A DNA stretch of 64,000 bases from Stenotrophomonas rhizophila (GTDB lineage Bacteria > Pseudomonadota > Gammaproteobacteria > Xanthomonadales > Xanthomonadaceae): contig NZ_CP007597.1 in NCBI RefSeq assembly GCF_000661955.1, forward strand, positions 3,796,338-3,860,337, read 5' to 3'. The notes beneath the pieces were generated by a model. That model did no database searches. It had not been told where the DNA came from and was given only the letters and a program-made list of their open reading frames with translations. Made by a program: the position numbers and the translations under genes. Positions 1-64,000 of this stretch are shown here, piece after piece. Each line of letters begins with the position of its first letter. The stretch's first letter is position 1.

Positions 1-30
1 CGGCGGTTGCCGGCCAGCGGCCGGCACTAC
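1..30 (-). repeat. SMAG-like (GTAG) palindromic repeat
   Basis: Read on the minus strand this starts with GTAG followed by a hairpin (GCCGGCCGCTGGCCGGC), the layout of the GTAG-type REP elements (SMAG) known from Stenotrophomonas. It lies just beyond the 3' end of nusB and may act as a transcript-end hairpin. Confidence 0.7.
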
Positions 31-143
31 CAGACGGGTCATTACCACCGGCGGGTCATCACCACCGGCGGGTCGTTGCCACCGGCGGGTCATTATCACC
101 GGCGGGGCATTACCACCGGCGGGTCATTACCACCGGCGGGTCA
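30..143. repeat. 17-bp tandem repeat (minisatellite) ending in the nusB stop codon
   Basis: About six head-to-tail copies of the 17-bp unit CCACCGGCGGGTCATTA begin at 45, 62, 79, 96, 113 and 130, preceded by a degenerate copy at 30-44. Units differ by one to three bases (for example TCATCA, TCGTTG, GGCATTA endings). The last, truncated copy contains the nusB stop codon, so the array has grown directly on the 3' edge of that gene. Length is not a multiple of three, but it lies after the stop. Confidence 0.9.
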
Positions 144-620
144 GTGACCCGATTCGACCTTGCGCCATTCCACGGCCGCGCGGTCCAGCACGCCGTTGAC
201 GTAGGTGTGGCCATGCTCGGAGCCGAAGCGCTTGGCCGACTCGATGGCTTCGTTGATGACCACGCGGTACGGCACGTCCAGGCGGTAGCGCATTTCGAAG
301 GCGGCCACGCGCAGCGCGGCGCGTTCGATGGCGTCCACTTCGTCGATGCTGCGGTCCAGGTACGGGGTCAGTGCCTCGTCCAGGTCCTTGCGGTTGTCCA
401 GCACGCCGTGGATCAGCGCTTCAAAATAGGCCAGGTCGGCGATTTCACGTGCCTGCTCGTGCGCGAACTGGGCAATCACGGTCTGCGCGTTGCCACCGGA
501 AATCTGCCACGCATAGATCGCCTGCAGGGCACGACGGCGCGCGCGCGAGCGCAGCACGGGGTCGATGCCATCACGGCGGACGGGTTTACCGGAGGGCTTG
601 CCCGGGTTCGACTTGTTCAC
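141..620 (-). CDS. nusB: Transcription antitermination factor NusB
   Basis: NusB binds boxA RNA together with ribosomal protein S10 and promotes antitermination on rRNA operons. The 159-residue product has a basic, Pro/Gly/Lys-rich leader of about 22 residues and then the all-helical NusB core: [14 protein letters not shown] near residue 26, and the family signature [18 protein letters not shown] followed by [10 protein letters not shown] near the C-terminus. The start is a GTG whose GTGA overlaps the ribH stop codon, so the two genes are probably translationally coupled. It is the last gene of ribE-ribB-ribH-nusB, the usual order in Xanthomonadaceae. The stop codon sits inside a 17-bp repeat array. 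Confidence 0.96.
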
Positions 621-1084
621 GGCAACTGCTCCAGAAGATTGACCATTTCCAACGCCGTCAGTGCGGCTTCCTCACCCTTGTTGCCATGGCTGCCGCCGGC
701 ACGGGCCTCGGCATCCTCGGCGCGTTCCACGGCGAGCACGCCATTGAGCACCGGCACGCCGAAATCCAGCTGCACGCGCATCAGGCCTTCGGCGCAGCCA
801 TCGGCCACGTGTTCGTAGTGGCGGGTGTCGCCGCGGATCACACAGCCCAGGGCGATGATCGCGGCATGTTCGTGCGCGGCGGCCAGGCGGGCGGCCACCA
901 GCGGCAGTTCCCATGCGCCGGGCACACGGATCACGTCGATGGCGGCTTCGTCGATGCCGTTGCCGGCCAGGCTCTGCCGCGCGCCAGCGACCAGTACGTC
1001 GGTGATGCGGGCATTCCAGCGGCTGGCGAGGATGGCGAAACGGGCCTTTTCCGGAGTACGGAGGTCGCCTTCGTAGTGGCTCAT
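617..1084 (-). CDS. ribH: 6,7-dimethyl-8-ribityllumazine synthase
   Basis: Lumazine synthase condenses 5-amino-6-ribitylamino-uracil with 3,4-dihydroxy-2-butanone 4-phosphate, the penultimate step of riboflavin synthesis. The 155-residue product shows the family motifs in order: SRWN (residues 21-24), PGAWELP (substrate pocket), [16 protein letters not shown] (phosphate-binding loop and the catalytic histidine region), and [10 protein letters not shown] chose the ATG at 1084 (MSHYEGD) because family members start just before this acidic segment; an in-frame ATG six codons upstream is less likely. Its stop overlaps the nusB start. About 200 bp of palindromic repeats separate it from ribB, so it may depend on read-through or have its own weak promoter. 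Confidence 0.96.
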
Positions 1085-1159
1085 GTTCGGCGTGGGGTCC
1101 AAAAGGTTGACTAGTTTAACGCGGGCGGGCCAGTTACGCCGGACAAGGGCCGGCGGCCA

Positions 1160-1280
1160 TGGCCGCGTAGCGCCGGGCTCTGCCCGGCTGACATTGCATG
1201 GCCCCGTAGAGCCGGGCTCTGCCCGGCTTGCGTTACGTGGTGGGGCGGTGGGTAGCCGGGCAGAGCCCGGCTCTACGGGC
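1160..1280. repeat. Cluster of three SMAG-like GTAG palindromes
   Basis: Two direct copies (about 1166-1190 and 1205-1229) of GTAG-GCCGGGCTCTGCCCGGC type and one inverted copy (about 1252-1277) fill the ribB-ribH gap. Each forms a GCCGGGC/GCCCGGC hairpin with the GTAG tetranucleotide at one foot. The second and third copies face each other, a common dimeric layout. They could stabilise or attenuate the operon transcript between ribB and ribH. Confidence 0.85.
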
Positions 1281-1286
1281 GGGCGG

Positions 1287-2384
1287 TCAGGGGGTGACCG
1301 TTTCCACTACTTCCAGCCCGTAGCCGGCCAGGCCGATCTGGCGGCGGGGGGTGCCCAGCACGCGCAGCTTGCCCAGGCCGAGGTCGGACAGGATCTGCGC
1401 ACCGGCGCCGTTGCGGCGCCACTGGCTCACATCCTTGTCCTTGCCCGGGGTCACCGGGGCCGGCTGTTGGCGCAGGCGGGCCAGCAGGCTGTTGGTGTCG
1501 CGCGGGGCCGACAGCACCACCATCACGCCGCGCTCGGCGGCGGCAATGGCGCGCAGGGCGTCGGTGGAGGCCACGCCGAAGTCGTCGCGGCGCCAGTGCA
1601 GCAGGTCGGCCAGCGGGTTCTCCACCTGCACCCGCACCAGGGTGGGCTCGGTGTCCGGGGTGCCACGGACCAGGGCGAAATGCAGGTCGTGGGCGATGCG
1701 GTCGCGGTAGGTGACCAGCTTGAAGGGGCCGAACTCGGTGTCGATCTCGCGCTCGTCCACGCGTTCGACCGTCTTCTCGGTGGCCAGGCGGTAGGCGATC
1801 AGGTCGGCGATCGAGCCCATCTTCAGGCCGTGCTCGCGGGCGAACACCTCCAGCTCCGGGCGGCGCGCCATGCTGCCGTCGGGGTTGAGGATCTCCACCA
1901 GCACGCCGGCCGGCTCCAGCCCGGCCAGCATGGCCAGGTCCACGCCCGCTTCGGTGTGACCGGCGCGGGTAAGCACGCCGCCCGGCTGGGCGATCAGCGG
2001 GAAGATGTGGCCCGGCTGGTGCAGGTCGGCCGGCTTGGCGTCCGGCTTCACCGCGGTGCGGATGGTGTGGGCGCGGTCGTAGGCCGAGATGCCGGTGGTA
2101 ACGCCCTCGGCCGCCTCGATGCTGACCGTGAAGTTGGTCTGGAACTGCGCGGTGTTGGCCTGGACCATCGGCGCCAGGCCGAGGTCGGCGGCGCGCTCGC
2201 GGGTGAGCGGCAGGCACACCAGGCCACGGCCGTGGGTGACCATGAAGTTGATGTCCGACGGCTTGACCAGCTCGGCGGCCATGATCAGGTCGCCTTCGTT
2301 CTCGCGGTCTTCGTCATCGACGATGACCACCATGCGGCCGAGGCGGATGTCTTCCAGGATCTCCGGAATGGGGGCGAAGTTCAT
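1287..2384 (-). CDS. ribB: 3,4-dihydroxy-2-butanone 4-phosphate synthase with degenerate GTP cyclohydrolase II-like domain (RibBX type)
   Basis: Residues 1-205 are a DHBP synthase domain that converts ribulose 5-phosphate to the four-carbon riboflavin precursor: the acidic loop [12 protein letters not shown] (residues 23-34), [11 protein letters not shown], and the [12 protein letters not shown] segment are intact. Residues 206-365 are shaped like RibA (GTP cyclohydrolase II) but contain no cysteine at all, whereas true RibA needs three zinc-binding cysteines. The C-terminal domain is therefore almost certainly not a working cyclohydrolase; such bifunctional-looking proteins have been called RibBX, and a separate ribA should exist elsewhere in the genome. 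The start overlaps the ribE stop by 4 nt (ATGA). Confidence 0.93.
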
Positions 2385-3007
2385 GCCGCATCTCCTTGTA
2401 CGTGCGAACCGGTGGCCGGCACACTGATCAGGCGTTCCACGTAGCGGGCCACCAGGTCGATTTCCAGGTTGACCGCGCTGCCCACGCCGGTGGCGGCGAA
2501 AGCGGTATTGGCCACGGTGTGCGGGATCAGCGCGACCTCGAAGCCCTGCGCATCCACCTCGTTGACGGTCAGGCTGACGCCGTCCACGCAGATCGAGCCC
2601 TTCTTGGCGATGTAGCGCAGCAGCGCGGGCGGCGCGGCGAAGCGCCAGCGCTGGGCGCGGGCGTCGTTATGGATGGAGAGCACCTGGCCCAGGCCGTCGA
2701 CATGGCCGCTGACCAGGTGGCCGCCGAGGCGGTCGGTCGGGCGCATGGCGCGTTCGAGGTTGATCACCGCGCCGTCGGCCAGCTGGCCCAGCGTGGTCAG
2801 GCCGAGGGTTTCAGTGGACGCGTCGGCCTGGAAGGACGTGGCGTCGTGGGCGATGACGGTCAGGCAGACGCCATTGATGGCGATGCTCTCGCCCATCTGC
2901 ACGTTGTCGAACGGCAGGGTGCCCACGTTGAAGGTAAAGCGGACGTCGCCGCCGAGGGTGTCGCGTGCGGCCAGACGGCCGACGCCTTCGATGATTCCAG
3001 TAAACAA
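2381..3007 (-). CDS. ribE: Riboflavin synthase, alpha subunit
   Basis: Dismutates two 6,7-dimethyl-8-ribityllumazine molecules to riboflavin. The 208-residue protein has the two homologous lumazine-binding repeats: repeat one with FTGIIEGVG and INGVCLTV, repeat two with GHLVSGHVDGLG and VDGVSLTVNEV. The start is a TTG at 3007: the family always begins MFTGIIE, and the codon before FTGIIE is TTG with GGAG nine bases upstream; no ATG or GTG fits. It is the first gene behind the FMN riboswitch, separated by an 80-nt leader, and is followed by ribB with a 4-nt overlap. A rare start codon behind a riboswitch is compatible with translational control. Confidence 0.95.
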   Translation of the reverse strand: MFTGIIEGVGRLAARDTLGGDVRFTFNVGTLPFDNVQMGESIAINGVCLTVIAHDATSFQADASTETLGLTTLGQLADGAVINLERAMRPTDRLGGHLVSGHVDGLGQVLSIHNDARAQRWRFAAPPALLRYIAKKGSICVDGVSLTVNEVDAQGFEVALIPHTVANTAFAATGVGSAVNLEIDLVARYVERLISVPATGSHVQGDAA

Positions 3008-3086
3008 GGAACGTTCTCCGCGAAAAGTGAGCGAAAAACGCCGCAAGGCATATAGGTGCACACCGAGCCCAAGGCCCGGTCGCACC

Positions 3087-3224
3087 GTCTTCTTTCATCC
3101 GGACTATACCGTCGGCTCCGGCATTGGACCGGATCTGCTGACCTTCCGGCGGGGCCGGAAGCGCTCGCGGGCTCGTGCTTGCGCACCTACCGCCGGTGGG
3201 GAATCGCACCCCGCCCTGAAGACG
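3087..3224 (-). promoter_or_regulatory. FMN riboswitch (RFN element)
   Basis: On the minus strand the conserved RFN core is readable in order: CAGGGCGGGGTGCGATTCCC, CACCGGCGGTAGGTG, AGCCCGCGAGCG, a variable GC-rich stem, GGTCAGCAGATCCGGT, CCGGAGCCGACGGTATAGTC and the closing CGGATGAAAGAAG. It binds FMN and shuts off riboflavin genes. The 3' end lies about 80 nt before the ribE TTG; that leader can form ACCGGGCC-TTG-GGCTCGGT but shows no clear U-tract terminator. Confidence 0.97.
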
Positions 3225-3251
3225 TTTGTGTACCGGCGAGCCGGCGCGGCC

Positions 3252-3257
3252 ATTGTA
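3252..3257 (-). promoter_or_regulatory. Candidate -10 box (TACAAT) for the rib riboswitch transcript
   Basis: Minus-strand TACAAT lies about 28 nt upstream of the riboswitch 5' edge, a good place for a sigma-70 -10 box. No convincing -35 hexamer is visible 17 nt further up, so this is only a candidate. Confidence 0.35.
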
Positions 3258-3387
3258 ACAGGGCAACCTGACTGCTCGCTTTTTGTGAAGTTCTGGTTAA
3301 AATCCGCTCGCGCGGCAGTGATCGCCGCTCCTGTCGCCCATTGATGGGTCGGCTGAAATGGACCTCAACACCACCCAAGGAACCTGC

Positions 3388-4026
3388 ATGCGCAAGATTC
3401 TCCTGGCCGCCGCCCTGCTGGCCGCCGCCCCGCTTTCCGCCGTTGCGGCCGAAGGCCTGAGCTACACCTACGTGGAAGGTGGCTGGACCCAGCTGCAGCT
3501 GGACCGTAATGGCGCTCCCTCCAAGCCGAAGCTGGACGGCGGTTACGTCCGCGGCTCGTTCGCCATCGCCGAACAGGTGCATGTGTTCGGTGCCTACAGC
3601 ACCGTGTCCAAGACCAACACCTACGACCTGGGCAGCTATGACGTGCGCGTCAAGCAGGAGCTGAAGCAGCCGGAGCTGGGCATCGGCTACCACATGCCGA
3701 TGAGCGACCGCGTCGACTTCACCACCGACATCGCCTGGCTGCGCATCAACAACGAAGCCAAGTACGAAGCCGACGGCTTCGACACCGAGCGCTTCAAGGA
3801 ACACACCAACGCTGCCCGCGCCACCCTGGGCGTGCGTGGCAAGCCCTCGCCGCGTACCGAAGCCTGGTTGAAGGCCGGTTACATCGACGGCAGCGACATG
3901 GACGGCACCTGGACCGGCACCCTTGGTGGCCAGGTCAACTTCACCCCGACCTGGGGTCTGGTGGGCGAAGTGCAGGCGTACGACGAAGTCACCCAGTATT
4001 CGGTGGGCGTGCGCGCGAGTTTCTGA
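3388..4026 (+). CDS. Ax21-like exported outer-membrane beta-barrel protein
   Basis: A 212-residue protein with a clean Sec signal peptide (MRKILLAAALLAAAPLSAVA, cleaved near A21) followed by alternating hydrophobic/polar strands such as SYTYVEGGWTQLQL, GYVRGSFAIAE, HVFGAYSTVS and a terminal YSVGVRASF ending in phenylalanine, the usual outer-membrane barrel signal. The opening EGLSYTYVEGGW strongly resembles the Ax21 family of Xanthomonas and Stenotrophomonas outer-membrane/vesicle proteins. I use the ATG at 3388, with AAGGA just upstream, rather than an in-frame ATG 30 nt earlier that adds a polar tail before the signal. It lies divergently from the riboswitch, inserted between ribE and ribD, and ends at a strong terminator. 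Function beyond surface location is not settled from sequence. Confidence 0.75.
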   Translation: MRKILLAAALLAAAPLSAVAAEGLSYTYVEGGWTQLQLDRNGAPSKPKLDGGYVRGSFAIAEQVHVFGAYSTVSKTNTYDLGSYDVRVKQELKQPELGIGYHMPMSDRVDFTTDIAWLRINNEAKYEADGFDTERFKEHTNAARATLGVRGKPSPRTEAWLKAGYIDGSDMDGTWTGTLGGQVNFTPTWGLVGEVQAYDEVTQYSVGVRASF

Positions 4027-4061
4027 TCGGGCTGCAGCGGTTCGCCGCTGCGCCGTGATCG

Positions 4062-4091
4062 AACGGGTCCCGAAAGGGGCCCGTTTTTTTT
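4062..4091 (+). terminator. Rho-independent terminator of the Ax21-like gene
   Basis: AACGGGTCCC-GAAA-GGGGCCCGTT is followed by a run of nine T residues, 35 nt after the stop codon: a textbook intrinsic terminator. Confidence 0.93.
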
Positions 4092-4212
4092 TGCTTCTTC
4101 GCCCATCTGAGCGGAGCGTCTTGTTGCAAGGCCGTCGCAGAGTGACCACGCCGCGACGCGGATAGCCGGGGGCAGGCCGGCTGGCGTCTCCGATTCGGCC
4201 GGTCGCGAGCGT

Positions 4213-4481
4213 GAGGGCCCCGTAGCAGCCGGTAGGCCCCTGGTGCAAACGTCCCCCGGCCGCTGGGCGGCCTCCTCCTTTATTTTGCCCAGGAGCCTAC
4301 CGGCTGCTACGGGGCTCGGCTTGCGGTGCGCAGGTGGACGCCACGCTTTTCTGACGCTGGGCGGTGGGTCGGGCGCTGGGCCCCCATGCCCTTGGAGGCG
4401 AAATAAAGGAGGAGGTGGCGGCCGCAGGCCGACGCCGGGGGACATTCGCCGGAAAGGGCATGGGGGCCCAGTGCCCGACCC
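4213..4481. repeat. Pair of large hairpins whose loops are copies of each other in opposite orientation
   Basis: Hairpin 1 has arms 4217-4242 and 4288-4314 (core GTAGCAGCCGGTAGG / CCTACCGGCTGCTAC). Hairpin 2 has 28-nt arms 4366-4393 and 4454-4481 (core GGGCCCCCATGCCC) with a single mismatch that is still a G-U pair. The loop of hairpin 1 (4247-4288) read backwards reproduces most of the loop of hairpin 2 (4396-4443): both carry AAATAAAGGAGGAGG then GGCCGC/GGCCG and CCGGGGGAC. So this is an inverted pair of one element with different terminal stems. Weaker complementarity extends to about 4340 and 4520. There is no ORF of note; this element plus the terminator fills the gap 4027-4631. Confidence 0.85.
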
Positions 4482-4631
4482 GCCGACGGCCGCGCCTGGA
4501 AAGCGTCAAAGCACGTTTCTGCCTGCCCCTCAGAAGGGCGAAGCACCTTTTTCCGGTTCTTCTCCGGCGCGTCATCGATGTAGCGGTGAAATGCGCTAGG
4601 CTTCCGCGCCCTGCATTGGACGCTGACCGCC

Positions 4632-5516
4632 ATGAAAACCCGCCACGTACTGGCCACCTCCCTGTTGCTGTGCATGCCGCTGCTGGCCACTGCCGCTGCA
4701 CCGGCACCGCTGACGCCCGAGCAGACCTTCGACCTGTATGCCCGGGTGATGCTGGAAGACGACGCCGCGGCGGCGCGCACGCTCAACGACGCGCTGCGCC
4801 CTGCCTTCGATGGCCAGGACTCGCTTGAATTCAACAAGGGCGCGTTCGCCGGTGCGCTCGCCGCACCGCTGCAGGGCCTGCTCGCGGCAGCAGGCAGCGA
4901 CAACGCGCGTATCGAGGCGATGCCTGCCGTGGTCGCGGCCAACCTGGGCAAGACCCGGTGCCGCGCGCAGGGCAGCACCCTGCGCGACAACGACGCCGTG
5001 GACGGCGCGAAGGTCGCCACGGTCGACTTCACCTGCCAGGTGACCGTACTGGATGGCCTGCGCCCCCTGTTCGATGCCAGCGTGGCCGACAACACCCCGG
5101 CCGGGCTGAAGCGCTTCACCGACGGCTACGTGGCGGCGGTCAGCAGCGGTCCGCGCCGCGAGGTACGCGGCAGCGTGGATCTGTACCCGGCCAAGGACAA
5201 CGGTTACTGGTACAGCGGCAACCTCGACGCGCTGGTGGCGCCGGTGGTGGAGGCGCTGCTGCCGTTCGATGCGTGGCAGCAGGAAGCTGCCGCGAAGCAC
5301 GCGCCGACGCTGACCGGCGTGGCCAGCTGCGACCTGTTGTTGCAGCAGCACCGGCAGTGCGTGGCGAAGATCGCGCCGGAGCAGCTCAATGGCGTGGATG
5401 CGATGGCCGACGAGTTGCGGGACAAGGCCCAGACCCAATCGGTGGAGGCCATGGTGCAGGAGTGCAAGGCGCTGCGCTCGATTGCCGAAATGATGTGGAC
5501 CGACGCCTGCCGTTGA
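4632..5516 (+). CDS. Exported protein of unknown function
   Basis: I do not recognise a family. The 294-residue product starts with a Sec signal peptide (MKTRHVLATSLLLCMPLLATAAA, cleavage after about residue 22-24). The mature part is mostly helical and acidic, with four or five cysteines that could form disulfides: TRCRAQ, FTCQVTVL, SCDLLLQQHRQC, QECKAL and the penultimate DACR. The central section (TVDFTCQVTVLDGL ... RREVRGSVDLYPAKDNGYWYSG) looks like a small beta domain. It stands alone, after the paired-hairpin element, and runs convergently into ribD with a 26-nt gap holding a GGCCCTGATC/GATCAGGGCC hairpin. Periplasmic location is likely; nothing points to a substrate. Confidence 0.8.
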   Translation: MKTRHVLATSLLLCMPLLATAAAPAPLTPEQTFDLYARVMLEDDAAAARTLNDALRPAFDGQDSLEFNKGAFAGALAAPLQGLLAAAGSDNARIEAMPAVVAANLGKTRCRAQGSTLRDNDAVDGAKVATVDFTCQVTVLDGLRPLFDASVADNTPAGLKRFTDGYVAAVSSGPRREVRGSVDLYPAKDNGYWYSGNLDALVAPVVEALLPFDAWQQEAAAKHAPTLTGVASCDLLLQQHRQCVAKIAPEQLNGVDAMADELRDKAQTQSVEAMVQECKALRSIAEMMWTDACR

Positions 5517-5542
5517 GATGAAAGCCGGCCCTGATCCCCGGA

Positions 5543-6625
5543 TCAGGGCCGCAGCAGCAGCCGCAGGTCGTCGCCCACCTGGCGCTGGTCCACCACGCGC
5601 ATCCGACGCTGCTGCTCCATCGCATGGATGCCCAGCCCGGACAGCAGCGGCAAGCCGTGTTCGCCCAGCAACGTGGGCGCCTGGTAGAGCAGCAGCTCAT
5701 CCACCCAGCCGCCGGCCAGCAATGCGCCGGCCAGCGTCGCACCGGCTTCGGTGTGCACTTCGTTGATCTCGCGCGCGGCCAACAGCGCCAGCACCGCGCC
5801 CAGGTCGAGGCGACCCTCGCGGCTGGCCACGCTGGCAAAGTCCGCATCGGCCGCGTCCGGCGCACTCACTGCCGCCTCGTGCAGGTACAGCGCGCGACCC
5901 TTTCCTCCGCGCACGCGCGCGCATTCCAGCGAGCGCAGGCGTGAATCGAGTATCACGCGCAGTGGCGGCAGCACCTCGGTGTCGGGCAGGCGCACGGTCA
6001 GCATCGGGTCGTCGGCCAGCACGGTGTCCGCGCCGGTCAGGATGGCACCCGCACGCGCGCGCCAGTGCTGCACGTCCTCGCGCGCGGCCGCGCCGGTGAT
6101 CCACTTTGATGTGCCGTCGGCCATCGCGGTGCGGCCATCCAGGCTGGCGGCCAGCTTCACCCGCAGCCACGGCCGGCCGCGCTCGATGCGCGACAGGAAC
6201 CCGCGGTTGAGGTCGCGCGCCTGCGCGGCCATGAGGCCTTCGGCAACCTCGATCCCCGCTTCCCGCAGCAGCACGAAGCCGCCGCCATCGACCTTCGGGA
6301 AGGGATCGCGCATCGCCGCCACCACGCGGGTGATACCTGCTTCGATCAGCGCCAACGCGCAGGGCGGGGTGCGGCCGTGGTGCGCGCAAGGTTCCAGGGT
6401 GACGTAGGCGGTGGCACCCCGCGCGCGGTCGCCGGCCTCGCGCAGTGCAAAGACTTCGGCGTGCGGGCCACCGGTGCGCTGGTGCCAACCCTGCCCTACC
6501 ACCTCGCTGCCGTGGGCGATCACACAGCCCACCATGGGATTGGGCCGCGCGGTGTACGCCGCCCGTTCGGCCAGACGCAGCGCCTGGGCCATGTGCAGGT
6601 GGTCGAGCGCGGAAAATTCAGTCAT
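5543..6625 (-). CDS. ribD: Bifunctional riboflavin deaminase/reductase RibD
   Basis: Catalyses deamination of the pyrimidine precursor and then reduction of the ribosyl side chain in riboflavin synthesis. 360 residues: the N-terminal cytidine-deaminase-like domain (about 1-145) has the zinc motif GPHAEVFAL and the partner PCAHHGRTPPCALAL; the C-terminal reductase domain (about 150-358) has RPWLRVKLAASLDGRTA, SKWITGAAAREDVQHWRA, the NADPH-pocket run AGAILTGADTVLADDPMLTVR, and GGWVDELLLYQAPTLLG. The 3' end converges on an unrelated exported protein. In related genomes ribD lies directly before ribE; here about 2.5 kb of other genes separate the two, so ribD is probably not under the riboswitch and is likely read from nrdR. 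Confidence 0.96.
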   Translation of the reverse strand: MTEFSALDHLHMAQALRLAERAAYTARPNPMVGCVIAHGSEVVGQGWHQRTGGPHAEVFALREAGDRARGATAYVTLEPCAHHGRTPPCALALIEAGITRVVAAMRDPFPKVDGGGFVLLREAGIEVAEGLMAAQARDLNRGFLSRIERGRPWLRVKLAASLDGRTAMADGTSKWITGAAAREDVQHWRARAGAILTGADTVLADDPMLTVRLPDTEVLPPLRVILDSRLRSLECARVRGGKGRALYLHEAAVSAPDAADADFASVASREGRLDLGAVLALLAAREINEVHTEAGATLAGALLAGGWVDELLLYQAPTLLGEHGLPLLSGLGIHAMEQQRRMRVVDQRQVGDDLRLLLRP

Positions 6626-6698
6626 GGCAATGATCAGTCGGCGGCAGGCGTGCAGCGCCGATGGTAGCCCAGCCAGGGTCGCCGCGAGGCGGCCGGCA

Positions 6699-7220
6699 TC
6701 AGCCCTTCTTTTTCTTTTCCAGCGGAATCACACCGCCCAGCAGCTGCAGTTGCTCGGTGCTGGCCGGCAGGTCGCGTTCGAGTTTTTCGATTTCCTCGCG
6801 GAAATCGGCCACGTCGCCGAAGCTGCGGTACACCGAGGCGAAACGCACATAGCCGACATGGTCGAGCTTGCGCAGTTCATTCATGACGAACTCGCCGATC
6901 TTGATCGACGGGATTTCGCGTTCGCCGCAGACACGTGCCTGCTGCATCACCGCACGCACCGCCAGTTCGATTTCGTCTTCGGGCACCGGGCGCTTCTGCA
7001 GCGCGCGATCGAAGCCACTGCGCACCTTGCGCGCGTCGAAGGCTTCGCGGCTGCCGTCGCTCTTGACGATGGCCGGCAGTTTCAACTCGATGGTTTCCAG
7101 GGTGCTGAAGCGTTCGTTGCAGGCCTCGCACTCACGCCGACGCCGGATCGTCGCCCCGTCTTCAGAGACGCGCGAGTCGATTACACGGGTATCGGCATGC
7201 TGGCAGAACGGACAGTACAT
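6699..7220 (-). CDS. nrdR: Transcriptional repressor NrdR
   Basis: NrdR senses ATP/dATP and represses ribonucleotide reductase genes through NrdR boxes. 173 residues: an N-terminal zinc ribbon with two CxxC pairs (MYCPFC at 1-6 and CEAC near 32-35, with the RRRREC linker), then an ATP-cone domain ([20 protein letters not shown] near residue 50, and [10 protein letters not shown]...[20 protein letters not shown]). The C-terminal tail is lysine-rich (EKKKKG). It lies 73 nt upstream of ribD on the same strand. A piece of its coding sequence is repeated at 7911-7980. Confidence 0.97.
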
Positions 7221-7303
7221 GGAACGCCTTGCATCAGGAAAACGTCATGCCGTGGTCACGGCAGCGTCGCAACGGTACCTGAGAAGGACAGCCCGCACAA
7301 ATA

Positions 7304-7783
7304 TCAGGTGCGCAGGGTCATCGTCCCGGCCCCCTCCCGCCACCGCAGCCAGGCCAGGTGCGCCGCGCAACCGGCCAGCGGCGTGCCGGCCCACAGGTAA
7401 CGCCCGTACTGGCTGGACTCCAGGCCGCTGCCGAACCGCAGCATGGCCCACCACGTCACGGCCTGCACCAGCAGCGCGGCCAGCAGGAACCACCAGGCCC
7501 GGGCGCTGCCTTGCCGCAGCGGCCGGCGCCGCACTAACCAGTCCCAGCCCAGCCGCGCCATCGCCGCAGCGCCCGCCAGCACCGTGCCGTACCACGCCAG
7601 GAAGCCCCGCCGCAGTCCGACCAGCGAAACACCGCCTTCAAAGGCGGCCAACGGCACGATCGTCACGAAGCACGACAACGAGACGAGCATCAAGGGCAGA
7701 CCTACTGCCAGCAGATGGACGGCGAAACCGATCTGATACCGGGAAGGCGAGGGAATCAACTGCGGAGGGACGGGATACGTCAC
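7304..7783 (-). CDS. Small multi-pass membrane protein, unknown
   Basis: I do not recognise a family. Using the GTG at 7783 (GAGG 8 nt upstream) the product is 159 residues beginning MTYPVPPQLIPSP, with four hydrophobic segments: VHLLAVGLPLMLVSLSCFVTI, GFLAWYGTVLAGAAAMARLGW, AWWFLLAALLVQAVTWWAML and YLWAGTPLAGCAAHLAW. Basic residues (RRRPLRQ, WLRWREG) lie between them, fitting an inner-membrane protein. The frame stays open far upstream, and that open stretch includes a fragment resembling nrdR, but there is no ribosome-binding site to suggest translation from there. With the two paralogous membrane proteins upstream it forms a small cassette between glyA and nrdR. Confidence 0.65.
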   Translation of the reverse strand: MTYPVPPQLIPSPSRYQIGFAVHLLAVGLPLMLVSLSCFVTIVPLAAFEGGVSLVGLRRGFLAWYGTVLAGAAAMARLGWDWLVRRRPLRQGSARAWWFLLAALLVQAVTWWAMLRFGSGLESSQYGRYLWAGTPLAGCAAHLAWLRWREGAGTMTLRT

Positions 7784-7910
7784 GTGTTCTGCCTCGAAAC
7801 AGCCGCACGTCACGGCTTCGGGCGACGCTAGAACCAATCGCCCGCGCTCGAATATGCAATTAATCCGAAAATCACCTGTGCCTGACCAGCCGGCTGCACC
7901 CGGTACAGAA

Positions 7911-7980
7911 TTCTGCCGCGCGCGATCGAAGCCGCTGCACACATTGCGCGCGTCGAGTTCTTCGCGGCTATCGTCGCCAC
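7911..7980 (-). pseudogene. Duplicated fragment of nrdR
   Basis: About 70 bp here match the nrdR segment 6993-7062 at roughly 85 percent of positions by eye (shared runs include GCGCGATCGAAGCC, TTGCGCGCGTCGA and TTCGCGGCT). Translated in the same frame it reads DSREELDARNVCSGFDRARQ against [21 protein letters not shown] of NrdR. It has no start, zinc ribbon or rest of the ATP cone, so it is a decayed partial duplication. Confidence 0.85.
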
Positions 7981-8022
7981 GTTTCGATCTGCGCTGGCGC
8001 GTAACGGTCCCTCGCGCGGCCC

Positions 8023-8478
8023 TCAGGCGCGGGGTCGCAATCGGCACAGTATGCCGGCCGGAACCAGCAGCGAAGGTCCCGCCAGCAGCAGGCCGAACGC
8101 TTCGCTGCCGTGGGTGAACCCCAACCAGAGCCCGATGCCCAGCATCGGCAGGCTGGCGAGCATGCCCAGCAGCAGCGCCGCCCACTGGGCACGGCTGCGG
8201 GTGCGCAGTGCGCTGCGTCCTTCCAGCAGATAGCTGCAGCTGAGCCCCAACCAGGCAATGCAGCCGGCGAGACCGGCCATCCCCCATACCAGCATCAGTG
8301 CCTGGCCGGGAAGCGCGACGGTGCCGTCGGCCAGTGACGCCACGGTGCCCACCATGCCCATGGCCGCAAGCGCCCCGCCCAACAGAACGCTGGGGCCACC
8401 CAACAGCACCGCCAGCGCGGCATAGAGAAGGCGCTGGCGGCGATCACGACTTGCCGATGCATCGACTACCGGATGCAC
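8023..8478 (-). CDS. Multi-pass membrane protein, paralogue of the upstream gene
   Basis: Unknown family. From a GTG at 8478 the product is about 151 residues (MHPVVDASASRDRRQRLLYAAL...). It has four hydrophobic helices: LLYAALAVLLGGPSVLLGGAL, GQALMLVWGMAGLAGCIAWLG, WAALLLGMLASLPMLGIGLWLG and AFGLLLAGPSLLVPAGILC. Helix order, spacing and the closing LLLAGPxxLVPxxILxRLR match the next gene upstream (8504-8971: [19 protein letters not shown]), so the two are tandem paralogues that have drifted far apart. No clear ribosome-binding site precedes the GTG; the start is uncertain. Confidence 0.6.
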   Translation of the reverse strand: MHPVVDASASRDRRQRLLYAALAVLLGGPSVLLGGALAAMGMVGTVASLADGTVALPGQALMLVWGMAGLAGCIAWLGLSCSYLLEGRSALRTRSRAQWAALLLGMLASLPMLGIGLWLGFTHGSEAFGLLLAGPSLLVPAGILCRLRPRA

Positions 8479-8503
8479 GGACGGTGCCGCGTGCGCCCAG
8501 CGC

Positions 8504-8971
8504 TCATTGCAGGCGTTCCTGCCTGCCACGGTTTCGCTGCACGTACAGGACGGCGGTGGGAACGAGCACCGGCGGCCCGGCCAGCAGCAGCAGGTAGGCA
8601 TTCCCGCGCCCCGGCCCGATATCGAGCACCACCACACCGACCAGGGCCAGTGCAGCGGCAACGCCCAGGCCCAGCAGCCACCACCATGACCCATGCGGCC
8701 ACTGCAGGCCGTCCCGTCCGGCGCTCACCCAGGCCCAGCTCAGCCGGACCCACGCGAGAAGCCCGAGCAGTCCGGACAGTGCCCACCCCACGGTGAGCAG
8801 GGGCGGCGGCAACCCGCCGAGCTGTGTCTGACCCGCGCCGGCCACCACCCCCAGGCCGGCCAGCGTCGCGCCGAGGACCAGGCCGGGCACTCCGAACAGG
8901 GCTGCCACGGCCAGGTAGAAACGGCGCTGATCGAACAGATCGATCAACCGTAGACCGGGTACTTCGCGCAC
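8504..8971 (-). CDS. Multi-pass membrane protein overlapping the glyA 3' end
   Basis: Unknown family, 155 residues from a GTG at 8971 that lies inside the last codons of glyA (28-nt overlap); a TTG at the glyA stop codon is an alternative start, giving [10 protein letters not shown]. Hydrophobic segments: [60 protein letters not shown] and [19 protein letters not shown]. Paralogous to the next gene downstream. The overlap with glyA suggests translation coupled to glyA, but the role is unknown. Confidence 0.6.
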
Positions 8972-10197
8972 TGGGCGCTCACCGCATCACGCACGCGGGC
9001 GATCACGGCCTCGTCAGCCGGGGCGTCGAGCACGTCGGCGATCCAGTTGGCCAGGTCCACGCAGTCCTGCTCCAGGTAGCCACGGGTGGTGACGGCCGGG
9101 GTACCCAGGCGCAGGCCGGAGGTCACGAACGGCGACCGCGGGTCGTTGGGCACCGAGTTCTTGTTGACGGTGATGTGGGCCTTGCCGAGGGCGGCTTCGG
9201 CGTCCTTGCCCGACACATCCTTGCCGATCATGTCGACCAGCATCAGGTGGTTCTGGGTACCGCCGGAGACGATCTTGTAGCCGCGCGCGATGAGCGTGTT
9301 GGCCATCGCCTGGGCGTTCTTGACCACCTGCTGCTGGTAGGTCTTGAAGGCCGGTTCCAGCGCTTCCTTGAAGGCCACGGCCTTGCCGGCGATGACGTGC
9401 ATCAGCGGACCGCCCTGGATGCCCGGGAACACGATCGACTGCAGCTTCTTGACCAGGTCTTCGTCAGCGCCCTTGGCGATGATGATGCCGCCGCGCGGGC
9501 CGCGCAGGGTCTTGTGGGTGGTCGAGGTGACCACGTGGGCGTGCGGCAGCGGGCTCGGATACACGCCCGCGGCGACCAGGCCAGCCACGTGCGCCATGTC
9601 CACGAACAGGTAGGCACCGACCTTGTCGGCGATGGCGCGGAAGCGCGCCCAGTCCACCACCTGCGAGTACGCCGAGAAACCGGCAACGACCATCTTCGGC
9701 TTGTGCTCGACGGCCAGGCGTTCCACTTCGTCGTAGTCGATCAGGCCGGCTTCGTCCACGCCGTACTGCACCGCGTTGAAGAGCTTGCCCGACGCATTGA
9801 CCTTGGCGCCGTGGGTCAGGTGGCCGCCGTGGGCCAAGCTCATGCCCAGGATGGTGTCGCCCGGCTGCAGCAGCGCGAAGTACACCGCCTGGTTGGCCTG
9901 CGAACCGCTGTGCGGCTGCACGTTGGCGTAGTCGGCATCGAACAGCTGCTTGAGGCGGTCGATGGCCAGCTGTTCGGCGATATCCACGTACTCGCAGCCA
10001 CCGTAGTAGCGCTTGCCCGGGTAGCCTTCAGCGTACTTGTTGGTCAGCTGGCTGCCCTGGGCTTCCATCACCGCCGGGCTGGTGTAGTTCTCGCTGGCGA
10101 TCAGCTCGACGTGGTCTTCCTGGCGCTGGGTTTCGGCGGCGATGGCCTTGGCCAGTTCGGGATCGTAGGTTTCGATGCGGACGTCACGCGGGAACAT
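8944..10197 (-). CDS. glyA: Serine hydroxymethyltransferase
   Basis: PLP enzyme that interconverts serine and glycine and loads tetrahydrofolate with one-carbon units. 417 residues, the standard bacterial length. Key pieces: [19 protein letters not shown] near residue 17, [20 protein letters not shown] (residues ~53-72), the PLP-lysine motif [16 protein letters not shown] (Lys ~231), and [11 protein letters not shown]. The ATG at 10197 begins [15 protein letters not shown], as in relatives. First gene of the glyA-(membrane proteins)-nrdR-ribD run. A 28-nt overlap with the next gene lies at its 3' end. Confidence 0.97.
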
Positions 10198-10298
10198 CGG
10201 TTACTCCAGGCAGGCAGAGGGGGTACAGCGCGAGCTCTGGATTGTAGTCCCCGCGGCGCGGGGTGACCAATCCGGGCGCGCGGGCCCCGGAACGCGGA

Positions 10299-10320
10299 AC
10301 GGCGCCCCGAAGGGCGCCGT
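10299..10320. terminator. GC-rich hairpin downstream of the RcnB-like gene
   Basis: Perfect hairpin ACGGCGCCC-CGAA-GGGCGCCGT sits 30 nt beyond the RcnB-like stop codon and 100 nt upstream of glyA. It has no T-run on either strand, so it may be a weak terminator or a transcript-end stabiliser. Confidence 0.5.
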
Positions 10321-10350
10321 CCAGGCCGGGCAGCGTGCCTGCCGCCGGGC

Positions 10351-10827
10351 TTACCGGTTGTTGATCACGTAGTCGGCAATGATGCCGGTGGCGATGGCGA
10401 CCAGCAGCAGGTTGCCGCGGTCGTCGCGGATCCAGTGGTGGTCACGCGGCGGGCGGCGCACCGAGTAGCGGCTGTAGTCGTTGACCACGTACACCGGGCC
10501 GCCGTAGTACTCGCGGTAGCGGTGGCCGCGCGCCCAGCCGTAGGAGCCGTAGCCCGGGGCCGGGCGATAGACCACGCGCGGCGGCGGTGCCGGGCGGTAA
10601 TACCCGCGGTTGTCGTAGTAGCGACGGTCATGGTGGGCCTCGCGGCGGCGGTCGTCGCGCCAGTCGCGGCGATCATGCCGGTCGTGGCGATCATGCCGGC
10701 GGTCGTGACGGTCATCATGGCGGTCGTGCCCACGGCCGCGGTGGTCGTTGTCGGCGAAGGCCGGTGCCACCGTGCCAAGGGCCAGCAGCGAGGCGACGGC
10801 CCCGACCACAAATCGATTCATGCGCAT
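10351..10827 (-). CDS. RcnB-like basic, His/Asp/Arg-rich periplasmic protein
   Basis: 158 residues from the ATG at 10827 (GAGG 6 nt upstream). A Sec signal peptide (MRMNRFVVGAVASLLALGTVAPAFA) is followed by about 45 residues made almost only of His, Asp and Arg (DRHDDRHDRRHDRHDRHDRR and so on), a Tyr/Pro-rich middle (RPAPPPRVVYRPAPGYG), and the conserved end PRDHHWIRDDRGNLLLVAIATGIIADYVINN. The last part matches the small RcnB/YxeM-type domain (RcnB in E. coli is a periplasmic nickel/cobalt homeostasis factor). A metal-related role is plausible from the His/Asp run but unproven. Divergent from ettA, sharing a 236-bp region with palindromes. Confidence 0.75.
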   Translation of the reverse strand: MRMNRFVVGAVASLLALGTVAPAFADNDHRGRGHDRHDDRHDRRHDRHDRHDRRDWRDDRRREAHHDRRYYDNRGYYRPAPPPRVVYRPAPGYGSYGWARGHRYREYYGGPVYVVNDYSRYSVRRPPRDHHWIRDDRGNLLLVAIATGIIADYVINNR

Positions 10828-10881
10828 GATTGGCCTCGCTTGGTGGATTGATGGCTCCATCATGCTGACGGCATCTGAACG

Positions 10882-10904
10882 GTTTCCGGCTGGAAACGGT
10901 TTCC
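10882..10904. promoter_or_regulatory. Candidate operator: perfect palindrome TGGAAACGGTTTCCA
   Basis: A 15-bp palindrome at 10890-10904 overlaps a second inverted pair, GGTTTCC-GGCT-GGAAAC (10882-10897). It lies 55-75 bp upstream of the RcnB-like start and about 170 bp before ettA. The AAACxGTTT core resembles LacI-family operators. Confidence 0.45.
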
Positions 10905-10985
10905 ATTTCAACGGCTTTGACGGCCCATTCAGGCCCCGGCAAGCCCCGCCCCATGGGCAGACCGGCGTCTGTCATCGCTTCCGGC

Positions 10986-10991
10986 TATAAT
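10986..10991 (+). promoter_or_regulatory. Candidate -10 box of ettA
   Basis: A consensus TATAAT in the context CCGGCTATAATCGGGG lies 72 nt before the ettA ATG. No good -35 box is visible at the usual spacing. Confidence 0.55.
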
Positions 10992-11063
10992 CGGGGGTAC
11001 CCCTTTATTCATCTGTTCCTGTTCCGCCTGGAACGGGCGCAGGGTTGCGCCTTCGGAGACCTC

Positions 11064-12728
11064 ATGTCCTCGCAATACATCTACACCATGAACCGCGTCA
11101 GCAAGGTGGTCCCGCCCAAGCGGCAGATCATCAAGGACATCTCGCTGTCGTTCTTCCCGGGTGCCAAGATCGGCCTGCTGGGCCTGAACGGCTCGGGCAA
11201 GTCGACGGTGCTCAAGATCATGGCCGGCGTGGATACCGACTTCGAGGGCGAAGCCCGCCCGCAGGCCGGCATCAAGGTCGGCTACCTGGCCCAGGAACCG
11301 GAGCTGGACCCGACCAAGACCGTGCGCGAGTCGGTCGAGGAAGGCGTGGGCGAAGTGCTGCAGGCCCAGGCCGCGCTGGACGCGGTGTACCTGGCCTATG
11401 CCGAGGAAGGCGCCGACTTCGACAAGCTGGCCAAGGAACAGGAGCGCCTGGAGGCGATCCTGGCCGCCGGCGACGCGCACACCCTGGAAAACCAGCTGGA
11501 CGTGGCCGCCGATGCGCTGCGCCTGCCGCCGTGGGAGGCCGTGGTCGGCACCCTGTCCGGTGGTGAAAAGCGCCGCGTGGCGCTGTGCCGCCTGCTGCTG
11601 CAGAAGCCGGACATGCTGCTGCTCGATGAACCGACCAACCACCTGGACGCCGAGTCCGTGGAATGGCTGGAACAGTTCCTGGCGCGCTACACCGGCACCG
11701 TCGTGGCGGTCACCCATGATCGCTACTTCCTGGACAACGCCGCCGAGTGGATCCTGGAACTGGATCGCGGCCGCGGCATTCCGTGGAAGGGCAACTACAC
11801 CGACTGGCTGACCCAGAAGGACGACCGCCTGCGCCAGGAAGACAACCAGGAAAAGTCCCGCCAGAAGGCGATCCAGAAGGAACTGGAATGGTCGCGGCAG
11901 AACGCCAAGGGCGGCCGTACCAAGGGCAAGGCGCGTCTGGCCCGCCTGGAAGAACTGCAGTCGGTGGATTACCAGAAGCGCAACGAGACCAACGAAATCT
12001 TCATTCCGCCGGGCGAGCGCCTCGGCAATGCGGTGATGGAGTTCAAGAACGTCTCCAAGAAGTTCGGTGATCGCCTGCTGTTCGACGACCTGAACTTCCT
12101 GGTGCCCGGTGGCGCGATCGTGGGCATCATCGGCCCCAACGGTGCCGGTAAGTCGACCCTGTTCAAGATGATCACCGGCCAGGAGAAGCCCGATACCGGC
12201 GAGATCGTGGTCGGCCCGACCGTCAAGCTGTCCTACGTGGACCAGAGCCGCGACGCGCTGGAAGGCAACCACAACGTCTTCCAGGAAATCGCCGGCGGCC
12301 TGGACATCCTCAACATCAATGGCGTTGAGATCCAGTCGCGCGCCTACATCGGCCGCTTCAACTTCAAGGGCCAGGACCAGCAGAAGCTGGTGGGGTCGCT
12401 GTCCGGTGGTGAGCGTGGCCGCCTGCACATGGCCAAGACCCTGCTGCAGGGTGGCAACGTGCTGCTGCTCGATGAACCGTCCAACGATCTGGACATCGAA
12501 ACCCTGCGTGCGCTGGAAGATGCGCTGCTGGAGTTCCCGGGCAACACCTTCGTGATTTCGCATGACCGCTGGTTCCTGGATCGCATCGCGACCCACATCC
12601 TGGCGTTCGAAGGCGACTCGCACGTGGAGTTCTTCCAGGGCAACTACCGCGAGTACGAAGAAGACAAGCGCCGCCGCATGGGCGACGACGCCGCACCGAA
12701 GCGCCTGCGCTTCAAGGCGCTGAAGTAA
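11064..12728 (+). CDS. ettA: Energy-dependent translational throttle protein EttA (ABC-F ATPase)
   Basis: Ribosome-associated ABC-F protein that gates the first elongation step according to the ATP/ADP ratio. 554 residues, matching E. coli EttA (555). It has two ABC modules without membrane segments: Walker A GLNGSGKST (~residue 39) and GPNGAGKST (~357), signatures LSGGEKRRVALC (~168) and LSGGERGRLHMA (~447), Walker B LLLDEPTNHLD and LLLDEPSNDLD, and the P-site tRNA interaction linker (about 240-320; WSRQNAKGGRTKGKARL). The ATG at 11064 gives MSSQYIYTMNRVSK, the family N-terminus; an upstream in-frame ATG would add 49 non-homologous residues. Ends at a strong terminator. Confidence 0.97.
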   Translation: MSSQYIYTMNRVSKVVPPKRQIIKDISLSFFPGAKIGLLGLNGSGKSTVLKIMAGVDTDFEGEARPQAGIKVGYLAQEPELDPTKTVRESVEEGVGEVLQAQAALDAVYLAYAEEGADFDKLAKEQERLEAILAAGDAHTLENQLDVAADALRLPPWEAVVGTLSGGEKRRVALCRLLLQKPDMLLLDEPTNHLDAESVEWLEQFLARYTGTVVAVTHDRYFLDNAAEWILELDRGRGIPWKGNYTDWLTQKDDRLRQEDNQEKSRQKAIQKELEWSRQNAKGGRTKGKARLARLEELQSVDYQKRNETNEIFIPPGERLGNAVMEFKNVSKKFGDRLLFDDLNFLVPGGAIVGIIGPNGAGKSTLFKMITGQEKPDTGEIVVGPTVKLSYVDQSRDALEGNHNVFQEIAGGLDILNINGVEIQSRAYIGRFNFKGQDQQKLVGSLSGGERGRLHMAKTLLQGGNVLLLDEPSNDLDIETLRALEDALLEFPGNTFVISHDRWFLDRIATHILAFEGDSHVEFFQGNYREYEEDKRRRMGDDAAPKRLRFKALK

Positions 12729-12737
12729 CGGAACGAG

Positions 12738-12766
12738 AAACGGCCGCGCACTGCGCGGCCGTTTTG
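12738..12766 (+). terminator. Intrinsic terminator of ettA
   Basis: AAACGGCCGCGCA-CTG-CGCGGCCGTTTT, ten nucleotides after the ettA stop; the stem is followed by TTTT. Confidence 0.85.
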
Positions 12767-12904
12767 CATTCGGGTCGGTACCCACCGCTAGCCATAGGCA
12801 GCAGGATGCAACTAATTGCATATCCATAGATAACGACTTCAGGTCTCCTACGCACCTCACGCAATTGCACCCCACGCAGTTGCGACCAACGTAGGACACC
12901 ACCA

Positions 12905-13594
12905 ATGAAAGCACTGGTCATGAGTACTGCAGCCCTGCTGCTGTCGGGCACCGCCGCGGCGGCCCCGGCGAACTGGGAAGGCAGCTACATGGGCGTTCAG
13001 GCGAGCCATGCAGAAGGCAAGAGCCAGGACCGCAGCAACGCCAACGCCTCTGAAAAAAGCCCGCGCGGGTTCACCGGCGGCGTGCAGGCCGGCCGCACCT
13101 GGCAGTTCGACAACAACGTGGTGGTGGGCATCGAAGGCGGCCTTGCCTTCGGCAGCATCGACCGCGACTGGAAAGACCGCGAAAACCACCCGCACAGCCC
13201 GTACTACGGCAAGGACGCAGTGACCCGGTCGGGGTCGGTCAACCTGATGCTCGGCTACGCGGTCGGCCCGGTGCTGCCCTACCTGACCACCGGCGTGACC
13301 GTGGCCCGCCAGGAATACACCTTGGGCTGCGACAAATCGCTGGTCGAGGCAACCAATGGCTGCCGCGTGGCGGAATTCGAGACCGGCGCCCGCCATGTCT
13401 CCACCGGCGTCAATGTCGGCGCAGGCGTGCTGGTGCGGGTCAACGAGCGCCTGTCCGCCGGCGTTGAGTACCGCTACACCAACCTGGGCTCCAGCCCGGT
13501 GCAGCTGCACGATCCGAACTACCCCGACGCGGCCCGCCGCAGCTTCCATACCGACTACAGCAGCGTTACGCTGAAGTTGAATTACCACTTCTAA
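12905..13594 (+). CDS. Small outer-membrane beta-barrel protein (Omp25/porin-like)
   Basis: 229 residues: Sec signal MKALVMSTAALLLSGTAAAA, then repeated amphipathic strands (NWEGSYMGVQASHAEG, GFTGGVQAGRTWQF, NVVVGIEGGLAFGS, SVNLMLGYAVG, LPYLTTGVTVARQEY, LSAGVEYRYTNLG) and the barrel terminus SSVTLKLNYHF ending in Phe. Overall it fits the eight-stranded outer-membrane protein family (PF13505-like; Omp25/31 and opacity-protein relatives). One cysteine pair (LGCDK...NGCRVAE) may make a loop disulfide. The 140-bp upstream region is unusually AT-rich for this genome. Cargo or ligand cannot be told from sequence. Confidence 0.8.
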   Translation: MKALVMSTAALLLSGTAAAAPANWEGSYMGVQASHAEGKSQDRSNANASEKSPRGFTGGVQAGRTWQFDNNVVVGIEGGLAFGSIDRDWKDRENHPHSPYYGKDAVTRSGSVNLMLGYAVGPVLPYLTTGVTVARQEYTLGCDKSLVEATNGCRVAEFETGARHVSTGVNVGAGVLVRVNERLSAGVEYRYTNLGSSPVQLHDPNYPDAARRSFHTDYSSVTLKLNYHF

Positions 13595-13662
13595 CCCGCC
13601 ACACGACGCACCCGCAGGTCCGCCTGGGCGAGGCAGTGCGCCCCCGGCACGAGAGATCTGCG

Positions 13663-14979
<1,317 letters not shown>

Positions 14980-14980
14980 G

Positions 14981-15680
14981 CCGCACCCCCGGTAGGGTCG
15001 CGCCCCTGCCGATTGCCGTGACCCGATCAACGTTCGATGTCGGCATGACGCAGGGGCGAAGCCGGCTCTGCAACGTCGAAACCGATCATCTCGATAAAGG
15101 TCATGCCATTCCCGGATGTGGGCAGAGGGTCGGCAGTCGGCAGGGGCGCGACCCTACCAGCAACGGCGACGGCGATTTCGGTGGGGATTTCGGTGGGGAT
15201 TTCGGTGGCGATTTCGGTGTCGATTTCGGTGTCCGAGTCGGCGGCAGAGTCGGTGCTGGCACCTGCAACTGCGCCGTGACCATGCCGCACCCCCGGTAGG
15301 GTCGCGCCCCTGCCGACTGCCGTGACCCGATCAACGTTCGATGTCGGCATGACGCAGGGGCGAAGCCGGCCCTGCACTACGCAACGCGATCATCTCGATA
15401 AAGGTCATGCCATTCCCGGATGTGGGCAGAGGGTCGGCAGTCGGCAGGGGCGCGACCCTACCAGCAACGGCGACGGCGATTTCGGTGGCGATTTTGGTGT
15501 CCGAGTCGGCGGCAGAGTTGGCGTTGGCGTTGGCCCTTCCAACTGCACCTGCAACTGCGCCGTGACCATGCCGCACCCCCGGTAGGGTCGCGCCCCTGCC
15601 GACTGCCGTGACCCGATCAACGTTCGATGTCGGCATGACGCATGAGCGAAGCCGGCCCTGCACTACGCAACGCGATCATC
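14981..15680. repeat. Tandem array of a 168-bp inverted-repeat element with nested 12-bp repeats
   Basis: Three direct copies start at 14981, 15285 and 15571 (periods 304 and 286 bp; the third stops near 15680). The first two each hold a 168-bp element (14991-15158, 15295-15462) bounded by perfect 22-bp terminal inverted repeats beginning GGTAGGGTCGCG and ending CGCGACCCTACC. Between elements lies a 12-bp minisatellite, GCGATTTCGGTG, with about five units at 15172-15231 but only two near 15477-15500. The ORFs seen here are only repeat translations (GDFGGDFGGDFG). The gap 14980-15742 holds nothing else recognisable. Confidence 0.92.
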
Positions 15681-15742
15681 CACGTCCAGGGCGCACGCCC
15701 CGCGGTTCACCCCTACGCAACGCGGCTCTGGGATGATGGGGC

Positions 15743-16750
15743 ATGAGCGATTCTCCCCTGCCTGTCGATCTGTCTTCGCCGTTGCGTCGCCGGCTGCTGC
15801 GTGCCGCGCTGCTGGCGCCCGCCGTGGGTGCACTGGCCACCCTGCCCGGCTGTTCGATGCCGGTGCAGGTAGAGGGCACGTTCCTGCAGCCCTGGCGCAG
15901 CCACCTGGACTGGACCATGGCCGATTGGCAGCGCTCGGTGGGGCTGGCCCAGCGCCTGGGCTGCAAGCAGCTGGTGCTGCAGTGGACCGGTATCCACGGC
16001 GCGCCGGAAGGCGATTGGCACCTGTCCGATGCCGGCCTGCGCATGTTGTTCACCGCCGCAGGCGAAGCGGGCATCACGGTGCGGGTGGGGCTGCCCTTCG
16101 AGCAGTCGTGGTGGCAGGCGATCGGCGGCGATGACGCCGCGCTGCAGGCCTTCTTCGCCAGCAGCCTGGCGCGCGCCCAGCAGTGGCTGGCGCAGGCACC
16201 GTGGGCACGCCTTCAGGCCTTCGGCGGCTGGTACCTGCCGTATGAGATCGAGCAGTACCACTGGGCCGATCCGGCCCGCGTGCAGTGGCTGGGCCAGTGG
16301 CTGCACGGCCTGCATGCAGCGGCCCAGGCGCGCGGCGGCGACTGCGGCGACTGCGCCATCTCCACCTACTTCAGCCGCCTGCAGACCAGCGGCCGCCTGG
16401 AGACAGTGTGGGCCAGCCTGCTGGACCAGGTGCCGCTGCGGCCGATGGTGCAGGACGGCGTGGGCGTTGCCGGGGCCGGCAATGTGCAGCAGCTCAAGCC
16501 GTTGCTGGCGATGCTGAAACAACGCGGCGTGGCGTTCGATGCGATCGTGGAGTTGTTCCGCGAACTGCCCGGTGAGAACCACGACGGCACCCAGTTCAAG
16601 GGCGAAACCGCCGACGCGGCGCGGATTGAACGCCAACTGGCGTGGGCGCGCGACAGCGGTGCCGAACACGTGCTGGTGTATGCGCTGGACCCGTGGTTGT
16701 CGCAGGACACACCGCAGGCGAAGGCGTTGCGGCGGCAGTGGGGGTTGTAG
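15743..16750 (+). CDS. DUF4434-like lipoprotein
   Basis: 335 residues. The N-terminus has twin arginines (SPLRRRLLRAALL) before a hydrophobic stretch and a lipobox ending LPGC (Cys37), so it is probably a Tat- or Sec-exported lipoprotein. The mature part reads like a TIM-barrel, glycosidase-type fold: GTFLQPWRSHLDWTMADWQR, LVLQWTGIHG, ITVRVGLPFEQSWW, FGGWYLPYEIEQYHW, ISTYFS, MVQDGVGVAG, FDAIVELFREL, VLVYALDPW. These strand-end positions with W, E and D residues are typical of DUF4434-type proteins, suggested to act on polysaccharides. Whether it works with the exopolysaccharide operon that converges on it (gap 73 bp) is speculative. Confidence 0.7.
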   Translation: MSDSPLPVDLSSPLRRRLLRAALLAPAVGALATLPGCSMPVQVEGTFLQPWRSHLDWTMADWQRSVGLAQRLGCKQLVLQWTGIHGAPEGDWHLSDAGLRMLFTAAGEAGITVRVGLPFEQSWWQAIGGDDAALQAFFASSLARAQQWLAQAPWARLQAFGGWYLPYEIEQYHWADPARVQWLGQWLHGLHAAAQARGGDCGDCAISTYFSRLQTSGRLETVWASLLDQVPLRPMVQDGVGVAGAGNVQQLKPLLAMLKQRGVAFDAIVELFRELPGENHDGTQFKGETADAARIERQLAWARDSGAEHVLVYALDPWLSQDTPQAKALRRQWGL

Positions 16751-16784
16751 GGCGCGCGTGGGGTGTACCGACCAGCGTTGGGGC

Positions 16785-16809
16785 GTACCGACCAACGGTC
16801 GGTACCTAC
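16785..16809 (-). repeat. SMAG-like GTAG palindrome
   Basis: Minus-strand GTAGGTACCGACC-GTT-GGTCGGTAC hairpin between two convergent genes; a partial copy (GTACCGACCAGCG) lies at about 16764-16776. Confidence 0.75.
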
Positions 16810-16823
16810 CGGGGCTGACGCGG

Positions 16824-17957
16824 TTACAACGTGCGGCCGATGATCTCGCGCAGGATTTCGCTGCTGCCCCCGAAGATGCGCAGCGCGCGTGCGTCGGTCC
16901 AGGCGCGGCCGATGCCGTACTCGCTGCTGTAGCCGTAGCCACCATGCAACTGCAGCAGGTCGTCGAGGATCGTGCCCTGCAGTTCGGTGGCGTTGAGTTT
17001 GGCCATCGCCGCCACCGTTGCGTCCAACCGGCCTTGCAGCTGCGCGGCCAGGCACTGGTCGAGGAAGCTGCGTAGCATCGCCAGCTGGGCCGCCGCGCCT
17101 GCCAGCACGAAACGGGTGTTCTGGTGGTCGATCAGGAAGCGCCCGAATGCCTTGCGCTGGCGCACGTAGGCCACGGTTTCATCGAGCATGCCCTCGGCCG
17201 ATGCCGCTGCGCGCAACGCGATGGCCATGCGCTCGGCCGCCAGCTGTTCGCCCAGGTAGTCGAAGCCGCGCTGTTCTTCGCCCAGCAGGTGCGACACCGG
17301 TACCGCCACGTCCTGGAAGAACAGCTCGCTGGTGTCCTGCGCGTGCTGGCCGATCTTGGCCATCGGTGCGCCGCGAGTGACGCCGGGCAACGCGGTGTCC
17401 ACGCAGAACAGAGTGAGCCCACGCGCGCCCAGCTCGGGCGCCACGGTGGCCACTACCACCACCACGTCGGCGTTGCTGCCGTTGGTGATCCAGGTCTTCT
17501 GGCCGTTCAGCAGGTAGTGCTCGCCCTGGCGTTCGGCACGGGTGCGGACCGCCTTGAGGTCGCTGCCCGCGCCCGGTTCGGTCATCGCAATGGCGCCGAT
17601 CGCCTCGCCGCGCGCCATCGCTGGCAGCCAGCGCGCGCGTACTTCATCGCTGCCGTACTGCATCAGGTACGGCGCCACCATGTCCGAGTGGATCGAGAAG
17701 CCGATCCCCAGGTAGTTGGCGCGCGCCAGTTCCTCGATCACGCAGGCGGCGTGGCCGATGTCGCCGCCCAGGCCGTACGGCTCGGGCAGCTGGCAGTTGA
17801 GCAGGCCAGCCTCCCCGGCCGCACGCCACAGCGCGCGCGGGGTGATGCCGTCGCGCTCCCACTGTGCGTAGTGCGGGGCGATCTGCTCGGCGATGAAACG
17901 CCGCACCTGCGCGCGGAACAGCGCGTGGTCTTCACCGAATACCGGACGGGTGTGCAT
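16824..17957 (-). CDS. Acyl-CoA dehydrogenase-family flavoprotein, last gene of the exopolysaccharide operon
   Basis: 377 residues with the full acyl-CoA dehydrogenase fold: helical N-domain, the FAD/substrate signature AIAMTEPGAGSDL (~123-134), QKTWITNGSNADVVVVVA (~153-170), and the C-terminal helical domain. The usual medium-chain catalytic Glu in YEGTSQ is replaced here by Gly (IFGGSSEI); instead Glu242 in AERMAIAL aligns by eye with the isovaleryl-CoA-dehydrogenase-type base. The same layout is used by prolyl-carrier-protein oxidases (PltE, RedW, CouN3 class) that make pyrrole-2-carboxyl groups. The ATG is 4 nt after the algF stop, so it is co-transcribed with the adenylation enzyme and carrier protein. 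A substrate bound to that carrier is my inference; an ordinary short-chain acyl-CoA dehydrogenase is the alternative. Confidence 0.85.
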   Translation of the reverse strand: MHTRPVFGEDHALFRAQVRRFIAEQIAPHYAQWERDGITPRALWRAAGEAGLLNCQLPEPYGLGGDIGHAACVIEELARANYLGIGFSIHSDMVAPYLMQYGSDEVRARWLPAMARGEAIGAIAMTEPGAGSDLKAVRTRAERQGEHYLLNGQKTWITNGSNADVVVVVATVAPELGARGLTLFCVDTALPGVTRGAPMAKIGQHAQDTSELFFQDVAVPVSHLLGEEQRGFDYLGEQLAAERMAIALRAAASAEGMLDETVAYVRQRKAFGRFLIDHQNTRFVLAGAAAQLAMLRSFLDQCLAAQLQGRLDATVAAMAKLNATELQGTILDDLLQLHGGYGYSSEYGIGRAWTDARALRIFGGSSEILREIIGRTL

Positions 17958-17960
17958 GGA

Positions 17961-18647
17961 TCAGCGGCCCACCGGGTCGGTGCCGCTGAGCTGGCCCTGC
18001 AGCAACGGGGCGGTGGCGCTGCCGGTCAGGAACAGGCTGTAGTGGTCGCCGGGCTGCAGCGCCGGCAGGGCCAGCGGCGCGCTGTCCTTGCCGCCGCAGC
18101 CGGCCACCAGGCGTGCCTTGACCGGGTTGATGCCGCGCGCACTGCTGCTGCCGCTGGCCACCGCCGGGAACACCACGGCGCCCTTGTCGGCCATGGCCAG
18201 GCGCCCCTGCGCGCAGCCGCTGGCCAGGTTGTAGAAGCGGATCTCGGCCTTGAGCGCGTCGCTGGTGCCACCGCCATCGGCCAGTGCCGCCAGCGGCTTT
18301 GACGGGGCCGCGGCGTCCAGCACCAGGGTGGTGAAGCTGCCGGCGGCAACCTGCGGCTGGCTGCGGGGCTTGCCGGCCACGCGCACGGTGAACGGCTTGC
18401 CGCCCTCCACGATGGCGTAGCGGCTGGCCCGCGTAGCCGGGCCGATGCTCTGTTCGGCGCCCGGACCGACGGCGACCTTGAGCGCGGCGCTGCCCGGGTT
18501 GAGCACGCGCACGAACGCCGAACCGGCTGGCGGCCGTGCCGCATACAGCTGGGCCAGGCGACCTTCGGGGGCGGTCTGCTGGGCGGTGGCGGCCAGCGAC
18601 GAAAGGGCCAGCACGGCGGCGGCGAGCGAGATCAAGGGCAGTTTCAT
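17961..18647 (-). CDS. algF: AlgF-like periplasmic polysaccharide O-acylation adaptor
   Basis: 228 residues with a Sec signal (MKLPLISLAAAVLALSSLAATA) and an all-beta mature part: LAQLYAARPPAGSAFVRVLNPG, ARLVAGCGG and GDHYSLFLTG are the patterns of AlgF, the adaptor that links acyltransferases in alginate acetylation. AlgF in Pseudomonas binds AlgJ and AlgX; two proteins of that type are encoded in this operon. The start overlaps the adenylation gene stop by 4 nt (ATGA). It shows that the modification system is built on the alginate O-acetylation plan, although no alginate polymerase genes are present. Confidence 0.85.
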   Translation of the reverse strand: MKLPLISLAAAVLALSSLAATAQQTAPEGRLAQLYAARPPAGSAFVRVLNPGSAALKVAVGPGAEQSIGPATRASRYAIVEGGKPFTVRVAGKPRSQPQVAAGSFTTLVLDAAAPSKPLAALADGGGTSDALKAEIRFYNLASGCAQGRLAMADKGAVVFPAVASGSSSARGINPVKARLVAGCGGKDSAPLALPALQPGDHYSLFLTGSATAPLLQGQLSGTDPVGR

Positions 18648-20119
18648 GCAGTGGGTTCCTGGCGGCGAAGCGTGCGCGCCATTGCGTAGCGCTGCTCCAG
18701 TTGTCGGCGATCCACCTTGTTGCTGGTGCCGGTCGGCAGCGCATCAACGGCGATCAGCTCAGAGGGAATCATGTACGGCGGCACGCGACGGCCCAGCTGC
18801 GCCTTCCAGTCCTGCAACGACGCCGGCAGCGGCTGCACCGCGCCTTCGCCGGGCTGGGACAGTTCGACGAAGCCGATCATGCGCACCAAGGTGCCATCGG
18901 GCCGGCGCAGAACCACCGCCGCGCCGGCCACCACGCCGTCCAGGGTGGACAGCGAAGCATCCACTTCGGCCAGCTCGATGCGGTAGCCGTTGAGTTTGAT
19001 CTGGTCATCCTTGCGGCCGCGGAAGGTCACCCGCCCTTCCGCATCCAGGTCGCCCAGGTCACCGCTGCGGTAGGCCCGCTTGCCGTGATGGGTGAACAGC
19101 ACGCCCTGGTCCAGGTCCGGGCGATCCAGGTAGCCGCGCATGACGTGGTCGCCGGCCATGCAGATTTCGCCGTCGTCGATGAAGACCTCGGCATAGGGCT
19201 TGGCCACGCCGATCGGGAACGGGTTGGGCGCGGCCGCGCGCAGCGCCGGGTCGATCTCCACCCAGGTGGTGGAACAGGTGGCCTCGGTGGGACCGTAGGA
19301 GTTGATGATGCGCGCCTGCGGGAAGCGCGCCCACAGCTCTTCGGCCACGCGCGGGGTGAGCGATTCGGCGCCGAACACGAACACGCGCAGCGAGGGCAGG
19401 TGCTCGGCGTTGAAGCGCGGGTTGAGCATCTGCTGGCGCACGAACGAGGGCGTGGACGCCCACACCGCCACCGCCGACTGACGCAGGTGTTCGACAAACC
19501 GTTCGCTGTCGGCGATCACCTCGCGCGGGCACAGCACGCAGCTGCCGCCGGTGCCGAGCGCACCGCACAGGTCGAACAGCGAGAAGTCGAAGCTGAAGAG
19601 CATCTGGTTGAGGAAGGCCGGCGCCTCGCCCAGCTGCAGGCAGTCGGTAATCCAGCCGGTGAACAGCGCCACGCTGTCGCGGCCGATCTGCACGCCCTTC
19701 GGGTCACCGGTACTGCCGGAGGTGAACATGATGTAGGCCAGGTCCGGCACGCTGAGCGCGCGCGGTGCGTCGGCACCGGGCCCGAAGGTATCGGTGGCGG
19801 CATCGTAGACCGCGCCGGCATGGGTGAGCTGGGTGATCCGCTGCAGCCGCGCGGCCGGGTTGATGGTGTCCACCGGCACATAGGTGACGCCCATCTGCAG
19901 GCAGCCCAGCATGGCCACCACGAACGCAGACTGCTTGTGCCCGGAGATCACCAACGCGTAGCCGGGCTGCACGCCGGCCGCCTGCGCGCGCCCGATCCAG
20001 GCCTGGGTTGCCGCATGCAGCGCGGCCCAGTCCAGGCTGCCGTCGGCATCGTGCAGGGCCGGTGCATGCGGGGCGTGCTCCAGCGCGACGAAGCGGCAGT
20101 GTTCGAAATCGAAACGCAT
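18644..20119 (-). CDS. DltA-like amino acid adenylation enzyme
   Basis: 491 residues, a stand-alone adenylation domain of the ANL superfamily that should make an aminoacyl-AMP and load it on the carrier protein encoded 28 nt upstream. Motifs: A3 YIMFTSGSTGDPKGV (~155), A4 FSFDFSLFDL with the Asp that normally binds the amino group, A5 NSYGPTEATCSTT, A7 YRSGDLGDLD, A8 GRKDDQIKLNGYRIEL, A10 GTSNKVDRRQL. The middle (VWASTPSFVRQQML, RVFVFGAESLTP) is close to DltA of the teichoic-acid D-alanylation pathway, but the DltA pocket cysteine (FCGE) is Gly here (FGAE), so D-alanine need not be the substrate. Start at 20119 has AGGAG nine bases upstream. Confidence 0.88.
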   Translation of the reverse strand: MRFDFEHCRFVALEHAPHAPALHDADGSLDWAALHAATQAWIGRAQAAGVQPGYALVISGHKQSAFVVAMLGCLQMGVTYVPVDTINPAARLQRITQLTHAGAVYDAATDTFGPGADAPRALSVPDLAYIMFTSGSTGDPKGVQIGRDSVALFTGWITDCLQLGEAPAFLNQMLFSFDFSLFDLCGALGTGGSCVLCPREVIADSERFVEHLRQSAVAVWASTPSFVRQQMLNPRFNAEHLPSLRVFVFGAESLTPRVAEELWARFPQARIINSYGPTEATCSTTWVEIDPALRAAAPNPFPIGVAKPYAEVFIDDGEICMAGDHVMRGYLDRPDLDQGVLFTHHGKRAYRSGDLGDLDAEGRVTFRGRKDDQIKLNGYRIELAEVDASLSTLDGVVAGAAVVLRRPDGTLVRMIGFVELSQPGEGAVQPLPASLQDWKAQLGRRVPPYMIPSELIAVDALPTGTSNKVDRRQLEQRYAMARTLRRQEPTA

Positions 20120-20147
20120 GCGGACAGCTCCTGCAGGTGGGGTGGGC

Positions 20148-20378
20148 TCAGCGCTGGTGCGCGGCCACGTAGTCGGCCAGCACCTGCACCGAATCGACCA
20201 GCGCATCGATCTCATCGACCGGCAGGGTCACGCCCAGGCGGTCCTTGACCTCGACCATCAGCTGCACCTTGGACATCGAGTCGAACAGCGACTCCATGTA
20301 TTCGTCCGGCTGCACGCGGGTGCCGATCACCGCTTCGACGATGTCGATCAACTGGGCCTGGAGGGTCTGGATATCCAT
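20148..20378 (-). CDS. Acyl/peptidyl carrier protein
   Basis: A 76-residue four-helix carrier protein. Ser34 in LFDSMSKVQL sits at the phosphopantetheine site (the usual pattern is DSL/DSM at the start of helix II); the rest, VKDRLGVTLPVDEIDALVDSVQVLADYV, is a normal helix II-III. I start at the ATG 20378 with AAGGTG seven bases upstream, not the GTG three codons earlier. It follows the MBOAT gene by 13 nt and precedes the adenylation gene by 28 nt, the same trio as DltB-DltC-DltA. It presumably carries the activated aminoacyl group to the membrane acyltransferase. Confidence 0.92.
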   Translation of the reverse strand: MDIQTLQAQLIDIVEAVIGTRVQPDEYMESLFDSMSKVQLMVEVKDRLGVTLPVDEIDALVDSVQVLADYVAAHQR

Positions 20379-20391
20379 CGGGTTCACCTTG

Positions 20392-21972
20392 TCAGAACTG
20401 GAAGTAGAGGAAACGGGATTCTTTGTGCAGGCTCAGCAGCGACAGCCCCAGCATCAGCAGCATCACCAGCAGCCACTGCCAGTTGGGCTGCCAGCGCATC
20501 CACGCGCGGGGCGCCGGGCTGGGCTTGGCCAGCGACGGGCCGTACACGCCCATGATCTGCTGCGCGTTGGGTGCCAGCCAGACGATGGCCAGCAGCACCA
20601 GGATGTAGAGCAGCTGCACGTGGTGGCCAGCCAGCAGGCGCCAGCTGTCGCCCAGCCCCATGCCGCCAAGGTAGCCCAGGTTCTCCAGGCTTTCCCAACC
20701 GCGCACGCCGAACATGGCCTGCACCAGCTCCCAGGCATCGTGCACGCCGTCGGCGCGGAAGAACGCCTGCGCCACCAGTACCGCACCGAAGGTGAGCAGC
20801 ACATAGCCGGCGTGCTGGTACCAGCGCAGCTGGCGCAGCGCGGCCGGCTTGCGGCCGCCGACGAACACGCGCCAGGCATGGTTGATGGACAGGTAGCCGG
20901 CATGCAGCAGGCCGAAGATCAGGAACTGCAGGCCCGCGCCGTGCCAGATGCCGGCCAGGCCCATCGCCCACACCGTGGGCAGCACGATCATCGACAGGAA
21001 GCCGCCCGCCGAGGCCACCGCCGCCGGGCCGGTGGCGCGGCCATGGCGGGTACGCCAGCGGGTGACCGCCATCGCCACCGGGTAGTACAGGTAGGCGGTG
21101 ATGTAACGGGTGAGCGTCATGTGCCAGCGCGCCCAGAAGTCGATCACGCTGGTCGCCTTGTAAGGCGAATTGAAGTTGAGCGGGAAGCGGATGCCGAACA
21201 TGCGCGCCAGGCCCAGCGCCATGTCCGAGTACCCGGAAAAATCGAAGTACAGCTGCAGCGCGTAGCTGAGCGCGGTGGCCCAGGCGCCCCAGAACTGCAC
21301 CTCGCCGGTGGAGGCGAAGCCGGCATCGGCATACGGGGCGATGGTGTCGGCCAGCAGTACTTTCTTGGCCAGCCCGATCACGAACAACATGCCGCCCACC
21401 GACAGGTTGTCGGCCTGGAACCGGTAGGTTTCGCGCTTGCTGAACTGCGGCATCATCTCCTTGTGGTGGAGGATGGGGCCGGCGATCAGGTGCGGGAAGA
21501 AGGTCACAAACAGCACGTAGCTGAGCGGGCTGCGGTCGTTGACCACGCCGGCGCGGCAGTCGAGCAGGTAGCCGATCTGGGTGAAGGTGAAGAAGGAAAT
21601 GCCCAACGGCAGGATCAACGCATCCATCGGGCCGACGTTGAAGCCCATCTCGCCGACGAAGTTCACCATCGCCGCGAAGTACTTGTAGTGCACCAGCAAC
21701 AGCAGGTCGGCGGCCACGCCCAGCACGGTGGCCAGCAGCTGCAGTTTCGGTCGCTTGGCCAGCGACAGGATCACCAGGCTGACCAGGTAGTTGAAGACGA
21801 TCGAGCCCGACAGCAGGATCACGAACTGCGGGTTCCACCAGCCGTAGAACACGATGGACGCCACGCACAGCCACAAGGCCGCCAGGCGCGGCTTCACCGC
21901 GCCCAGGGCGTAATGCACGCCCAGCGCGATCGGCAGGAACACCAGCAGGAACAGGAAGGAGTTGAAAAGCAT
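20392..21972 (-). CDS. MBOAT-family O-acyltransferase (AlgI/DltB type)
   Basis: 526 residues, about 11-13 membrane helices, starting MLFNSFLFLLVFLPIALGVHY as in AlgI. Conserved MBOAT landmarks: PLGISFFTFTQIGYLLDC, FFPHLIAGPILHHKEMMPQF, LQLYFDFSGYSDMALGLARMFG, the invariant WHMTLTRYI and the catalytic His in GIWHGAGLQFLIFG (~residue 343). Such proteins carry acyl groups across the inner membrane to periplasmic acyltransferases; DltB uses a carrier protein donor, AlgI acetyl donors. With a carrier-protein gene directly downstream, a DltB-like donor mode is likely here. It lies between the AlgX/J-type genes and the carrier protein. Confidence 0.93.
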   Translation of the reverse strand: MLFNSFLFLLVFLPIALGVHYALGAVKPRLAALWLCVASIVFYGWWNPQFVILLSGSIVFNYLVSLVILSLAKRPKLQLLATVLGVAADLLLLVHYKYFAAMVNFVGEMGFNVGPMDALILPLGISFFTFTQIGYLLDCRAGVVNDRSPLSYVLFVTFFPHLIAGPILHHKEMMPQFSKRETYRFQADNLSVGGMLFVIGLAKKVLLADTIAPYADAGFASTGEVQFWGAWATALSYALQLYFDFSGYSDMALGLARMFGIRFPLNFNSPYKATSVIDFWARWHMTLTRYITAYLYYPVAMAVTRWRTRHGRATGPAAVASAGGFLSMIVLPTVWAMGLAGIWHGAGLQFLIFGLLHAGYLSINHAWRVFVGGRKPAALRQLRWYQHAGYVLLTFGAVLVAQAFFRADGVHDAWELVQAMFGVRGWESLENLGYLGGMGLGDSWRLLAGHHVQLLYILVLLAIVWLAPNAQQIMGVYGPSLAKPSPAPRAWMRWQPNWQWLLVMLLMLGLSLLSLHKESRFLYFQF

Positions 21973-21984
21973 CGTCCGTAGCGC

Positions 21985-23109
21985 TCAGTCGATCTCGGCC
22001 AGCGTTGCCTGCTCACCGTCGGTCAACGGCAAGGACAGGGCCATTTCAGAAAATTCCCAGACCACCAGCTTCAGCGTGGGCGGCCATTGCGCACGCTGCG
22101 GCCAGGCCGCCAGCAGCGCGCCGGAGAACTGCCCGCCATCCAGGCTCTGGTTCCACACTTCGCGCCCCAGCGCATTGCCCAGGCGTTCGGCGAACAGGCT
22201 GCGGCGGCCGTTGGAGCTGCCCAGCAACAGCACCTCCACCGGCGGGGTGTCATCGAGCAGGCCACCACTGCGCACCGGCGCGATCACCTGTTCGGGCTCG
22301 CGGTCCAGCGCCGGGCGCCAGGCCGGCGGCGCCTTCTCCAGCCCGGCGAGCACGATCAGGTCGCCCATGCGCGGCTTGGCCGCACCGGGCGCGCCCACCT
22401 CGAACGCCTGCGCGCCACGCCCGCCCAGCAGCGGCAGCGCCGAGGCGGCCACCGCGTCGGCGGCGCGCTGCGCGCCGATCCGGTTCATGTGCACGTCGGT
22501 GCGGAAGAACACCGGCGCCGTGCCCTGCTGCAGTACCGGCAGCAGGTCGGTGGAGGCCACGTGGGCGGCACCCAGCGCCTGCTGCCACTGGCCCAACCGC
22601 GCGCGCATGGCCGTTGAATGGCGCAACCCGCAGGTATGCGCCTGCTCGATCCGTGACTTGTCCGGCACCACCACCACCAGCACCTGTACGCCCTGCGCCT
22701 TGAGCTGCGTGGTCCAGTGCTGCATCAGCCGCACGCGTTGCTGCAGCACCTGCTCGCCCGCACCCGGCGGCGGGCGCAGCCCGTCGCGGTAGAACAGCCA
22801 GTCCGGGCACCCCAGTGCCACCTGCGGCCCCAGGTCGCCGAGCAGGCGATAGCGCAGCGCGGCCGTGGCCAGGTCGGCCTGGGCCTGCACCGGCAACTTG
22901 AGCGCTTCGTTGATCGCGCGGCCAGCTTCGCCGTCGGCCCAGCGTGCCGGTGCCAACGCGGCCGCGGGGATCTTCGCCTTGCCCAGCATCCAGCCACCGG
23001 CCAGCAGGCCGATGACCAGCAGCGCGATCACCAGCGCGGCGGTGGGACGGTGGGCACCGGGCGGCGCGGCCGGTGGCAGGGGCGCGGGCGCGCCGGGACG
23101 TGCACTCAT
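21985..23109 (-). CDS. AlgX/AlgJ-like SGNH-type acyltransferase (second of two)
   Basis: 374 residues: a Pro/Ala-rich cytoplasmic start, one membrane anchor (TAALVIALLVIGLLAGGWML, ~23-42) and a periplasmic domain. It has WLFYRDG (~104), VVVVPDKSRIE (~145), the Asp-His motif RTDVHMNRIG (Asp205, His207) and the nucleophile loop LLLGSSNGRRSLF (Ser298/299). These correspond to the AlgJ/AlgX catalytic triad pattern Asp-x-His...Ser. It likely transfers the acyl group delivered by the MBOAT onto the glycan. Starts 4 nt after the upstream AlgJ-like gene; the two proteins are paralogues with different membrane association. Confidence 0.85.
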   Translation of the reverse strand: MSARPGAPAPLPPAAPPGAHRPTAALVIALLVIGLLAGGWMLGKAKIPAAALAPARWADGEAGRAINEALKLPVQAQADLATAALRYRLLGDLGPQVALGCPDWLFYRDGLRPPPGAGEQVLQQRVRLMQHWTTQLKAQGVQVLVVVVPDKSRIEQAHTCGLRHSTAMRARLGQWQQALGAAHVASTDLLPVLQQGTAPVFFRTDVHMNRIGAQRAADAVAASALPLLGGRGAQAFEVGAPGAAKPRMGDLIVLAGLEKAPPAWRPALDREPEQVIAPVRSGGLLDDTPPVEVLLLGSSNGRRSLFAERLGNALGREVWNQSLDGGQFSGALLAAWPQRAQWPPTLKLVVWEFSEMALSLPLTDGEQATLAEID

Positions 23110-23113
23110 CGGG

Positions 23114-24169
23114 TTACTGCCCCAATGCCTTGTTCACGCGCGCGGTGAACTGCGCCGGGGTCATGATCGACGCGTTGTCCCACTGGCCCTGGGCCTGCGG
23201 GCCGAACCCGTACACCGGTTCGAACATCTGCCAGACCAGCACCTGCGGCGGATTGGTACGGAAGTCGTCGGACTCCAGGTACTCCAGCAGCATGATCCAC
23301 GGGCCCACGTTGCCGGCCTTCCAGTTCACCGTGACCGGGCGGTCCAGCGCGTTGGAAAGCTTCTGCGGGAAACCGAAGTAGGCCTGCACCATGCTGTGCC
23401 CGGTCACGTGCACCGGTGCCTTGCCACTGTCGAGCAGGCCCTGCGATTCGGCGGCGCGGCGCACGGTGAAGGTTTCGCGGCCCACCGCGGCACGCTGTTC
23501 CGGTGGCAGGAACAGTTCGGCCAGGTCGCCATAGCGGCGCTCGCGGGTTTCCTTGCCCAGCGGCGTGCCCGTGCCGGGCTCGCCGGCCAGGTTCGGCACG
23601 GCCTGCTTGATGCGTGCCGCCAGCGCATCGGCGGTGGCATCGGCGGCGGCCTGGGTCCAGTGCTGGTCGCTGCGATAGAACACGTCGGTGCCGCCCGCGC
23701 GCACGCCGGCCAGCACTTTGCGCGCATCCAGTGCATCGACGCCGGCCTTCTGCAGCGAGCCAAGAATGGTGTCGTAGCGCTTTTCCACCGAAGCACTCAC
23801 CACCTTGCCCGCGGGCAGGCGATCTTCGTAGAACAGCACCTTGTCGGGCAGCAGCAGCAGCTCCAGGCGCACGCCACGTGCGGCAAGGCGGGCCTTGGTT
23901 TCGGCGATCAGGCGGGTGGAGGCATCGACCGCCTGCATGTCCACCTCGCTCAAGCTGCCCCATGCAGGGAACAACCAGCCGTCCTTGCCGACCAGCACGA
24001 TGGCCGAGTCGTCCTTGCTGGCGGCGGGCGGTGCGGCGGCGGGCGCCTGCGCCTGCGCGACACCGGTACCGGCCAGTGCGCACAGCACGGCCAGCAGCGG
24101 CAGACCGGCACGCAGGCGACGGCGGGGAGCGGTGGGGGTCAGCAAAGAATGCGTATCCATGTCGTTCAT
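23114..24169 (-). CDS. AlgJ/AlgX-like SGNH-type acyltransferase (first of two)
   Basis: 351 residues from the ATG at 24169 (GAAAAGG before it). Twin-basic N-terminus APRRRLRAG then a hydrophobic signal ending TGVAQAQ (~40). The SGNH-type domain has GKDGWLFPAWGSL (~61), LLLLPDKVLFYEDRLPAG (~104), Asp168-x-His170 in YRSDQHWTQAAAD, and Ser259 in VTGHSMVQAYFG. These positions almost coincide with Asp174/His176/Ser269 of Pseudomonas AlgX. Predicted soluble periplasmic acyltransferase or signal-anchored AlgJ equivalent. It follows the NfrA-like gene by 13 nt in the same operon. Confidence 0.85.
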   Translation of the reverse strand: MNDMDTHSLLTPTAPRRRLRAGLPLLAVLCALAGTGVAQAQAPAAAPPAASKDDSAIVLVGKDGWLFPAWGSLSEVDMQAVDASTRLIAETKARLAARGVRLELLLLPDKVLFYEDRLPAGKVVSASVEKRYDTILGSLQKAGVDALDARKVLAGVRAGGTDVFYRSDQHWTQAAADATADALAARIKQAVPNLAGEPGTGTPLGKETRERRYGDLAELFLPPEQRAAVGRETFTVRRAAESQGLLDSGKAPVHVTGHSMVQAYFGFPQKLSNALDRPVTVNWKAGNVGPWIMLLEYLESDDFRTNPPQVLVWQMFEPVYGFGPQAQGQWDNASIMTPAQFTARVNKALGQ

Positions 24170-24182
24170 GCCTTTTCCAATG

Positions 24183-27002
24183 TCAGTAGTACAAGGTAGC
24201 GGTAGCGAACAGACCCTTGGCGCGCTGCGTATCGCCGCCGCCCAGGGCGAACCGGTACTGCACGGCCAGGTCCAGGTAGGACCGCGCCGCGTTGTAGTGG
24301 TCTTCGCGGAACCAGTAGCGCACGCCCACGCCGGGGCCGGCACCGAGCGACCAGCTGCGGTCGGTGTCGGACAGGTCGAACGATTGCGCGCCGATCAGCG
24401 GGTAGGTGATGCCGCGTACCTTGGAGCGCTGGTCGATCCAGTCCGCGCCGATCACCAGGTACGGGCTCAACACCCAGCGGGTCTGCTCGGCACCGAAGCG
24501 GTAGCTGCGGCCGGCGCGCAGTTCGGCGGCACCGAACCACTGCTGGCGGCGCAGGCGACCGTCGGAGTCGGTCAGCCGCGCCACGATGTCGCCGTTGCTG
24601 TCGATCTGATCCACGGTGAAGCGCGCGCGGTTGTCATCCCAGGTAAAGCCGGCCTGGGCGTACCCACTGAGCGTCCACCACTGGTTGACGTCGGTGCGCA
24701 CGCCGGTGCCTTTGTAGAAGCCGTAGGTGAGGTAGGACATCCAGCCGCCGGCGTTGTCCTGCAGACGGTAGCGGGCCGCGGTGGTCATCTGCAGCGGCTG
24801 GCTCGATTCGATCTGGATCCGGCACTGGATGGCGGCCGAATCCGGGTACACGCCGCCGTTGCGGGTGGCGGTGCCGAGGAACTGGCGGCGCTCGATGCCG
24901 GCGCTCAGGCCAGTCTGGCCGAAGGTGTAGCGCGCACCGAACGCGCCGATGGTGGACGGCCACCCGGCGATCGACCGCGAGCGGCTGAGCCGCTCGGCGC
25001 GCGTGCGGGCATCCTCGCTGGGGATGCCGGTGCACGGGTCCACCGCCTGCAGCGATTCGAAGGTGCCGCCTTCGTCATACAGCGTGTTGGCCAGGCGCGC
25101 ATACAGTTCCATCGTGCCGTGCTGGTTGTTGAGTTTCTGCGGCCGCCAGAACGCTTCGAGCGTGCCGAACACCGAGTCGCCGGGCGTGCTGATCGCCGCA
25201 CCGCCCAGGTTGGTGGCGGCCTGGCGCGCGCCGCGATAGCCCGCCGACAGCGTCATGCCCCATTCCCGCGAATAGTTGGCGATGGAGCTGCGCGTGTTGT
25301 AGCGCTGCGCGGCATCCAACGGCAGCGTGCCGGCGTCGGCGCTGTCGATCGCCCCGCGCAGCAGCGTCACCGCCTGCGGGTGCTGGCCGAGCGCCGCGTT
25401 GGAATAGGCCTGGTCCAGCACCACCGTGGGCGGTGCCTTGCCGGTTGCCTCGGCCGCCTGGAAATCGCCCAGTGCGCTGCGCGGATCACCCGCGCGCTGG
25501 TTGAGGTAGCCGCGCTGCATCAGCAGACCGGCATCCTGCGGCGTGGTGGCCAGGGCGGTATCCAGGCGCTGGCGGGCTTCGGCCTGCTGGCTGCGGTCGC
25601 CGGCGGCCAGCGAGGTGGTGAGCAGCGACTGCAATGGCGCGCTGTCCTGCGCCGCCTGCACGGCCTTGCGCGCCTCCTCGATGGCCTGCTGGTAGTCCTG
25701 CCGACCGTAGGCGGCATAGGCACGCTGGGCGGCGCCGCCCTCGCCCTGCAGGTCGGTGGGGGTCAGTTCGCATTGGGTGCCGTAGGGCGTTTCGCGGCAC
25801 TGCTGGATCGGCGCGGGATAGCTGGTGTCGGTGAGCGCCACGCCCGGTCGCGCCGAGCGCATCGAACGGGTGCGCAGCGCCACCGCATCGGCGATGGCAC
25901 GGCGTGTATCGGCATCTTCGTCGGTCAGTGGATCGGTGCGCAGCGGGGCCAGCAGGCGCTCGGCACGCTCACGGTCACCCGCGGCCAGCGCCGCATCCAC
26001 CGCCAGCAGACGCACGTTGCGTTGCTGCTGGCCATCCAGCCAATCCTGGGCCAGCACGTGGTCGAAGTCTGCATTGGCCTGCGCGCTGCGACCCAGCCGT
26101 TGCTGCAGGTAGCCGCGCATCACCAGCGCGTTGGTGTCTTCATTGTCCTGGGCGATCGCATCGGATGCGGCATCTACCGCCTCGGGCAACTGGTTGCTGA
26201 GCAGCAAGGCGGTCATCAGCAGCAAGCGATGGCTGCCCGACTCCGGCGCCAGTTCCACCGCCTGGCGCGCGGGTGCCACGGCATCCTGCGGACGCAGGGC
26301 GATCAACGCCTGGTAGCCGGCCTGCGCCGGCACGACCGCCTGCTCGCGTTTGATGCGCAACTGCGCGGCAAGAATATCGGTGCGGTTCGGCGCGCCCAGC
26401 GACAGCGCGGTGGCCGCCGCCTGCTGCGCCTCGTCCAGCTTGCCGCCGGCCTCCAGCGAGGCCACCCACAGGATCGCCCAGGCACCCTGCTGCGGCTGCT
26501 GGCGGAAGGCCTGCTCGGCCTTGCTGGCGGCTTCTTCCATACGGTCACTGTTGAACGCCTCGTAGGCCTGGGCCGCCAAGGGAAACGCGCGTTGATAGGC
26601 CAGCTCGGCCGCGGTCGGGCGGGCGGCGGTGGCACCACGCACGTTGGTGCCAGCGGCGGCGGCACGCGGTGCAGCGGCGGCCAGCCCCGGCAGGGCCGGG
26701 TCGGTGATGCCATCGGCAAGTGCCCGGCGCGCCAGCGCGCGCGCCTCGTCGGTGCGGCCCAGTTTCTGCGCCGCGTAGATCTGCAGCAGGCGCAGGCGCG
26801 CCACGTCCGGCCGCAACCGCACCGCTTCGCTGGCGGTACGGTAGGCCTGTTGATAGTCGCCACGGTCGTAGGCACCGAAGGCCTGTTCGGCGATGCGGTA
26901 CGCGTTGCCCGACAGCGGCAGCGATTCCTGCGCGTGCACGCTGGCACTGCCCAGGCCGATCAGACTCAGCGCGATCACGCTGGAAAGCAGGGTGGTTCTC
27001 AT
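24183..27002 (-). CDS. nfrA: NfrA-like TPR/outer-membrane glycan exporter
   Basis: 939 residues: Sec signal (MRTTLLSSVIALSLIGLGSA ... HA), then TPR-like helical repeats over about 30-620 (for example AYDRGDYQQAYRTASEAVRL, LMQRGYLNQRAGDPRSALGD), then a beta-rich C-terminal third (RYTFGQTGLSAGIERRQFLG, AELRAGRSYRFGAEQTRW, YLDLAVQYRFALGGGD) ending ATATLYY, as expected of an outer-membrane barrel. This layout matches NfrA, the phage N4 receptor partner of NfrB in E. coli (about 990 residues), and resembles BcsC. It should carry the polysaccharide across the outer membrane. Start overlaps the nfrB stop by 4 nt. Confidence 0.85.
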   Translation of the reverse strand: MRTTLLSSVIALSLIGLGSASVHAQESLPLSGNAYRIAEQAFGAYDRGDYQQAYRTASEAVRLRPDVARLRLLQIYAAQKLGRTDEARALARRALADGITDPALPGLAAAAPRAAAAGTNVRGATAARPTAAELAYQRAFPLAAQAYEAFNSDRMEEAASKAEQAFRQQPQQGAWAILWVASLEAGGKLDEAQQAAATALSLGAPNRTDILAAQLRIKREQAVVPAQAGYQALIALRPQDAVAPARQAVELAPESGSHRLLLMTALLLSNQLPEAVDAASDAIAQDNEDTNALVMRGYLQQRLGRSAQANADFDHVLAQDWLDGQQQRNVRLLAVDAALAAGDRERAERLLAPLRTDPLTDEDADTRRAIADAVALRTRSMRSARPGVALTDTSYPAPIQQCRETPYGTQCELTPTDLQGEGGAAQRAYAAYGRQDYQQAIEEARKAVQAAQDSAPLQSLLTTSLAAGDRSQQAEARQRLDTALATTPQDAGLLMQRGYLNQRAGDPRSALGDFQAAEATGKAPPTVVLDQAYSNAALGQHPQAVTLLRGAIDSADAGTLPLDAAQRYNTRSSIANYSREWGMTLSAGYRGARQAATNLGGAAISTPGDSVFGTLEAFWRPQKLNNQHGTMELYARLANTLYDEGGTFESLQAVDPCTGIPSEDARTRAERLSRSRSIAGWPSTIGAFGARYTFGQTGLSAGIERRQFLGTATRNGGVYPDSAAIQCRIQIESSQPLQMTTAARYRLQDNAGGWMSYLTYGFYKGTGVRTDVNQWWTLSGYAQAGFTWDDNRARFTVDQIDSNGDIVARLTDSDGRLRRQQWFGAAELRAGRSYRFGAEQTRWVLSPYLVIGADWIDQRSKVRGITYPLIGAQSFDLSDTDRSWSLGAGPGVGVRYWFREDHYNAARSYLDLAVQYRFALGGGDTQRAKGLFATATLYY

Positions 27003-29143
27003 GCCTTCAGCTCTCCGGTGGCGCTGTATTGGGGTTGGCCCGAGCGGCGGTGCTGCTCGCGCACTGCTTCGGCAATCGCCGCTTCGGTGGCGACACCGTG
27101 CTTGACCAGGTAGTCGCCGATGCGGCCGTCGCGCTGCGGCTTGTATTCGTCCAGCACGCGCTCGAACTGGTCGCGTGCGATCAGCCGCATCTCCACCAGC
27201 AGGTCGCCCAGTAGCGGCACGGCGTCGATGCGGTAGGTTTCACCGCTGATCAGGCGCAGGCCCGCATTGATTTCGCTCTCGCGCGCGATCGACTGCGTCA
27301 GTCCGGTGGCATGCACATCGTGCAGCAACTGGGCCTGCTCGGCCTCGCTGAGCGGGTTGGCCACCGCGATCGACAAGGTATCGGCGGTGCTGCCCGGCAG
27401 CGGCAACAGGCGCCACTGCACGCAGGCTTCGACCGAGAGCGGGAACTGTCCGGCCTGCAGGTAGTCGACGTCGATCACCGCGCGGGCCAGGTCGCCCTGG
27501 AAGGCGATCGCCTCGGCCAGGGTTTCATCGTCCAACCAGCCCTGCGACACCAGGATGCGGCCCAGCGGCTGCTGGCGCCCGCCCTGCTGTTGCTGCAGCG
27601 CCTGCTCCAGCCGCTCCGGCTCCACGGCCTGCCAGGTGGTGAGCAGTTCGCCCAGGCGCTTGCGGGTCTGCACCAGCTGCGAGGCACTGGGGAAATCGTG
27701 CATGGTCTTGTCCCACACCATGCGCTTGCCGAACAGCAGGTACAGCAGGAACATCCGCCACGCGCGCGCGGTGGCCATGAAGTTGATCATGTTGCCGACC
27801 ACCATGCGCGGGATCGACATCAACGCGTGTTCCCAGCCGTACAGCTTGTTGACGAAGTAGAAGCGCTGCACCACGCGGGTGGCCAGCGCGGCGGTGGTGA
27901 TCAGCGCCACGTTCATCTGCCAGGTGCCGGCCTGGAAAATGGTCGGGAACTGGGTGGTCCATACCCCGGTCACCTTGAGCAGCCAGAACAGCAGCAGCTG
28001 CAGGAAGATGATGTAGGCGATGATGCTGATGAACGAGGTGACGATGCCCTTGCGGTCGCGCGCCAGCAGGTACTTGGTGGCCAGCGAACCGCGCCAGCCC
28101 AGCGTCTCCCAGCTCTGCAGGCCGATACCCAGCACCCAGCGCGCTTTCTGCCGGTAGGAGGCACGGAAGTTGTCGGGGAAATACTCGCGCACGCACAGCG
28201 CCATCGACTGGGTGCTCTCGCGCACCGGTCCCCACCCGAACCACGACGGCCGGCGCACGCGGAACTGCACCGGGAAGCGGGCGAAGATCGAATGCATGCC
28301 CATCGCCGCCAGCCGCGCACCCACGTCGTAGTCTTCGGTGAGGCTGTCGGTGTTGAACGGCTGGTTGTCGGTGGCCTCACTCAGCGCCAGCAGCGCCTTG
28401 CGCGAGAAGCAGGTGCCGACGCCGGCCGAGGGCACCATGCCGGACACGCTTTCGCGCACCACCAGGTCCTTGGCATGCCACTCGGCGAACTCGTCCATGT
28501 ACACGCCGGCGATCAGCTCGTACCACTCGCGGTCCAGCGAGGTGACCGGCAACTGGATCATGTCCTTGCGCGGCAGCAGGTAGTTGAAGAAGCGCAGCTC
28601 CATCGGGTGCAGCACGTCTTCGCTGTCGTGCAGGATGACCCCGGCAAATTCGATGTCGTGGCGCTTCTCGTAGTCGAAGATCGACAGGATCAGCCAGTTC
28701 AGGCAGTCGGCCTTGCTGGTCGGGCCGGCATGCGGCACTTCCACGCGGCGCAGGCGCTTGTAGCGCCGCCGCATGCGCTCCACTTCGGCGATGGTCTCGG
28801 CGTCGTTGGGATAGGTGCCGACAAAGACGATGTACTCGCGGTAGTCGAGCACATCGATCATGTTCTCCACCATCTGCGCGATCACGTCGTACTCGGCCCA
28901 GGCCGGCACCATGATCGCCAGCGGCTGCTCCGGACGCTGCAGCAGGTCCTGCTGGGTCAGCGGGCGGTATTCGCGGCGCTTCTTGACGGTCAGGGTGCGC
29001 CAGCTTTCGCGCACCCAGTACCAGATGTCGATGAACAGGTCGTCGAGGCTGGAGATCAGGATCAGCACGGCGACCGCCGCTGCCACTGTTTCCAGGGCAG
29101 CGTAGTAGTTGGCCAGCTGGATGTTCCAGAACAGACCGTCCAC
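26999..29143 (-). CDS. nfrB: NfrB-like processive GT2 glycosyltransferase with MshEN domains
   Basis: 714 residues. Membrane helix ~15-33, then a GT2 domain with a complete processive-synthase signature: TSKADCLNW (142-150), DSED (173-176), TED (269-271) and RQKARW (331-336), then about four helices (~350-480). The C-terminal 230 residues hold MshEN-type segments: LGELLTTWQAV (~494), PLGRILVSQGWLDDETLAEA (~525), LLGDLLVEMRLI (~643) and RIGDYLVKHGVAT (~673). E. coli NfrB has the same GT2 plus MshEN plan and is activated by c-di-GMP through that domain to make a ManNAc-type glycan. Here it is preceded by the BcsB-like gene (6-nt gap), and wecB in the operon supplies the likely donor. Confidence 0.92.
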   Translation of the reverse strand: MDGLFWNIQLANYYAALETVAAAVAVLILISSLDDLFIDIWYWVRESWRTLTVKKRREYRPLTQQDLLQRPEQPLAIMVPAWAEYDVIAQMVENMIDVLDYREYIVFVGTYPNDAETIAEVERMRRRYKRLRRVEVPHAGPTSKADCLNWLILSIFDYEKRHDIEFAGVILHDSEDVLHPMELRFFNYLLPRKDMIQLPVTSLDREWYELIAGVYMDEFAEWHAKDLVVRESVSGMVPSAGVGTCFSRKALLALSEATDNQPFNTDSLTEDYDVGARLAAMGMHSIFARFPVQFRVRRPSWFGWGPVRESTQSMALCVREYFPDNFRASYRQKARWVLGIGLQSWETLGWRGSLATKYLLARDRKGIVTSFISIIAYIIFLQLLLFWLLKVTGVWTTQFPTIFQAGTWQMNVALITTAALATRVVQRFYFVNKLYGWEHALMSIPRMVVGNMINFMATARAWRMFLLYLLFGKRMVWDKTMHDFPSASQLVQTRKRLGELLTTWQAVEPERLEQALQQQQGGRQQPLGRILVSQGWLDDETLAEAIAFQGDLARAVIDVDYLQAGQFPLSVEACVQWRLLPLPGSTADTLSIAVANPLSEAEQAQLLHDVHATGLTQSIARESEINAGLRLISGETYRIDAVPLLGDLLVEMRLIARDQFERVLDEYKPQRDGRIGDYLVKHGVATEAAIAEAVREQHRRSGQPQYSATGELKA

Positions 29144-29149
29144 GGCCGG

Positions 29150-31363
29150 TCAGTGACCGTTGCTTGCGGACGTGCGGCGACGACGGACCTGGGTTACACG
29201 GGCCGCCAACAGCGCGAACACCACCAGCCCGACCAGCACCAGCAACCACACCATGTGCTGTTGCCACCAGGGCTGCGGATTGCCGCTCTCGGCCAGGCGC
29301 GCGCCATAGGGGTCGTGGCTGTCGAAATCGCTGACCACGCCGCTGCCGTCGAGCACGGCCAGGTCGCCGCGCAACAGACGGAACGGCTGGTCCAGCGCCG
29401 GGCCCTGCACGCCGAGGTCGTTGTAGAGCACGCCGGTATGGCCACCCCCGTCCACCACCTGCACGGCTGCGGCACGGTCCAGGCCGGCCAGGTCGAGCAG
29501 CGGCTGGGTGGCACCGTTGACCACCAGGCGGCCGTCCTTCAGACCGGCCGGCGTGACCCCGGAGGGGGCCAGTGCGAAGGCCAGGTAAGGCCGCCCCGGG
29601 CTGATCGCGGTACCGGCAGCGACCACCTTCAGTTCAGCCGCCTGCGGCGACACGCCGACCGCGCTGGCGATGGCGATCACCTTGGCCAGCGACGCCGGGG
29701 CGTCCTGCAGCCAGCTGGCCGGTACGAACACCTCATTGGCGTGGGCCAGCTGGCTGGCGGCACCGACGAAGTCGGCGTCCAGGGTGCGCTTGGCCAGCGT
29801 CAGGTGGCTGCTGGGCAGGATCGATACCGGGAACGCGGTTGCCGGGTCATGGCAGTACGGACGCGCCGGCTGGCGCAGGAAGCTGATGCGCACCTCGTTG
29901 CGTGCGGCCAGCGCGTAGGCCGGCACCTTGGCCACCAGCCGCTGCGGCTTGCCGTCGGCGGCGAGCACCTTGGCGCCCAGCAGGTAATCGTTGACGTAGA
30001 GGCTGGCCACCGCGCCCTGCCCGGCCGCGTTGGGTGCGGCGGACACGTCGACCACCACCTGGTCGGGCAGTCGGCCGTCGGCCGACAGCGCACCGAGTGC
30101 GAAGCTGGCGGTGCGATCGCCGCGGGTCACGATGTCCAGGGTGCCGGCGATATTGCCCAGGCGACTGAGCAGGACCGCGTTGTCGCCCACCGGTGCCGGG
30201 CTGGCTTCGGTCACCTGCAGGGTGTGGCCCAGTGCATAGGCGCGCCACTGTTCACTGAGCAGGCCGGCCACCTTGGCGCCGGCGTTGGCCGCCACCACCA
30301 GGGTCGGGCGCCCGGCCACGGCGGCGACGCTGACCGACGCGGTGCCGGTGCCCTTTTCCAGCGCGGCCATGTCGCTGCCCCGCCAGGCGCTGAAGGCGCT
30401 GGCGGCATCGCCGCCACTGGCACCGACCTCGGTGGCCAGTGCATCCAGGGCGGCGCGCACGCCGGCACGCAGCGGGTCGGTACTGATCGCCACGTCGATG
30501 GCCAACGGACCGCTGTCGCGCAGCGACAGCAGCGCCCCGACTTCGGCCAGGCTGGCAATGCGATGCTGGGTGCCGCCTGCGGCCAGCGCCGCATACGCCG
30601 GCACGCCCTGCAGGCTGGCCGGAATGGAGACGCCGGTGAGGTCCACCGTGCTGCCCACCACTGGCAGTGCCACCACGTCCACCTGCTTGCCGCCGTTGCG
30701 CAGCGCCGCGCCCACCCGCCAGGCGGCGTCGTAGGCCGGTGCCTGCAGCGCCTTGCCATCCACCAGCACGCGCACGCGCGTCGGCAGTGCGCCCCAGGCC
30801 TTGGCCACGGTGTTCACCGCACGCCCATCGAAGCGGTAGCTGAAACGCGAGTCCGGCGACAGCCGCAGCACGTTGGCCGGCGCGCTCTGGTCGGCGCAGC
30901 GGTAGTCGGACACCACCGACCACCAGCCCACGGCCACGCGGACGAAGCCGTTGTCACGCGGCAGGCCATCGATGGCCAACAGCTGGCTGGCATCGCCCTG
31001 CGCATCGGTGATCGACCGCGCCGCAACCGGGTCGCCGTCGACCGACCACAAGCCCGAACTGCGCCCGGTATGACCGCGTACGTAGCGGCCATCCAGCTGC
31101 AACTGCGCGTCGCGGGTCGGCACGCCGGCCGGGACCGGCAGGTAGATTTCGCGCTGGCTTTCCTGGCCGCTGAGGGTCAGCGGCTGGCGGAAGCCCAGCT
31201 CACGCAGCGTCATGCTGCGCGTCACGGTGGCGTCGGCCGCCCACTCGGTGAACTGCCCGGCCGCGGTGTCGGCGGCGTAGGCAGGACTGAGGGGGAGTGC
31301 CAGGACCAGGGCCAGCGGTAATACCTGGGGAAAACGAGCGGTACTACGGTTGGTCGGGGTCAT
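29150..31363 (-). CDS. BcsB-like periplasmic polysaccharide synthase subunit
   Basis: 737 residues: Sec signal (VLPLALVLALPLSPAYA), a large beta-rich periplasmic part with repeated jelly-roll/flavodoxin-like sections as in BcsB (MTLRELGFRQPLTLSGQESQ at the start; VSIPASLQGVPAYAALAAGG; LPDQVVVDVSAAPN; NEVRISFLRQPARPYCHD), and a single C-terminal membrane anchor (HMVWLLVLVGLVVFALLAARV) ending in a basic tail RRRRTSASNGH. BcsB partners the membrane cellulose synthase and guides the polymer through the periplasm; here it should do so for the NfrB-like synthase. ATGA overlap with wecB. In-frame start at 31363. Confidence 0.85.
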   Translation of the reverse strand: MTPTNRSTARFPQVLPLALVLALPLSPAYAADTAAGQFTEWAADATVTRSMTLRELGFRQPLTLSGQESQREIYLPVPAGVPTRDAQLQLDGRYVRGHTGRSSGLWSVDGDPVAARSITDAQGDASQLLAIDGLPRDNGFVRVAVGWWSVVSDYRCADQSAPANVLRLSPDSRFSYRFDGRAVNTVAKAWGALPTRVRVLVDGKALQAPAYDAAWRVGAALRNGGKQVDVVALPVVGSTVDLTGVSIPASLQGVPAYAALAAGGTQHRIASLAEVGALLSLRDSGPLAIDVAISTDPLRAGVRAALDALATEVGASGGDAASAFSAWRGSDMAALEKGTGTASVSVAAVAGRPTLVVAANAGAKVAGLLSEQWRAYALGHTLQVTEASPAPVGDNAVLLSRLGNIAGTLDIVTRGDRTASFALGALSADGRLPDQVVVDVSAAPNAAGQGAVASLYVNDYLLGAKVLAADGKPQRLVAKVPAYALAARNEVRISFLRQPARPYCHDPATAFPVSILPSSHLTLAKRTLDADFVGAASQLAHANEVFVPASWLQDAPASLAKVIAIASAVGVSPQAAELKVVAAGTAISPGRPYLAFALAPSGVTPAGLKDGRLVVNGATQPLLDLAGLDRAAAVQVVDGGGHTGVLYNDLGVQGPALDQPFRLLRGDLAVLDGSGVVSDFDSHDPYGARLAESGNPQPWWQQHMVWLLVLVGLVVFALLAARVTQVRRRRTSASNGH

Positions 31364-32541
31364 GGCGTCACTTCGGAAAGGGAGGATTGGGACAGCGGCG
31401 CCGCATGGGCGGCCACGAACTCGTCGAACGGTTCACCGCGCAGCGCGGCAACGATCCGCGCCGAGGCGCGTCCGTCGCCGTACGGGCTGGCATCGGCGAT
31501 GAAGTGCGCCGCCACCCGCGGCCCGTTGCAGGCGTCGTGCACGGCAGCCACGATCCGCGCCGGATCGGTGCCCACCAGGCGCACCACGCCGGCCTGCACC
31601 GCTTCGGGGCGCTCGGTGACATCGCGCATCACCAGGACCGGGCGGCCCAGCGCCGGGGCTTCTTCCTGCACGCCGCCGGAGTCGGTCAGCACCACATGCG
31701 CGCGCTGCATCAGGCGCACGAAGCTGAGGTAATCCTGCGGTGGAATCAGGTGCACGTTGTCCAGCCCGCCCAGATGGGCATGCACCGGCCCCTGCACGTT
31801 CGGGTTGAGGTGCACCGGGTACACGATCTGCAGGTCGTCGCGCAGGGCCAGCTCGGCCAGCGCGCGGCAGATGTTCTCGAAGCCGCCGCCGAAGTTCTCG
31901 CGGCGGTGGCCGGTGACCAGCAGCAGCTTGCGCTGGCTTTCCAGGAACGGGAAATGCGCGTCGATCGAGGTGCGCAGCGTCGCGTCCTGGTCGATGCGTT
32001 CGACGGTCTGCTTGAGCGCGTCGATGACGGTGTTGCCGGTTACGCTGATGCGCCCGGCCAGGTTTTCCTGTTCCAGGTTGTAGCGCGAGCTGTTGGTGGG
32101 GGCGAACAGATGATCGGCGACCACGTCGATCACGCGGCGGTTCATCTCTTCGGGCCACGGCTGCTGCAGGTCGCCGGTGCGCAGGCCGGCTTCAACGTGC
32201 GCCACCGGAATGCGGCGGTGGAAGGCCGCCAGCGCCGCGGTCATCGCCGTGCTGGTATCGCCGTGCACCAGCACCCGGTCCGGCTGTACCTGTTCGTAGA
32301 GCGCGTCGAGTTTGGCGAACAGACGGGAACACAGCCCGTTGAGGGTCTGGTTGGCGACCATGACATCGAGGTCGTGATCGGGGTGGATGTCGAACAGCGA
32401 CATCACCTGGTCAAGCATCGCCCGGTGTTGGCCGGTGATGCAGACGATGGACTCGATGCCCGGCGCGGCATGCAGCGCGCGGACCAGCGGTCCCATCTTG
32501 ATGGCTTCAGGCCGCGTACCAAAAACAGATAGAACCTTCAC
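31360..32541 (-). CDS. wecB: UDP-N-acetylglucosamine 2-epimerase (non-hydrolysing)
   Basis: Converts UDP-GlcNAc to UDP-ManNAc, the sugar donor for ManNAc-containing glycans. 393 residues of GT-B fold: VLSVFGTRPEAIKMGPLV at the N-terminus, HGDTSTAMTAALAAFHRRI, VAHVEAGLRTGD, PEEMNRRVID, GHRRENFGGGF, and LTDSGGVQEEAPALGRPVLV near residue 290, all diagnostic. The start is the GTG at 32541 (VKVLSVFG), with AGGGAG nine bases upstream; an upstream TTG is in frame but poor. First gene of the eleven-gene exopolysaccharide operon. The 171-bp region before it holds two CRP/Clp-like boxes and a perfect palindrome. Confidence 0.95.
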   Translation of the reverse strand: MKVLSVFGTRPEAIKMGPLVRALHAAPGIESIVCITGQHRAMLDQVMSLFDIHPDHDLDVMVANQTLNGLCSRLFAKLDALYEQVQPDRVLVHGDTSTAMTAALAAFHRRIPVAHVEAGLRTGDLQQPWPEEMNRRVIDVVADHLFAPTNSSRYNLEQENLAGRISVTGNTVIDALKQTVERIDQDATLRTSIDAHFPFLESQRKLLLVTGHRRENFGGGFENICRALAELALRDDLQIVYPVHLNPNVQGPVHAHLGGLDNVHLIPPQDYLSFVRLMQRAHVVLTDSGGVQEEAPALGRPVLVMRDVTERPEAVQAGVVRLVGTDPARIVAAVHDACNGPRVAAHFIADASPYGDGRASARIVAALRGEPFDEFVAAHAAPLSQSSLSEVTP

Positions 32542-32569
32542 CCGACTGCTCCCTGTGATGACCAACGAC

Positions 32570-32585
32570 TGTGACTTCCATCACG
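32570..32585 (-). promoter_or_regulatory. CRP/Clp-like box proximal to wecB
   Basis: TGTGACTTCCATCACG matches the TGTGA-N6-TCACA consensus of CRP and the Xanthomonadaceae homologue Clp at nine of ten positions. It is centred 37 nt upstream of the wecB GTG, close to where transcription should start. Confidence 0.6.
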
Positions 32586-32623
32586 CAAATCGTAGGCCAA
32601 GTGCGGCGAGCTAGCCAGTGCAA

Positions 32624-32639
32624 CGTGATGGATATCACA
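32624..32639 (-). promoter_or_regulatory. CRP/Clp-like box distal to wecB
   Basis: Minus-strand TGTGATATCCATCACG is again TGTGA-N6-TCACG, nine of ten consensus bases, centred 90 nt before the wecB start and 54 bp from the proximal box. Its half-site order matches the proximal box read from the other strand. Confidence 0.65.
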
Positions 32640-32650
32640 TTTCCCCGGGA

Positions 32651-32671
32651 AAGTGACGCTGTGCGTCACTT
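32651..32671. promoter_or_regulatory. Perfect palindrome upstream of wecB
   Basis: Nine-base arms AAGTGACGC and GCGTCACTT are separated by three bases. It lies 12 bp from the distal CRP/Clp-like box and 42 bp after the pncB stop; there is no T-run, so an operator is likelier than a terminator. Confidence 0.55.
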
Positions 32672-32712
32672 ATTGCCCCGGAGCACGGCTCATTGTGGCG
32701 CTTTTGTCCGTG

Positions 32713-33888
32713 TCACCCGGGTGAAAGCTCGAACACCTGGCGCAGGTAGGCCAGGTAGCCGGGGTCATCGCACATGCTCTTGCCCGGCGAATCGCTGAGC
32801 TTGGCCACCGGCTGGCCGTTGCAGCGGACCATCTTGATGACGATGTTGAGCGGGGTCGGCCCCAGGTCGTTGGTGAGGTGCGTGCCGACGCCGAAGGCGA
32901 CCTGGCAGCGGCCACGGAAGTAGTCGAACAGCTGCATCACCTTCTCGATGTTCAAGCCATCGCTGAAGACCAGCACCTTGCTGCGCGGGTCCACGCGGCG
33001 GTCCTTGAAGTGCGCGAGCATGCGATCGCCCCAGGCGAAGGGATCGCCGGAGTCGTGGCGCACGCCATCGAACAGCTTGCAGAAGTACATGTCGAAGTCG
33101 CGCAGGAACGCGTCCAGCCCGACCACGTCGGAGAGCGCAATGCCGAGATCGCCGCGGTATTCGCGCGCCCACGATTCCAGCGCGGCCACCTGCGAATCGC
33201 GCAGGCGCGGGCCCAGTGCCTGGAACGCCTGCAGGTACTCGTGGGCCATGGTGCCGTGCGGGGTCATGCCGTACAGGCGGGCGAAATGCACGTTGCTGGT
33301 GCCCACGAACTGCGCGCCCAGCGCGTCGCGCATCATCGGCAGCATGCGCGCATGCCATTCACGCGAGTAGCGGCGGCGGCTGCCGTAGTCGGCGATGCGG
33401 CACAGCTCGAAGCCGGGCGTGTCGCGCAGCAGCGCGGTCTTGGCCTGCAGGCGGCGCTCGCCTTCGGCGAAATCGGCGGTGGTGGTGTTGCGGAACCACA
33501 CCTCGTTGATGATCGCCAGCAGCGGCACTTCAAACAGGATGGTGTGCAGCCAGGGGCCGGTGATGTCCAGCTCGATCTCGCCGGGCACGCTGGCCGACGG
33601 CTGCAGCCGGATGTACTTGCGGTCCAGGTGGAACAGGCCGAGGAAATCGGCGAAGTCCGCTTTGACGAAGCGCAGGCCGCGCATGTACTCCAGCTCTTCG
33701 GTGCTGAAGCGGAGCTGGCACAGCTGGTCGATCTCGGCGTTGATCTGGTCGATGTAGCTGGCCAGGTCGATGCCGGGGGTGCGGCACTTGAACCGGTACT
33801 GGACCTGGGCGCCGGGATGCTGATGCAGCACCGCCTGCATCATGGTGAACTTGTACAGGTCGGTGTCGAGCAGGGACTGGATGATCAT
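32713..33888 (-). CDS. pncB: Nicotinate phosphoribosyltransferase
   Basis: Salvages nicotinate to NaMN for NAD synthesis, using PRPP and ATP. 391 residues (E. coli PncB 400). Signature pieces: [20 protein letters not shown] at the N-terminus, [33 protein letters not shown] (with the regulatory/catalytic His region after it), [35 protein letters not shown], and [17 protein letters not shown]. The ATG at 33888 ([10 protein letters not shown]) fits the family; an upstream in-frame start would run through a GTAG repeat. Monocistronic in appearance, between the exopolysaccharide operon and two glycosyltransferase-like genes. Confidence 0.96.
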
Positions 33889-33913
33889 GCGGCGATTATG
33901 CGCCTGCGTGGAT

Positions 33914-33938
33914 GTACCCACCAACGGTGGGTACCTAC
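33914..33938 (-). repeat. SMAG-like GTAG palindrome upstream of pncB
   Basis: Minus-strand GTAGGTACCCACC-GTT-GGTGGGTAC hairpin; a half copy CCCACGGTGGG follows at about 33950-33960. Confidence 0.75.
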
Positions 33939-33963
33939 CGGGATGCGTGCCCACGGTGGGCCA

Positions 33964-34809
33964 TTACCGCGCGCGCAGCAGCCGTGGAATCTGCACGACC
34001 GCGTGGGCCCAGATCGCGGCGAACACCGCGCCCTGTACCGGCAGGCTGCGCTGGTCGGCTTCGAACTTGCGGAAGTAGCGCCACAGACCACGGTGCTTGT
34101 GCCATTCCACAAAGAACGGCCGCGAGCGGCTGGACACCCCGCGCACGTGCACCGCCTGCAGGTCGTTGGCGATCGCCACCAGCGCGCCGGCCTGGCGCAC
34201 GCGACGGCACAGGTCGAGGTCTTCGGCGTGCAGCCGGTAACCGGCATCCCAGCCGCCGATACGGTCGAACAGGGTGCGCGGCATCAGCAACAACGCCCCC
34301 GACAGCGCCGGCACCGGCTGCAGCGGCAGGCTGTGGTCCACCGCGATCGCCAGCTTGGCGCCCTGCCCCGGCGAGCGCAGCATGGCCCCGAAATCCGGAT
34401 CACGACGGCGCACGGCCGGGTCGGGCTGGCCCTGCTCGTCGACCTGTTCCATGCCCAGCAGGCAATCGCCGATGGCCATGCCGCGTTCGCACAGCGCGGC
34501 CAGGGTGCCCGGCTCGACCAGCAGGTCCGGGTTGATGAAGGCCAGCCACGGTGCGCGGCTGTCGGCCACGCCCTGGTTGTTGGCGGCCGCGAAACCGGGG
34601 TTGTCCGGGTTGGCGATGAAACGCACGCGCGGGTCGGCGGTGGCGTGGCGTTGCACGATATCCAGGGTGGCATCGGTGGACCCGTTGTCGACCACCCGGA
34701 TCTCGACCACGCCGTCGGCCCCGCGCAGCCTGGCCAGACAGGCATCCAGCGTGCTCGCGCTCTGGTAGCTGACAACGATGGCGGCGATGGCAATGCTCAC
34801 ACGGGTCAC
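33964..34809 (-). CDS. GT2-family glycosyltransferase (rhamnosyltransferase-like)
   Basis: 281 residues (278 from the alternative GTG at 34800, which has GGAG at a better distance). GT-A fold motifs: IAAIVVSYQSASTLDACLARL, IRVVDNGSTDATLDI (nucleotide-binding), NPGFAAANNQGVADS, PWLAFINPDLLVEPG (the DxD-like metal site is NPD), GALLLMPRTLFDRIGGWDAGY, EDLDLCRRVRQAG (catalytic ED), and a C-terminal basic segment. No membrane synthase helices, so a non-processive transferase acting on a lipid-linked or surface glycan, for example O-antigen or exopolysaccharide. Overlaps the upstream gene by 4 nt. Confidence 0.85.
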   Translation of the reverse strand: MTRVSIAIAAIVVSYQSASTLDACLARLRGADGVVEIRVVDNGSTDATLDIVQRHATADPRVRFIANPDNPGFAAANNQGVADSRAPWLAFINPDLLVEPGTLAALCERGMAIGDCLLGMEQVDEQGQPDPAVRRRDPDFGAMLRSPGQGAKLAIAVDHSLPLQPVPALSGALLLMPRTLFDRIGGWDAGYRLHAEDLDLCRRVRQAGALVAIANDLQAVHVRGVSSRSRPFFVEWHKHRGLWRYFRKFEADQRSLPVQGAVFAAIWAHAVVQIPRLLRAR

Positions 34810-35657
34810 TCCGGAAGGGATGCAGGCGGCGGGGCGAACAAGTCGCCCTGCGAACGCGGCATTATCGCCTGCCGGTGCAGCTGCTGCAGGGTTTCACGGG
34901 TGCTGCGCAGCGGGTCGGCCATCAGGAACGCGGCCAGGCGGGGCTGCCAGCCCGGCCAGCGGGTGCCCAACGCGTCCATGTCGCCGTCGAACGCAGTGGC
35001 TTCGCCGGCGCGCGCCACGAAGGCGGTTTCGCACAGCGCATTGCGCCAGCCCAGCCCGGCCATGCGCAGGCTCAGGTCGACCAGCGCGGCATTCCACGAG
35101 CCGTAGCTGTGCATGTCCAGGCCACCGGCCTTGCGCCGGGCGTTGGCCCGCAGCAGTACCGCGTGGGTCACCGCCGAGGGCAGTTCAGGATGCATCGGCG
35201 GCAACCCGGCGCAGGCCTGGGCCATTGCGTAGAGGTCGGCCGGTACCGGGTCGATCTCGCCCAGCCGTGGCCAGGCCGCGGTTTCACCGGCGTTGCACCA
35301 CGGCGTGGCCGAGCCGATCGACGGGTCACGCGCGAAACAGGCATCCAGCTGCTGCAGCCAGCCCGGCGCGGGAATGGCGTCGGGCGCCAGCACCACCACG
35401 TCGGCGCCTGCGCAGGCACGCAACATCTCATCCAGGTGGGCCACCTCGCCGATGCTGCGCGCGCGCCGGGTGTATTCGGCACGCAGCCGGGTGTGGGCCA
35501 GCCAGTGCTCGATCACCGGCTGCACGCGCGGGCCGGCCTGGCCGTCGTCGGCCAGCCATACCGCGGTGTCGGCCGGCGTGCCGGCGTCCAGTGCGCCCAG
35601 GCAAAGATCCAGGGCGGTGTCATCGACCCCGATCGGCAGCAGCACGATCGTCCCCAT
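34806..35657 (-). CDS. GT2-like glycosyltransferase, divergent
   Basis: 283 residues from the ATG at 35657 (GGGGGA before it). It looks like a weakened GT-A transferase: TIVLLPIGVDDTALDLCLGAL at the start, AVWLADDGQAGPRVQPVIEHWL in place of the usual VDNxS loop, GADVVVLAPDAIPAPGWLQQL as the DxD-type strand, and later HSYGSWNAALVDLSLRMAGLGWR at the usual acceptor-site helix. Coupled to the downstream GT2 gene by a 4-nt overlap, so the pair probably works on the same glycan. 40 bp after it in the other direction lies the gspD stop codon. Confidence 0.7.
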   Translation of the reverse strand: MGTIVLLPIGVDDTALDLCLGALDAGTPADTAVWLADDGQAGPRVQPVIEHWLAHTRLRAEYTRRARSIGEVAHLDEMLRACAGADVVVLAPDAIPAPGWLQQLDACFARDPSIGSATPWCNAGETAAWPRLGEIDPVPADLYAMAQACAGLPPMHPELPSAVTHAVLLRANARRKAGGLDMHSYGSWNAALVDLSLRMAGLGWRNALCETAFVARAGEATAFDGDMDALGTRWPGWQPRLAAFLMADPLRSTRETLQQLHRQAIMPRSQGDLFAPPPASLPE

Positions 35658-35696
35658 CGGTCCCCCTGTCTGCGGCACGCGTGGCCGCAGCGTAGC

Positions 35697-37913
35697 TCAG
35701 TTCTTCGGCTTCTGGTGGTTCGGGAACGGCTCCATGGCACGGAAGCGGTTGCTGTACTCGTCGGTGAGGTTGCGCGATTCCTGCGCGTTGCGGACGATCG
35801 TCGGGGTCAGCAGCACGATCACTTCCGAACGACCGGTGTTCTGGGTCTTCCTGCCGAACAGGGCGCCCAGCACCGGGATCTTGCTCAGACCCGGAACGCC
35901 GTTGGAGCCATCTTCGTCGGAGTTGGTGATCAACCCGGCCAGCATGATGGTGTCCCCGCTCTGCACGGCCGCTTCGGTGGAAATCTTGCGCGTGTTGATC
36001 GGCGGGTTGCAGGTGGTCTTGGTTGGATCGCAGCCGGCCGGAATGGCACCGGCCGAGCTGACTTCCTGCACGATGTCCAGGAACACCACGCCATCGCGGG
36101 TAATGCGCGGGCGCACCTTGAGGATCACGCCGGTGTCCAGGTACTGCACCTGGCTGTAGGTGTTGTCGCCGCCGGTGCCGGTGTTGACCGACACCGAGTT
36201 GATCGGGATCTGGGTGCCCACGTTGAGCGTGGCTTCGGCGTTGTTGCGCACGAACAGCGACGGGGTCTGCAGCAGGCGCAGGTTGCTGACCTTGTCCAGC
36301 GCCGTCACCACCGCCGCCGCGTTCTTGCCGAGGAAGGTCCAGCCCACCCCGCCATCGCCGACCGCGCCGGAAATGCTGCCCCAGATCGAACGCCCCAGCG
36401 CGCTGGGCAGGTCGATGCCGCTTTCGGTCTTGCCGGTGGCCACGGCCTGCTCGAAGAACCAGTTCACGCCGTAGCTGAGGTCGCCGGTCAGCGACACTTC
36501 GGCCACCTGCGCTTCGATGTGGACCTGCATCGGCATCACGTCGAGCTTTTCAATCACCTCGCGGATCGACCGCCAGGCTTGCGGGGTGGAGCGCACCAGC
36601 AGCGTGTTGGTTTCTTCCACCGCCGAGATGCCCACGGTGTCGCCCTGCACTTCCAGGCTGAAACTGGCGTTGCCGCTCTGCCGCTGCGGCAGGCTCAGGG
36701 TGCCCTCGCCCAGCCCGCCGCGGCCACTGCCGCTGCCGGACCCGGTGTTGAGCGAGATGCTGTTGTTAGCGTTGTCGCGGCCGCCCAGGTCCATCTGGGT
36801 GGCGCCCGGTGCCAGTGAACCGCTGCTGCCGCGCCCACCGCGGCTGTTCTCGTTGGCGAAGGCTTCGGCGAGGCGCTCGGCCAGGTCCTTGGCCTTGACG
36901 TAACGCAGCTCGTAGGAGAACAACCGTGCGCTGCCACCGGCGGTGTCGATGCGCTCCAGCCACTGTTGGATCTGATCGAGATACCGCGCCTGCGGGGTGA
37001 TCACCAGCACGGCATTGGCGTTCTCCAGCGGCAGGAAGCGGAACATGCCGGCGCTGGGCGTCTTGCTTTCCTCACCGAACACTTTCTCCAGGTCGGCGGC
37101 GACCTGTTCGGCCTTGCCGGTCTGGATCGGGAACACGCCCACCGACATGCCCGACAACCAGTCGACGTCGAAGATCTCCACCGTGCGCAGGTAGTTTTCC
37201 AGTTCGCTGCGGGTGCCGCCCAGGGTAATGACGTTGCGACCGCTGTCGACGTTGACGATGGCATTGGGGCGCGCGTACGGCTCCAGCACCTTCTTCATTT
37301 CGGTGGCCGAGATGTACTGCAGCGGGATCACCCGCACCTCGAAGCCGCGCGCGTTGGCCGCCGGAGCGGTGCTCGGTGCGACGGTGCCGGCCAGTGCCTG
37401 GTCGGCGGCGACGATGTTGTAGCGGCCACCGCTGTAGACCATGCGCGCGTTGTTCCAGCCCAGCACCATCTCCAGCAGGTTCAGCGCCTGCGCCGACGAC
37501 ACCGGCTTGGGCGTGGCCAGGGTGACGGTGCCCTGCACGCCGGGGGCGATGACGTAGTTCTGGCCGAGCATGTCGCCCAGGATCGCCTTGACCACCGCGT
37601 GCACCGATTCCCCTTCGAAGTTGAAGGTGGCCGTGCCATTGCCGGCCTGCCCCAGCGACGGTGCCGCGGCAGCCGCCGCGCTGCGGTTGATCATGGTGCC
37701 GGTGCCGCGGCGGATCACCGGCTGCGGTGCACCGGTGGCTTCCAGCGGTTCGGCATTCACGCCGTCGCGGGAACCATCCCCGGCGACCACCTGGTGGCTG
37801 TCGAGCACGGCGTTGCGGCGCACTTCCGGTGCAGGCACCGTGGCGCAGCCGACCAGCACGCTGGCGAGCAGGGACAGGGAGAAGAGACGCGGTGAAAAAA
37901 GGCGCAGTGTCAT
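35697..37913 (-). CDS. gspD: Type II secretion outer-membrane secretin GspD/XpsD
   Basis: 738 residues. Signal ending in a lipobox LVGC (Cys23), as known for XpsD. N0-N3 domains follow: FNFEGESVHAVVKAILGDML (~95), RVIPLQYISATEMKKVLEPYA (~190), LRYVKAKDLAERLAEAFANE with a long Gly/Ser-rich loop (~365-415), then the secretin core: VHIEAQVAEVSLTGDLSYGVNWF, ALDKVSNLRLLQTPSLFVRN, LKVRPRITRDGVVFLDIVQEVSS, GLSKIPVLGALFGRKTQNTGRSEVIVLLTP. It forms the exit pore for folded enzymes. Last gene of the xps operon (E-F-G-H-I-J-K-L-M-N-D). Confidence 0.95.
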   Translation of the reverse strand: MTLRLFSPRLFSLSLLASVLVGCATVPAPEVRRNAVLDSHQVVAGDGSRDGVNAEPLEATGAPQPVIRRGTGTMINRSAAAAAAPSLGQAGNGTATFNFEGESVHAVVKAILGDMLGQNYVIAPGVQGTVTLATPKPVSSAQALNLLEMVLGWNNARMVYSGGRYNIVAADQALAGTVAPSTAPAANARGFEVRVIPLQYISATEMKKVLEPYARPNAIVNVDSGRNVITLGGTRSELENYLRTVEIFDVDWLSGMSVGVFPIQTGKAEQVAADLEKVFGEESKTPSAGMFRFLPLENANAVLVITPQARYLDQIQQWLERIDTAGGSARLFSYELRYVKAKDLAERLAEAFANENSRGGRGSSGSLAPGATQMDLGGRDNANNSISLNTGSGSGSGRGGLGEGTLSLPQRQSGNASFSLEVQGDTVGISAVEETNTLLVRSTPQAWRSIREVIEKLDVMPMQVHIEAQVAEVSLTGDLSYGVNWFFEQAVATGKTESGIDLPSALGRSIWGSISGAVGDGGVGWTFLGKNAAAVVTALDKVSNLRLLQTPSLFVRNNAEATLNVGTQIPINSVSVNTGTGGDNTYSQVQYLDTGVILKVRPRITRDGVVFLDIVQEVSSAGAIPAGCDPTKTTCNPPINTRKISTEAAVQSGDTIMLAGLITNSDEDGSNGVPGLSKIPVLGALFGRKTQNTGRSEVIVLLTPTIVRNAQESRNLTDEYSNRFRAMEPFPNHQKPKN

Positions 37914-37922
37914 GCTGTCACT

Positions 37923-38703
<781 letters not shown>

Positions 38704-38714
<11 letters not shown>

Positions 38715-39525
38715 GGCCGGTCTCCGCAGCATCGGCAGCCGCATCGTCGGCACTGGTCGCAGTTGCGGCTGCATCCACGCCGGCCTGCGCTGCATACGCG
38801 GCTGCGTTGGCGTTGGCGTCTGTCTGGGCGTTGGCGGCGGCCTGGGCATCGGCCGGCACGGGTCCGGCCGGGGTCAGGCCGCTGCTATCGGCCGGCATCG
38901 CGGCACCGGCCGACGCCGGCGCGACCGGATCCGAGGCGCCCCCGGGCTGGAGATAGCCCACCAGTTCGAAGGACACGTCCAACCCGGTGCCGGTTTCATT
39001 CGGCGATTGCTGGAAGCGCTGTGCGAGCAGGTTGAGGTTGTTGACGAAAAGGCGCGGGCTGCCAGTTTCCAGGATGTACAGCACGGCGGCCATTTCCGGT
39101 ATGCCGCAGCGCAGCCGCACCTGCAGCGCTACCTTGGGGAACACGGCATCGGCGCTGGTGTCCTGCAGTGGCGAGCGGTTGCTGATGGTGCAGCTGCGGT
39201 TGCCGGGGCTGGCCGATGCCACGGCGTCCTGCAGGCGAGAGGACAACGCTGCGGCGGCCGATTCGGCAGTGGCCTCACGCAGGAAACCGGGCCGGCCCGC
39301 CAGGGCGGCCTGTGCCTGCTGCAGCCCCCGCGCGACGGCGCCGCGCTGCTGCAGCTGCGCCTGCACGCGCTGATCGCGCTCCTGCAGGTCGCTGATGTCG
39401 GTATTGATGGCCAGCAGTGGCCGGGTGAACCACGGGTGCACCAGCACCAGGTAGGCCAGCGCGATCACCGCCAGCAGCAACGCCAGCGCCAGCCAGCGGT
39501 CACGGCGTGTGGTCGGCATTGCCAT
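38704..39525 (-). CDS. gspM: Type II secretion protein GspM/XpsM
   Basis: 273 residues from the ATG at 39525 (GGAGG seven bases upstream). Short cytoplasmic start, one membrane helix (RWLALALLLAVIALAYLVLV), a coiled-coil-prone stretch (ISDLQERDQRVQAQLQQRGA) and a small ferredoxin-like periplasmic domain (ALQVRLRCGIPEMAAVLYIL, RLFVNNLNLLAQRF, LDVSFELVGYLQ). After about residue 195 it carries an extra 75-residue Ala/Asp-rich, apparently disordered tail, making it longer than the core needs. Part of the inner-membrane platform with GspL. Confidence 0.85.
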
Positions 39526-40666
39526 CGGCACCCTCCGCGGCAGGTGCAGCGGCGGGCGCTGCAGGGGTGGCACCGGGCAACGGCTGAAGTTCGGCGGTCA
39601 GCGTGAAGCGGTCGCGGCCGGCCGCGCCACCATCGGCCTGCAGCACGCCGGTCAGGTTGACCTTGCGCCACAGCGGCGAGTCCTGCAGCAGCGGCACCAG
39701 TTGCGACGCCTCGCGGCTCAGCCCGATCAACTGCAGCGAATCGCCTTCCACCGACAGCTTTTCCAGGTAGGTGCCATCGGGCAGCAACCGGGTCAGTTCA
39801 TTCCACAACTCCACGGTGCTGGCATGGGCCATGCGTTTCTGTTCGAGGAAGGCCGCGCCTTCGACCAGTGTCTGCAGGTGCTGGCGCTCGGCGGCCACCT
39901 GACGCGCATCGCGTGCGGCCGCGTTGACCTGCTCGGCCAGCGCATCGGCCGCGGCCTGGCGGTTGTCCAGGATCTGCTGGCCAGCCAAGGCCAGCAGCAC
40001 CAGCGCCGCCAGCCCCATCAGCAGGTTCCAGCGACGCATCGGATCGCGCTGGGCCTGCCGCTGGTCCAGCGGCAGCAGGTTCACCCCCAGCGGCTGGCCC
40101 TCGACATCGGCAATATCCACGCCGGCCAAGCCCTGCGCCCACGGCCCCACCTGCTGCGCCCACTGCTCCAGCGCCTGGCGTGGCATCACCACCAGTTCCA
40201 CCTGCAGCTGGCCGTCATCCAGCGCGCCCAATTCGCGCACGTCGAAGCTGACCTGCGCCGGTTCAAACGGGGTCTGGCGGTCGATCTCGAACCCCACCAC
40301 GTCGCGCAGGCGGCTGGCGGCCGCGGCCGGCAGGCGCAGCGGGCGGCGCAGTGCGGCCGCGGCCGGCAGCAGCCAATGCCGCGGCAGCGTGCGCAGGCGC
40401 GCATCCAGGCGCTGCTCCAGCGCGGCCGGGGTCTGTGGCCAGGGCAGTTCCAGCACCCGTTCGGTATGCAGGCCGCCATCGCGCAGCACGTGCAGTTGAT
40501 CGCCCTGCTGCTGCAACAACAGCCGCGAGCGCGACCAGCCGAGCGCCCACTGCCAACGCTCGGGCAGCCACGCCAGCAACGAACGCCGCCACCAGCGCAG
40601 GCCATTGACCACGCCCGGCGCCATCTGCCCCTGTGCCCGCACCAGAGTGTCCCGCCATGCCGTCAT
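39500..40666 (-). CDS. gspL: Type II secretion protein GspL/XpsL
   Basis: 388 residues. N-terminal cytoplasmic actin-like part (~1-220) with LLQQQGDQLHVLRDGG, RDVVGFEIDRQTPFEPAQV and GVNLLPLDQRQAQ; one membrane helix (LLMGLAALVLLALAGQQIL, ~235-253); then a periplasmic PilN-like ferredoxin domain (ELTRLLPDGTYLEKLSVEGD, LIGLSREASQLVPLLQDSP). GspL recruits the ATPase GspE and pairs with GspM. The ATG overlaps the gspK stop by 4 nt. The tail is Ala/Pro-rich. Confidence 0.9.
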   Translation of the reverse strand: MTAWRDTLVRAQGQMAPGVVNGLRWWRRSLLAWLPERWQWALGWSRSRLLLQQQGDQLHVLRDGGLHTERVLELPWPQTPAALEQRLDARLRTLPRHWLLPAAAALRRPLRLPAAAASRLRDVVGFEIDRQTPFEPAQVSFDVRELGALDDGQLQVELVVMPRQALEQWAQQVGPWAQGLAGVDIADVEGQPLGVNLLPLDQRQAQRDPMRRWNLLMGLAALVLLALAGQQILDNRQAAADALAEQVNAAARDARQVAAERQHLQTLVEGAAFLEQKRMAHASTVELWNELTRLLPDGTYLEKLSVEGDSLQLIGLSREASQLVPLLQDSPLWRKVNLTGVLQADGGAAGRDRFTLTAELQPLPGATPAAPAAAPAAEGADGNADHTP

Positions 40667-41526
40667 CGTGCTGCCATTCCCTGTTCCCAACGAAGGACTG
40701 TGTAAGTGGTTCCCGGCGTGCCGGCGGTCCCCGTCCGCACCACGCCCCGCAGAACCGATACCTTGCCGCGTTCATCCGTTGCGCGGCTCTCGATACTATA
40801 GGTGCCGCTGCCACTGGCAAGCGCCGCACCGCCCACTTTCGCATCTTCACCGGCCTGGGCCCGTTCGCGTTCGGCAAGCAGCCGCGGAGCATCCAGCCCG
40901 AGTGCGGTCAACACCGGACCGGCCGCGAAACGCGGATCCGGACGCGACTGCCGACTGTACAGGGTCAGCATCGGCTCCAGCTGTTCATACAGCGTGGCAT
41001 CCATGCCGAGCACGCGCTGCAGTTCGCCGAGTGTCTCGAAGCGGTTGTTGCGCGGGCCATACGGCAGGCCGGCGGCGACATATTCAGGCAATTCGGCGCC
41101 GCCGCCGGGCTGCTTGAGACTGTCGGCATCGCGCCAGTCGACGATCGCGCCAGCCAGCGGGCCGGCACGTTCGGGCGCCACGCCCATCGCCGCGAGGAAC
41201 GCGCGCAGCAACGTGGCGTCGGCCAGGTTCAGGTTGATCTTGCCGTTCTCGTCGACGATCCGCAGGTCGATCCGGCGCTGGTCGAATTCCCAGCGATAGC
41301 GGCGGCCATCGGCCACCCACGGTGGTCGGGTCGCACTGGGCTGCAGCCGGTACAACGCGTACTCCAGCCCCGCACGTGCGTGCTCCTGGCCGATGGCGTC
41401 GTCGTTGATGACACGCTGCTGCATGTGTTCGATGCGGGCGCTCAGCGCGAACGCGCCGACCACCGCGGTAAGCAGCGCGATCAGCCACAGCACCAGCACC
41501 AGCGCGGCGCCGCGCGCGCGCCTCAT
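40663..41526 (-). CDS. gspK: Type II secretion minor pseudopilin GspK/XpsK
   Basis: 287 residues from the ATG at 41526. Prepilin leader MRRARG cut before AALVLVLWLIALLTAVVG; unlike the other pseudopilins it lacks the +5 Glu, which is normal for GspK. The globular domain has INLNLADATLLRAFLAAMGV, AIVDWRDADSLKQPGG and ARAGLEYALYRLQ. It caps the pseudopilus tip with GspI and GspJ. ATGA overlaps with both neighbours show tight translational coupling. Confidence 0.92.
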   Translation of the reverse strand: MRRARGAALVLVLWLIALLTAVVGAFALSARIEHMQQRVINDDAIGQEHARAGLEYALYRLQPSATRPPWVADGRRYRWEFDQRRIDLRIVDENGKINLNLADATLLRAFLAAMGVAPERAGPLAGAIVDWRDADSLKQPGGGAELPEYVAAGLPYGPRNNRFETLGELQRVLGMDATLYEQLEPMLTLYSRQSRPDPRFAAGPVLTALGLDAPRLLAERERAQAGEDAKVGGAALASGSGTYSIESRATDERGKVSVLRGVVRTGTAGTPGTTYTVLRWEQGMAAR

Positions 41527-42155
41527 GGGCGCGCTCCGCGGGACTGCTGTGCCAAGGCCACCACCATGGGCGGCCATGCCGGGCCCTGGCGTGGGGTGAC
41601 GCTGATGGATACCAGGCTGGGCAGGCGGCGGGTGTCGTCCCAGCGGTCCTGCCACTCACCCAGTTGACCGTTACGCGGGTCGATGCCGCGGTAGCGGAAG
41701 GTCACTGCGCGCAGCGCATCGGCCAGTGCCTCGGGCGGGCGCGGCGGTGTCTCCTCGATGCGCTCGCCGTTCTGCACCAGGGTCAGCGCCAGGTCCAGGC
41801 GCTGCGCGTCGCCGCTGCCACGCACCTGTAGTTCGTGTACATACGGGCCGCCGCGGCCGAGGTAGCCGGGCAGATCGGACACGAACAGCATGTGCTGCGG
41901 CTCGCCCAGGAAGTACACCGGTTCGCGGGTGGGGTCCGGTGGCGTGGTGGCGGTCAGCATGGCCATCGACAGGCGCCGCCGCAGGAAACCTTCCACCGCC
42001 CGCATGCGCTCGTTGTGCGCGGCCATCTGTTCGCCGCGCTGGCTGATGGCCAGCGCCGAACGCACGGTGGCAAACGCCAGGGCCAGCCCACCGACCAGCA
42101 ACGCGGTGGCCAGCAGCACTTCGATCAGGGTGAAGCCGCGCGCCGCACGGCTCAT
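41523..42155 (-). CDS. gspJ: Type II secretion minor pseudopilin GspJ/XpsJ
   Basis: 210 residues from the ATG at 42155. Prepilin motif ARG / FTLIEVLLATALLVGGLALA with Glu at +5. The globular part contains VEGFLRRRLSMAML, PQHMLFVSDLPGYLGRGGPY and VTFRYRGIDPRNGQLGEWQDRW, matching GspJ. Tip-complex partner of GspI and GspK. Start overlaps the gspI stop by 4 nt. Confidence 0.92.
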   Translation of the reverse strand: MSRAARGFTLIEVLLATALLVGGLALAFATVRSALAISQRGEQMAAHNERMRAVEGFLRRRLSMAMLTATTPPDPTREPVYFLGEPQHMLFVSDLPGYLGRGGPYVHELQVRGSGDAQRLDLALTLVQNGERIEETPPRPPEALADALRAVTFRYRGIDPRNGQLGEWQDRWDDTRRLPSLVSISVTPRQGPAWPPMVVALAQQSRGARP

Positions 42156-42568
42156 CGCGGCGTCCCCGGGTCGGCGGGCAGCAGGCGCAGGCTGCGCCAT
42201 TGCATGCGGTCGGCGTCGGTATCACCCCAGGACACCTGCAGGGTCAGCTGCGCCAGGCGCGGACCGGCCACGGTGTCGGCCACCGGCAACGCATCGGTGC
42301 GCGGCTCCTGGTACGGCGCAACCTGCAATGTCCAGCGGTAGCGGCCGTCTTCCCATTCGCCACTGCGCTCGCCGTCCTGCAGCGGCTCGACCACGCCGGT
42401 GACGGCCAGCAGCGATTGCGCATGCAGCACCGCACGGCTGCGCAGGTCGGCCTGCTTGATCTGCCGCGAGGCCCCGGACAGGCTGCCCAGCAACAACGTC
42501 AGCGCCAGTGCCAGCACCGCGAAGGCCACGATCACCTCAAGCAGCGAGTAGCCGCGCTGGTGTTTCAT
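42152..42568 (-). CDS. gspI: Type II secretion minor pseudopilin GspI/XpsI
   Basis: 138 residues with the short leader MKHQRG before YSLLEVIVAFAVLALALTLL (Glu +5). The remainder (ASRQIKQADLRSRAVLHAQ, WEDGRYRWTLQVAPY, LAQLTLQVSWGD) fits the small GspI fold, which links GspJ to the pseudopilus. Overlaps gspH by 4 nt and gspJ by 4 nt. Confidence 0.92.
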   Translation of the reverse strand: MKHQRGYSLLEVIVAFAVLALALTLLLGSLSGASRQIKQADLRSRAVLHAQSLLAVTGVVEPLQDGERSGEWEDGRYRWTLQVAPYQEPRTDALPVADTVAGPRLAQLTLQVSWGDTDADRMQWRSLRLLPADPGTPR

Positions 42569-43041
42569 GGGCCCTCCCGCCGTGGGCCCGAGCGTACGTC
42601 GCCGGTGATCCAGCCCACGTCGATGTGCCAGACCGCGTCGCGCACCTGCAGGTCGATGCTGCCGCCGCTGGAGGCGCCATCGGGGTAGAACGCGATGGCG
42701 CCCTGGCCGGCAGCCGTGGCCACTTCGCGTGCGCCGCGGAAGCGCACCTCCAGGCTGGGCGGCACCGTGCCGTGGCGACCGTTGGCGGCCTGCCAGGTGC
42801 GTGCCTGCGGGTCGATCAGGAAGCGCTGCCGCTCACCGGTGGCGATGGCCTGGGTGCGGGTGTAGCGCAGCTGGCTGGCCAGTTCCTTGCCGGCATTGCG
42901 CAGCCGCATGCCGTCGATGCCGCCGTTCATCGCCGTGGCGGTGACCGCCCCGATGATGGCGATCAGCGCCACCACCAGCAGCATTTCCAGCAACGACAGC
43001 CCGGCCACCCGGCGCGGGGAACGCGGCGGGCGGCGGGGCAT
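42565..43041 (-). CDS. gspH: Type II secretion minor pseudopilin GspH/XpsH
   Basis: 158 residues from the ATG at 43041, giving the leader MPRRPPRSPRRVAG before LSLLEMLLVVALIAIIGAVT; an in-frame TTG at 43071 would lengthen the leader by ten residues and cannot be excluded since the ATG has no clear ribosome-binding site. The body shows LASQLRYTRTQAIATGERQR, the usual GspH helix, and DLQVRDAVWHIDVGWITGDV at the end. It lies 36 nt after gspG. Confidence 0.88.
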   Translation of the reverse strand: MPRRPPRSPRRVAGLSLLEMLLVVALIAIIGAVTATAMNGGIDGMRLRNAGKELASQLRYTRTQAIATGERQRFLIDPQARTWQAANGRHGTVPPSLEVRFRGAREVATAAGQGAIAFYPDGASSGGSIDLQVRDAVWHIDVGWITGDVRSGPRREGP

Positions 43042-43077
43042 GGGCAGGCGTGGCAGGGCGATGACCAGCAAGCGGAC

Positions 43078-43506
43078 TTACTCGTACTTGATGTCGGCGT
43101 CGTAGCTGCTGCCACCCACCTTGCCATCCTTGCCCAGGCTGATCAGGTCGAACGGCTGGCCTTCGCCGGGTGCGCGGTATTCCAGCGGGTGGCCCCACGG
43201 GTCGTTGAGTTCGGCCGGCTTGGCATACGGGCCCAGCCAGCCGCTGGTGCCGCCGGGCTGGGTAACCAGGTCATCAAGCTTGGCCGGCAGCTTGCCGGTA
43301 TCCAGCTGGTAGTTTTCCACCTTGCCGGCCACGGTCTGGACCTGCGATTTGGCGATGTTGGCCTTGCCGCGGTCGGCACCGCCCAGCACGCGGCTGCCCA
43401 CCAGCGTCAGCACCGCGCCGATCAGCACGATCACGATGATGATTTCCAACAGGCTCATGCCGGCCTGGCGGCGCGGCGAGGTGAAGCGGATCAGGCGGCG
43501 TTGCAT
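43078..43506 (-). CDS. gspG: Type II secretion major pseudopilin GspG/XpsG
   Basis: 142 residues, the main subunit of the pseudopilus piston. Leader MQRRLIRFTSPRRQAG before MSLLEIIIVIVLIGAVLTLV (Glu +5), then the diagnostic GspG C-terminal part: NYQLDTGKLPAKLDDLV, WLGPYAKPAELNDPWGHPLE and the calcium-loop region DLISLGKDGKVGGSSYDADI. Family length and motifs are complete. 46 nt after gspF. Confidence 0.96.
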   Translation of the reverse strand: MQRRLIRFTSPRRQAGMSLLEIIIVIVLIGAVLTLVGSRVLGGADRGKANIAKSQVQTVAGKVENYQLDTGKLPAKLDDLVTQPGGTSGWLGPYAKPAELNDPWGHPLEYRAPGEGQPFDLISLGKDGKVGGSSYDADIKYE

Positions 43507-43552
43507 GCGGCAGGCTCCTTGCAGGGTTCAGGGGAATGCGAAAGCGCCATCG

Positions 43553-44773
43553 TCAGCCGATGGCATTGGTCAGGTCATACAGCGGCACCAGCACGGCGAC
43601 GATTACCAGCCCGACCACCGATGCCAGCACCAGGGTGATCACCGGCACCATCGCCGACAACAGGCGGTCGATGGCGCGTGCGCTTTCCTGCTCGAAGGTG
43701 TCGGCGGTCTTGAGCAGCATGGTGTCCAGCGCGCCGGATTCCTCGCCCACCTGGATCATCTGCAGGGCCAGGCGGGGGAAGCGCTTGCCGCGCGCCAGCG
43801 ACACCGACAGGCCGTTGCCGTTCTTGACGTCGTCGCTGGCCGCATCGACGTCGGCGGCCAGCGCGCGGTTGCCCAGCACGTTGCGCGCGATGCCCAGCCC
43901 GGCCAGCAACGGCACGCCATTGCGCAGCAGGGTGCCCAGAGTGCGCGCCAGCCGCGCGGTTTCCAGTTTGGCCAGCAGCGGGCCGATGCCTTTGCGCTGC
44001 AGCAGCCAGCCGTCCATCGCCAGGCGGAACGCCGGCTGGCGCAGCTTGCGTTCGATCACCAGCAACGCCAGCGCCGGCACCACGATCATCGCCAGCCAGC
44101 CATCGCGCACCACCAGCCCGGCGGCCAGCACCCACTGGGTGAACCACGGCAGGGCCACGTCCAGGCTTTCGTACATGAGCGCGAACTGCGGCACCACGTA
44201 GCCCAGCAGGAACAGCAGCGCGCCGCCGACCACCGCCAGCAGGATCGCCGGGTAGATCAACGCGTTGATCACCCTGCCCTTGAGTTCGGCGCTGCGCTCG
44301 AGGTACTCCGACAGGCGTTGCAGGGTGTCGTGCAGGCTGCCGCCGGCTTCACCGGCACGCACCATGTTGATGTACAGCCGCGAAAACAGCCCGTGCTGGC
44401 GTTCCAGCGCGGTGGACAGCGGCGCGCCGCCGCGCACCACGTCGCGGATGTCGGTGATGGCGCGACGGCTGCGCTCGTCTTCAGGCAGGTCCAGCAGGAT
44501 GGTGAGCGCGCGATCCAACGGCTGCCCGGCCCCCAGCAGGGTGGCCAGCTGCTGGGTGAACTGCACCAGCGCGGCGCCGTCGAAGGGTTTGCGTCGCAGC
44601 AGTGCGGCCCACGAGGTGGGCGTGGCCACGCCTTCGCTGGCCAGGCGCGCTTCCATCGGCAAGTGGCCCTGGTCCTGCAGGCGGGTGACCACGTCGGCCT
44701 CGCTGGCGGCCTCCATCTGCCCGTCGAACAGTTCGCCGTGCGCGTTGAGCGCCTTGTAGCGGTACAGCGCCAT
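43553..44773 (-). CDS. gspF: Type II secretion inner-membrane protein GspF/XpsF
   Basis: 406 residues: MALYRYKALNAHGELFDGQM at the start, two cytoplasmic helical GspF domains (LVQFTQQLATLLGAGQPLDR, and LARTLGTLLRNGVPLLAGLG) and three membrane helices (AILLAVVGGALLFLLGYVVP, LAMIVVPALALLVI, VITLVLASVVGLVIVAVLVP). VRAGEAGGSLHDTL and VGEESGALDTML are the classic paired motifs. Platform protein that contacts GspE. It lies 37 nt after gspE. Confidence 0.96.
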   Translation of the reverse strand: MALYRYKALNAHGELFDGQMEAASEADVVTRLQDQGHLPMEARLASEGVATPTSWAALLRRKPFDGAALVQFTQQLATLLGAGQPLDRALTILLDLPEDERSRRAITDIRDVVRGGAPLSTALERQHGLFSRLYINMVRAGEAGGSLHDTLQRLSEYLERSAELKGRVINALIYPAILLAVVGGALLFLLGYVVPQFALMYESLDVALPWFTQWVLAAGLVVRDGWLAMIVVPALALLVIERKLRQPAFRLAMDGWLLQRKGIGPLLAKLETARLARTLGTLLRNGVPLLAGLGIARNVLGNRALAADVDAASDDVKNGNGLSVSLARGKRFPRLALQMIQVGEESGALDTMLLKTADTFEQESARAIDRLLSAMVPVITLVLASVVGLVIVAVLVPLYDLTNAIG

Positions 44774-44810
44774 GCTCAGCGGCCCGCCGGCCAGGGACGA
44801 TGCATGCGCA

Positions 44811-46538
44811 TCAGGATTCCTCGGTCACGCGCAGGATTTCCTCCAGCGTGGTGTGGCCCTGCAATGCCTTGGCCAGCCCGTCCTCGTACATCGTGCGCAT
44901 GCCGGCCGCGCGGGCGATCTGCTCGATCTCGCCCATGCCGGCGCGACGCATCACCGCGCGGCGCAGCTCGTCGTTCATGACCAGGAATTCCATGATGGTG
45001 GTCCGGCCCAGGTAGCCAGTGGGCGCGATCGCCGAGGGCTGCGCGCGGTACAGGAAAATATCGCCCTGCGGCTGCAGGCGACGCAGGCCGAACTTCTCGA
45101 TCTCCTCCGGCGAGGCCAGGTAACGCTGCGCGTGTTCGGGCTCCAGCCGGCGCACCAGGCGCTGGGCCAGGATGCCGTTGATGGTGGAGGTAAGCAGGTA
45201 ATCTTCCACGCCCATGTCGAGCAGGCGGGTGATGCCGCCGGCGGCGTTGTTGGTGTGCAGCGTGGACAGCACCAGGTGGCCGGTGAGCGCGGACTGGATG
45301 GCGATGCGCGCCGTTTCCAGATCGCGCATTTCGCCGATCATGATGATGTCCGGATCCTGGCGCACGATGCTGCGCAGTGCGTGGGCGAAGTCGAGCCCGA
45401 TCTGCGGCTTGGCCTGGATCTGGTTGATGCCTTCGATCTGGTACTCCACCGGGTCTTCCACGGTGATGATCTTGACGTCGGCGGTGTTGAGCTGGCTGAG
45501 CGCGGTGTACAGCGTCGTGGTTTTGCCCGAGCCGGTCGGGCCGGTGACCAGCAGGATGCCGTGCGGCTGCTCGAGTACCTTGCGGAACTGCGGCAGGAAC
45601 GCATCGGTGAAGCCGAGCCGGTGGAAATCGAAGACGACGGTATCGCGATCGAGCAGGCGCATCACCACGCTCTCGCCGTGCGCGGTGGGCACGGTGCTCA
45701 CGCGCAGGTCCAGTTCCTTGCCCTGCACGCGCAGCATGATGCGACCGTCCTGCGGCAGGCGGCGTTCGGCGATGTTGAGCCGGGCCATGATCTTGACGCG
45801 GCTGATCACCGCGGCGGTGAGGTTGGCCGGCGGGCTTTCGCCCTCGATCAGCACGCCGTCGACGCGGTAACGCACCTTGAGGCGGTTTTCGAACGGTTCG
45901 ATGTGGATGTCCGAGGCGCGCAGCTCGAAGGCGCGCTGGATCACCAGGTTGACCAAGCGGATCACCGGGGCCTCGGAGGCGAGGTCACGCAGGTGTTCGA
46001 TGTCGTCGACCGCGCTGCCTTCGCCATCGGCGGTTTCGACGATCGCCCCCATCGCGCTGCGACCCTGGCCGTACCAGCGCTCGATCAGGTCATCGATTTC
46101 CGAGCGCAACCCGACATGCAGCCGCACCGGTACGCCCATCGCCAGGCGCACGGCGTCGGCGGCATAAGGGTCCTGCGGGTCGCTGAGCCATAGATCCAGC
46201 ACGCCATCGTGCAGGGCCAGCGGACAGACATGGAACTGCTTGAGGAAGCGCAACGACAGCGGCAGTGCATCGAGCAGCGATTCGGGGGCCACTTCGGGCA
46301 CGGCACGCGCGTCGAGCAGGGCCAGCCCCAGCACCTCGGCGCTGGCCTGGGCGTGGTCGCGTTCGGACACCAGGCCCAGCCGCACCAGCAACTGCAGCAG
46401 GCTGCCGCCGGATTCGCGGTGCAGCGGACGTGCCCGCGCCAGGTCGCCTTCCTTCAGGCGCCCGTTGCGCAGCAACGCTTCGACGATGCGGGTTTCCGCA
46501 GTGGTTTCTGCAGTGGGATCGTGGGCAACCGCGTTCAC
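44811..46538 (-). CDS. gspE: Type II secretion ATPase GspE/XpsE
   Basis: 575 residues from the GTG at 46538 (AGGAG eight bases upstream). Two N-terminal MshEN-like regions (EALLRNGRLKEGDLARARPL; LLQLLVRLGLVSERDHAQA), then the ATPase: RASDIHIEPFENRLKVRYRV, Walker A GPTGSGKTTT, the Asp box VEDPVEYQIEGINQ, Walker B IIMIGEMRDLETARIA, His box STLHTNNAAGGITRLLDMG. In the place where many GspE proteins have a four-cysteine zinc motif after LVRRLEPEH there are no cysteines. First gene of the xps operon; it powers pseudopilus assembly. Confidence 0.95.
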   Translation of the reverse strand: MNAVAHDPTAETTAETRIVEALLRNGRLKEGDLARARPLHRESGGSLLQLLVRLGLVSERDHAQASAEVLGLALLDARAVPEVAPESLLDALPLSLRFLKQFHVCPLALHDGVLDLWLSDPQDPYAADAVRLAMGVPVRLHVGLRSEIDDLIERWYGQGRSAMGAIVETADGEGSAVDDIEHLRDLASEAPVIRLVNLVIQRAFELRASDIHIEPFENRLKVRYRVDGVLIEGESPPANLTAAVISRVKIMARLNIAERRLPQDGRIMLRVQGKELDLRVSTVPTAHGESVVMRLLDRDTVVFDFHRLGFTDAFLPQFRKVLEQPHGILLVTGPTGSGKTTTLYTALSQLNTADVKIITVEDPVEYQIEGINQIQAKPQIGLDFAHALRSIVRQDPDIIMIGEMRDLETARIAIQSALTGHLVLSTLHTNNAAGGITRLLDMGVEDYLLTSTINGILAQRLVRRLEPEHAQRYLASPEEIEKFGLRRLQPQGDIFLYRAQPSAIAPTGYLGRTTIMEFLVMNDELRRAVMRRAGMGEIEQIARAAGMRTMYEDGLAKALQGHTTLEEILRVTEES

Positions 46539-46685
46539 GAAGCTCTCCTGGCGACCGCATGACTTTAGCAGTTCGGCGGGTCGCTTTACGTGCCGGTGCG
46601 ATGTGAAATCGACACAGCCCGCAGGACCGCCGTATGCCCGGGTAAATGGCGACAGGCATGACCAGGGAAAGACAACGCATCCACA

Positions 46686-46763
46686 CGGGGGTAGAGCCAC
46701 CCCATGGGTGGCTGCGCGTGGTGCACGATCAGCGCGGCAGCCACCCATGGGGTGGCTCTACCC
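46686..46763. repeat. Inverted pair of SMAG-like GTAG palindromes
   Basis: GTAGAGCCACCCCATGGGTG at 46690-46709 and its reverse complement at about 46742-46761 face each other across 30 bp; each is also a hairpin by itself (CCACCCCATGGGTGG). Fills the gap between gspE and the protease terminator. Confidence 0.85.
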
Positions 46764-46782
46764 GGAGGATGATCGCCCAAAA

Positions 46783-46816
46783 AAAATGGGGAGCCGATCA
46801 CAAGATCGGCTCCCCA
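46783..46816 (-). terminator. Intrinsic terminator of the serine protease gene
   Basis: On the minus strand TGGGGAGCCGATC-TTGT-GATCGGCTCCCCA is followed by TTTTTTTT, 15 nt after the protease stop codon. Confidence 0.95.
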
Positions 46817-46831
46817 AGAACCACACACCCG

Positions 46832-48685
46832 TTACTGGTTGGCGATGACGCTGACGCCGCTGAACGCGGACTCGCCGACCAGCTTGATGTAGTACGTGCC
46901 GGCCACCGGCGCGGTGAAGCGCACGGTTTCACTGTTGCCCGGGCGGGTCGACTTGGCGTCGAACACCGTCGCGGTCGGCTCCTTGCCCTGGCTGACGTAC
47001 ACCGACACGTTGCCGCTGCCGCCGTAGGTGAGCAGGCTCAGCACCTTGCCGGCCTGCGCGTCGAAGCTGTACAGCACTTCGCTGCCACCGGCACCGCTCA
47101 GACCGCCCACGGCCACCTTGTTGGTCAGCGGGATCGCGGTGGGACCGCAGTTCTCGGTGCACTCTTCCTCAAGCGCCTTGGCCAGCGCGGCCTTGGCATC
47201 GACGATGCCGGTGCCGATCGGGGTAGCCGCCGGGATGGTCACCGGGAACTTGCGCGCGGTTTCCTTGAGCAGGGTTTCCAGCTGGGCCGGCGTGAACGCG
47301 TCGCGGTTGTTGGCGATGCGTGCGCTCTGCACCAGGGCTGCCACCGCCGCCACGTGCGGCGAGGACATCGAGGTGCCGCCCTTGCCGCCGTAATCGGAGG
47401 TCCCCAGTTCCGGCGAGGTGGTGCTGCTGGAAATGGCCTGCCAGATGTAGCCGCCCGGATTGCCGTCGACGCTGCCACCGCCACCCGGGGCCGACAGATC
47501 CACCGCCGCGCCGTAGTTGGAGTAGTAGGTGATGCCGCCGGTGATGCGCGTGGCGCCCACCGCAACGACGTTGTTGCAGTTGGCCGGACGTGCATTGGAG
47601 ACGTTGCCGCCCGCGTTGCCTGCCGCCACCACCACCAGGGTGCCACGCGATACCGCACCGTTGATCGCGGCCTGGTAGACCGGGTCGCAGGCGCCGCTGC
47701 CGCCCAGGCTCATGTTGATGATTTCAGCCGGGTTGGCGTTGGCCGGAATGCCCGCCACGGTGCCGCCCGAGGCCCAGGTGATGGCATCGGCGATGTCAGC
47801 CAGGCTGCCGCCGCACTTGCCGAGCACGCGCACCGGCAACACCTTCGCCTTGTACGCGACGCCGGCCATGCCGACGCCGTTGTTGGTGGCTTCGGCCACG
47901 GTGCCGGCTACGTGGGTGCCGTGCCAGGAGCTGTCTTCGGCCAGCGAGCCGGTGTAGCACTCGTTGTCGTTCTCCACCCAGTCGCCGTAATCCAGTGCAC
48001 CCGGGACGCGGGCGTCGGTCGGGCGGCGCGAGGTTTCGGCATCGCTGATGAAGTCGTAGCCTTCCAGCAGGTTGCCGCTGAAGTCTTCATGGTTGGGCAG
48101 GATGCCGGTATCGATCACCGCCACCACCACGCCCTCGCCCTGCGACACGTCCCATGCCGACGGCGCGTTGATGCCGCCGGTGGCGTTGCCGAAGTGCCAC
48201 TGGTACTGCGCGTAGTACGGATCGTTGGGCACCAGCTGCTTGGTTTCGGTCGGCTTGGCGCGCAGGTCGGCGCGCTGCATGCGCGCATTGACCACGGCGT
48301 ATTCCACGGTCGGGTCGGCCTTCAGTTCGGCCAGCACCTTCTGCAGTTCGGCATCGCCCAGGCGGCTCTGCAGGCGGATCAGGTCGGCACCCACGCCGAG
48401 CTTGCGCACCACCTGCGGGTTGAGCGCACCGGCGCGCGCCGTGCCACCGTTGAGGGTGGCGCGCGACAGCGCCGAGTTGACCACCGCCAGCTTGGCCGAG
48501 CGGTCCGAGGCCGCGGCGCTGCCGGCACGGTACTTGACGATGATGCCGTTGCTGCTCTGCTGCGCGGCAGTGGCCGGGCGCTTGGGTTCCTCGGTACGCG
48601 GGCTGGCGGCGAACGCCGAGCCGGCCGAGATCGACAGCAGCGCGGCTGCCAGCACGTTGATGCGAAGGTTCTGCTTACTGGTCAC
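46832..48685 (-). CDS. Secreted S8 (subtilisin-like) serine protease
   Basis: 617 residues from the GTG at 48685 (GAGG eight bases upstream). Order: Sec signal (MTSKQNLRINVLAAALLSIS...AFA), inhibitor-like propeptide (~28-150, GIIVKYRAG), catalytic domain with Asp192 in VAVIDTGI, His255 in WHGTHVAG, oxyanion Asn357 in VVAAGN and Ser439 in GTSMSSPHVAA, then after a Cys-pair linker (EECTENCG) a C-terminal PPC domain (VLYSFDAQAGKVLSLLTYGG, TYYIKLVGESAF). The plan is that of the StmPr-type extracellular proteases of Stenotrophomonas and Xanthomonas, which leave the cell through the Xps system encoded just beside it. Ends at a strong terminator. Confidence 0.95.
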   Translation of the reverse strand: MTSKQNLRINVLAAALLSISAGSAFAASPRTEEPKRPATAAQQSSNGIIVKYRAGSAAASDRSAKLAVVNSALSRATLNGGTARAGALNPQVVRKLGVGADLIRLQSRLGDAELQKVLAELKADPTVEYAVVNARMQRADLRAKPTETKQLVPNDPYYAQYQWHFGNATGGINAPSAWDVSQGEGVVVAVIDTGILPNHEDFSGNLLEGYDFISDAETSRRPTDARVPGALDYGDWVENDNECYTGSLAEDSSWHGTHVAGTVAEATNNGVGMAGVAYKAKVLPVRVLGKCGGSLADIADAITWASGGTVAGIPANANPAEIINMSLGGSGACDPVYQAAINGAVSRGTLVVVAAGNAGGNVSNARPANCNNVVAVGATRITGGITYYSNYGAAVDLSAPGGGGSVDGNPGGYIWQAISSSTTSPELGTSDYGGKGGTSMSSPHVAAVAALVQSARIANNRDAFTPAQLETLLKETARKFPVTIPAATPIGTGIVDAKAALAKALEEECTENCGPTAIPLTNKVAVGGLSGAGGSEVLYSFDAQAGKVLSLLTYGGSGNVSVYVSQGKEPTATVFDAKSTRPGNSETVRFTAPVAGTYYIKLVGESAFSGVSVIANQ

Positions 48686-48753
48686 GTTGAAATCCTCTTC
48701 AAGGTCATGATCAAACGACTGTTCAGGCCAACATTCCATGCGAGTTCCCTGGC

Positions 48754-48829
48754 CGGCCCTGGCCAGGGTTCCCGTGACCCGCCCCCTCAGGCCTTGCATT
48801 GCTTGCAGCGTGGCCCCTACCAGGCCACG
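48754..48829. other. GC-rich hairpins between adhesin and protease genes
   Basis: Two hairpins, CTGGCCGGCCCTGGCCAG (48754-48771) and GCGTGGCC-CCTACCA-GGCCACGC (about 48807-48829), lie between the adhesin stop (48845) and protease start (48685). Neither has a T-run; the second may end the adhesin transcript weakly. No clear protease promoter is visible. Confidence 0.45.
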
Positions 48830-48844
48830 CCTTGCCACGTCTGC

Positions 48845-51800
48845 TTACCAGCCGAAGCCGGCACCCACGCCCACCGAGCTGTCATCGCTGCTGAAGGCAC
48901 CGCCGATGGTCACCGTGGCACGCTCGCTGAGCGCACGCTGGTAGCCCAGCGACAACGCCGACTCCCCACCCTGGTAGCCCACGCCCACGCCCACCCGGTT
49001 CTGGGTGCGCACGCCGGCGGCGCTGGTGGCCATGTTGAGCATCGCCGCGCTCATCGCACCCTGGCGATCGATGCGACGGTCCTGGTGGCGCAGACGCTGG
49101 TCGATTTCGCCCTTGTAGATGTCGAAGCTGTCGGCCATCGCGCCGAAGCGCTGGTCGGTGTAGCTGTTGGCCGTGGCGATGCCGCCGTCCAGCTGGCCCT
49201 TGTTGACCGCATCGGTGGCCTGCGTGCCGGCGGCAACGTTGGCCACCTGGCGTTCGTTACCCACGCTGCCCACCGACACCGTATCGGCACGATCGGCAAC
49301 CGAGCCCTGGCCCAGCGCGACCGAGTTGGCCGCTGTTGCGGTGGCCCCCTGGCCGATCGCGGTGGCCGAGGCCCCGCTGGCGACAGCGCCATCGCCCATG
49401 GCAACCGCGTTGACGGCCGTGGGTGCGGCGGCGACCGGTGCGTTGGCCACCTGCGCACCGCCTGCACTGGCGGCCGTGGGGGTGCCCTGCACGCTGGCAG
49501 TGGCCACGCGCTCGTCGGCCGTGGCCAGCGACGCACTGGCCACATTGGCCGACGGTGCCGCTGCGCTGCGTGCACGCGCGTTGGACGAACCGGCCACGCG
49601 CTGGTCGAGGTCGCTGACCTTGCGGTCCAGCGCACCCAACGCGTCACCCACGTTGTTGTACGTGGTTCCCTGGATCACATAGTTGGGGGCCACGAACACA
49701 CCCTGCATGCCCACGCTGGCACCACCGCCGAGGAAGCTGGCGGCATCGGACAGCGACTGGAACAGCTGGCCACCGTTGATGGCCTGGCGGCTGCCGGAAG
49801 CGATGGACCCGCTGCCCACGTTGTCCAGCACCGTGCCCTGCACACCGGACAAGGTGACCTTGTCGCGGCTGGCGTCGTCGTAGCTGAGCGCATTGGCGGT
49901 AACGGTTTCCACCGAGCCGATGCGCTCGTCGATGTCACCCACGCGGGTTTCCACCGCGCCCACGCGCTGGTTGGTGGTGTTGAGCTGGCCGCCGGTCACC
50001 GCATCGGTGCTGCCGGCAGCGATGCGGCCGGCCGCGACGTTGACGATGCGGCGCGTGGCCGGACCATCGGTGCCGTTGCCACCGCCCACCGACACCACGT
50101 TGGCTTCGACCGCACGTGCGCCTGCACCCAGTGCCACCGAACCGGCGCCGGACACGCCGGCCCCCGCGCCGATGGCGATGCTGCCGGCGCCGTTGCTGGC
50201 GAAGGCACCGTTGCCGATGGCCACGCCGTTGGTGGCGTTGGTGGAGGCCGAGCGGCCGATCACGGTGCTGTTGTCACCCCGTGCCGATGCATCGGCGCCG
50301 ATGGCAGTGGCACCCGTGGCCGAGGCCACCGATGCCGCGCCCAGTGCGCTGCTGCGGTTGCCACTGGCGGCAGCGCCCGACCCGGCGGCGAGCGCATCGC
50401 TGCCGCTGGCGGTGGCCACGCCGGTGCCGCTGGCCTGGAAGTGCTTGCCGACCGCATCGGCGGTGGCCGCCACGCTGTCCAGCTGCGCCTTGTTCACCGC
50501 GTCGTTGGCGTTCACGGCCGCACCGACGTTGGTGATGCGGCGCGTGGCCGGACCGGTGGTGCCGTTACCGCCACCGACCGAGACCACGTTGGCTTCGCTG
50601 GTGCGTGCACCGGCGCCCAGCGCGACGCTGCCGGCGCCACTGGCCGAGGAGCTCTTGCCCACTGCCGTGGCATTGAGGCCGCTGTAGGCGTAGCTGTCCT
50701 GGCCGATCGCGGTGGAGCCGGCCGAGGTGGCCCACGCCAGCTGGCCGACAGCGGTGGTCTGCGCCGCGGTGGCCCAGGCATTGGAACCGGCGGCCACGCT
50801 GTTGGCGCCGCTGGCCTGCGAGGCATAGCCGATGGCGTTGGCGTAGGCACCGGATGCGGTGCTGCCCCAACCCAGTGCGGAAGCGTAGTCGCCGCTGGCT
50901 TCGGCGCCGTAGCCGAGCGCGGTGGTCCGCACCCCGCTCGCCGCGCTGAACGCGCCCACTGCGGTGCTGTAGTCGCTACCCGCTTCGGCGCTGTAGCCGA
51001 ACGCTGCCGACTGCAGCCCGGCCGAGGTGGCGCCGGCGCCGCTGGCGGTGCTGAACACCCCGGTGGCCTGCGCACCGGCACCGAGCGCGGTGGCGCCGGT
51101 ACCGCTGGCGCTGGTGGCCTTGTCCAGGATCACGTTGCCGTTGGCATCTTCGTAGTACAGCGCGCCACCGATGGCGGTGGCCGAATCGGCGGTGGCCGAG
51201 GCGTTGAAACCGGACGCCGACGCATTGCGACCGGAGGCCAGCGCGCCGCTGCCATAGGCCGATGCCCCGGTGCCGAACGCGTTGGCGGCTTCACCGGCGG
51301 CGGTGGCGTAGGCGCCATCGACATAGGCACCCACGTCATCGCCATTGCCGCTGCCGGACGCCTTGAACTGGCGGTTGGTCTGCTCGGCAACCTCGGCCAC
51401 GGCGCTCAACTGGTTGACGTTGACTGCATCGGTGCCTTCGGTACCGTCGGCCACGTTGGTGATCTGGCGCTGCGCAGTGGCCGTACCCACCGAGACCGTG
51501 TTGTCACGTTCGGCCGACGAACCGGCGCCCAGCGCGACGCTGTTGACGCCTTCGGCAATGGCGTTGGCACCCAATGCGGTGCTGTTGGCCGCATCGGCCC
51601 ACGAGTTCCAGCCGATCGCGGTGGCGTAGTCGTCGGTTGCCCATGCACCGGCACCGAACGCCGCCGCACCGGTGCCGCTGGCACGGGCCGGCAGCAGGCC
51701 GAAGAAGGTCGAGCCACCGATGGCCACGCTTTCATCGCCGGTCGCTTCGCTGGATTCACCCAGCGCCACCGAACTGGCACCGGAGGCCGTGGCCGACGTA

Positions 51801-54800
51801 CCGACGGCGGTAGCCAGGGCGTTGGATGCGATCGCGCCGTAGCCCAATGCGTTGGACAGGCGCCCGGTGGCTTCGCTGTAGCTGCCGAACGCCGAGGCGC
51901 CCGCGTCCGAGGCGGTGCTGCGGAAGCCGGTCGCGGTGGCCTGCTGGCCACTGGCCGACGACTCGAAGCCGTTGGCGGTGGCATAGGCGCCGCTGGCGAT
52001 GGCACCGCCGCCGACCGCGCTGGCACCGATCTCGCTGGCGCTGGCGTTGCTGCCCAGCGCCACGCTGTTCTCGCCCGTGGCCTGCGCATTGCTGCCCACT
52101 GCCGCAGCGCCATCGGCGCTGGCCAGTGCGTTGGTGCCCACCGCCGTACTGCTGGCGGCCAGCGCATTGGCGCCGGCACCCAGTGCGGTGGCACCGTCGC
52201 CGATCGCATTGGCCGCTTCACCGGCGGCCAGGGCGTCGTCGCCTTCCACGTAGGCACCGGCATCGCTGTTGTCGCTGCCACTGGCCTGGAAGTACTTGCT
52301 GGTGGCTTCGCCCGCGGCGGCTACCGCGTTCAACTGGTTGAGGTTGACCGCGTCGGTGCCTTCGGTACCGGCGGCGACGTTGGTGATCTGGCGCTGCGCA
52401 TCGGCACTGCCCACCGACACGCTGTCGTCGCGGTCGGCGATGGAATCGGCACCGAGGGCCACGCTGTTTTCACCACTGGAGGTGGCGGCGTTGCCGAGCG
52501 CGGTGCTGTTCACGCCCGGCGACCACGCCCCGCCGCCCACGGCGGTGGAGTAGTTGCCCGAGGCTTCGGTGGCCAGCAGGCCGAACAGCGAACCACCCAC
52601 GGCCACGCTGTTGGTGCCGGTGGCCAGGCTGCCCTGGCCGGTGGCGGTGCTGTAGGCCCCGGAGGCTTCGGCATCGCCGCCGACGGCCACGCTGTTGGAC
52701 CCGGTGGCCTGGGCGAAACTGCCCAGTGCGGTGGCGTTGAAGGCGCTGGCCACGGCCAGGCCGCCGATGGCGGTGGTGTAGCCGGCGGTGGCTTCAGAAC
52801 CGAAGCCGTAGCCGGCCGACAAGGTGCCGCTGACCACGCTTTCGGCGCCCACGGCGGTCGCGCCCTGGCCGCTGGCGCTGCTGTAGTAGCCCAGCGCCAC
52901 CGACTCTTCGCCGGCCGCGTCGGACAACGCACCGCCGGCAAAGCTGCCCGCACCGGATGCGACGCTGGCCGCACCGGTGGCGGTGCTCTGCTCGCCGGAG
53001 GCCTCGCTTTCGGCGCCGGTGGCGGTGGCGTATTCGCCGCTGGCCTGCGCATTGGCGCCCACGGCGATCGCGTTGGCACCGCTGGCCAGTGCATTGAAGC
53101 CCACCGCACTGGCGTTGTCGGCCAGTGCGAACGCGCCGCTGCCCAGCGCGGTGGCGCCGCTGCCGGCGGCGAAGCTGGCCGAGCCCACGGCGGTGGCGTA
53201 ATCGCCATCGGTGGCCGCGTTGGAACCGGCGGCCACGCTTTCCTCGCCAGCGGCCACGGCCACGCCGTCACCGCTGGCCTGGAACTGCGCGGTGGCGTCG
53301 GTGAGCTGGTCCAGGTTCACCGCATCGGTGCCCTGGGTACCGGCGGCGACGTTGGTGACCTGGCGCTGGCGGGTGCTGCTGCCCACCGACACGGTGTAAG
53401 CACGGTCGGCGACCGAACCGGCGCCGAGTGCCACCGCATTGGACGCGCTGGCGTTGCTGCCGGCGCCGATGCCGATCGCGCTTTCACCGCCGGCCACCAC
53501 GTTGGTGCCGATGGCGATGGTGTTGATACTGTTGCCCAGCGCCTGGAAGCCGACCGCGACGCTGTTGTCGCCGTAGCCGAACGCCCCCCGGCCCAGCGCG
53601 GTGGCGCTGCTGCCGCGGGCCCAGCTGTTGTAGCCGATCGAAGTGGAGCCGGTGCCGCTGGCCCACGCCGACTGACCCACCGCGGTGCCGTTGGCAGCGG
53701 TGGCCCAGGCACTGGCGCCGAACGCGGTGGCACCGTCTTCGGTGGCCCAGGCGTAGGCGCCGGTGGCGGTGGTTTCCTCGCCGCTGGCGAAGGCGTTGTC
53801 GCCCTGCGCAACGCTGTAGTCGCCGGTGGCGCGCGCCTTGTAACCGGCGGCCAGGCTGTTGTTGCCGGTGGCCTGCGCGCCGCTGCCGAACGCGTTGCTG
53901 GTGGTGCCGGTGGCCAATGCCCCCGCACCCACGGCCACCGCATCCTGGGCCGCGGTGGTGCCTACCTTGACGGCGTTGCCGTCGGCATCGACCAGCGGCT
54001 GGTTGAACTCGTCATAGGCCTGGCCGAGGCCGCCGATGGCGACGCTGCCGTTGCCGTTCGCGCTGACGTTGCGGCCCACGGCCACGGTGTCATCGCCCAG
54101 CGCGTTGGCCCCGTTGCCGAGTGCGGCCGCACCGGCGCCCAGCGCATTGCTGGCTTCGCCCGCGGCGAGTGCGCCGTCGCCGTCGGCAAAGGCGCCCACG
54201 TCGCTGTCATCGGACCCATTGGCCTTGAAGCGGCTGGCGGTGACGTTGGCCACCTGGGCCACGCCATCCAGCTGCGCCTTGTTTACCGCATCGGTGGCGT
54301 CGGTACCGGCCGCCACATGGGTGATCTGGCGTTCGTTGCCGACGTCGCCCACCGAGACGGTGTTGGCGCGGGTGGCGGTGGAATTGGCGCCCAGCGCGAC
54401 GCTGTTGGCGCCGCGTGCGGTGGCGTAGAAACCGACCGCGGTGCTGAGTTCGCCGCTGGCCCAGGTTTCCGCGCCCAGTGCGGTGGCACCCTCACCCGGC
54501 GCATAGGCGAAGTAGCCCACGGCGGTGGCTTCGGTGCCCGACGCTTCGGTCAGGGTGCCGTTGGCGGTGGCGTAATCGCCGCTGGCGATGGCGCCGGCGC
54601 CCACGGCGGTCGCCGCTTCACCGCTGGCCTGGGTCTGCACGAAGAAGCCCAGGCCCGGCAGCAGGTCGGCGGGGCCGCCGATGGCGGTGCTGCTGTTGCC
54701 GGTGGCCACGCTCTGCGTGCCGACGGCGGTGGAGTAGTCGCCGATGGCGTTGGACACCGCGCCGAAGGCGGACGACTGCGCGCCGCCGGCGTACGCGCCG

Positions 54801-56410
54801 ACACCGTAGGACGATGAGGCGAAGCCCGACGCTTCGGCACTGGCACCCACCGCGGTACCGCCGACGCCGGCGCTGGTGGCACCGGTATCGACCGGCACGC
54901 CGCCATTGGTGATCAGCGGGTTGCCATCGGCATCCACCGCCGCGCCACCGACCGCCACGCTGCCCGGGCCGTTGGCCTGCGCGTTGTTGCCGAAGGCGGC
55001 GCTGTTCTGGCCGGTGGCCACGGCATTGAAGCCCACCGCCGTGGCGTTCTGTGCCACCGCCGTGGCACCGCTGCCCAGCGCGGTGGCACCGTTGCCGAGT
55101 GCGTTGGACGCTTCACCGATGGCGGTGGCGTTGTCGCCGTCGGCGTACGCGCCGGCATCGCTGTCGTCGCTGCCGGTGGCCTGGAAGTACTTGCTGGTGG
55201 TGGCCGCGACTTCGCCCACGGCATCCAGCTGGGATTTGTTCACTGCATCGTTGGCGTCGGTGCCATCGGCCACGTTGGTGATCTGGCGGCGCAGACCGGT
55301 TTCGCCGTTGCCCACCGATACCGTGTCGATGCGATCGGCGTAGGAGCCGGCGCCGAGCGCCACGCTGCCCACGGCCACGGCCGCGGAATTGGACCCGAGC
55401 GCAGCGCTGAAATCGGCCACGGCCACGCTGAACGCGCCGACCGCCACCGAGGCTTCACCGCCGCTGCCGGCGCCACGGCCGAGCGAGGTGCTGCCCGCGC
55501 CGATGGCCAATGCGCCGCCACCAATGGCGGTGGCACCGTCGGCGCTGGCTTCGGCCAGGCCGCCAATCGCGGTGGCCGCACCGTTCTCGCTGGCGGCCAG
55601 TGCATGTGCGCCCAGCGCTACGTCGCCCAGGCCGAAAGCGGCGGCGCTCTGCCCCACCGCCGTGCTGGCGTCACCGAAGGCCAGCGTGTTCTGGCCGAAG
55701 GCGCTGGCGCCCAGGCCGGCCGCAATGGCCTGGCTGCCGGTCGCCGTGGTGGCATTGGCCAGCGCCTGGCTGCCCTGCCCCACGGCGGTGGCGCCGTCGC
55801 CCTCGGCGTTGGCACCGGCACCGGCGGCAAGCGCGCCGTCACCGTCGATCGTGGCCGCGTCACTGTTGTTGCCTGCGCCGTCTGCCTTGAAATAGCGGGT
55901 CGCGCCTTCGGCAGCGACTGCAACCTTGTCCAGCTGGGCCTTGTTCACCGCATCGGTGGCGGCGGTGCCGGCGGCCACGTTGGTGACCTGGCGCTCCTTG
56001 CCGGCGTCACCCACCGACACCGTGTTGACGCGGTTGGCCTTGGAGCCGGCACCGAGCGCGACGCTGTTGTTGGCCGACGCGGTGCTGTTGCTGCCGATGG
56101 CCACCGCATTGCTGCCGGTCGCGCTGGCGCTGCCATCCACCACGCAACTGTCGAGGATCTTGCTGTTGAGCACGACGCAGTTGGCATTGCCGCCCACTTC
56201 CACCGACTGCGCCAACGCCGCCGGCGCGAGCCCTGCCATTCCCAACCCGAGTGTCAACGCGATGGCACCCGACAGCAGCGACGAGGCGCGCGTGTCGGTG
56301 GATCGTCGCTGGTCGATGACCACGCCGGCAGACTGGCTGGTGGCCAATTCCGAGGCGACAACCATCTGCCCCAGTGCTTTGTTCCAGACCTTGCGATAAA
56401 TCCGATTCAT
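48845..56410 (-). CDS. Giant trimeric autotransporter adhesin (YadA/Hia-like)
   Basis: 2,521 residues from the ATG at 56410. It starts with an extended signal peptide (ESPR: MNRIYRKVWNKALGQMVVAS, then the hydrophobic core SSLLSGAIALTLGLGMAGLA). The passenger is a long run of YadA-like head repeats of 14 residues (type TAVGSGAxASGxxS, VALGxxSxA) broken by eight neck modules of form VSVGxxxxERQITNVAAGT-DAVN-QL, each followed by FKASGSDDSDxGAYxxGD-like short inserts. A coiled-coil stalk (~2150-2400), a ninth neck and the four-strand YadA anchor (NRVGVGVGYQGGESALSLGY ... SSVGVGAGFGW) end the protein. Surface adhesion and biofilm formation are the usual roles. Highly repetitive DNA means copy number may be misassembled. 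Confidence 0.95.
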   Translation of the reverse strand: MNRIYRKVWNKALGQMVVASELATSQSAGVVIDQRRSTDTRASSLLSGAIALTLGLGMAGLAPAALAQSVEVGGNANCVVLNSKILDSCVVDGSASATGSNAVAIGSNSTASANNSVALGAGSKANRVNTVSVGDAGKERQVTNVAAGTAATDAVNKAQLDKVAVAAEGATRYFKADGAGNNSDAATIDGDGALAAGAGANAEGDGATAVGQGSQALANATTATGSQAIAAGLGASAFGQNTLAFGDASTAVGQSAAAFGLGDVALGAHALAASENGAATAIGGLAEASADGATAIGGGALAIGAGSTSLGRGAGSGGEASVAVGAFSVAVADFSAALGSNSAAVAVGSVALGAGSYADRIDTVSVGNGETGLRRQITNVADGTDANDAVNKSQLDAVGEVAATTSKYFQATGSDDSDAGAYADGDNATAIGEASNALGNGATALGSGATAVAQNATAVGFNAVATGQNSAAFGNNAQANGPGSVAVGGAAVDADGNPLITNGGVPVDTGATSAGVGGTAVGASAEASGFASSSYGVGAYAGGAQSSAFGAVSNAIGDYSTAVGTQSVATGNSSTAIGGPADLLPGLGFFVQTQASGEAATAVGAGAIASGDYATANGTLTEASGTEATAVGYFAYAPGEGATALGAETWASGELSTAVGFYATARGANSVALGANSTATRANTVSVGDVGNERQITHVAAGTDATDAVNKAQLDGVAQVANVTASRFKANGSDDSDVGAFADGDGALAAGEASNALGAGAAALGNGANALGDDTVAVGRNVSANGNGSVAIGGLGQAYDEFNQPLVDADGNAVKVGTTAAQDAVAVGAGALATGTTSNAFGSGAQATGNNSLAAGYKARATGDYSVAQGDNAFASGEETTATGAYAWATEDGATAFGASAWATAANGTAVGQSAWASGTGSTSIGYNSWARGSSATALGRGAFGYGDNSVAVGFQALGNSINTIAIGTNVVAGGESAIGIGAGSNASASNAVALGAGSVADRAYTVSVGSSTRQRQVTNVAAGTQGTDAVNLDQLTDATAQFQASGDGVAVAAGEESVAAGSNAATDGDYATAVGSASFAAGSGATALGSGAFALADNASAVGFNALASGANAIAVGANAQASGEYATATGAESEASGEQSTATGAASVASGAGSFAGGALSDAAGEESVALGYYSSASGQGATAVGAESVVSGTLSAGYGFGSEATAGYTTAIGGLAVASAFNATALGSFAQATGSNSVAVGGDAEASGAYSTATGQGSLATGTNSVAVGGSLFGLLATEASGNYSTAVGGGAWSPGVNSTALGNAATSSGENSVALGADSIADRDDSVSVGSADAQRQITNVAAGTEGTDAVNLNQLNAVAAAGEATSKYFQASGSDNSDAGAYVEGDDALAAGEAANAIGDGATALGAGANALAASSTAVGTNALASADGAAAVGSNAQATGENSVALGSNASASEIGASAVGGGAIASGAYATANGFESSASGQQATATGFRSTASDAGASAFGSYSEATGRLSNALGYGAIASNALATAVGTSATASGASSVALGESSEATGDESVAIGGSTFFGLLPARASGTGAAAFGAGAWATDDYATAIGWNSWADAANSTALGANAIAEGVNSVALGAGSSAERDNTVSVGTATAQRQITNVADGTEGTDAVNVNQLSAVAEVAEQTNRQFKASGSGNGDDVGAYVDGAYATAAGEAANAFGTGASAYGSGALASGRNASASGFNASATADSATAIGGALYYEDANGNVILDKATSASGTGATALGAGAQATGVFSTASGAGATSAGLQSAAFGYSAEAGSDYSTAVGAFSAASGVRTTALGYGAEASGDYASALGWGSTASGAYANAIGYASQASGANSVAAGSNAWATAAQTTAVGQLAWATSAGSTAIGQDSYAYSGLNATAVGKSSSASGAGSVALGAGARTSEANVVSVGGGNGTTGPATRRITNVGAAVNANDAVNKAQLDSVAATADAVGKHFQASGTGVATASGSDALAAGSGAAASGNRSSALGAASVASATGATAIGADASARGDNSTVIGRSASTNATNGVAIGNGAFASNGAGSIAIGAGAGVSGAGSVALGAGARAVEANVVSVGGGNGTDGPATRRIVNVAAGRIAAGSTDAVTGGQLNTTNQRVGAVETRVGDIDERIGSVETVTANALSYDDASRDKVTLSGVQGTVLDNVGSGSIASGSRQAINGGQLFQSLSDAASFLGGGASVGMQGVFVAPNYVIQGTTYNNVGDALGALDRKVSDLDQRVAGSSNARARSAAAPSANVASASLATADERVATASVQGTPTAASAGGAQVANAPVAAAPTAVNAVAMGDGAVASGASATAIGQGATATAANSVALGQGSVADRADTVSVGSVGNERQVANVAAGTQATDAVNKGQLDGGIATANSYTDQRFGAMADSFDIYKGEIDQRLRHQDRRIDRQGAMSAAMLNMATSAAGVRTQNRVGVGVGYQGGESALSLGYQRALSERATVTIGGAFSSDDSSVGVGAGFGW

Positions 56411-56600
56411 CGATGCGACTCCTGAGTGGGCTGGTTTTGGGCAAAGCGACGCCAACGCCGGACCGTGTGGTCCAACGTCCCCTGGGGGCGTTTACTCGCT
56501 TGATTTACTGCGTTGCGCCGAATGGCTTGCTACAGAAGTACAGCCGACTCGCCATCCATGCGGTTACTGCAGAACTGAACGCTTTCGAAATGAGGATGCA

Positions 56601-56629
56601 GTGTTAACGTACAGTTTCAGGAACGTCAA
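56601..56629 (-). promoter_or_regulatory. Candidate promoter of the adhesin gene
   Basis: Minus-strand TTGACG (56624-56629) and TAACAC (56601-56606) are 17 bp apart; the -35 is good, the -10 weak. It would give a leader of about 185 nt. The 56411-56861 gap is AT-richer than its surroundings and holds only this, the purL terminator and no gene. Confidence 0.4.
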
Positions 56630-56789
56630 GACTTTGACGTAGAAAAACTTCCGACAGCGATGCGCGTCACAAAACCGACGATAAACATGCTGATTACGTT
56701 AGTTTCATGTGAGTAATGGCTATAACGCGTTTTCACGTTGTAACGCGCTGTAACTCCTTGCTGCCGATCATTTTCCATTCCGCATAAAA

Positions 56790-56817
56790 GAAAACCGCCG
56801 GCAGTGCCGGCGGTTTC
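56790..56817 (-). terminator. Intrinsic terminator of purL
   Basis: On the minus strand AAACCGCCGGCA-CTG-CCGGCGGTTTTC and further T residues, about 45 nt after the purL stop codon. Confidence 0.9.
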
Positions 56818-56861
56818 TTCACGCGATTTTCACCGCATCGACAACAGTGGCGTGCGCAGTA

Positions 56862-59800
56862 TCAGCCGCACCATACGCGTGCGTTGCGGAACATCCGCAG
56901 CCACGGCGAGTCACCCTGCCACTCACTCGGACGCCAGCTCAGATTGAGCGCGCGCGGGGTGCGCTCGGGGTGCGGCATCATGATGGTGACGCGGCCGTCG
57001 CTGGTGGTCAGGCCGGTGATGCCGTCCGGCGAACCGTTCGGGTTGAGCGGGTACTGGGTGGCCACGTTGCCATCGCCATCCACGTAGCGCAGCGAGACGC
57101 GTGCGGCGGCCTGGTCCACGGCCGTGGCGAACACCGCCTGGCCTTCGCCATGCGCCACCGCGACCGGCAGGCGCGAGCCGGCCATGCCACGCAGCAGGAT
57201 CGACGGCGACTCCACCACTTCCAGCAGCGCGGTACGCGCTTCGAACTGCTCGCTGCGGTTGCGGCGGAACTGCGGCCAGTGCTCGGCACCGGGGATGATG
57301 TCCTTGAGCTGGCTCATCATCTGGCAGCCGTTGCACACACCCAGGGCGAAGCTGTCGTCACGCGCAAAGAACGCGGCGAAGGCATCGCGCAGTGCGCTGC
57401 GTTCCAGCACCGAGGTGGCCCAACCGCGGCCGGCCCCCAGCACGTCGCCGTAGCTGAAGCCACCGCAGGCGACCAGACCGGTGAAATCGGACAGCGCGAC
57501 GCGGCCTTCGATCAGGTCGCTCATGTGCACATCGAACGAACTGAAGCCGGCACGTTCGAAGACGTTGGCCATTTCAATCTGGCCGTTGACGCCCTGCTCG
57601 CGCAGCACCGCCACGCGCGGGCGCGCGCCGGTGTTGATGAACGGGGGTCGCTCCTGCGCATCCTGCGCCCGCGACACTGGTACATCCATGTACGGCGGTC
57701 GCTCCTGCGCATCCTGCGCCCGCGACACTGGTACATCCATGTACGGCGCCGCCACGTCTTCGTTGATATCGAACGTCAGCTTCGGCTTCAGGCCCGGCGC
57801 GTTGAAGTTGCGCGCGATCGCACGCTCCTGGTCGGCGTTGTCGGGGTTGTCGCGCAGCTTCTGCATGGCGTGGGTGACCGACCACCAGGCATCGAACAGC
57901 GTTTCCCAGCGCCACTCGACCAGGCTTTCGCCCTGCAGCGAGACACGCACCACCGGAGCGGTGGTCGGACGCGCGATGCGCTGCGCGCATTCGGTCAGTG
58001 CATGGCGCTCGACCAGATCAGCGAACGCAGCACGGTCTTCCTTGGCGATCTGCACCACCGCACCCAGTTCTTCATTGAACAGGCTGCGGAACGGATCATC
58101 GCCCCAGGCATCCAGGGTGATGTCCAGGCCCAGGCGCGAGGCGAACGCCATTTCGCAGAGCGCGGCGAAGGCACCGCCATCGCTGCGGTCGTGGTAGGCC
58201 AGCAGCAGGCCGGCCTGGCGCGCATCGCGGATCAGTTCGAAGAACGCGCGCAGGCGCTGCGCATCGTCCAGGTCCGGCACGGCGCCGGCAAACGCGGGCA
58301 GGTCGCTGTGGTCGGCATGCACCTGGGCCAGGATCGAACCGCCCAGGCGCTGCTTGCCCGCGCCCAGGCCGATCAGCCACAACTCGCTGTCGGTGTCGCG
58401 GTCCAGCAGCGGGGTGAGCTGCGCGTTGGCATCGGCCACCGGCGCGAATGCGGAGATCACCAGCGAGACCGGCGACACCGACTTGTGCGCCTGGCCATCG
58501 GCGTGCCACTGCGCCTGCATCGACAGCGAGTCCTTGCCGACCGGGATGCTCAGGTCCAGCTGCGGGCACAGTTCCATGCCCACCGCGCGCACCGCGTCGT
58601 ACAGCAGCGCGTCTTCGCCGTTGTGGCCGGCCGCGGCCATCCAGTTGGCCGACAGCTTCACCGTCTCCAGTGCATCCACCGGGGCGGCGCACAGGTTGGT
58701 GATCGCCTCGCCCACGGCCATGCGGGCCGAGGCGGCGGCATCGAGCAGGGCCAGCGGGGTGCGTTCGCCAATGGCCATCGCTTCACCGGCCACGGTGTCG
58801 AACCCGGCCAGGGTGATGGCGACGTTGGCCAGCGGCAACTGCCACGGGCCGATCATCTGCTCGCGTGCGGTCAACCCGCCCACGCTGCGGTCACCGATGG
58901 TGACCAGGAAGTTCTTCGAGGCGACCGAAGGATGCGCCAGCACGCGCAGGCCCGCTTCATGCAGGTCCAGCCCGGCGGTTTTCAGCGCCGGCCAGCGCGG
59001 TGCGGGCGGGTGCGCGGTGTCGCGGTGCATCTTCGGCGCCTTGCCGAACAGCACGTCCATCGGCAGGTCGATCGGCGCATCGGCCGGGATGTTGCCCACG
59101 GTGGCGCCGTAGGCCACCACCAGGCGTTCCTCGGCGGTGGCCACGCCAACGGCCGCGAACGGGCAGCGCTCGCGCGCGCAGATCGCGGCGAACTCGGCCA
59201 GCCGCGCCTGCGGCACGCCCAGCACGTAGCGTTCCTGCGATTCGTTGCACCACAACTGCATCGGCGACAACGACGGGTCATCGGCGGGCACCTTGCCCAG
59301 GTCGATCACACCGCCCACGCCGGAGTCGTGCAGCAGCTCGGGAATCGCGTTGGACAGGCCGCCCGCGCCGACGTCATGGAACCAGCGGATCGGGTTGTCC
59401 AGGCCAAGCGCCACGCACCGGTCGATCACTTCCTGGCAGCGACGCTCCATTTCCGGGTTGTCGCGCTGCACGCTGGCAAAGTCGAGGTCTTCGGCGCTTT
59501 CACCGGAGGCCACCGAACTGGCGGCACCGCCGCCCAGGCCGATCAGCATGGCCGGGCCACCCAGCACGATCACCGCATCGCCCGGCTGCAGGGTCAGCTT
59601 TTCGACCTGGTTCTGGTCAATGGCGCCCAGGCCGCCGGCGAGCATGATCGGCTTGTCGTAGGCGCGGGTCAGGCCCTGCCCTTCGGGCAGCTCGAAGCTG
59701 CGGAAGTAACCCAGCAGATTGGGGCGGCCGAACTCATTGTTGAAGGCGGCGCCGCCCAGCGGGCCGTCCAGCATGATGTCCAGCGCCGGGGCCATGCGCG

Positions 59801-60848
59801 GGTTCAGCGCGCGCGGCGCTTCCCACGGCTGCGGCAGCGTCGGGATGCGCAGGTGCGAGACCGAGAAGCCGGTCAGGCCGGCCTTCGGCTTGCCGCCGCG
59901 GCCGGTGGCGCCTTCGTCGCGGATTTCACCGCCGGCACCGGTCGACGCGCCCGGGAACGGGGCGATCGCGGTGGGATGGTTGTGGGTTTCCACCTTGATG
60001 CAGAACGCCGAATCGACCACCGCTTCGCTGCGGTACTGGCCACTGGCCGGATCGGGGCGGTAGCGCGACGCGGGCAGGCCGGCGACCACCGCGGCGTTGT
60101 CGCTGTACGCGCTCAACGTGTGCTGCGGGGTCTGCTGGTGGGTGTTCTTGATCATGCGGAACAGCGAATGCGGCTGGTCGGCGCCGTCGATGGTCCAGCT
60201 GGCGTTGAAGATCTTGTGGCGGCAGTGCTCGGAATTGGCCTGCGCGAACATCATCAGTTCCACGTCCGACGGCTTGCGGCCCAGTTCGCCGAAGCGCTGG
60301 CGCAGGTAGTCGATCTCGTCCTGGGCCATGGCCAGGCCGAGGCGGCGGTTGGCCGCTTCCAGGTCCTCCAGCGCGATGCGTTCCAGTTCACCCCGGGCCG
60401 GTGCGCTGAACAGCGCCTGGGCCTGGTCTGCCTGGTCCAGCACCGACTGGGTCATCGGGTCGTGCAGCGCGCGCGCCACCGCCGCCTGGGCGGCGGCATC
60501 GGCCGGCCACCCGGCCAGGTCGATGCGCAGGCCACGCTCCACCCGGCGGATCGGCTGCCCGGCGCCGCGCACCAGTTCGGTGGCCTTGCTCGACCACGGC
60601 GACAAGGTGCCCAGGCGCGGGACCACGAAGCGCGATACCGCCCCCGCTTCCTGCCCGGCCAGTGCCGGCTGGGCTTCCAGGATCCGGCTCAGGATCGCCG
60701 GGTCCGGGGCCGCATCGCCCTCGGTCTGGATGAAGTAGACATGCCAGGCACCGGTGATGCGCAGATCGGCGGCCAGGGACTGCAGGCGGGATTCAAGACG
60801 TTCGCGGCGGAACGGCGAAAGGGCGGATGCGCCCTCGAGGACCATCAT
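56862..60848 (-). CDS. purL: Phosphoribosylformylglycinamidine synthase PurL (large form) with a 34-residue insertion
   Basis: Converts FGAR, glutamine and ATP to FGAM in purine synthesis. 1,328 residues from the first ATG of [13 protein letters not shown], matching the E. coli start MMEILRGSPALS. Domains: N-terminal PurS-like (1-150), linker, two AIRS-type synthetase halves ([20 protein letters not shown] near 290; [19 protein letters not shown] near 495; [12 protein letters not shown] near 770), and a C-terminal class I glutaminase ([27 protein letters not shown] with the nucleophile Cys, [12 protein letters not shown]). Between AAP and FINTG, just before the glutaminase, two copies of [17 protein letters not shown] are inserted; without them the length is 1,294, the normal 1,295. 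Confidence 0.96.
57646..57747. repeat. Doubled 51-bp repeat inserted in purL
   Basis: Two consecutive 51-bp copies (57646-57696 and 57697-57747), identical apart from edge bases, each ending with the palindrome GTACATCCATGTAC. 102 bp is a multiple of three and keeps the purL frame open, adding 34 residues. Confidence 0.93.
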
Positions 60849-61140
60849 GTCCGGGGAACCGTGGTTGGGAACGGGGCCCACCATTGTACCGAAGTCGGCC
60901 GCCGGGGCTTGGCGGGCGGTCAGCACGGCCGCGCCGTCTTCACGGCCGAACCTTGCGCTGGCTCACGGATTGGCGGACGAATGCATGACAACGTTGTCCT
61001 CGCCTGCCCGGCACCCCTGCCGGTCAGGCCCTCGTCCGCCCCCACTGCTGTTGCCGGCCTCTCTCACCGGCGCCCGGACCTGCTGCACGCGGGCCGCCCC
61101 ACCCGGCGGCCCGCGCCCATCACTAGATCGGAGTAAGACC

Positions 61141-63243
61141 ATGCCTGACCCGATGATGCGCAGTGCGGTGACATCGATATCCTCCCAGCCAGCGGCCCGC
61201 CACAAACGCTGGCTGCTTGCCTTGGCCCTGGCGGCGGCCGCCACGCCGAGCCTGGCGCTGGCCGCCAACTGTACCGGCGCGCCCGAATGGAACGGCGCGG
61301 TGATCTACCTCGCCGGCACCACCCTGCAGAAAGGGGGCGTGCTGTACCGGGCCAACCAGGACATCTGGAATGCCCCGCCCGACCACCCGGCCGGCGCGCC
61401 CTACTACACCAACCTGGGCGCCTGCGATGGCAGCGGCAGCAACCAGCCGCCCACCGTCAGCCTGACCTCGCCCAGCGCCGGAGCCAGCTTCACCGCCGGC
61501 AGCAGCATCACCGTCAGCGCCAACGCCGCCGACAGCGACGGCAGCGTCAGCAAGGTCGAGTTCTTCCGCGGCGGCACCTCGCTGGGCATCGACACCAGCG
61601 CGCCCTACAGCGTGACCTGGGCCAATGCATCGGCCGGCAGCCACACCTTCAAGGCGGTGGCCACCGACAACAACAACGCGGTGACGTCCTCGGCCACGGT
61701 CAGCGTGACCGTCACCGCCGCCAGCAACGACACCACCCCGCCCAGCGTACCGGGCGGCCTGGCCTCGCCGTCCAAAACCGCCACCACGGTCAACCTGGCC
61801 TGGAGCGCAGCCACCGACAACAGCGGCGGCAGCGGCGTGGCCGGCTACGACGTGTACCGCAACGGCAGCCTGGTCGGCTCGCCCAGCGCCACCCAGTACA
61901 CCGACGGCGGGCTCACCGCCAGCACCGCCTACACCTACACCGTGCGTGCCCGCGACAACGCCGGCAATGCCTCGGCGCAGAGCGGCTCCATCAGTGTGAC
62001 CACCGCGGCCGGCGGCGGTGGCGGCGGCAACAAGCGGGTGATCGGCTACTTCACCCAGTGGGGCATCTACGGGCGCAACTACCGGGTCAAGAACATCGAC
62101 ACCAGCGGTTCGGCGGCCAAGCTGACCCACATCAACTACGCCTTCGGCAACGTGCGCAACAACCGCTGCGAAGTGGGCGTGACCCAGGCCTCCGACCCGA
62201 ACACCGGCGTGGGCGGGGATGCGTTCGCCGATTACACCAAGGCCTTCGGTGCCGGCGAGAGCGTCAGTGGCGGTGCCGATACCTGGGACCAGCCGCTGCG
62301 CGGCAACTGGAACCAGCTCAAGCAGCTCAAGGCCAAGCACCCGAACGTGAAGGTGCTGATCTCGCTGGGTGGCTGGACCTGGTCGCGCGGCTTCTCCAGC
62401 GCGGCGCAGCCGGCCAACCGCCAGGCCTTCGTGGCCTCGTGCGTGGATGCCTACATCAAGGGCAACCTGCCGGTGACCGACGGCGCCGGTGGCGTGGGCG
62501 CGGCGGCGGGCGTGTTCGACGGCATCGACATCGACTGGGAATACCCGGTGGCGTGCGGGCTGAGCTGCGGTACCCCGGCCGACAACGCCAACTACACCGC
62601 GCTGCTGGCCGAGTTCCGCCGCCAGCTCGATGCGGTGCGGCCCGGGCTGCTGCTGACCGTGGCGGTGGGCGCGGGGATCGACAAGATCCGCGTTACCGAC
62701 CCGGCGGCGTACCACCCGTACCTGGACTTCATCAACGTGATGACCTACGACTTCCACGGTGCGTGGGATCCGCAGACCAACCATCACTCGGCGCTGTTCG
62801 ACTCCCCGGCCGACCCGTCCACCGGTGACCAGAAGCTCTACAACAGCAACGATGCGATGGAGGCGTTCCTGAGCCGTGGCGTGCCGGCGTCCAAGTTGAA
62901 CCTGGGCATCGGCTACTACGGGCGCGGCTGGACCGGCGTGGCCAGCGGCAACAACGGACTGTACAAGAGCGCCAGCGGCGCGGCGCCGGGCACGTATGAA
63001 GCCGGCATCGAAGACTGGAAGGTGCTCAAGAACCTGACCTGGCCGGTCTACACCGACAACGTTGCCAAGGCCACGTGGATCTCCAACGGCACCACCTTCT
63101 GGAGCGTGGATACCCCGGCGATGGTCACCGAGAAGATGGGCTACGTGAAAGCCCAGGGACTGGGCGGCGCGTTCTTCTGGGAGTTCAGCGGCGATGACCC
63201 GCAGGGCACCCTGACCAAGGCCATCAGCGACGGGTTGAACTGA
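61141..63243 (+). CDS. Secreted multidomain GH18 chitinase
   Basis: 700 residues; start ATG 61141 with GGAG nine bases upstream. A long N-region then Sec signal (KRWLLALALAAAATPSLALA), a CBM5/12 chitin-binding domain (~43-95; CTGAPEWNGAVIYLAGTTLQ ... NQDIWN), an Ig-like bacterial domain (~102-200; VSLTSPSAGASFTAGSSITV), a fibronectin III domain (~204-292) with a poly-Gly linker, and a GH18 catalytic barrel (~297-700) with KVLISLGGWTWS, the DxxDxDxE motif FDGIDIDWEYP (catalytic Glu ~467), NVMTYDFHGAW and FWEFSGDD. Degrades chitin outside the cell; probable Xps cargo. It is followed by a GTAG repeat pair. Confidence 0.96.
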   Translation: MPDPMMRSAVTSISSQPAARHKRWLLALALAAAATPSLALAANCTGAPEWNGAVIYLAGTTLQKGGVLYRANQDIWNAPPDHPAGAPYYTNLGACDGSGSNQPPTVSLTSPSAGASFTAGSSITVSANAADSDGSVSKVEFFRGGTSLGIDTSAPYSVTWANASAGSHTFKAVATDNNNAVTSSATVSVTVTAASNDTTPPSVPGGLASPSKTATTVNLAWSAATDNSGGSGVAGYDVYRNGSLVGSPSATQYTDGGLTASTAYTYTVRARDNAGNASAQSGSISVTTAAGGGGGGNKRVIGYFTQWGIYGRNYRVKNIDTSGSAAKLTHINYAFGNVRNNRCEVGVTQASDPNTGVGGDAFADYTKAFGAGESVSGGADTWDQPLRGNWNQLKQLKAKHPNVKVLISLGGWTWSRGFSSAAQPANRQAFVASCVDAYIKGNLPVTDGAGGVGAAAGVFDGIDIDWEYPVACGLSCGTPADNANYTALLAEFRRQLDAVRPGLLLTVAVGAGIDKIRVTDPAAYHPYLDFINVMTYDFHGAWDPQTNHHSALFDSPADPSTGDQKLYNSNDAMEAFLSRGVPASKLNLGIGYYGRGWTGVASGNNGLYKSASGAAPGTYEAGIEDWKVLKNLTWPVYTDNVAKATWISNGTTFWSVDTPAMVTEKMGYVKAQGLGGAFFWEFSGDDPQGTLTKAISDGLN

Positions 63244-63244
63244 C

Positions 63245-63322
63245 CCGTAGAGCGGGGCTCTGCCCCGCTGATCGATGACCACGTCATTGCAAACGTGCAG
63301 CCGGGCAGAGCCCGGCTCTACC
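63245..63322. repeat. Inverted pair of SMAG-like GTAG palindromes
   Basis: GTAGAGCGGGGCTCTGCCCC at 63246-63265 and an inverted partner GCCGGGCAGAGCCCGGCTCT ending near 63321 flank 35 bp of unique sequence, just after the chitinase stop. They may serve as the chitinase transcript end. Confidence 0.85.
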
Positions 63323-63324
63323 CG

Positions 63325-63357
63325 CCAAAAAAAACGCCCCGGCATTGCCGGGGCGTT
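63325..63357 (-). terminator. Intrinsic terminator of the dsbC-like gene
   Basis: Minus-strand AACGCCCCGGC-AAT-GCCGGGGCGTT followed by eight T residues in all, seven nucleotides after the stop codon. Confidence 0.95.
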
Positions 63358-63363
63358 CTGGTT

Positions 63364-64000
63364 TCAGCGGCTGCCGCCGGCCGTGGTGCGCTCCAGCGCG
63401 GCCTTCAGCTGTGCCGGCGGCAGGTAGCCGCCCAGCTGGGTGCCATCGGCGGCGAAGATCGCCGGGGTGCCGTTCACGCCCATCTGCTGGCCCAGCGTGT
63501 ACTGCATGGCCACCGGGTTGGTGCAGTTCTTCGGCGTCACCGGCTTGCCGGTCTTGGCCGCGGTGAGCGCCTGCTTGCGATCGGCGGCGCACCACACCGA
63601 AATCATGTCGGTGTAGTCCTGGCTGCCCAGGCCCATGCGCGGGAACGCGAGGTATTCCACGGTGATGCCGTTGCGGTTGAGCTCGGCGATATCCTGATGC
63701 AGCTTGCGGCAGTACCCGCACTCGATATCGGTGAACACGCTGACGGTGTACTTGGCATTGGGCGCGGCAAACACGATGCGTTCGGCCTGCGGCACCTTCG
63801 CCAGCAGCTTCTGCCGGTATGCCAGCAGACCGGCACTGCTGACCGGCGCCTTGTTCTGAATGTCGTAGGGCTGGGACTGCATCAGGTAGCGGCCGTCATC
63901 GGTGACGTACAGCACCTGCCCGCCCACCAGCACTTCGCGGAAGCCCGGGAACGGCGCGGCGCCGATGTAGTCCGGCGCGAACTTGGGATCCAGTTTCTGC
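63364..64000 (-). CDS. dsbC: Thiol:disulfide interchange protein DsbC-like, 5' end beyond the window
   Basis: Periplasmic disulfide isomerase. The 212 residues visible begin (in frame from the window edge) QKLDPKFAPDYIGAAPFPGF and run through the DsbC/G dimerisation remnant (EVLVGGQVLYVTDDGRYLM) into the thioredoxin domain: SVFTDIECGYCRKLHQDIAEL with the CxxC site CGYC, a second cysteine pair (WCAAD ... KNCTNP) typical of DsbC, and the cis-Pro loop GVNGTPAIFAADG. The C-terminus is complete; signal peptide and start lie past position 64000. It would help fold the disulfide-bearing secreted enzymes of this region. Ends at a strong terminator. Confidence 0.93.
   Translation of the reverse strand, partial: QKLDPKFAPDYIGAAPFPGFREVLVGGQVLYVTDDGRYLMQSQPYDIQNKAPVSSAGLLAYRQKLLAKVPQAERIVFAAPNAKYTVSVFTDIECGYCRKLHQDIAELNRNGITVEYLAFPRMGLGSQDYTDMISVWCAADRKQALTAAKTGKPVTPKNCTNPVAMQYTLGQQMGVNGTPAIFAADGTQLGGYLPPAQLKAALERTTAGGSR

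Follow-up and report, generated by a model that had tools for sequence, protein, structure and literature searches.

What does a bacterium attach to an exopolysaccharide when the genes for its synthesis and export stand in one operon with those for loading an acyl group onto a carrier protein? The question is raised by a locus of Stenotrophomonas rhizophila within the 64,000-nucleotide stretch of contig NZ_CP007597.1 analyzed here (the window). Gene calls in the window place eleven genes on the minus strand, from 32541 down to 16824, with neighbors overlapping or at most 28 nt apart, in agreement with the original prediction of eleven genes on one strand with gaps under 30 nt. The junctions are an overlap of 4 nt (wecB/bcsB-like), a gap of 6 nt (to nfrB), an overlap of 4 nt (nfrB/nfrA), gaps of 13 (to algX1), 4 (to algX2), 12 (to the MBOAT gene), 4 (to acp) and 28 nt (to the ligase gene), an overlap of 4 nt (ligase/algF) and a last gap of 3 nt (to acad). 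The 28-nt gap presumes that the ligase starts near 20119, which the arrangement of the genes and the N-termini of related ligases make probable, and not at the open reading frame start, 20215, within the acp gene. We read the operon as an Nfr core (wecB, bcsB-like, nfrB, nfrA) followed by a seven-gene decoration cassette encoding two AlgX/AlgJ proteins, an MBOAT acyltransferase, a carrier protein, an amino-acid-type adenylating enzyme, AlgF, and a flavoprotein resembling acyl-CoA dehydrogenases (ACAD). Taken together, the eleven genes are likely to form an exopolysaccharide machine linked to c-di-GMP, whose decoration cassette is supplied by the carrier protein.

Two CRP/Clp-like boxes, TGTGATATCCATCACG (32624..32639) and CGTGATGGAAGTCACA (32570..32585), both on the minus strand with 9/10 matches, begin 98 and 44 nt before wecB; they are conserved, and no other such site occurs in the window. 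A promoter scan of 15600-33200 returned no sigma-70 promoter, terminators in the same interval stayed at chance level, and no Rfam family reached its gathering threshold in the operon. Beyond 16824..32541, a gene for a DUF4434 protein (15743..16750, plus strand; PF14488, 176 bits) converges with the operon end. It was detected in 54 of the 56 distinct loci that carry the window's cassette (exceptions, L148 and the 3.3-kb contig L185), and this conserved gene belongs to the locus. The DUF4434 gene, the boxes, and the acyl-shuttle C-terminus and alternative cassettes described below were absent from the original prediction.

The core genes (all operon coordinates refer to the minus strand) are mostly well defined. 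The wecB product (31360..32541) is a non-hydrolyzing UDP-GlcNAc 2-epimerase, a predicted supplier of UDP-ManNAc (TIGR00236, 449 bits, cut-off 210; Epimerase_2, 381 bits). NfrB (26999..29143) combines a GT2 polysaccharide synthase with a C-terminal MshEN-type c-di-GMP module; it matches PRK15489 with 1164 bits (cut-off 537), and its motifs HDSEDV, LTEDYD, and QKARW are each kept in 25/25 aligned sequences. This two-part architecture, foreseen at the outset, is sustained by these matches and by the c-di-GMP/MshE-related NCBIfam model NF053729 (82 bits, cut-off 38), although Pfam MshEN by itself, at 21.7 bits, falls slightly below its cut-off of 23.1. NfrA (24183..27002) carries TPR repeats and an outer-membrane exporter domain (NfrA_C, PF13283, 80 bits). 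A synthase fused to an MshEN-type module, an NfrA exporter, and WecB as a source of UDP-ManNAc are the features of an Nfr-type system. The BcsB-like periplasmic protein (29150..31363) bears the weakest label of the eleven: the earlier name retains a PF03170 match of 30 bits that is confined to residues 48-178, and a 23-sequence profile matched no BcsB among solved structures. Some of its homologues are named BcsB by their source.

The block nfrB-nfrA-…-MBOAT-ACP-ligase recurs in Stenotrophomonas, Xanthomonas, Bordetella, Pandoraea, Pseudomonas, and further relatives, and a grouping that recurs across genera is not a matter of chance. Loci with the window's cassette, that is, a carrier and a ligase with a DFF pocket, are called A-type; among the 56 distinct ones the carrier is present in all and nfrB in 55, the exception being the 3.3-kb contig, so that the co-occurrence of the nfr core with an MBOAT-carrier-adenylation set, proposed earlier as a search to be made, is found. 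The carrier is also encoded at 14/14 B-type loci, whose ligase pocket reads exactly DLYVLCTVAK as in the Bordetella DraA-type enzyme, and at 7/7 C-type loci, and it adjoins the MBOAT gene wherever positions were printed. In other genomes, then, the Nfr core is accompanied by a D-Ala-type ligase cassette, by a glyceryl-type cassette of FkbH and carrier, or by a carrier-free alginate-type cassette, and four Stenotrophomonas loci consist of the core only, ending after wecB, bcsB-like, nfrB, and nfrA. These data support the acylation genes being a separable add-on, which within one genus occurs with or is missing from the same nfr core. The locus surveys used the window's MBOAT as bait, at E <=1e-110 (24 of 25 matches examined, leaving out G554, which is split over contigs) and at E <=1e-120 (33/33), and therefore under-count acetyl-only and core-only loci. 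L175 and L177 duplicate L037 and L038; they were dropped from the counts of distinct loci and kept in the pocket and FLYFQF rows. One short contig, L180, has the carrier with no loader seen. Of 150 relatives, 10 have the ligase and 31 have NfrB (own genome counted); a class-wide draw of 369 genomes gave the ligase once, in the window's own genome, and NfrB in 7 (own included), and a plasmid collection gave no ligase at E 1e-90.

The carrier protein (acp, 20148..20387) is a small PP-binding protein of the kind used in the Dlt and Dra systems (PF00550, 26 bits), with a predicted phosphopantetheine Ser37 in LFDSM. The Asp-Ser pair is kept in 21/21 aligned sequences, and the nearest solved relative is a D-alanyl carrier protein (25 bits). 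The ligase (18644..20119) is a DltA-related, amino-acid-type adenylating enzyme (AMP-binding, 185 bits; DltA TIGR01734, 345 bits, below the equivalog cut-off of 560). It also scored 245 bits with DltA, 182 with prolyl ligases, and 111 with chain 4oxi, which its depositors named enterobactin synthetase F-related protein and which we take to be AlmE. Its pocket, DFFAVGSCSK, retains both amino-acid-site residues, Asp and Lys, and is nearly invariant: 52 of 55 A-type rows, among which two are duplicate contigs, share it without change (L185 is too short for this count); in L148 it is altered at three positions.

Given these affinities, the cassette could perform ordinary D-alanylation, with D-Ala loaded by the ligase, as happens in the Dlt and Bordetella Dra pathways, and ester-linked to the Nfr polymer. 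DltA is the closest characterized family, the amino-acid-site residues are kept, and the 14 sister B-type loci have the exact DraA-type pocket. However, the window's pocket differs from that of DraA at eight of ten positions, with Gly replacing the Cys that, from the motif, we presume to be the equivalent of DltA Cys-269. The D-Ala-selective pocket that includes this residue is thus not the one present here. In DltA, Cys-269 selects for D-Ala and Asp-197 also plays a role (PMC4176424). Moreover, the differing pocket is held nearly constant across the A-type rows, and the ACAD gene is present in 44 of 55 usable A-type loci versus 0 of 14 B-type loci. D-alanylation, which the pocket evidence removed from first place, is in our estimate unlikely, and we favor a small amino acid other than D-Ala as the probable substrate.

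The proteins that would pass the group to the polymer are of another kind. AlgX1 (23114..24169) and AlgX2 (21985..23109) are SGNH O-acyltransferases (PF16822, 227 and 219 bits), with Asp-x-His and Ser in the former and Asp-Val-His and GSS in the latter kept in 25/25 aligned sequences; read by eye, the N-terminus of AlgX1 resembles a signal peptide and that of AlgX2 an AlgJ-like hydrophobic anchor. The MBOAT (20392..21972, 526 aa; PF03062, 65 bits) keeps RWH and WHG in 25/25 and ends in FLYFQF (codons 20395..20412; RFLYFQF in 25/25), a hexapeptide that fits the FXYXXF motif defined in work on acyl-Tyr shuttling (PMC12148441). FLYFQF is found in 77 of 78 MBOAT rows, two of which are duplicates; the exception, L182, is apparently frameshifted. 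With AlgF (17961..18647; PF11182, 66 bits), the fused shuttle and the ALGX/J partners are those of AlgIJFX systems. Two other AlgIJFX hallmarks are missing: the MBOAT does not group with the AlgI-like proteins in the MBOAT tree, and the donor is probably not a carrier-free acyl-CoA to judge from the carrier gene of this operon and of every A-type locus. Nor is the relay of the DltX and DltD type, since the shuttle is fused to the MBOAT and the partners match PF16822 and not DltD PF04914, a model that did match at a control locus. We read the MBOAT relay as a hybrid, in which an alginate-type fused shuttle would be fed from a carrier by Dlt-like donor enzymes. The "Dlt-like" acylation of the original prediction accordingly holds on the donor side and fails for the MBOAT, its partners, and the selective Cys of the pocket, while its larger idea, an Nfr core joined to an MBOAT/AlgX/AlgF relay fed by a carrier and an adenylating enzyme, is supported by domains, motifs, and recurrence.

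The alginate-kind AlgX, AlgF, and fused shuttle would equally suit plain O-acetylation from acetyl-CoA, with ligase, carrier, and ACAD serving another pathway. A precedent is found on pII of Paraburkholderia dioscoreae, where the nfr core stands, as here, with an MBOAT, two AlgX, and AlgF (order algF-MBOAT-algX-algX) and no carrier, ligase, or ACAD is listed at the locus; moreover, Junkermeier and Hengge described in 2021 an alginate-acetyltransferase-like cluster inside the nfr cluster of Simplicispira suum (PMC8669469). We nevertheless regard this explanation as quite unlikely, because the carrier is present at every A-, B-, and C-type locus and because the MBOATs of carrier loci group together (support 86) apart from two AlgI-like MBOATs and that of P. 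dioscoreae (support 97). The AlgI-like rows are MBOAT matches from two Pseudomonas genomes labeled without neighbor genes; the C-type group has a support of 79, and this value and the 86 are both moderate; the tree also has a very long outgroup branch.

The carrier-fed reading is further shaped by the phylogenies. The MBOAT tree splits by cassette and the NfrB tree does not: on the same 33 rows, the cassette labels need 2 changes on MBOAT and 6 on NfrB, and a single NfrB clade is rejected for A (p-AU 0.0002) and C (p-AU 1.7e-6). The trees were built on chosen subsets of loci, and the groups in the p-AU tests were set by gene content after an earlier tree had been seen, in which L055, L058, and L061 had been labeled core-only from the absence of a ligase in their genomes. 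The contrast between the MBOAT and NfrB trees shows that cassettes have been exchanged; at the level of these gene trees, the loader, the carrier, and the MBOAT move as one unit, exchangeable among nfr cores that are otherwise ordinary. The existence of cores without a cassette might mean that the cassette has a different envelope polymer as its target (lipopolysaccharide or peptidoglycan) and shares only a promoter with the nfr core. At one locus, L169, an FkbH-ACP-MBOAT trio lies away from nfr, so MBOATs of that clade may act on other polymers. Against this, nfrB lies in the same stretch as the cassette in all A-type loci but the 3.3-kb contig, across several genera, and NfrB is present in every ligase-bearing genome among the 150 relatives; we judge a separate acceptor very unlikely and retain the Nfr polymer as the probable one.

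The last gene, acad (16824..17957), encodes an LCAD-related flavoprotein with three Pfam ACAD domains and the catalytic Glu position kept (ER in 20/20 aligned). Among the 150 relatives (own genome included), close copies (at least 82%) occur only in ligase-bearing genomes, in 9 of 10. Its nearest relatives outside, at two loci whose translations were read by eye, lie in apparent beta-oxidation sets for CoA esters, not carrier-bound amino acids. The 11 ACAD-less A-type loci have the same ligase pocket except L148, and no copy elsewhere in the genome was found at E 1e-85 in nine such genomes tested; the ACAD step thus cannot be essential everywhere. Because ligase, carrier, and ACAD are together its signature, and the flavoprotein does match the NCBIfam prolyl-carrier dehydrogenases RedW (200 bits) and PigA (181 bits), we considered a prodiginine-type route in which loaded proline would be converted to a pyrrole or dehydroproline and the polymer would bear pyrrole-2-carboxylate, but this is hardly credible and was dropped, the ACAD being LCAD-like (350 bits to mitochondrial LCAD, its best solved relative, versus 165 to prolyl-ACP dehydrogenase), the ligase scoring lower with prolyl ligases than with DltA, and its pocket being, as we assume, unlike proline pockets.

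Around the gene content, motifs, conservation, and exchange documented here in sequence, we infer the following chemistry, attached group, and polymer. WecB would supply UDP-ManNAc, and NfrB would polymerize an amino-sugar chain under the control of c-di-GMP acting at its MshEN module; by analogy with E. coli Nfr, the BcsB-like protein may assist and NfrA would export the chain. The adenylating enzyme would activate a small amino acid, probably not D-alanine, and load it as a thioester onto the carrier, where in most loci the ACAD-like flavoprotein probably then oxidizes the bound acyl group. The MBOAT would take this group through the inner membrane and attach it to the Tyr in its own terminal FLYFQF, and AlgX2 and AlgX1, with AlgF, would transfer it by way of a catalytic Ser to one of the polymer's hydroxyls.

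The original prediction knew of no described system with this combination. That is only partly right, because the association of nfr with alginate-type acetylation was published in 2021 (PMC8669469); that account of the S. suum cluster mentions no carrier, ligase, or ACAD. The open-access literature searched gave no description of carrier-fed nfr versions, including FkbH with an MBOAT and a polysaccharide. A 2025 account distinguishes two kinds of MBOAT-SGNH system: in Dlt the donor is a carrier thioester and the shuttle peptide stands apart, and in the others acyl-CoA is combined with a fused shuttle (PMC12148441). What this locus and its relatives encode looks like a third arrangement, in which a fused shuttle is fed from a carrier and the loading enzyme is exchanged; near relatives can thus be compared to test how an MBOAT chooses its donor. 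That relatives pair the same set of polymer genes with other loading enzymes suggests that the decoration is exchangeable, and as each cassette has its own MBOAT, one backbone could bear different ester groups. We tentatively suggest that Nfr bacteria exchange their acyl-donor cassettes as entire units (the variants being none or acetyl; D-Ala-type ligase and carrier; DFF-pocket ligase and carrier with or without ACAD; FkbH and carrier), with an oxidized non-D-Ala amino-acyl ester here. Such an ester is, to our knowledge, known on no polysaccharide. Phages may drive the swapping, as the E. coli Nfr glycan is a phage receptor; its structure was unsolved in the 2021 papers (PMC8669469, PMC8669472). 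The Nfr polymer is predicted to bear decorations that differ in their chemistry, and this could be checked in several non-model genera.

Among known systems, the E. coli NfrB-NfrA-YbcH/WecB pathway of the NGR glycan, the phage N4 receptor, has the GT2-MshEN synthase, NfrA, and WecB in common with this locus. We take YbcH to be a DUF4434 protein, in which case a DUF4434 gene follows in both. The E. coli operon, nfrBA-ybcH (PMC8669469), lacks the acylation cassette and the BcsB-like gene that the Stenotrophomonas operon has, and the window's NfrB belongs to a sister subfamily (649 bits with the E. coli NfrB equivalog model, cut-off 1170). For E. coli, c-di-GMP binding was shown, and ManNAc in the polymer was proposed from genetics, not chemically (PMC8669469, PMC8669472). 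AlgIJFX alginate O-acetylation shares the MBOAT ending in FLYFQF, the SGNH partners, and AlgF, but its polymer is alginate and it works without a carrier protein, evidently from acyl-CoA (PMC12148441). The Dlt and Bordetella Dra pathways share a DltA-related ligase and a carrier feeding an MBOAT, as well as the acyl-Tyr shuttle. A locus that we call dra-type from its gene set, L116, has a separate DltX-like peptide, a 375-aa DltB-like MBOAT, DltD, and a different pocket, in contrast to the fused shuttle, ALGX proteins, and AlgF found here. Vibrio cholerae AlmEFG, which glycylates lipid A, likewise uses an adenylating enzyme and a carrier in Gram-negative envelope modification and differs in its acceptor and in a transferase that is not known to be an MBOAT. 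Finally, loading of a glyceryl group onto a carrier by FkbH is a feature of polyketide pathways; FkbH and a carrier stand beside an MBOAT in relatives, not in the window, and there would serve to modify a polysaccharide.

The genome holding the window is a single contig of 4.65 Mb. All eleven genes of the original prediction are present on the minus strand, from 32541 to 16824, with gaps or overlaps of 3 to 28 nt between neighbours, and the operon is likely one transcription unit. Domain searches back all eleven gene names, the least secure being that of the BcsB-like protein, whose domain match is confined to residues 48-178 and for which a 23-sequence profile search found no BcsB among solved structures. 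The nearest relatives of the ligase, a DltA-related adenylating enzyme, are the ligases of named Stenotrophomonas genomes. A twelfth gene of the locus, encoding a DUF4434 protein (15743-16750, plus strand), is convergent with the operon and is kept at the same place in relatives.

The operon divides into an Nfr-type core (wecB, bcsB-like, nfrB, nfrA) and an acylation cassette (algX1, algX2, MBOAT, carrier, ligase, algF, and ACAD, an acyl-CoA-dehydrogenase-like flavoprotein). These two parts separate cleanly. Among 150 relatives, the genome itself counted, 31 have NfrB; ten of these, and no others, have the ligase. Four examined Stenotrophomonas loci without the ligase read wecB-bcsB-nfrB-nfrA followed by the convergent DUF4434 gene; in window-type loci, the cassette genes sit between nfrA and DUF4434. 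A contig scan gave 26 loci, with a ligase identity of 64-94% in 24 (Stenotrophomonas, Xanthomonas, Bordetella, Pandoraea and Pseudomonas) and of 27-29% in two distant ones. The bcsB, nfrB, nfrA, algX1, algX2, MBOAT, ligase and algF genes are present in all 24, and their order is common to 23, the exception being S. daejeonensis with algF before algX1. No ligase turned up in the other 368 genomes of a class-wide draw, and the system is therefore rare overall, but it clusters in particular families: used as bait, the MBOAT found matches in 25/268 genomes from the family of the Bordetella genome and in 33/329 from that of the Pandoraea genome.

A census of 78 distinct MBOAT loci, collected with this bait, together with loci beyond the bait-based set, shows one core combined with donor supply of four kinds. 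A-type loci, which carry the window-type cassette, account for 56 of the 78; nfrB is present in 55, and the one without it is a contig of 3.3 kb. The carrier, found in 20/24 of the scanned loci when the window's carrier was the only tblastn query, was found in 56/56 A-type loci once relatives' carrier queries were added. The 14 B-type loci have a ligase of 45-49% identity and never ACAD (0/14); nfrB is in view in 12, the other two contigs being cut. In the seven C-type loci, an FkbH protein and a carrier take the place of the ligase, an assignment made at 323 and 311 bits in L149 and L150 and by similarity in the others; six have nfrB, and these six also encode a VOC protein. The remaining locus is a short contig not assignable to a type. 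Beyond the bait-based set are a carrier-free version on plasmid pII of Paraburkholderia dioscoreae and core-only loci. FkbH proteins load glyceryl units onto carriers in polyketide pathways, and by analogy those of C-type loci would do the same here. A glyceryl-type decoration is predicted for six loci (L149, L150, L153-L156), where the nfr genes are accompanied by FkbH with a carrier of its own, an MBOAT with fused shuttle, and a VOC/epimerase-like protein. L169 has FkbH-carrier-MBOAT genes, near which no nfr genes were found, and carrier-fed MBOATs of its clade may therefore serve other polymers.

Quick trees of chosen subsets of loci, with SH-aLRT support only, place each carrier-bearing type on one side of a branch of the MBOAT tree (40 rows; A 99, B 92, C 79). 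Two AlgI-like proteins and the P. dioscoreae MBOAT stand apart from these types (97), and carrier-associated MBOATs all group together (86), with a very long outgroup branch. In the NfrB tree (52 rows, core-only rows added), the cassette labels are mixed, requiring 12 changes against a minimum of 5. On the same 33 A, B and C rows, the MBOAT tree needs 2 label changes, which is the minimum, and the NfrB tree 6; grouping all A or all C rows together in the latter is rejected (p-AU 0.0002 and 1.7e-6, respectively). Labels that fit the MBOAT tree and conflict with the NfrB tree thus argue that MBOAT, loader and carrier travel together from one nfr core to another. The S. daejeonensis locus (L021/L096) is a mosaic, with A-type MBOAT, carrier and ligase, no ACAD, and divergent nfrA, algF and algX1 in the order of B/C-type loci.

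The ten specificity positions of the ligase, numbered per the GrsA convention, were read by alignment. The pocket DFFAVGSCSK is found in 52/70 ligase rows, the window's included (the 52 include two duplicate contigs); three rows depart from it, by one residue in L133 and L171 and by three in L148. DLYVLCTVAK is the pocket of the other 15 rows, 14 of them B-type and one the Bordetella DraA-type ligase. For DltA of Bacillus cereus, Asp-197 is described as holding the amino group and Cys-269 as lying deepest in the pocket for D-Ala, where it selects against L-Ala, a selection relaxed in C269A (PMC4176424). The window ligase keeps Asp (178) and Lys (468) and has Gly (250) where DraA has Cys, a change that would make room for an L-amino acid or a bulkier one. 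The dra locus of B. pertussis is reported to direct D-alanylation (PMC9410548). From the two pockets we infer that B-type loci probably carry out D-alanylation and that the window-family ligase probably loads another amino acid than D-Ala. For the Burkholderiaceae relatives with the DraA-type pocket (L157-L168, L181, L183), D-alanylation of an exopolysaccharide is predicted. Two Bordetella genomes (L122, L123) hold a third DltA-related enzyme, which matches the window's at ~42% identity across 366-371 residues.

The catalytic Glu of long-chain acyl-CoA dehydrogenase (LCAD) is conserved in position in the ACAD, although one LCAD chain among the solved relatives has Gln there; mitochondrial LCAD is the best of these relatives at 350 bits, and prolyl-ACP dehydrogenase scores 165. 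Among the 150 relatives, near copies (at least 82% identity) are confined to 9/10 ligase-bearing genomes, the tenth being an S. daejeonensis contig, and the next best reach at most 49%. Of the nearest outside relatives, two (49% and 47%) have neighbours that, on reading their translations by eye, resemble CoA-transferases and thiolases. ACAD is present in 44/55 usable A-type loci and missing from 11 (nine Pandoraea or Pandoraea-like, S. daejeonensis and G786); at E 1e-85, no copy was found elsewhere in the nine searched genomes of such loci. This distribution points to a tailoring enzyme that is specific to the cassette yet not required by it. Its simplest role would be to oxidise the group while it is bound to the carrier, and loci that lack ACAD may end up with a different group from those that have it.

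Sequences matching TGTGA-N6-TCACA with at most one mismatch, resembling CRP/Clp boxes, occur just twice in the 64 kb, starting 98 and 44 nt before wecB; at least two such sites arose in 32/100 shuffles, so the count by itself is not unusual, but both sites fall in this single intergenic stretch. CRP-like Clp of this family is c-di-GMP-responsive. The sites are mostly kept among cassette-bearing Stenotrophomonas relatives (two each in L091 and L094, one in L096, a perfect one in L092 and L095), the best site in L093 and Xanthomonas L121 reaching just 8/10 matches. The four core-only loci L083-L086 also show 8/10, as does one of the remaining 15 loci checked, the other 14 having none. Across the operon region (15600-33200), a scan gave no sigma-70 promoter match and no more terminators than expected by chance. 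Upstream, also on the minus strand, lie Type II secretion genes (secretin, PilN-like, T2SSK, T2SSF, T2SSE) with a subtilase (35697-48838); the T2SSE ATPase (44811-46748) has its own MshEN domain (51 bits), making it a second predicted c-di-GMP-binding MshEN protein ~16 kb from nfrB. Next to these is a trimeric autotransporter adhesin of 2536 aa (48845-56455, minus strand), with repeats of YadA head and stalk type and an extended signal peptide, and an FMN riboswitch (3083-3227, minus strand, 115.5 bits) lies near a ribBA-like gene (1287-2384).

The MBOAT ends in RFLYFQF in 25/25 aligned proteins and in FLYFQF in 77/78 MBOAT rows of the larger set used for the pocket reading, two of these rows being duplicates. 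The sole exception, L182, is an otherwise complete A-type locus whose MBOAT frame seems broken (frameshift-like), giving two tblastn pieces. In both AlgX-like proteins, Asp-x-His and Ser are conserved in 25/25. The control was a dra-type locus from a Bordetella genomosp. 1 genome that also has an A-type locus: its DltB-like MBOAT (375 aa) lacks the motif, a separate short reading frame terminates in FQYQQF, and the locus further encodes DltD, a carrier and a ligase whose pocket is DLYVLCTVAK.

Neither Nfr polymer systems nor MBOAT-SGNH acylation is new, and an alginate-acetyltransferase-like gene cluster inside the nfr cluster was described in Simplicispira suum (Junkermeier and Hengge 2021, PMC8669469), in a main text where the words carrier, ligase and dehydrogenase are all absent. 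What appears to be new is a carrier-fed, fused-shuttle cassette with exchangeable loaders, of which no description was found in the open-access literature searched. A part in phage escape is merely conceivable, given that phage N4 uses the E. coli glycan as its receptor (PMC8669472). The acyl-shuttle motif is defined as FXYXXF, carried in Dlt by DltX with a carrier thioester as donor; other MBOAT-SGNH pathways are described as having the motif fused to the MBOAT, no carrier and evidently an acyl-CoA donor (PMC12148441). The window, like Dlt, has a carrier and loader, but its motif is fused to the MBOAT rather than placed on DltX; it shares this fusion with the other MBOAT-SGNH pathways, but adds the carrier and loader.
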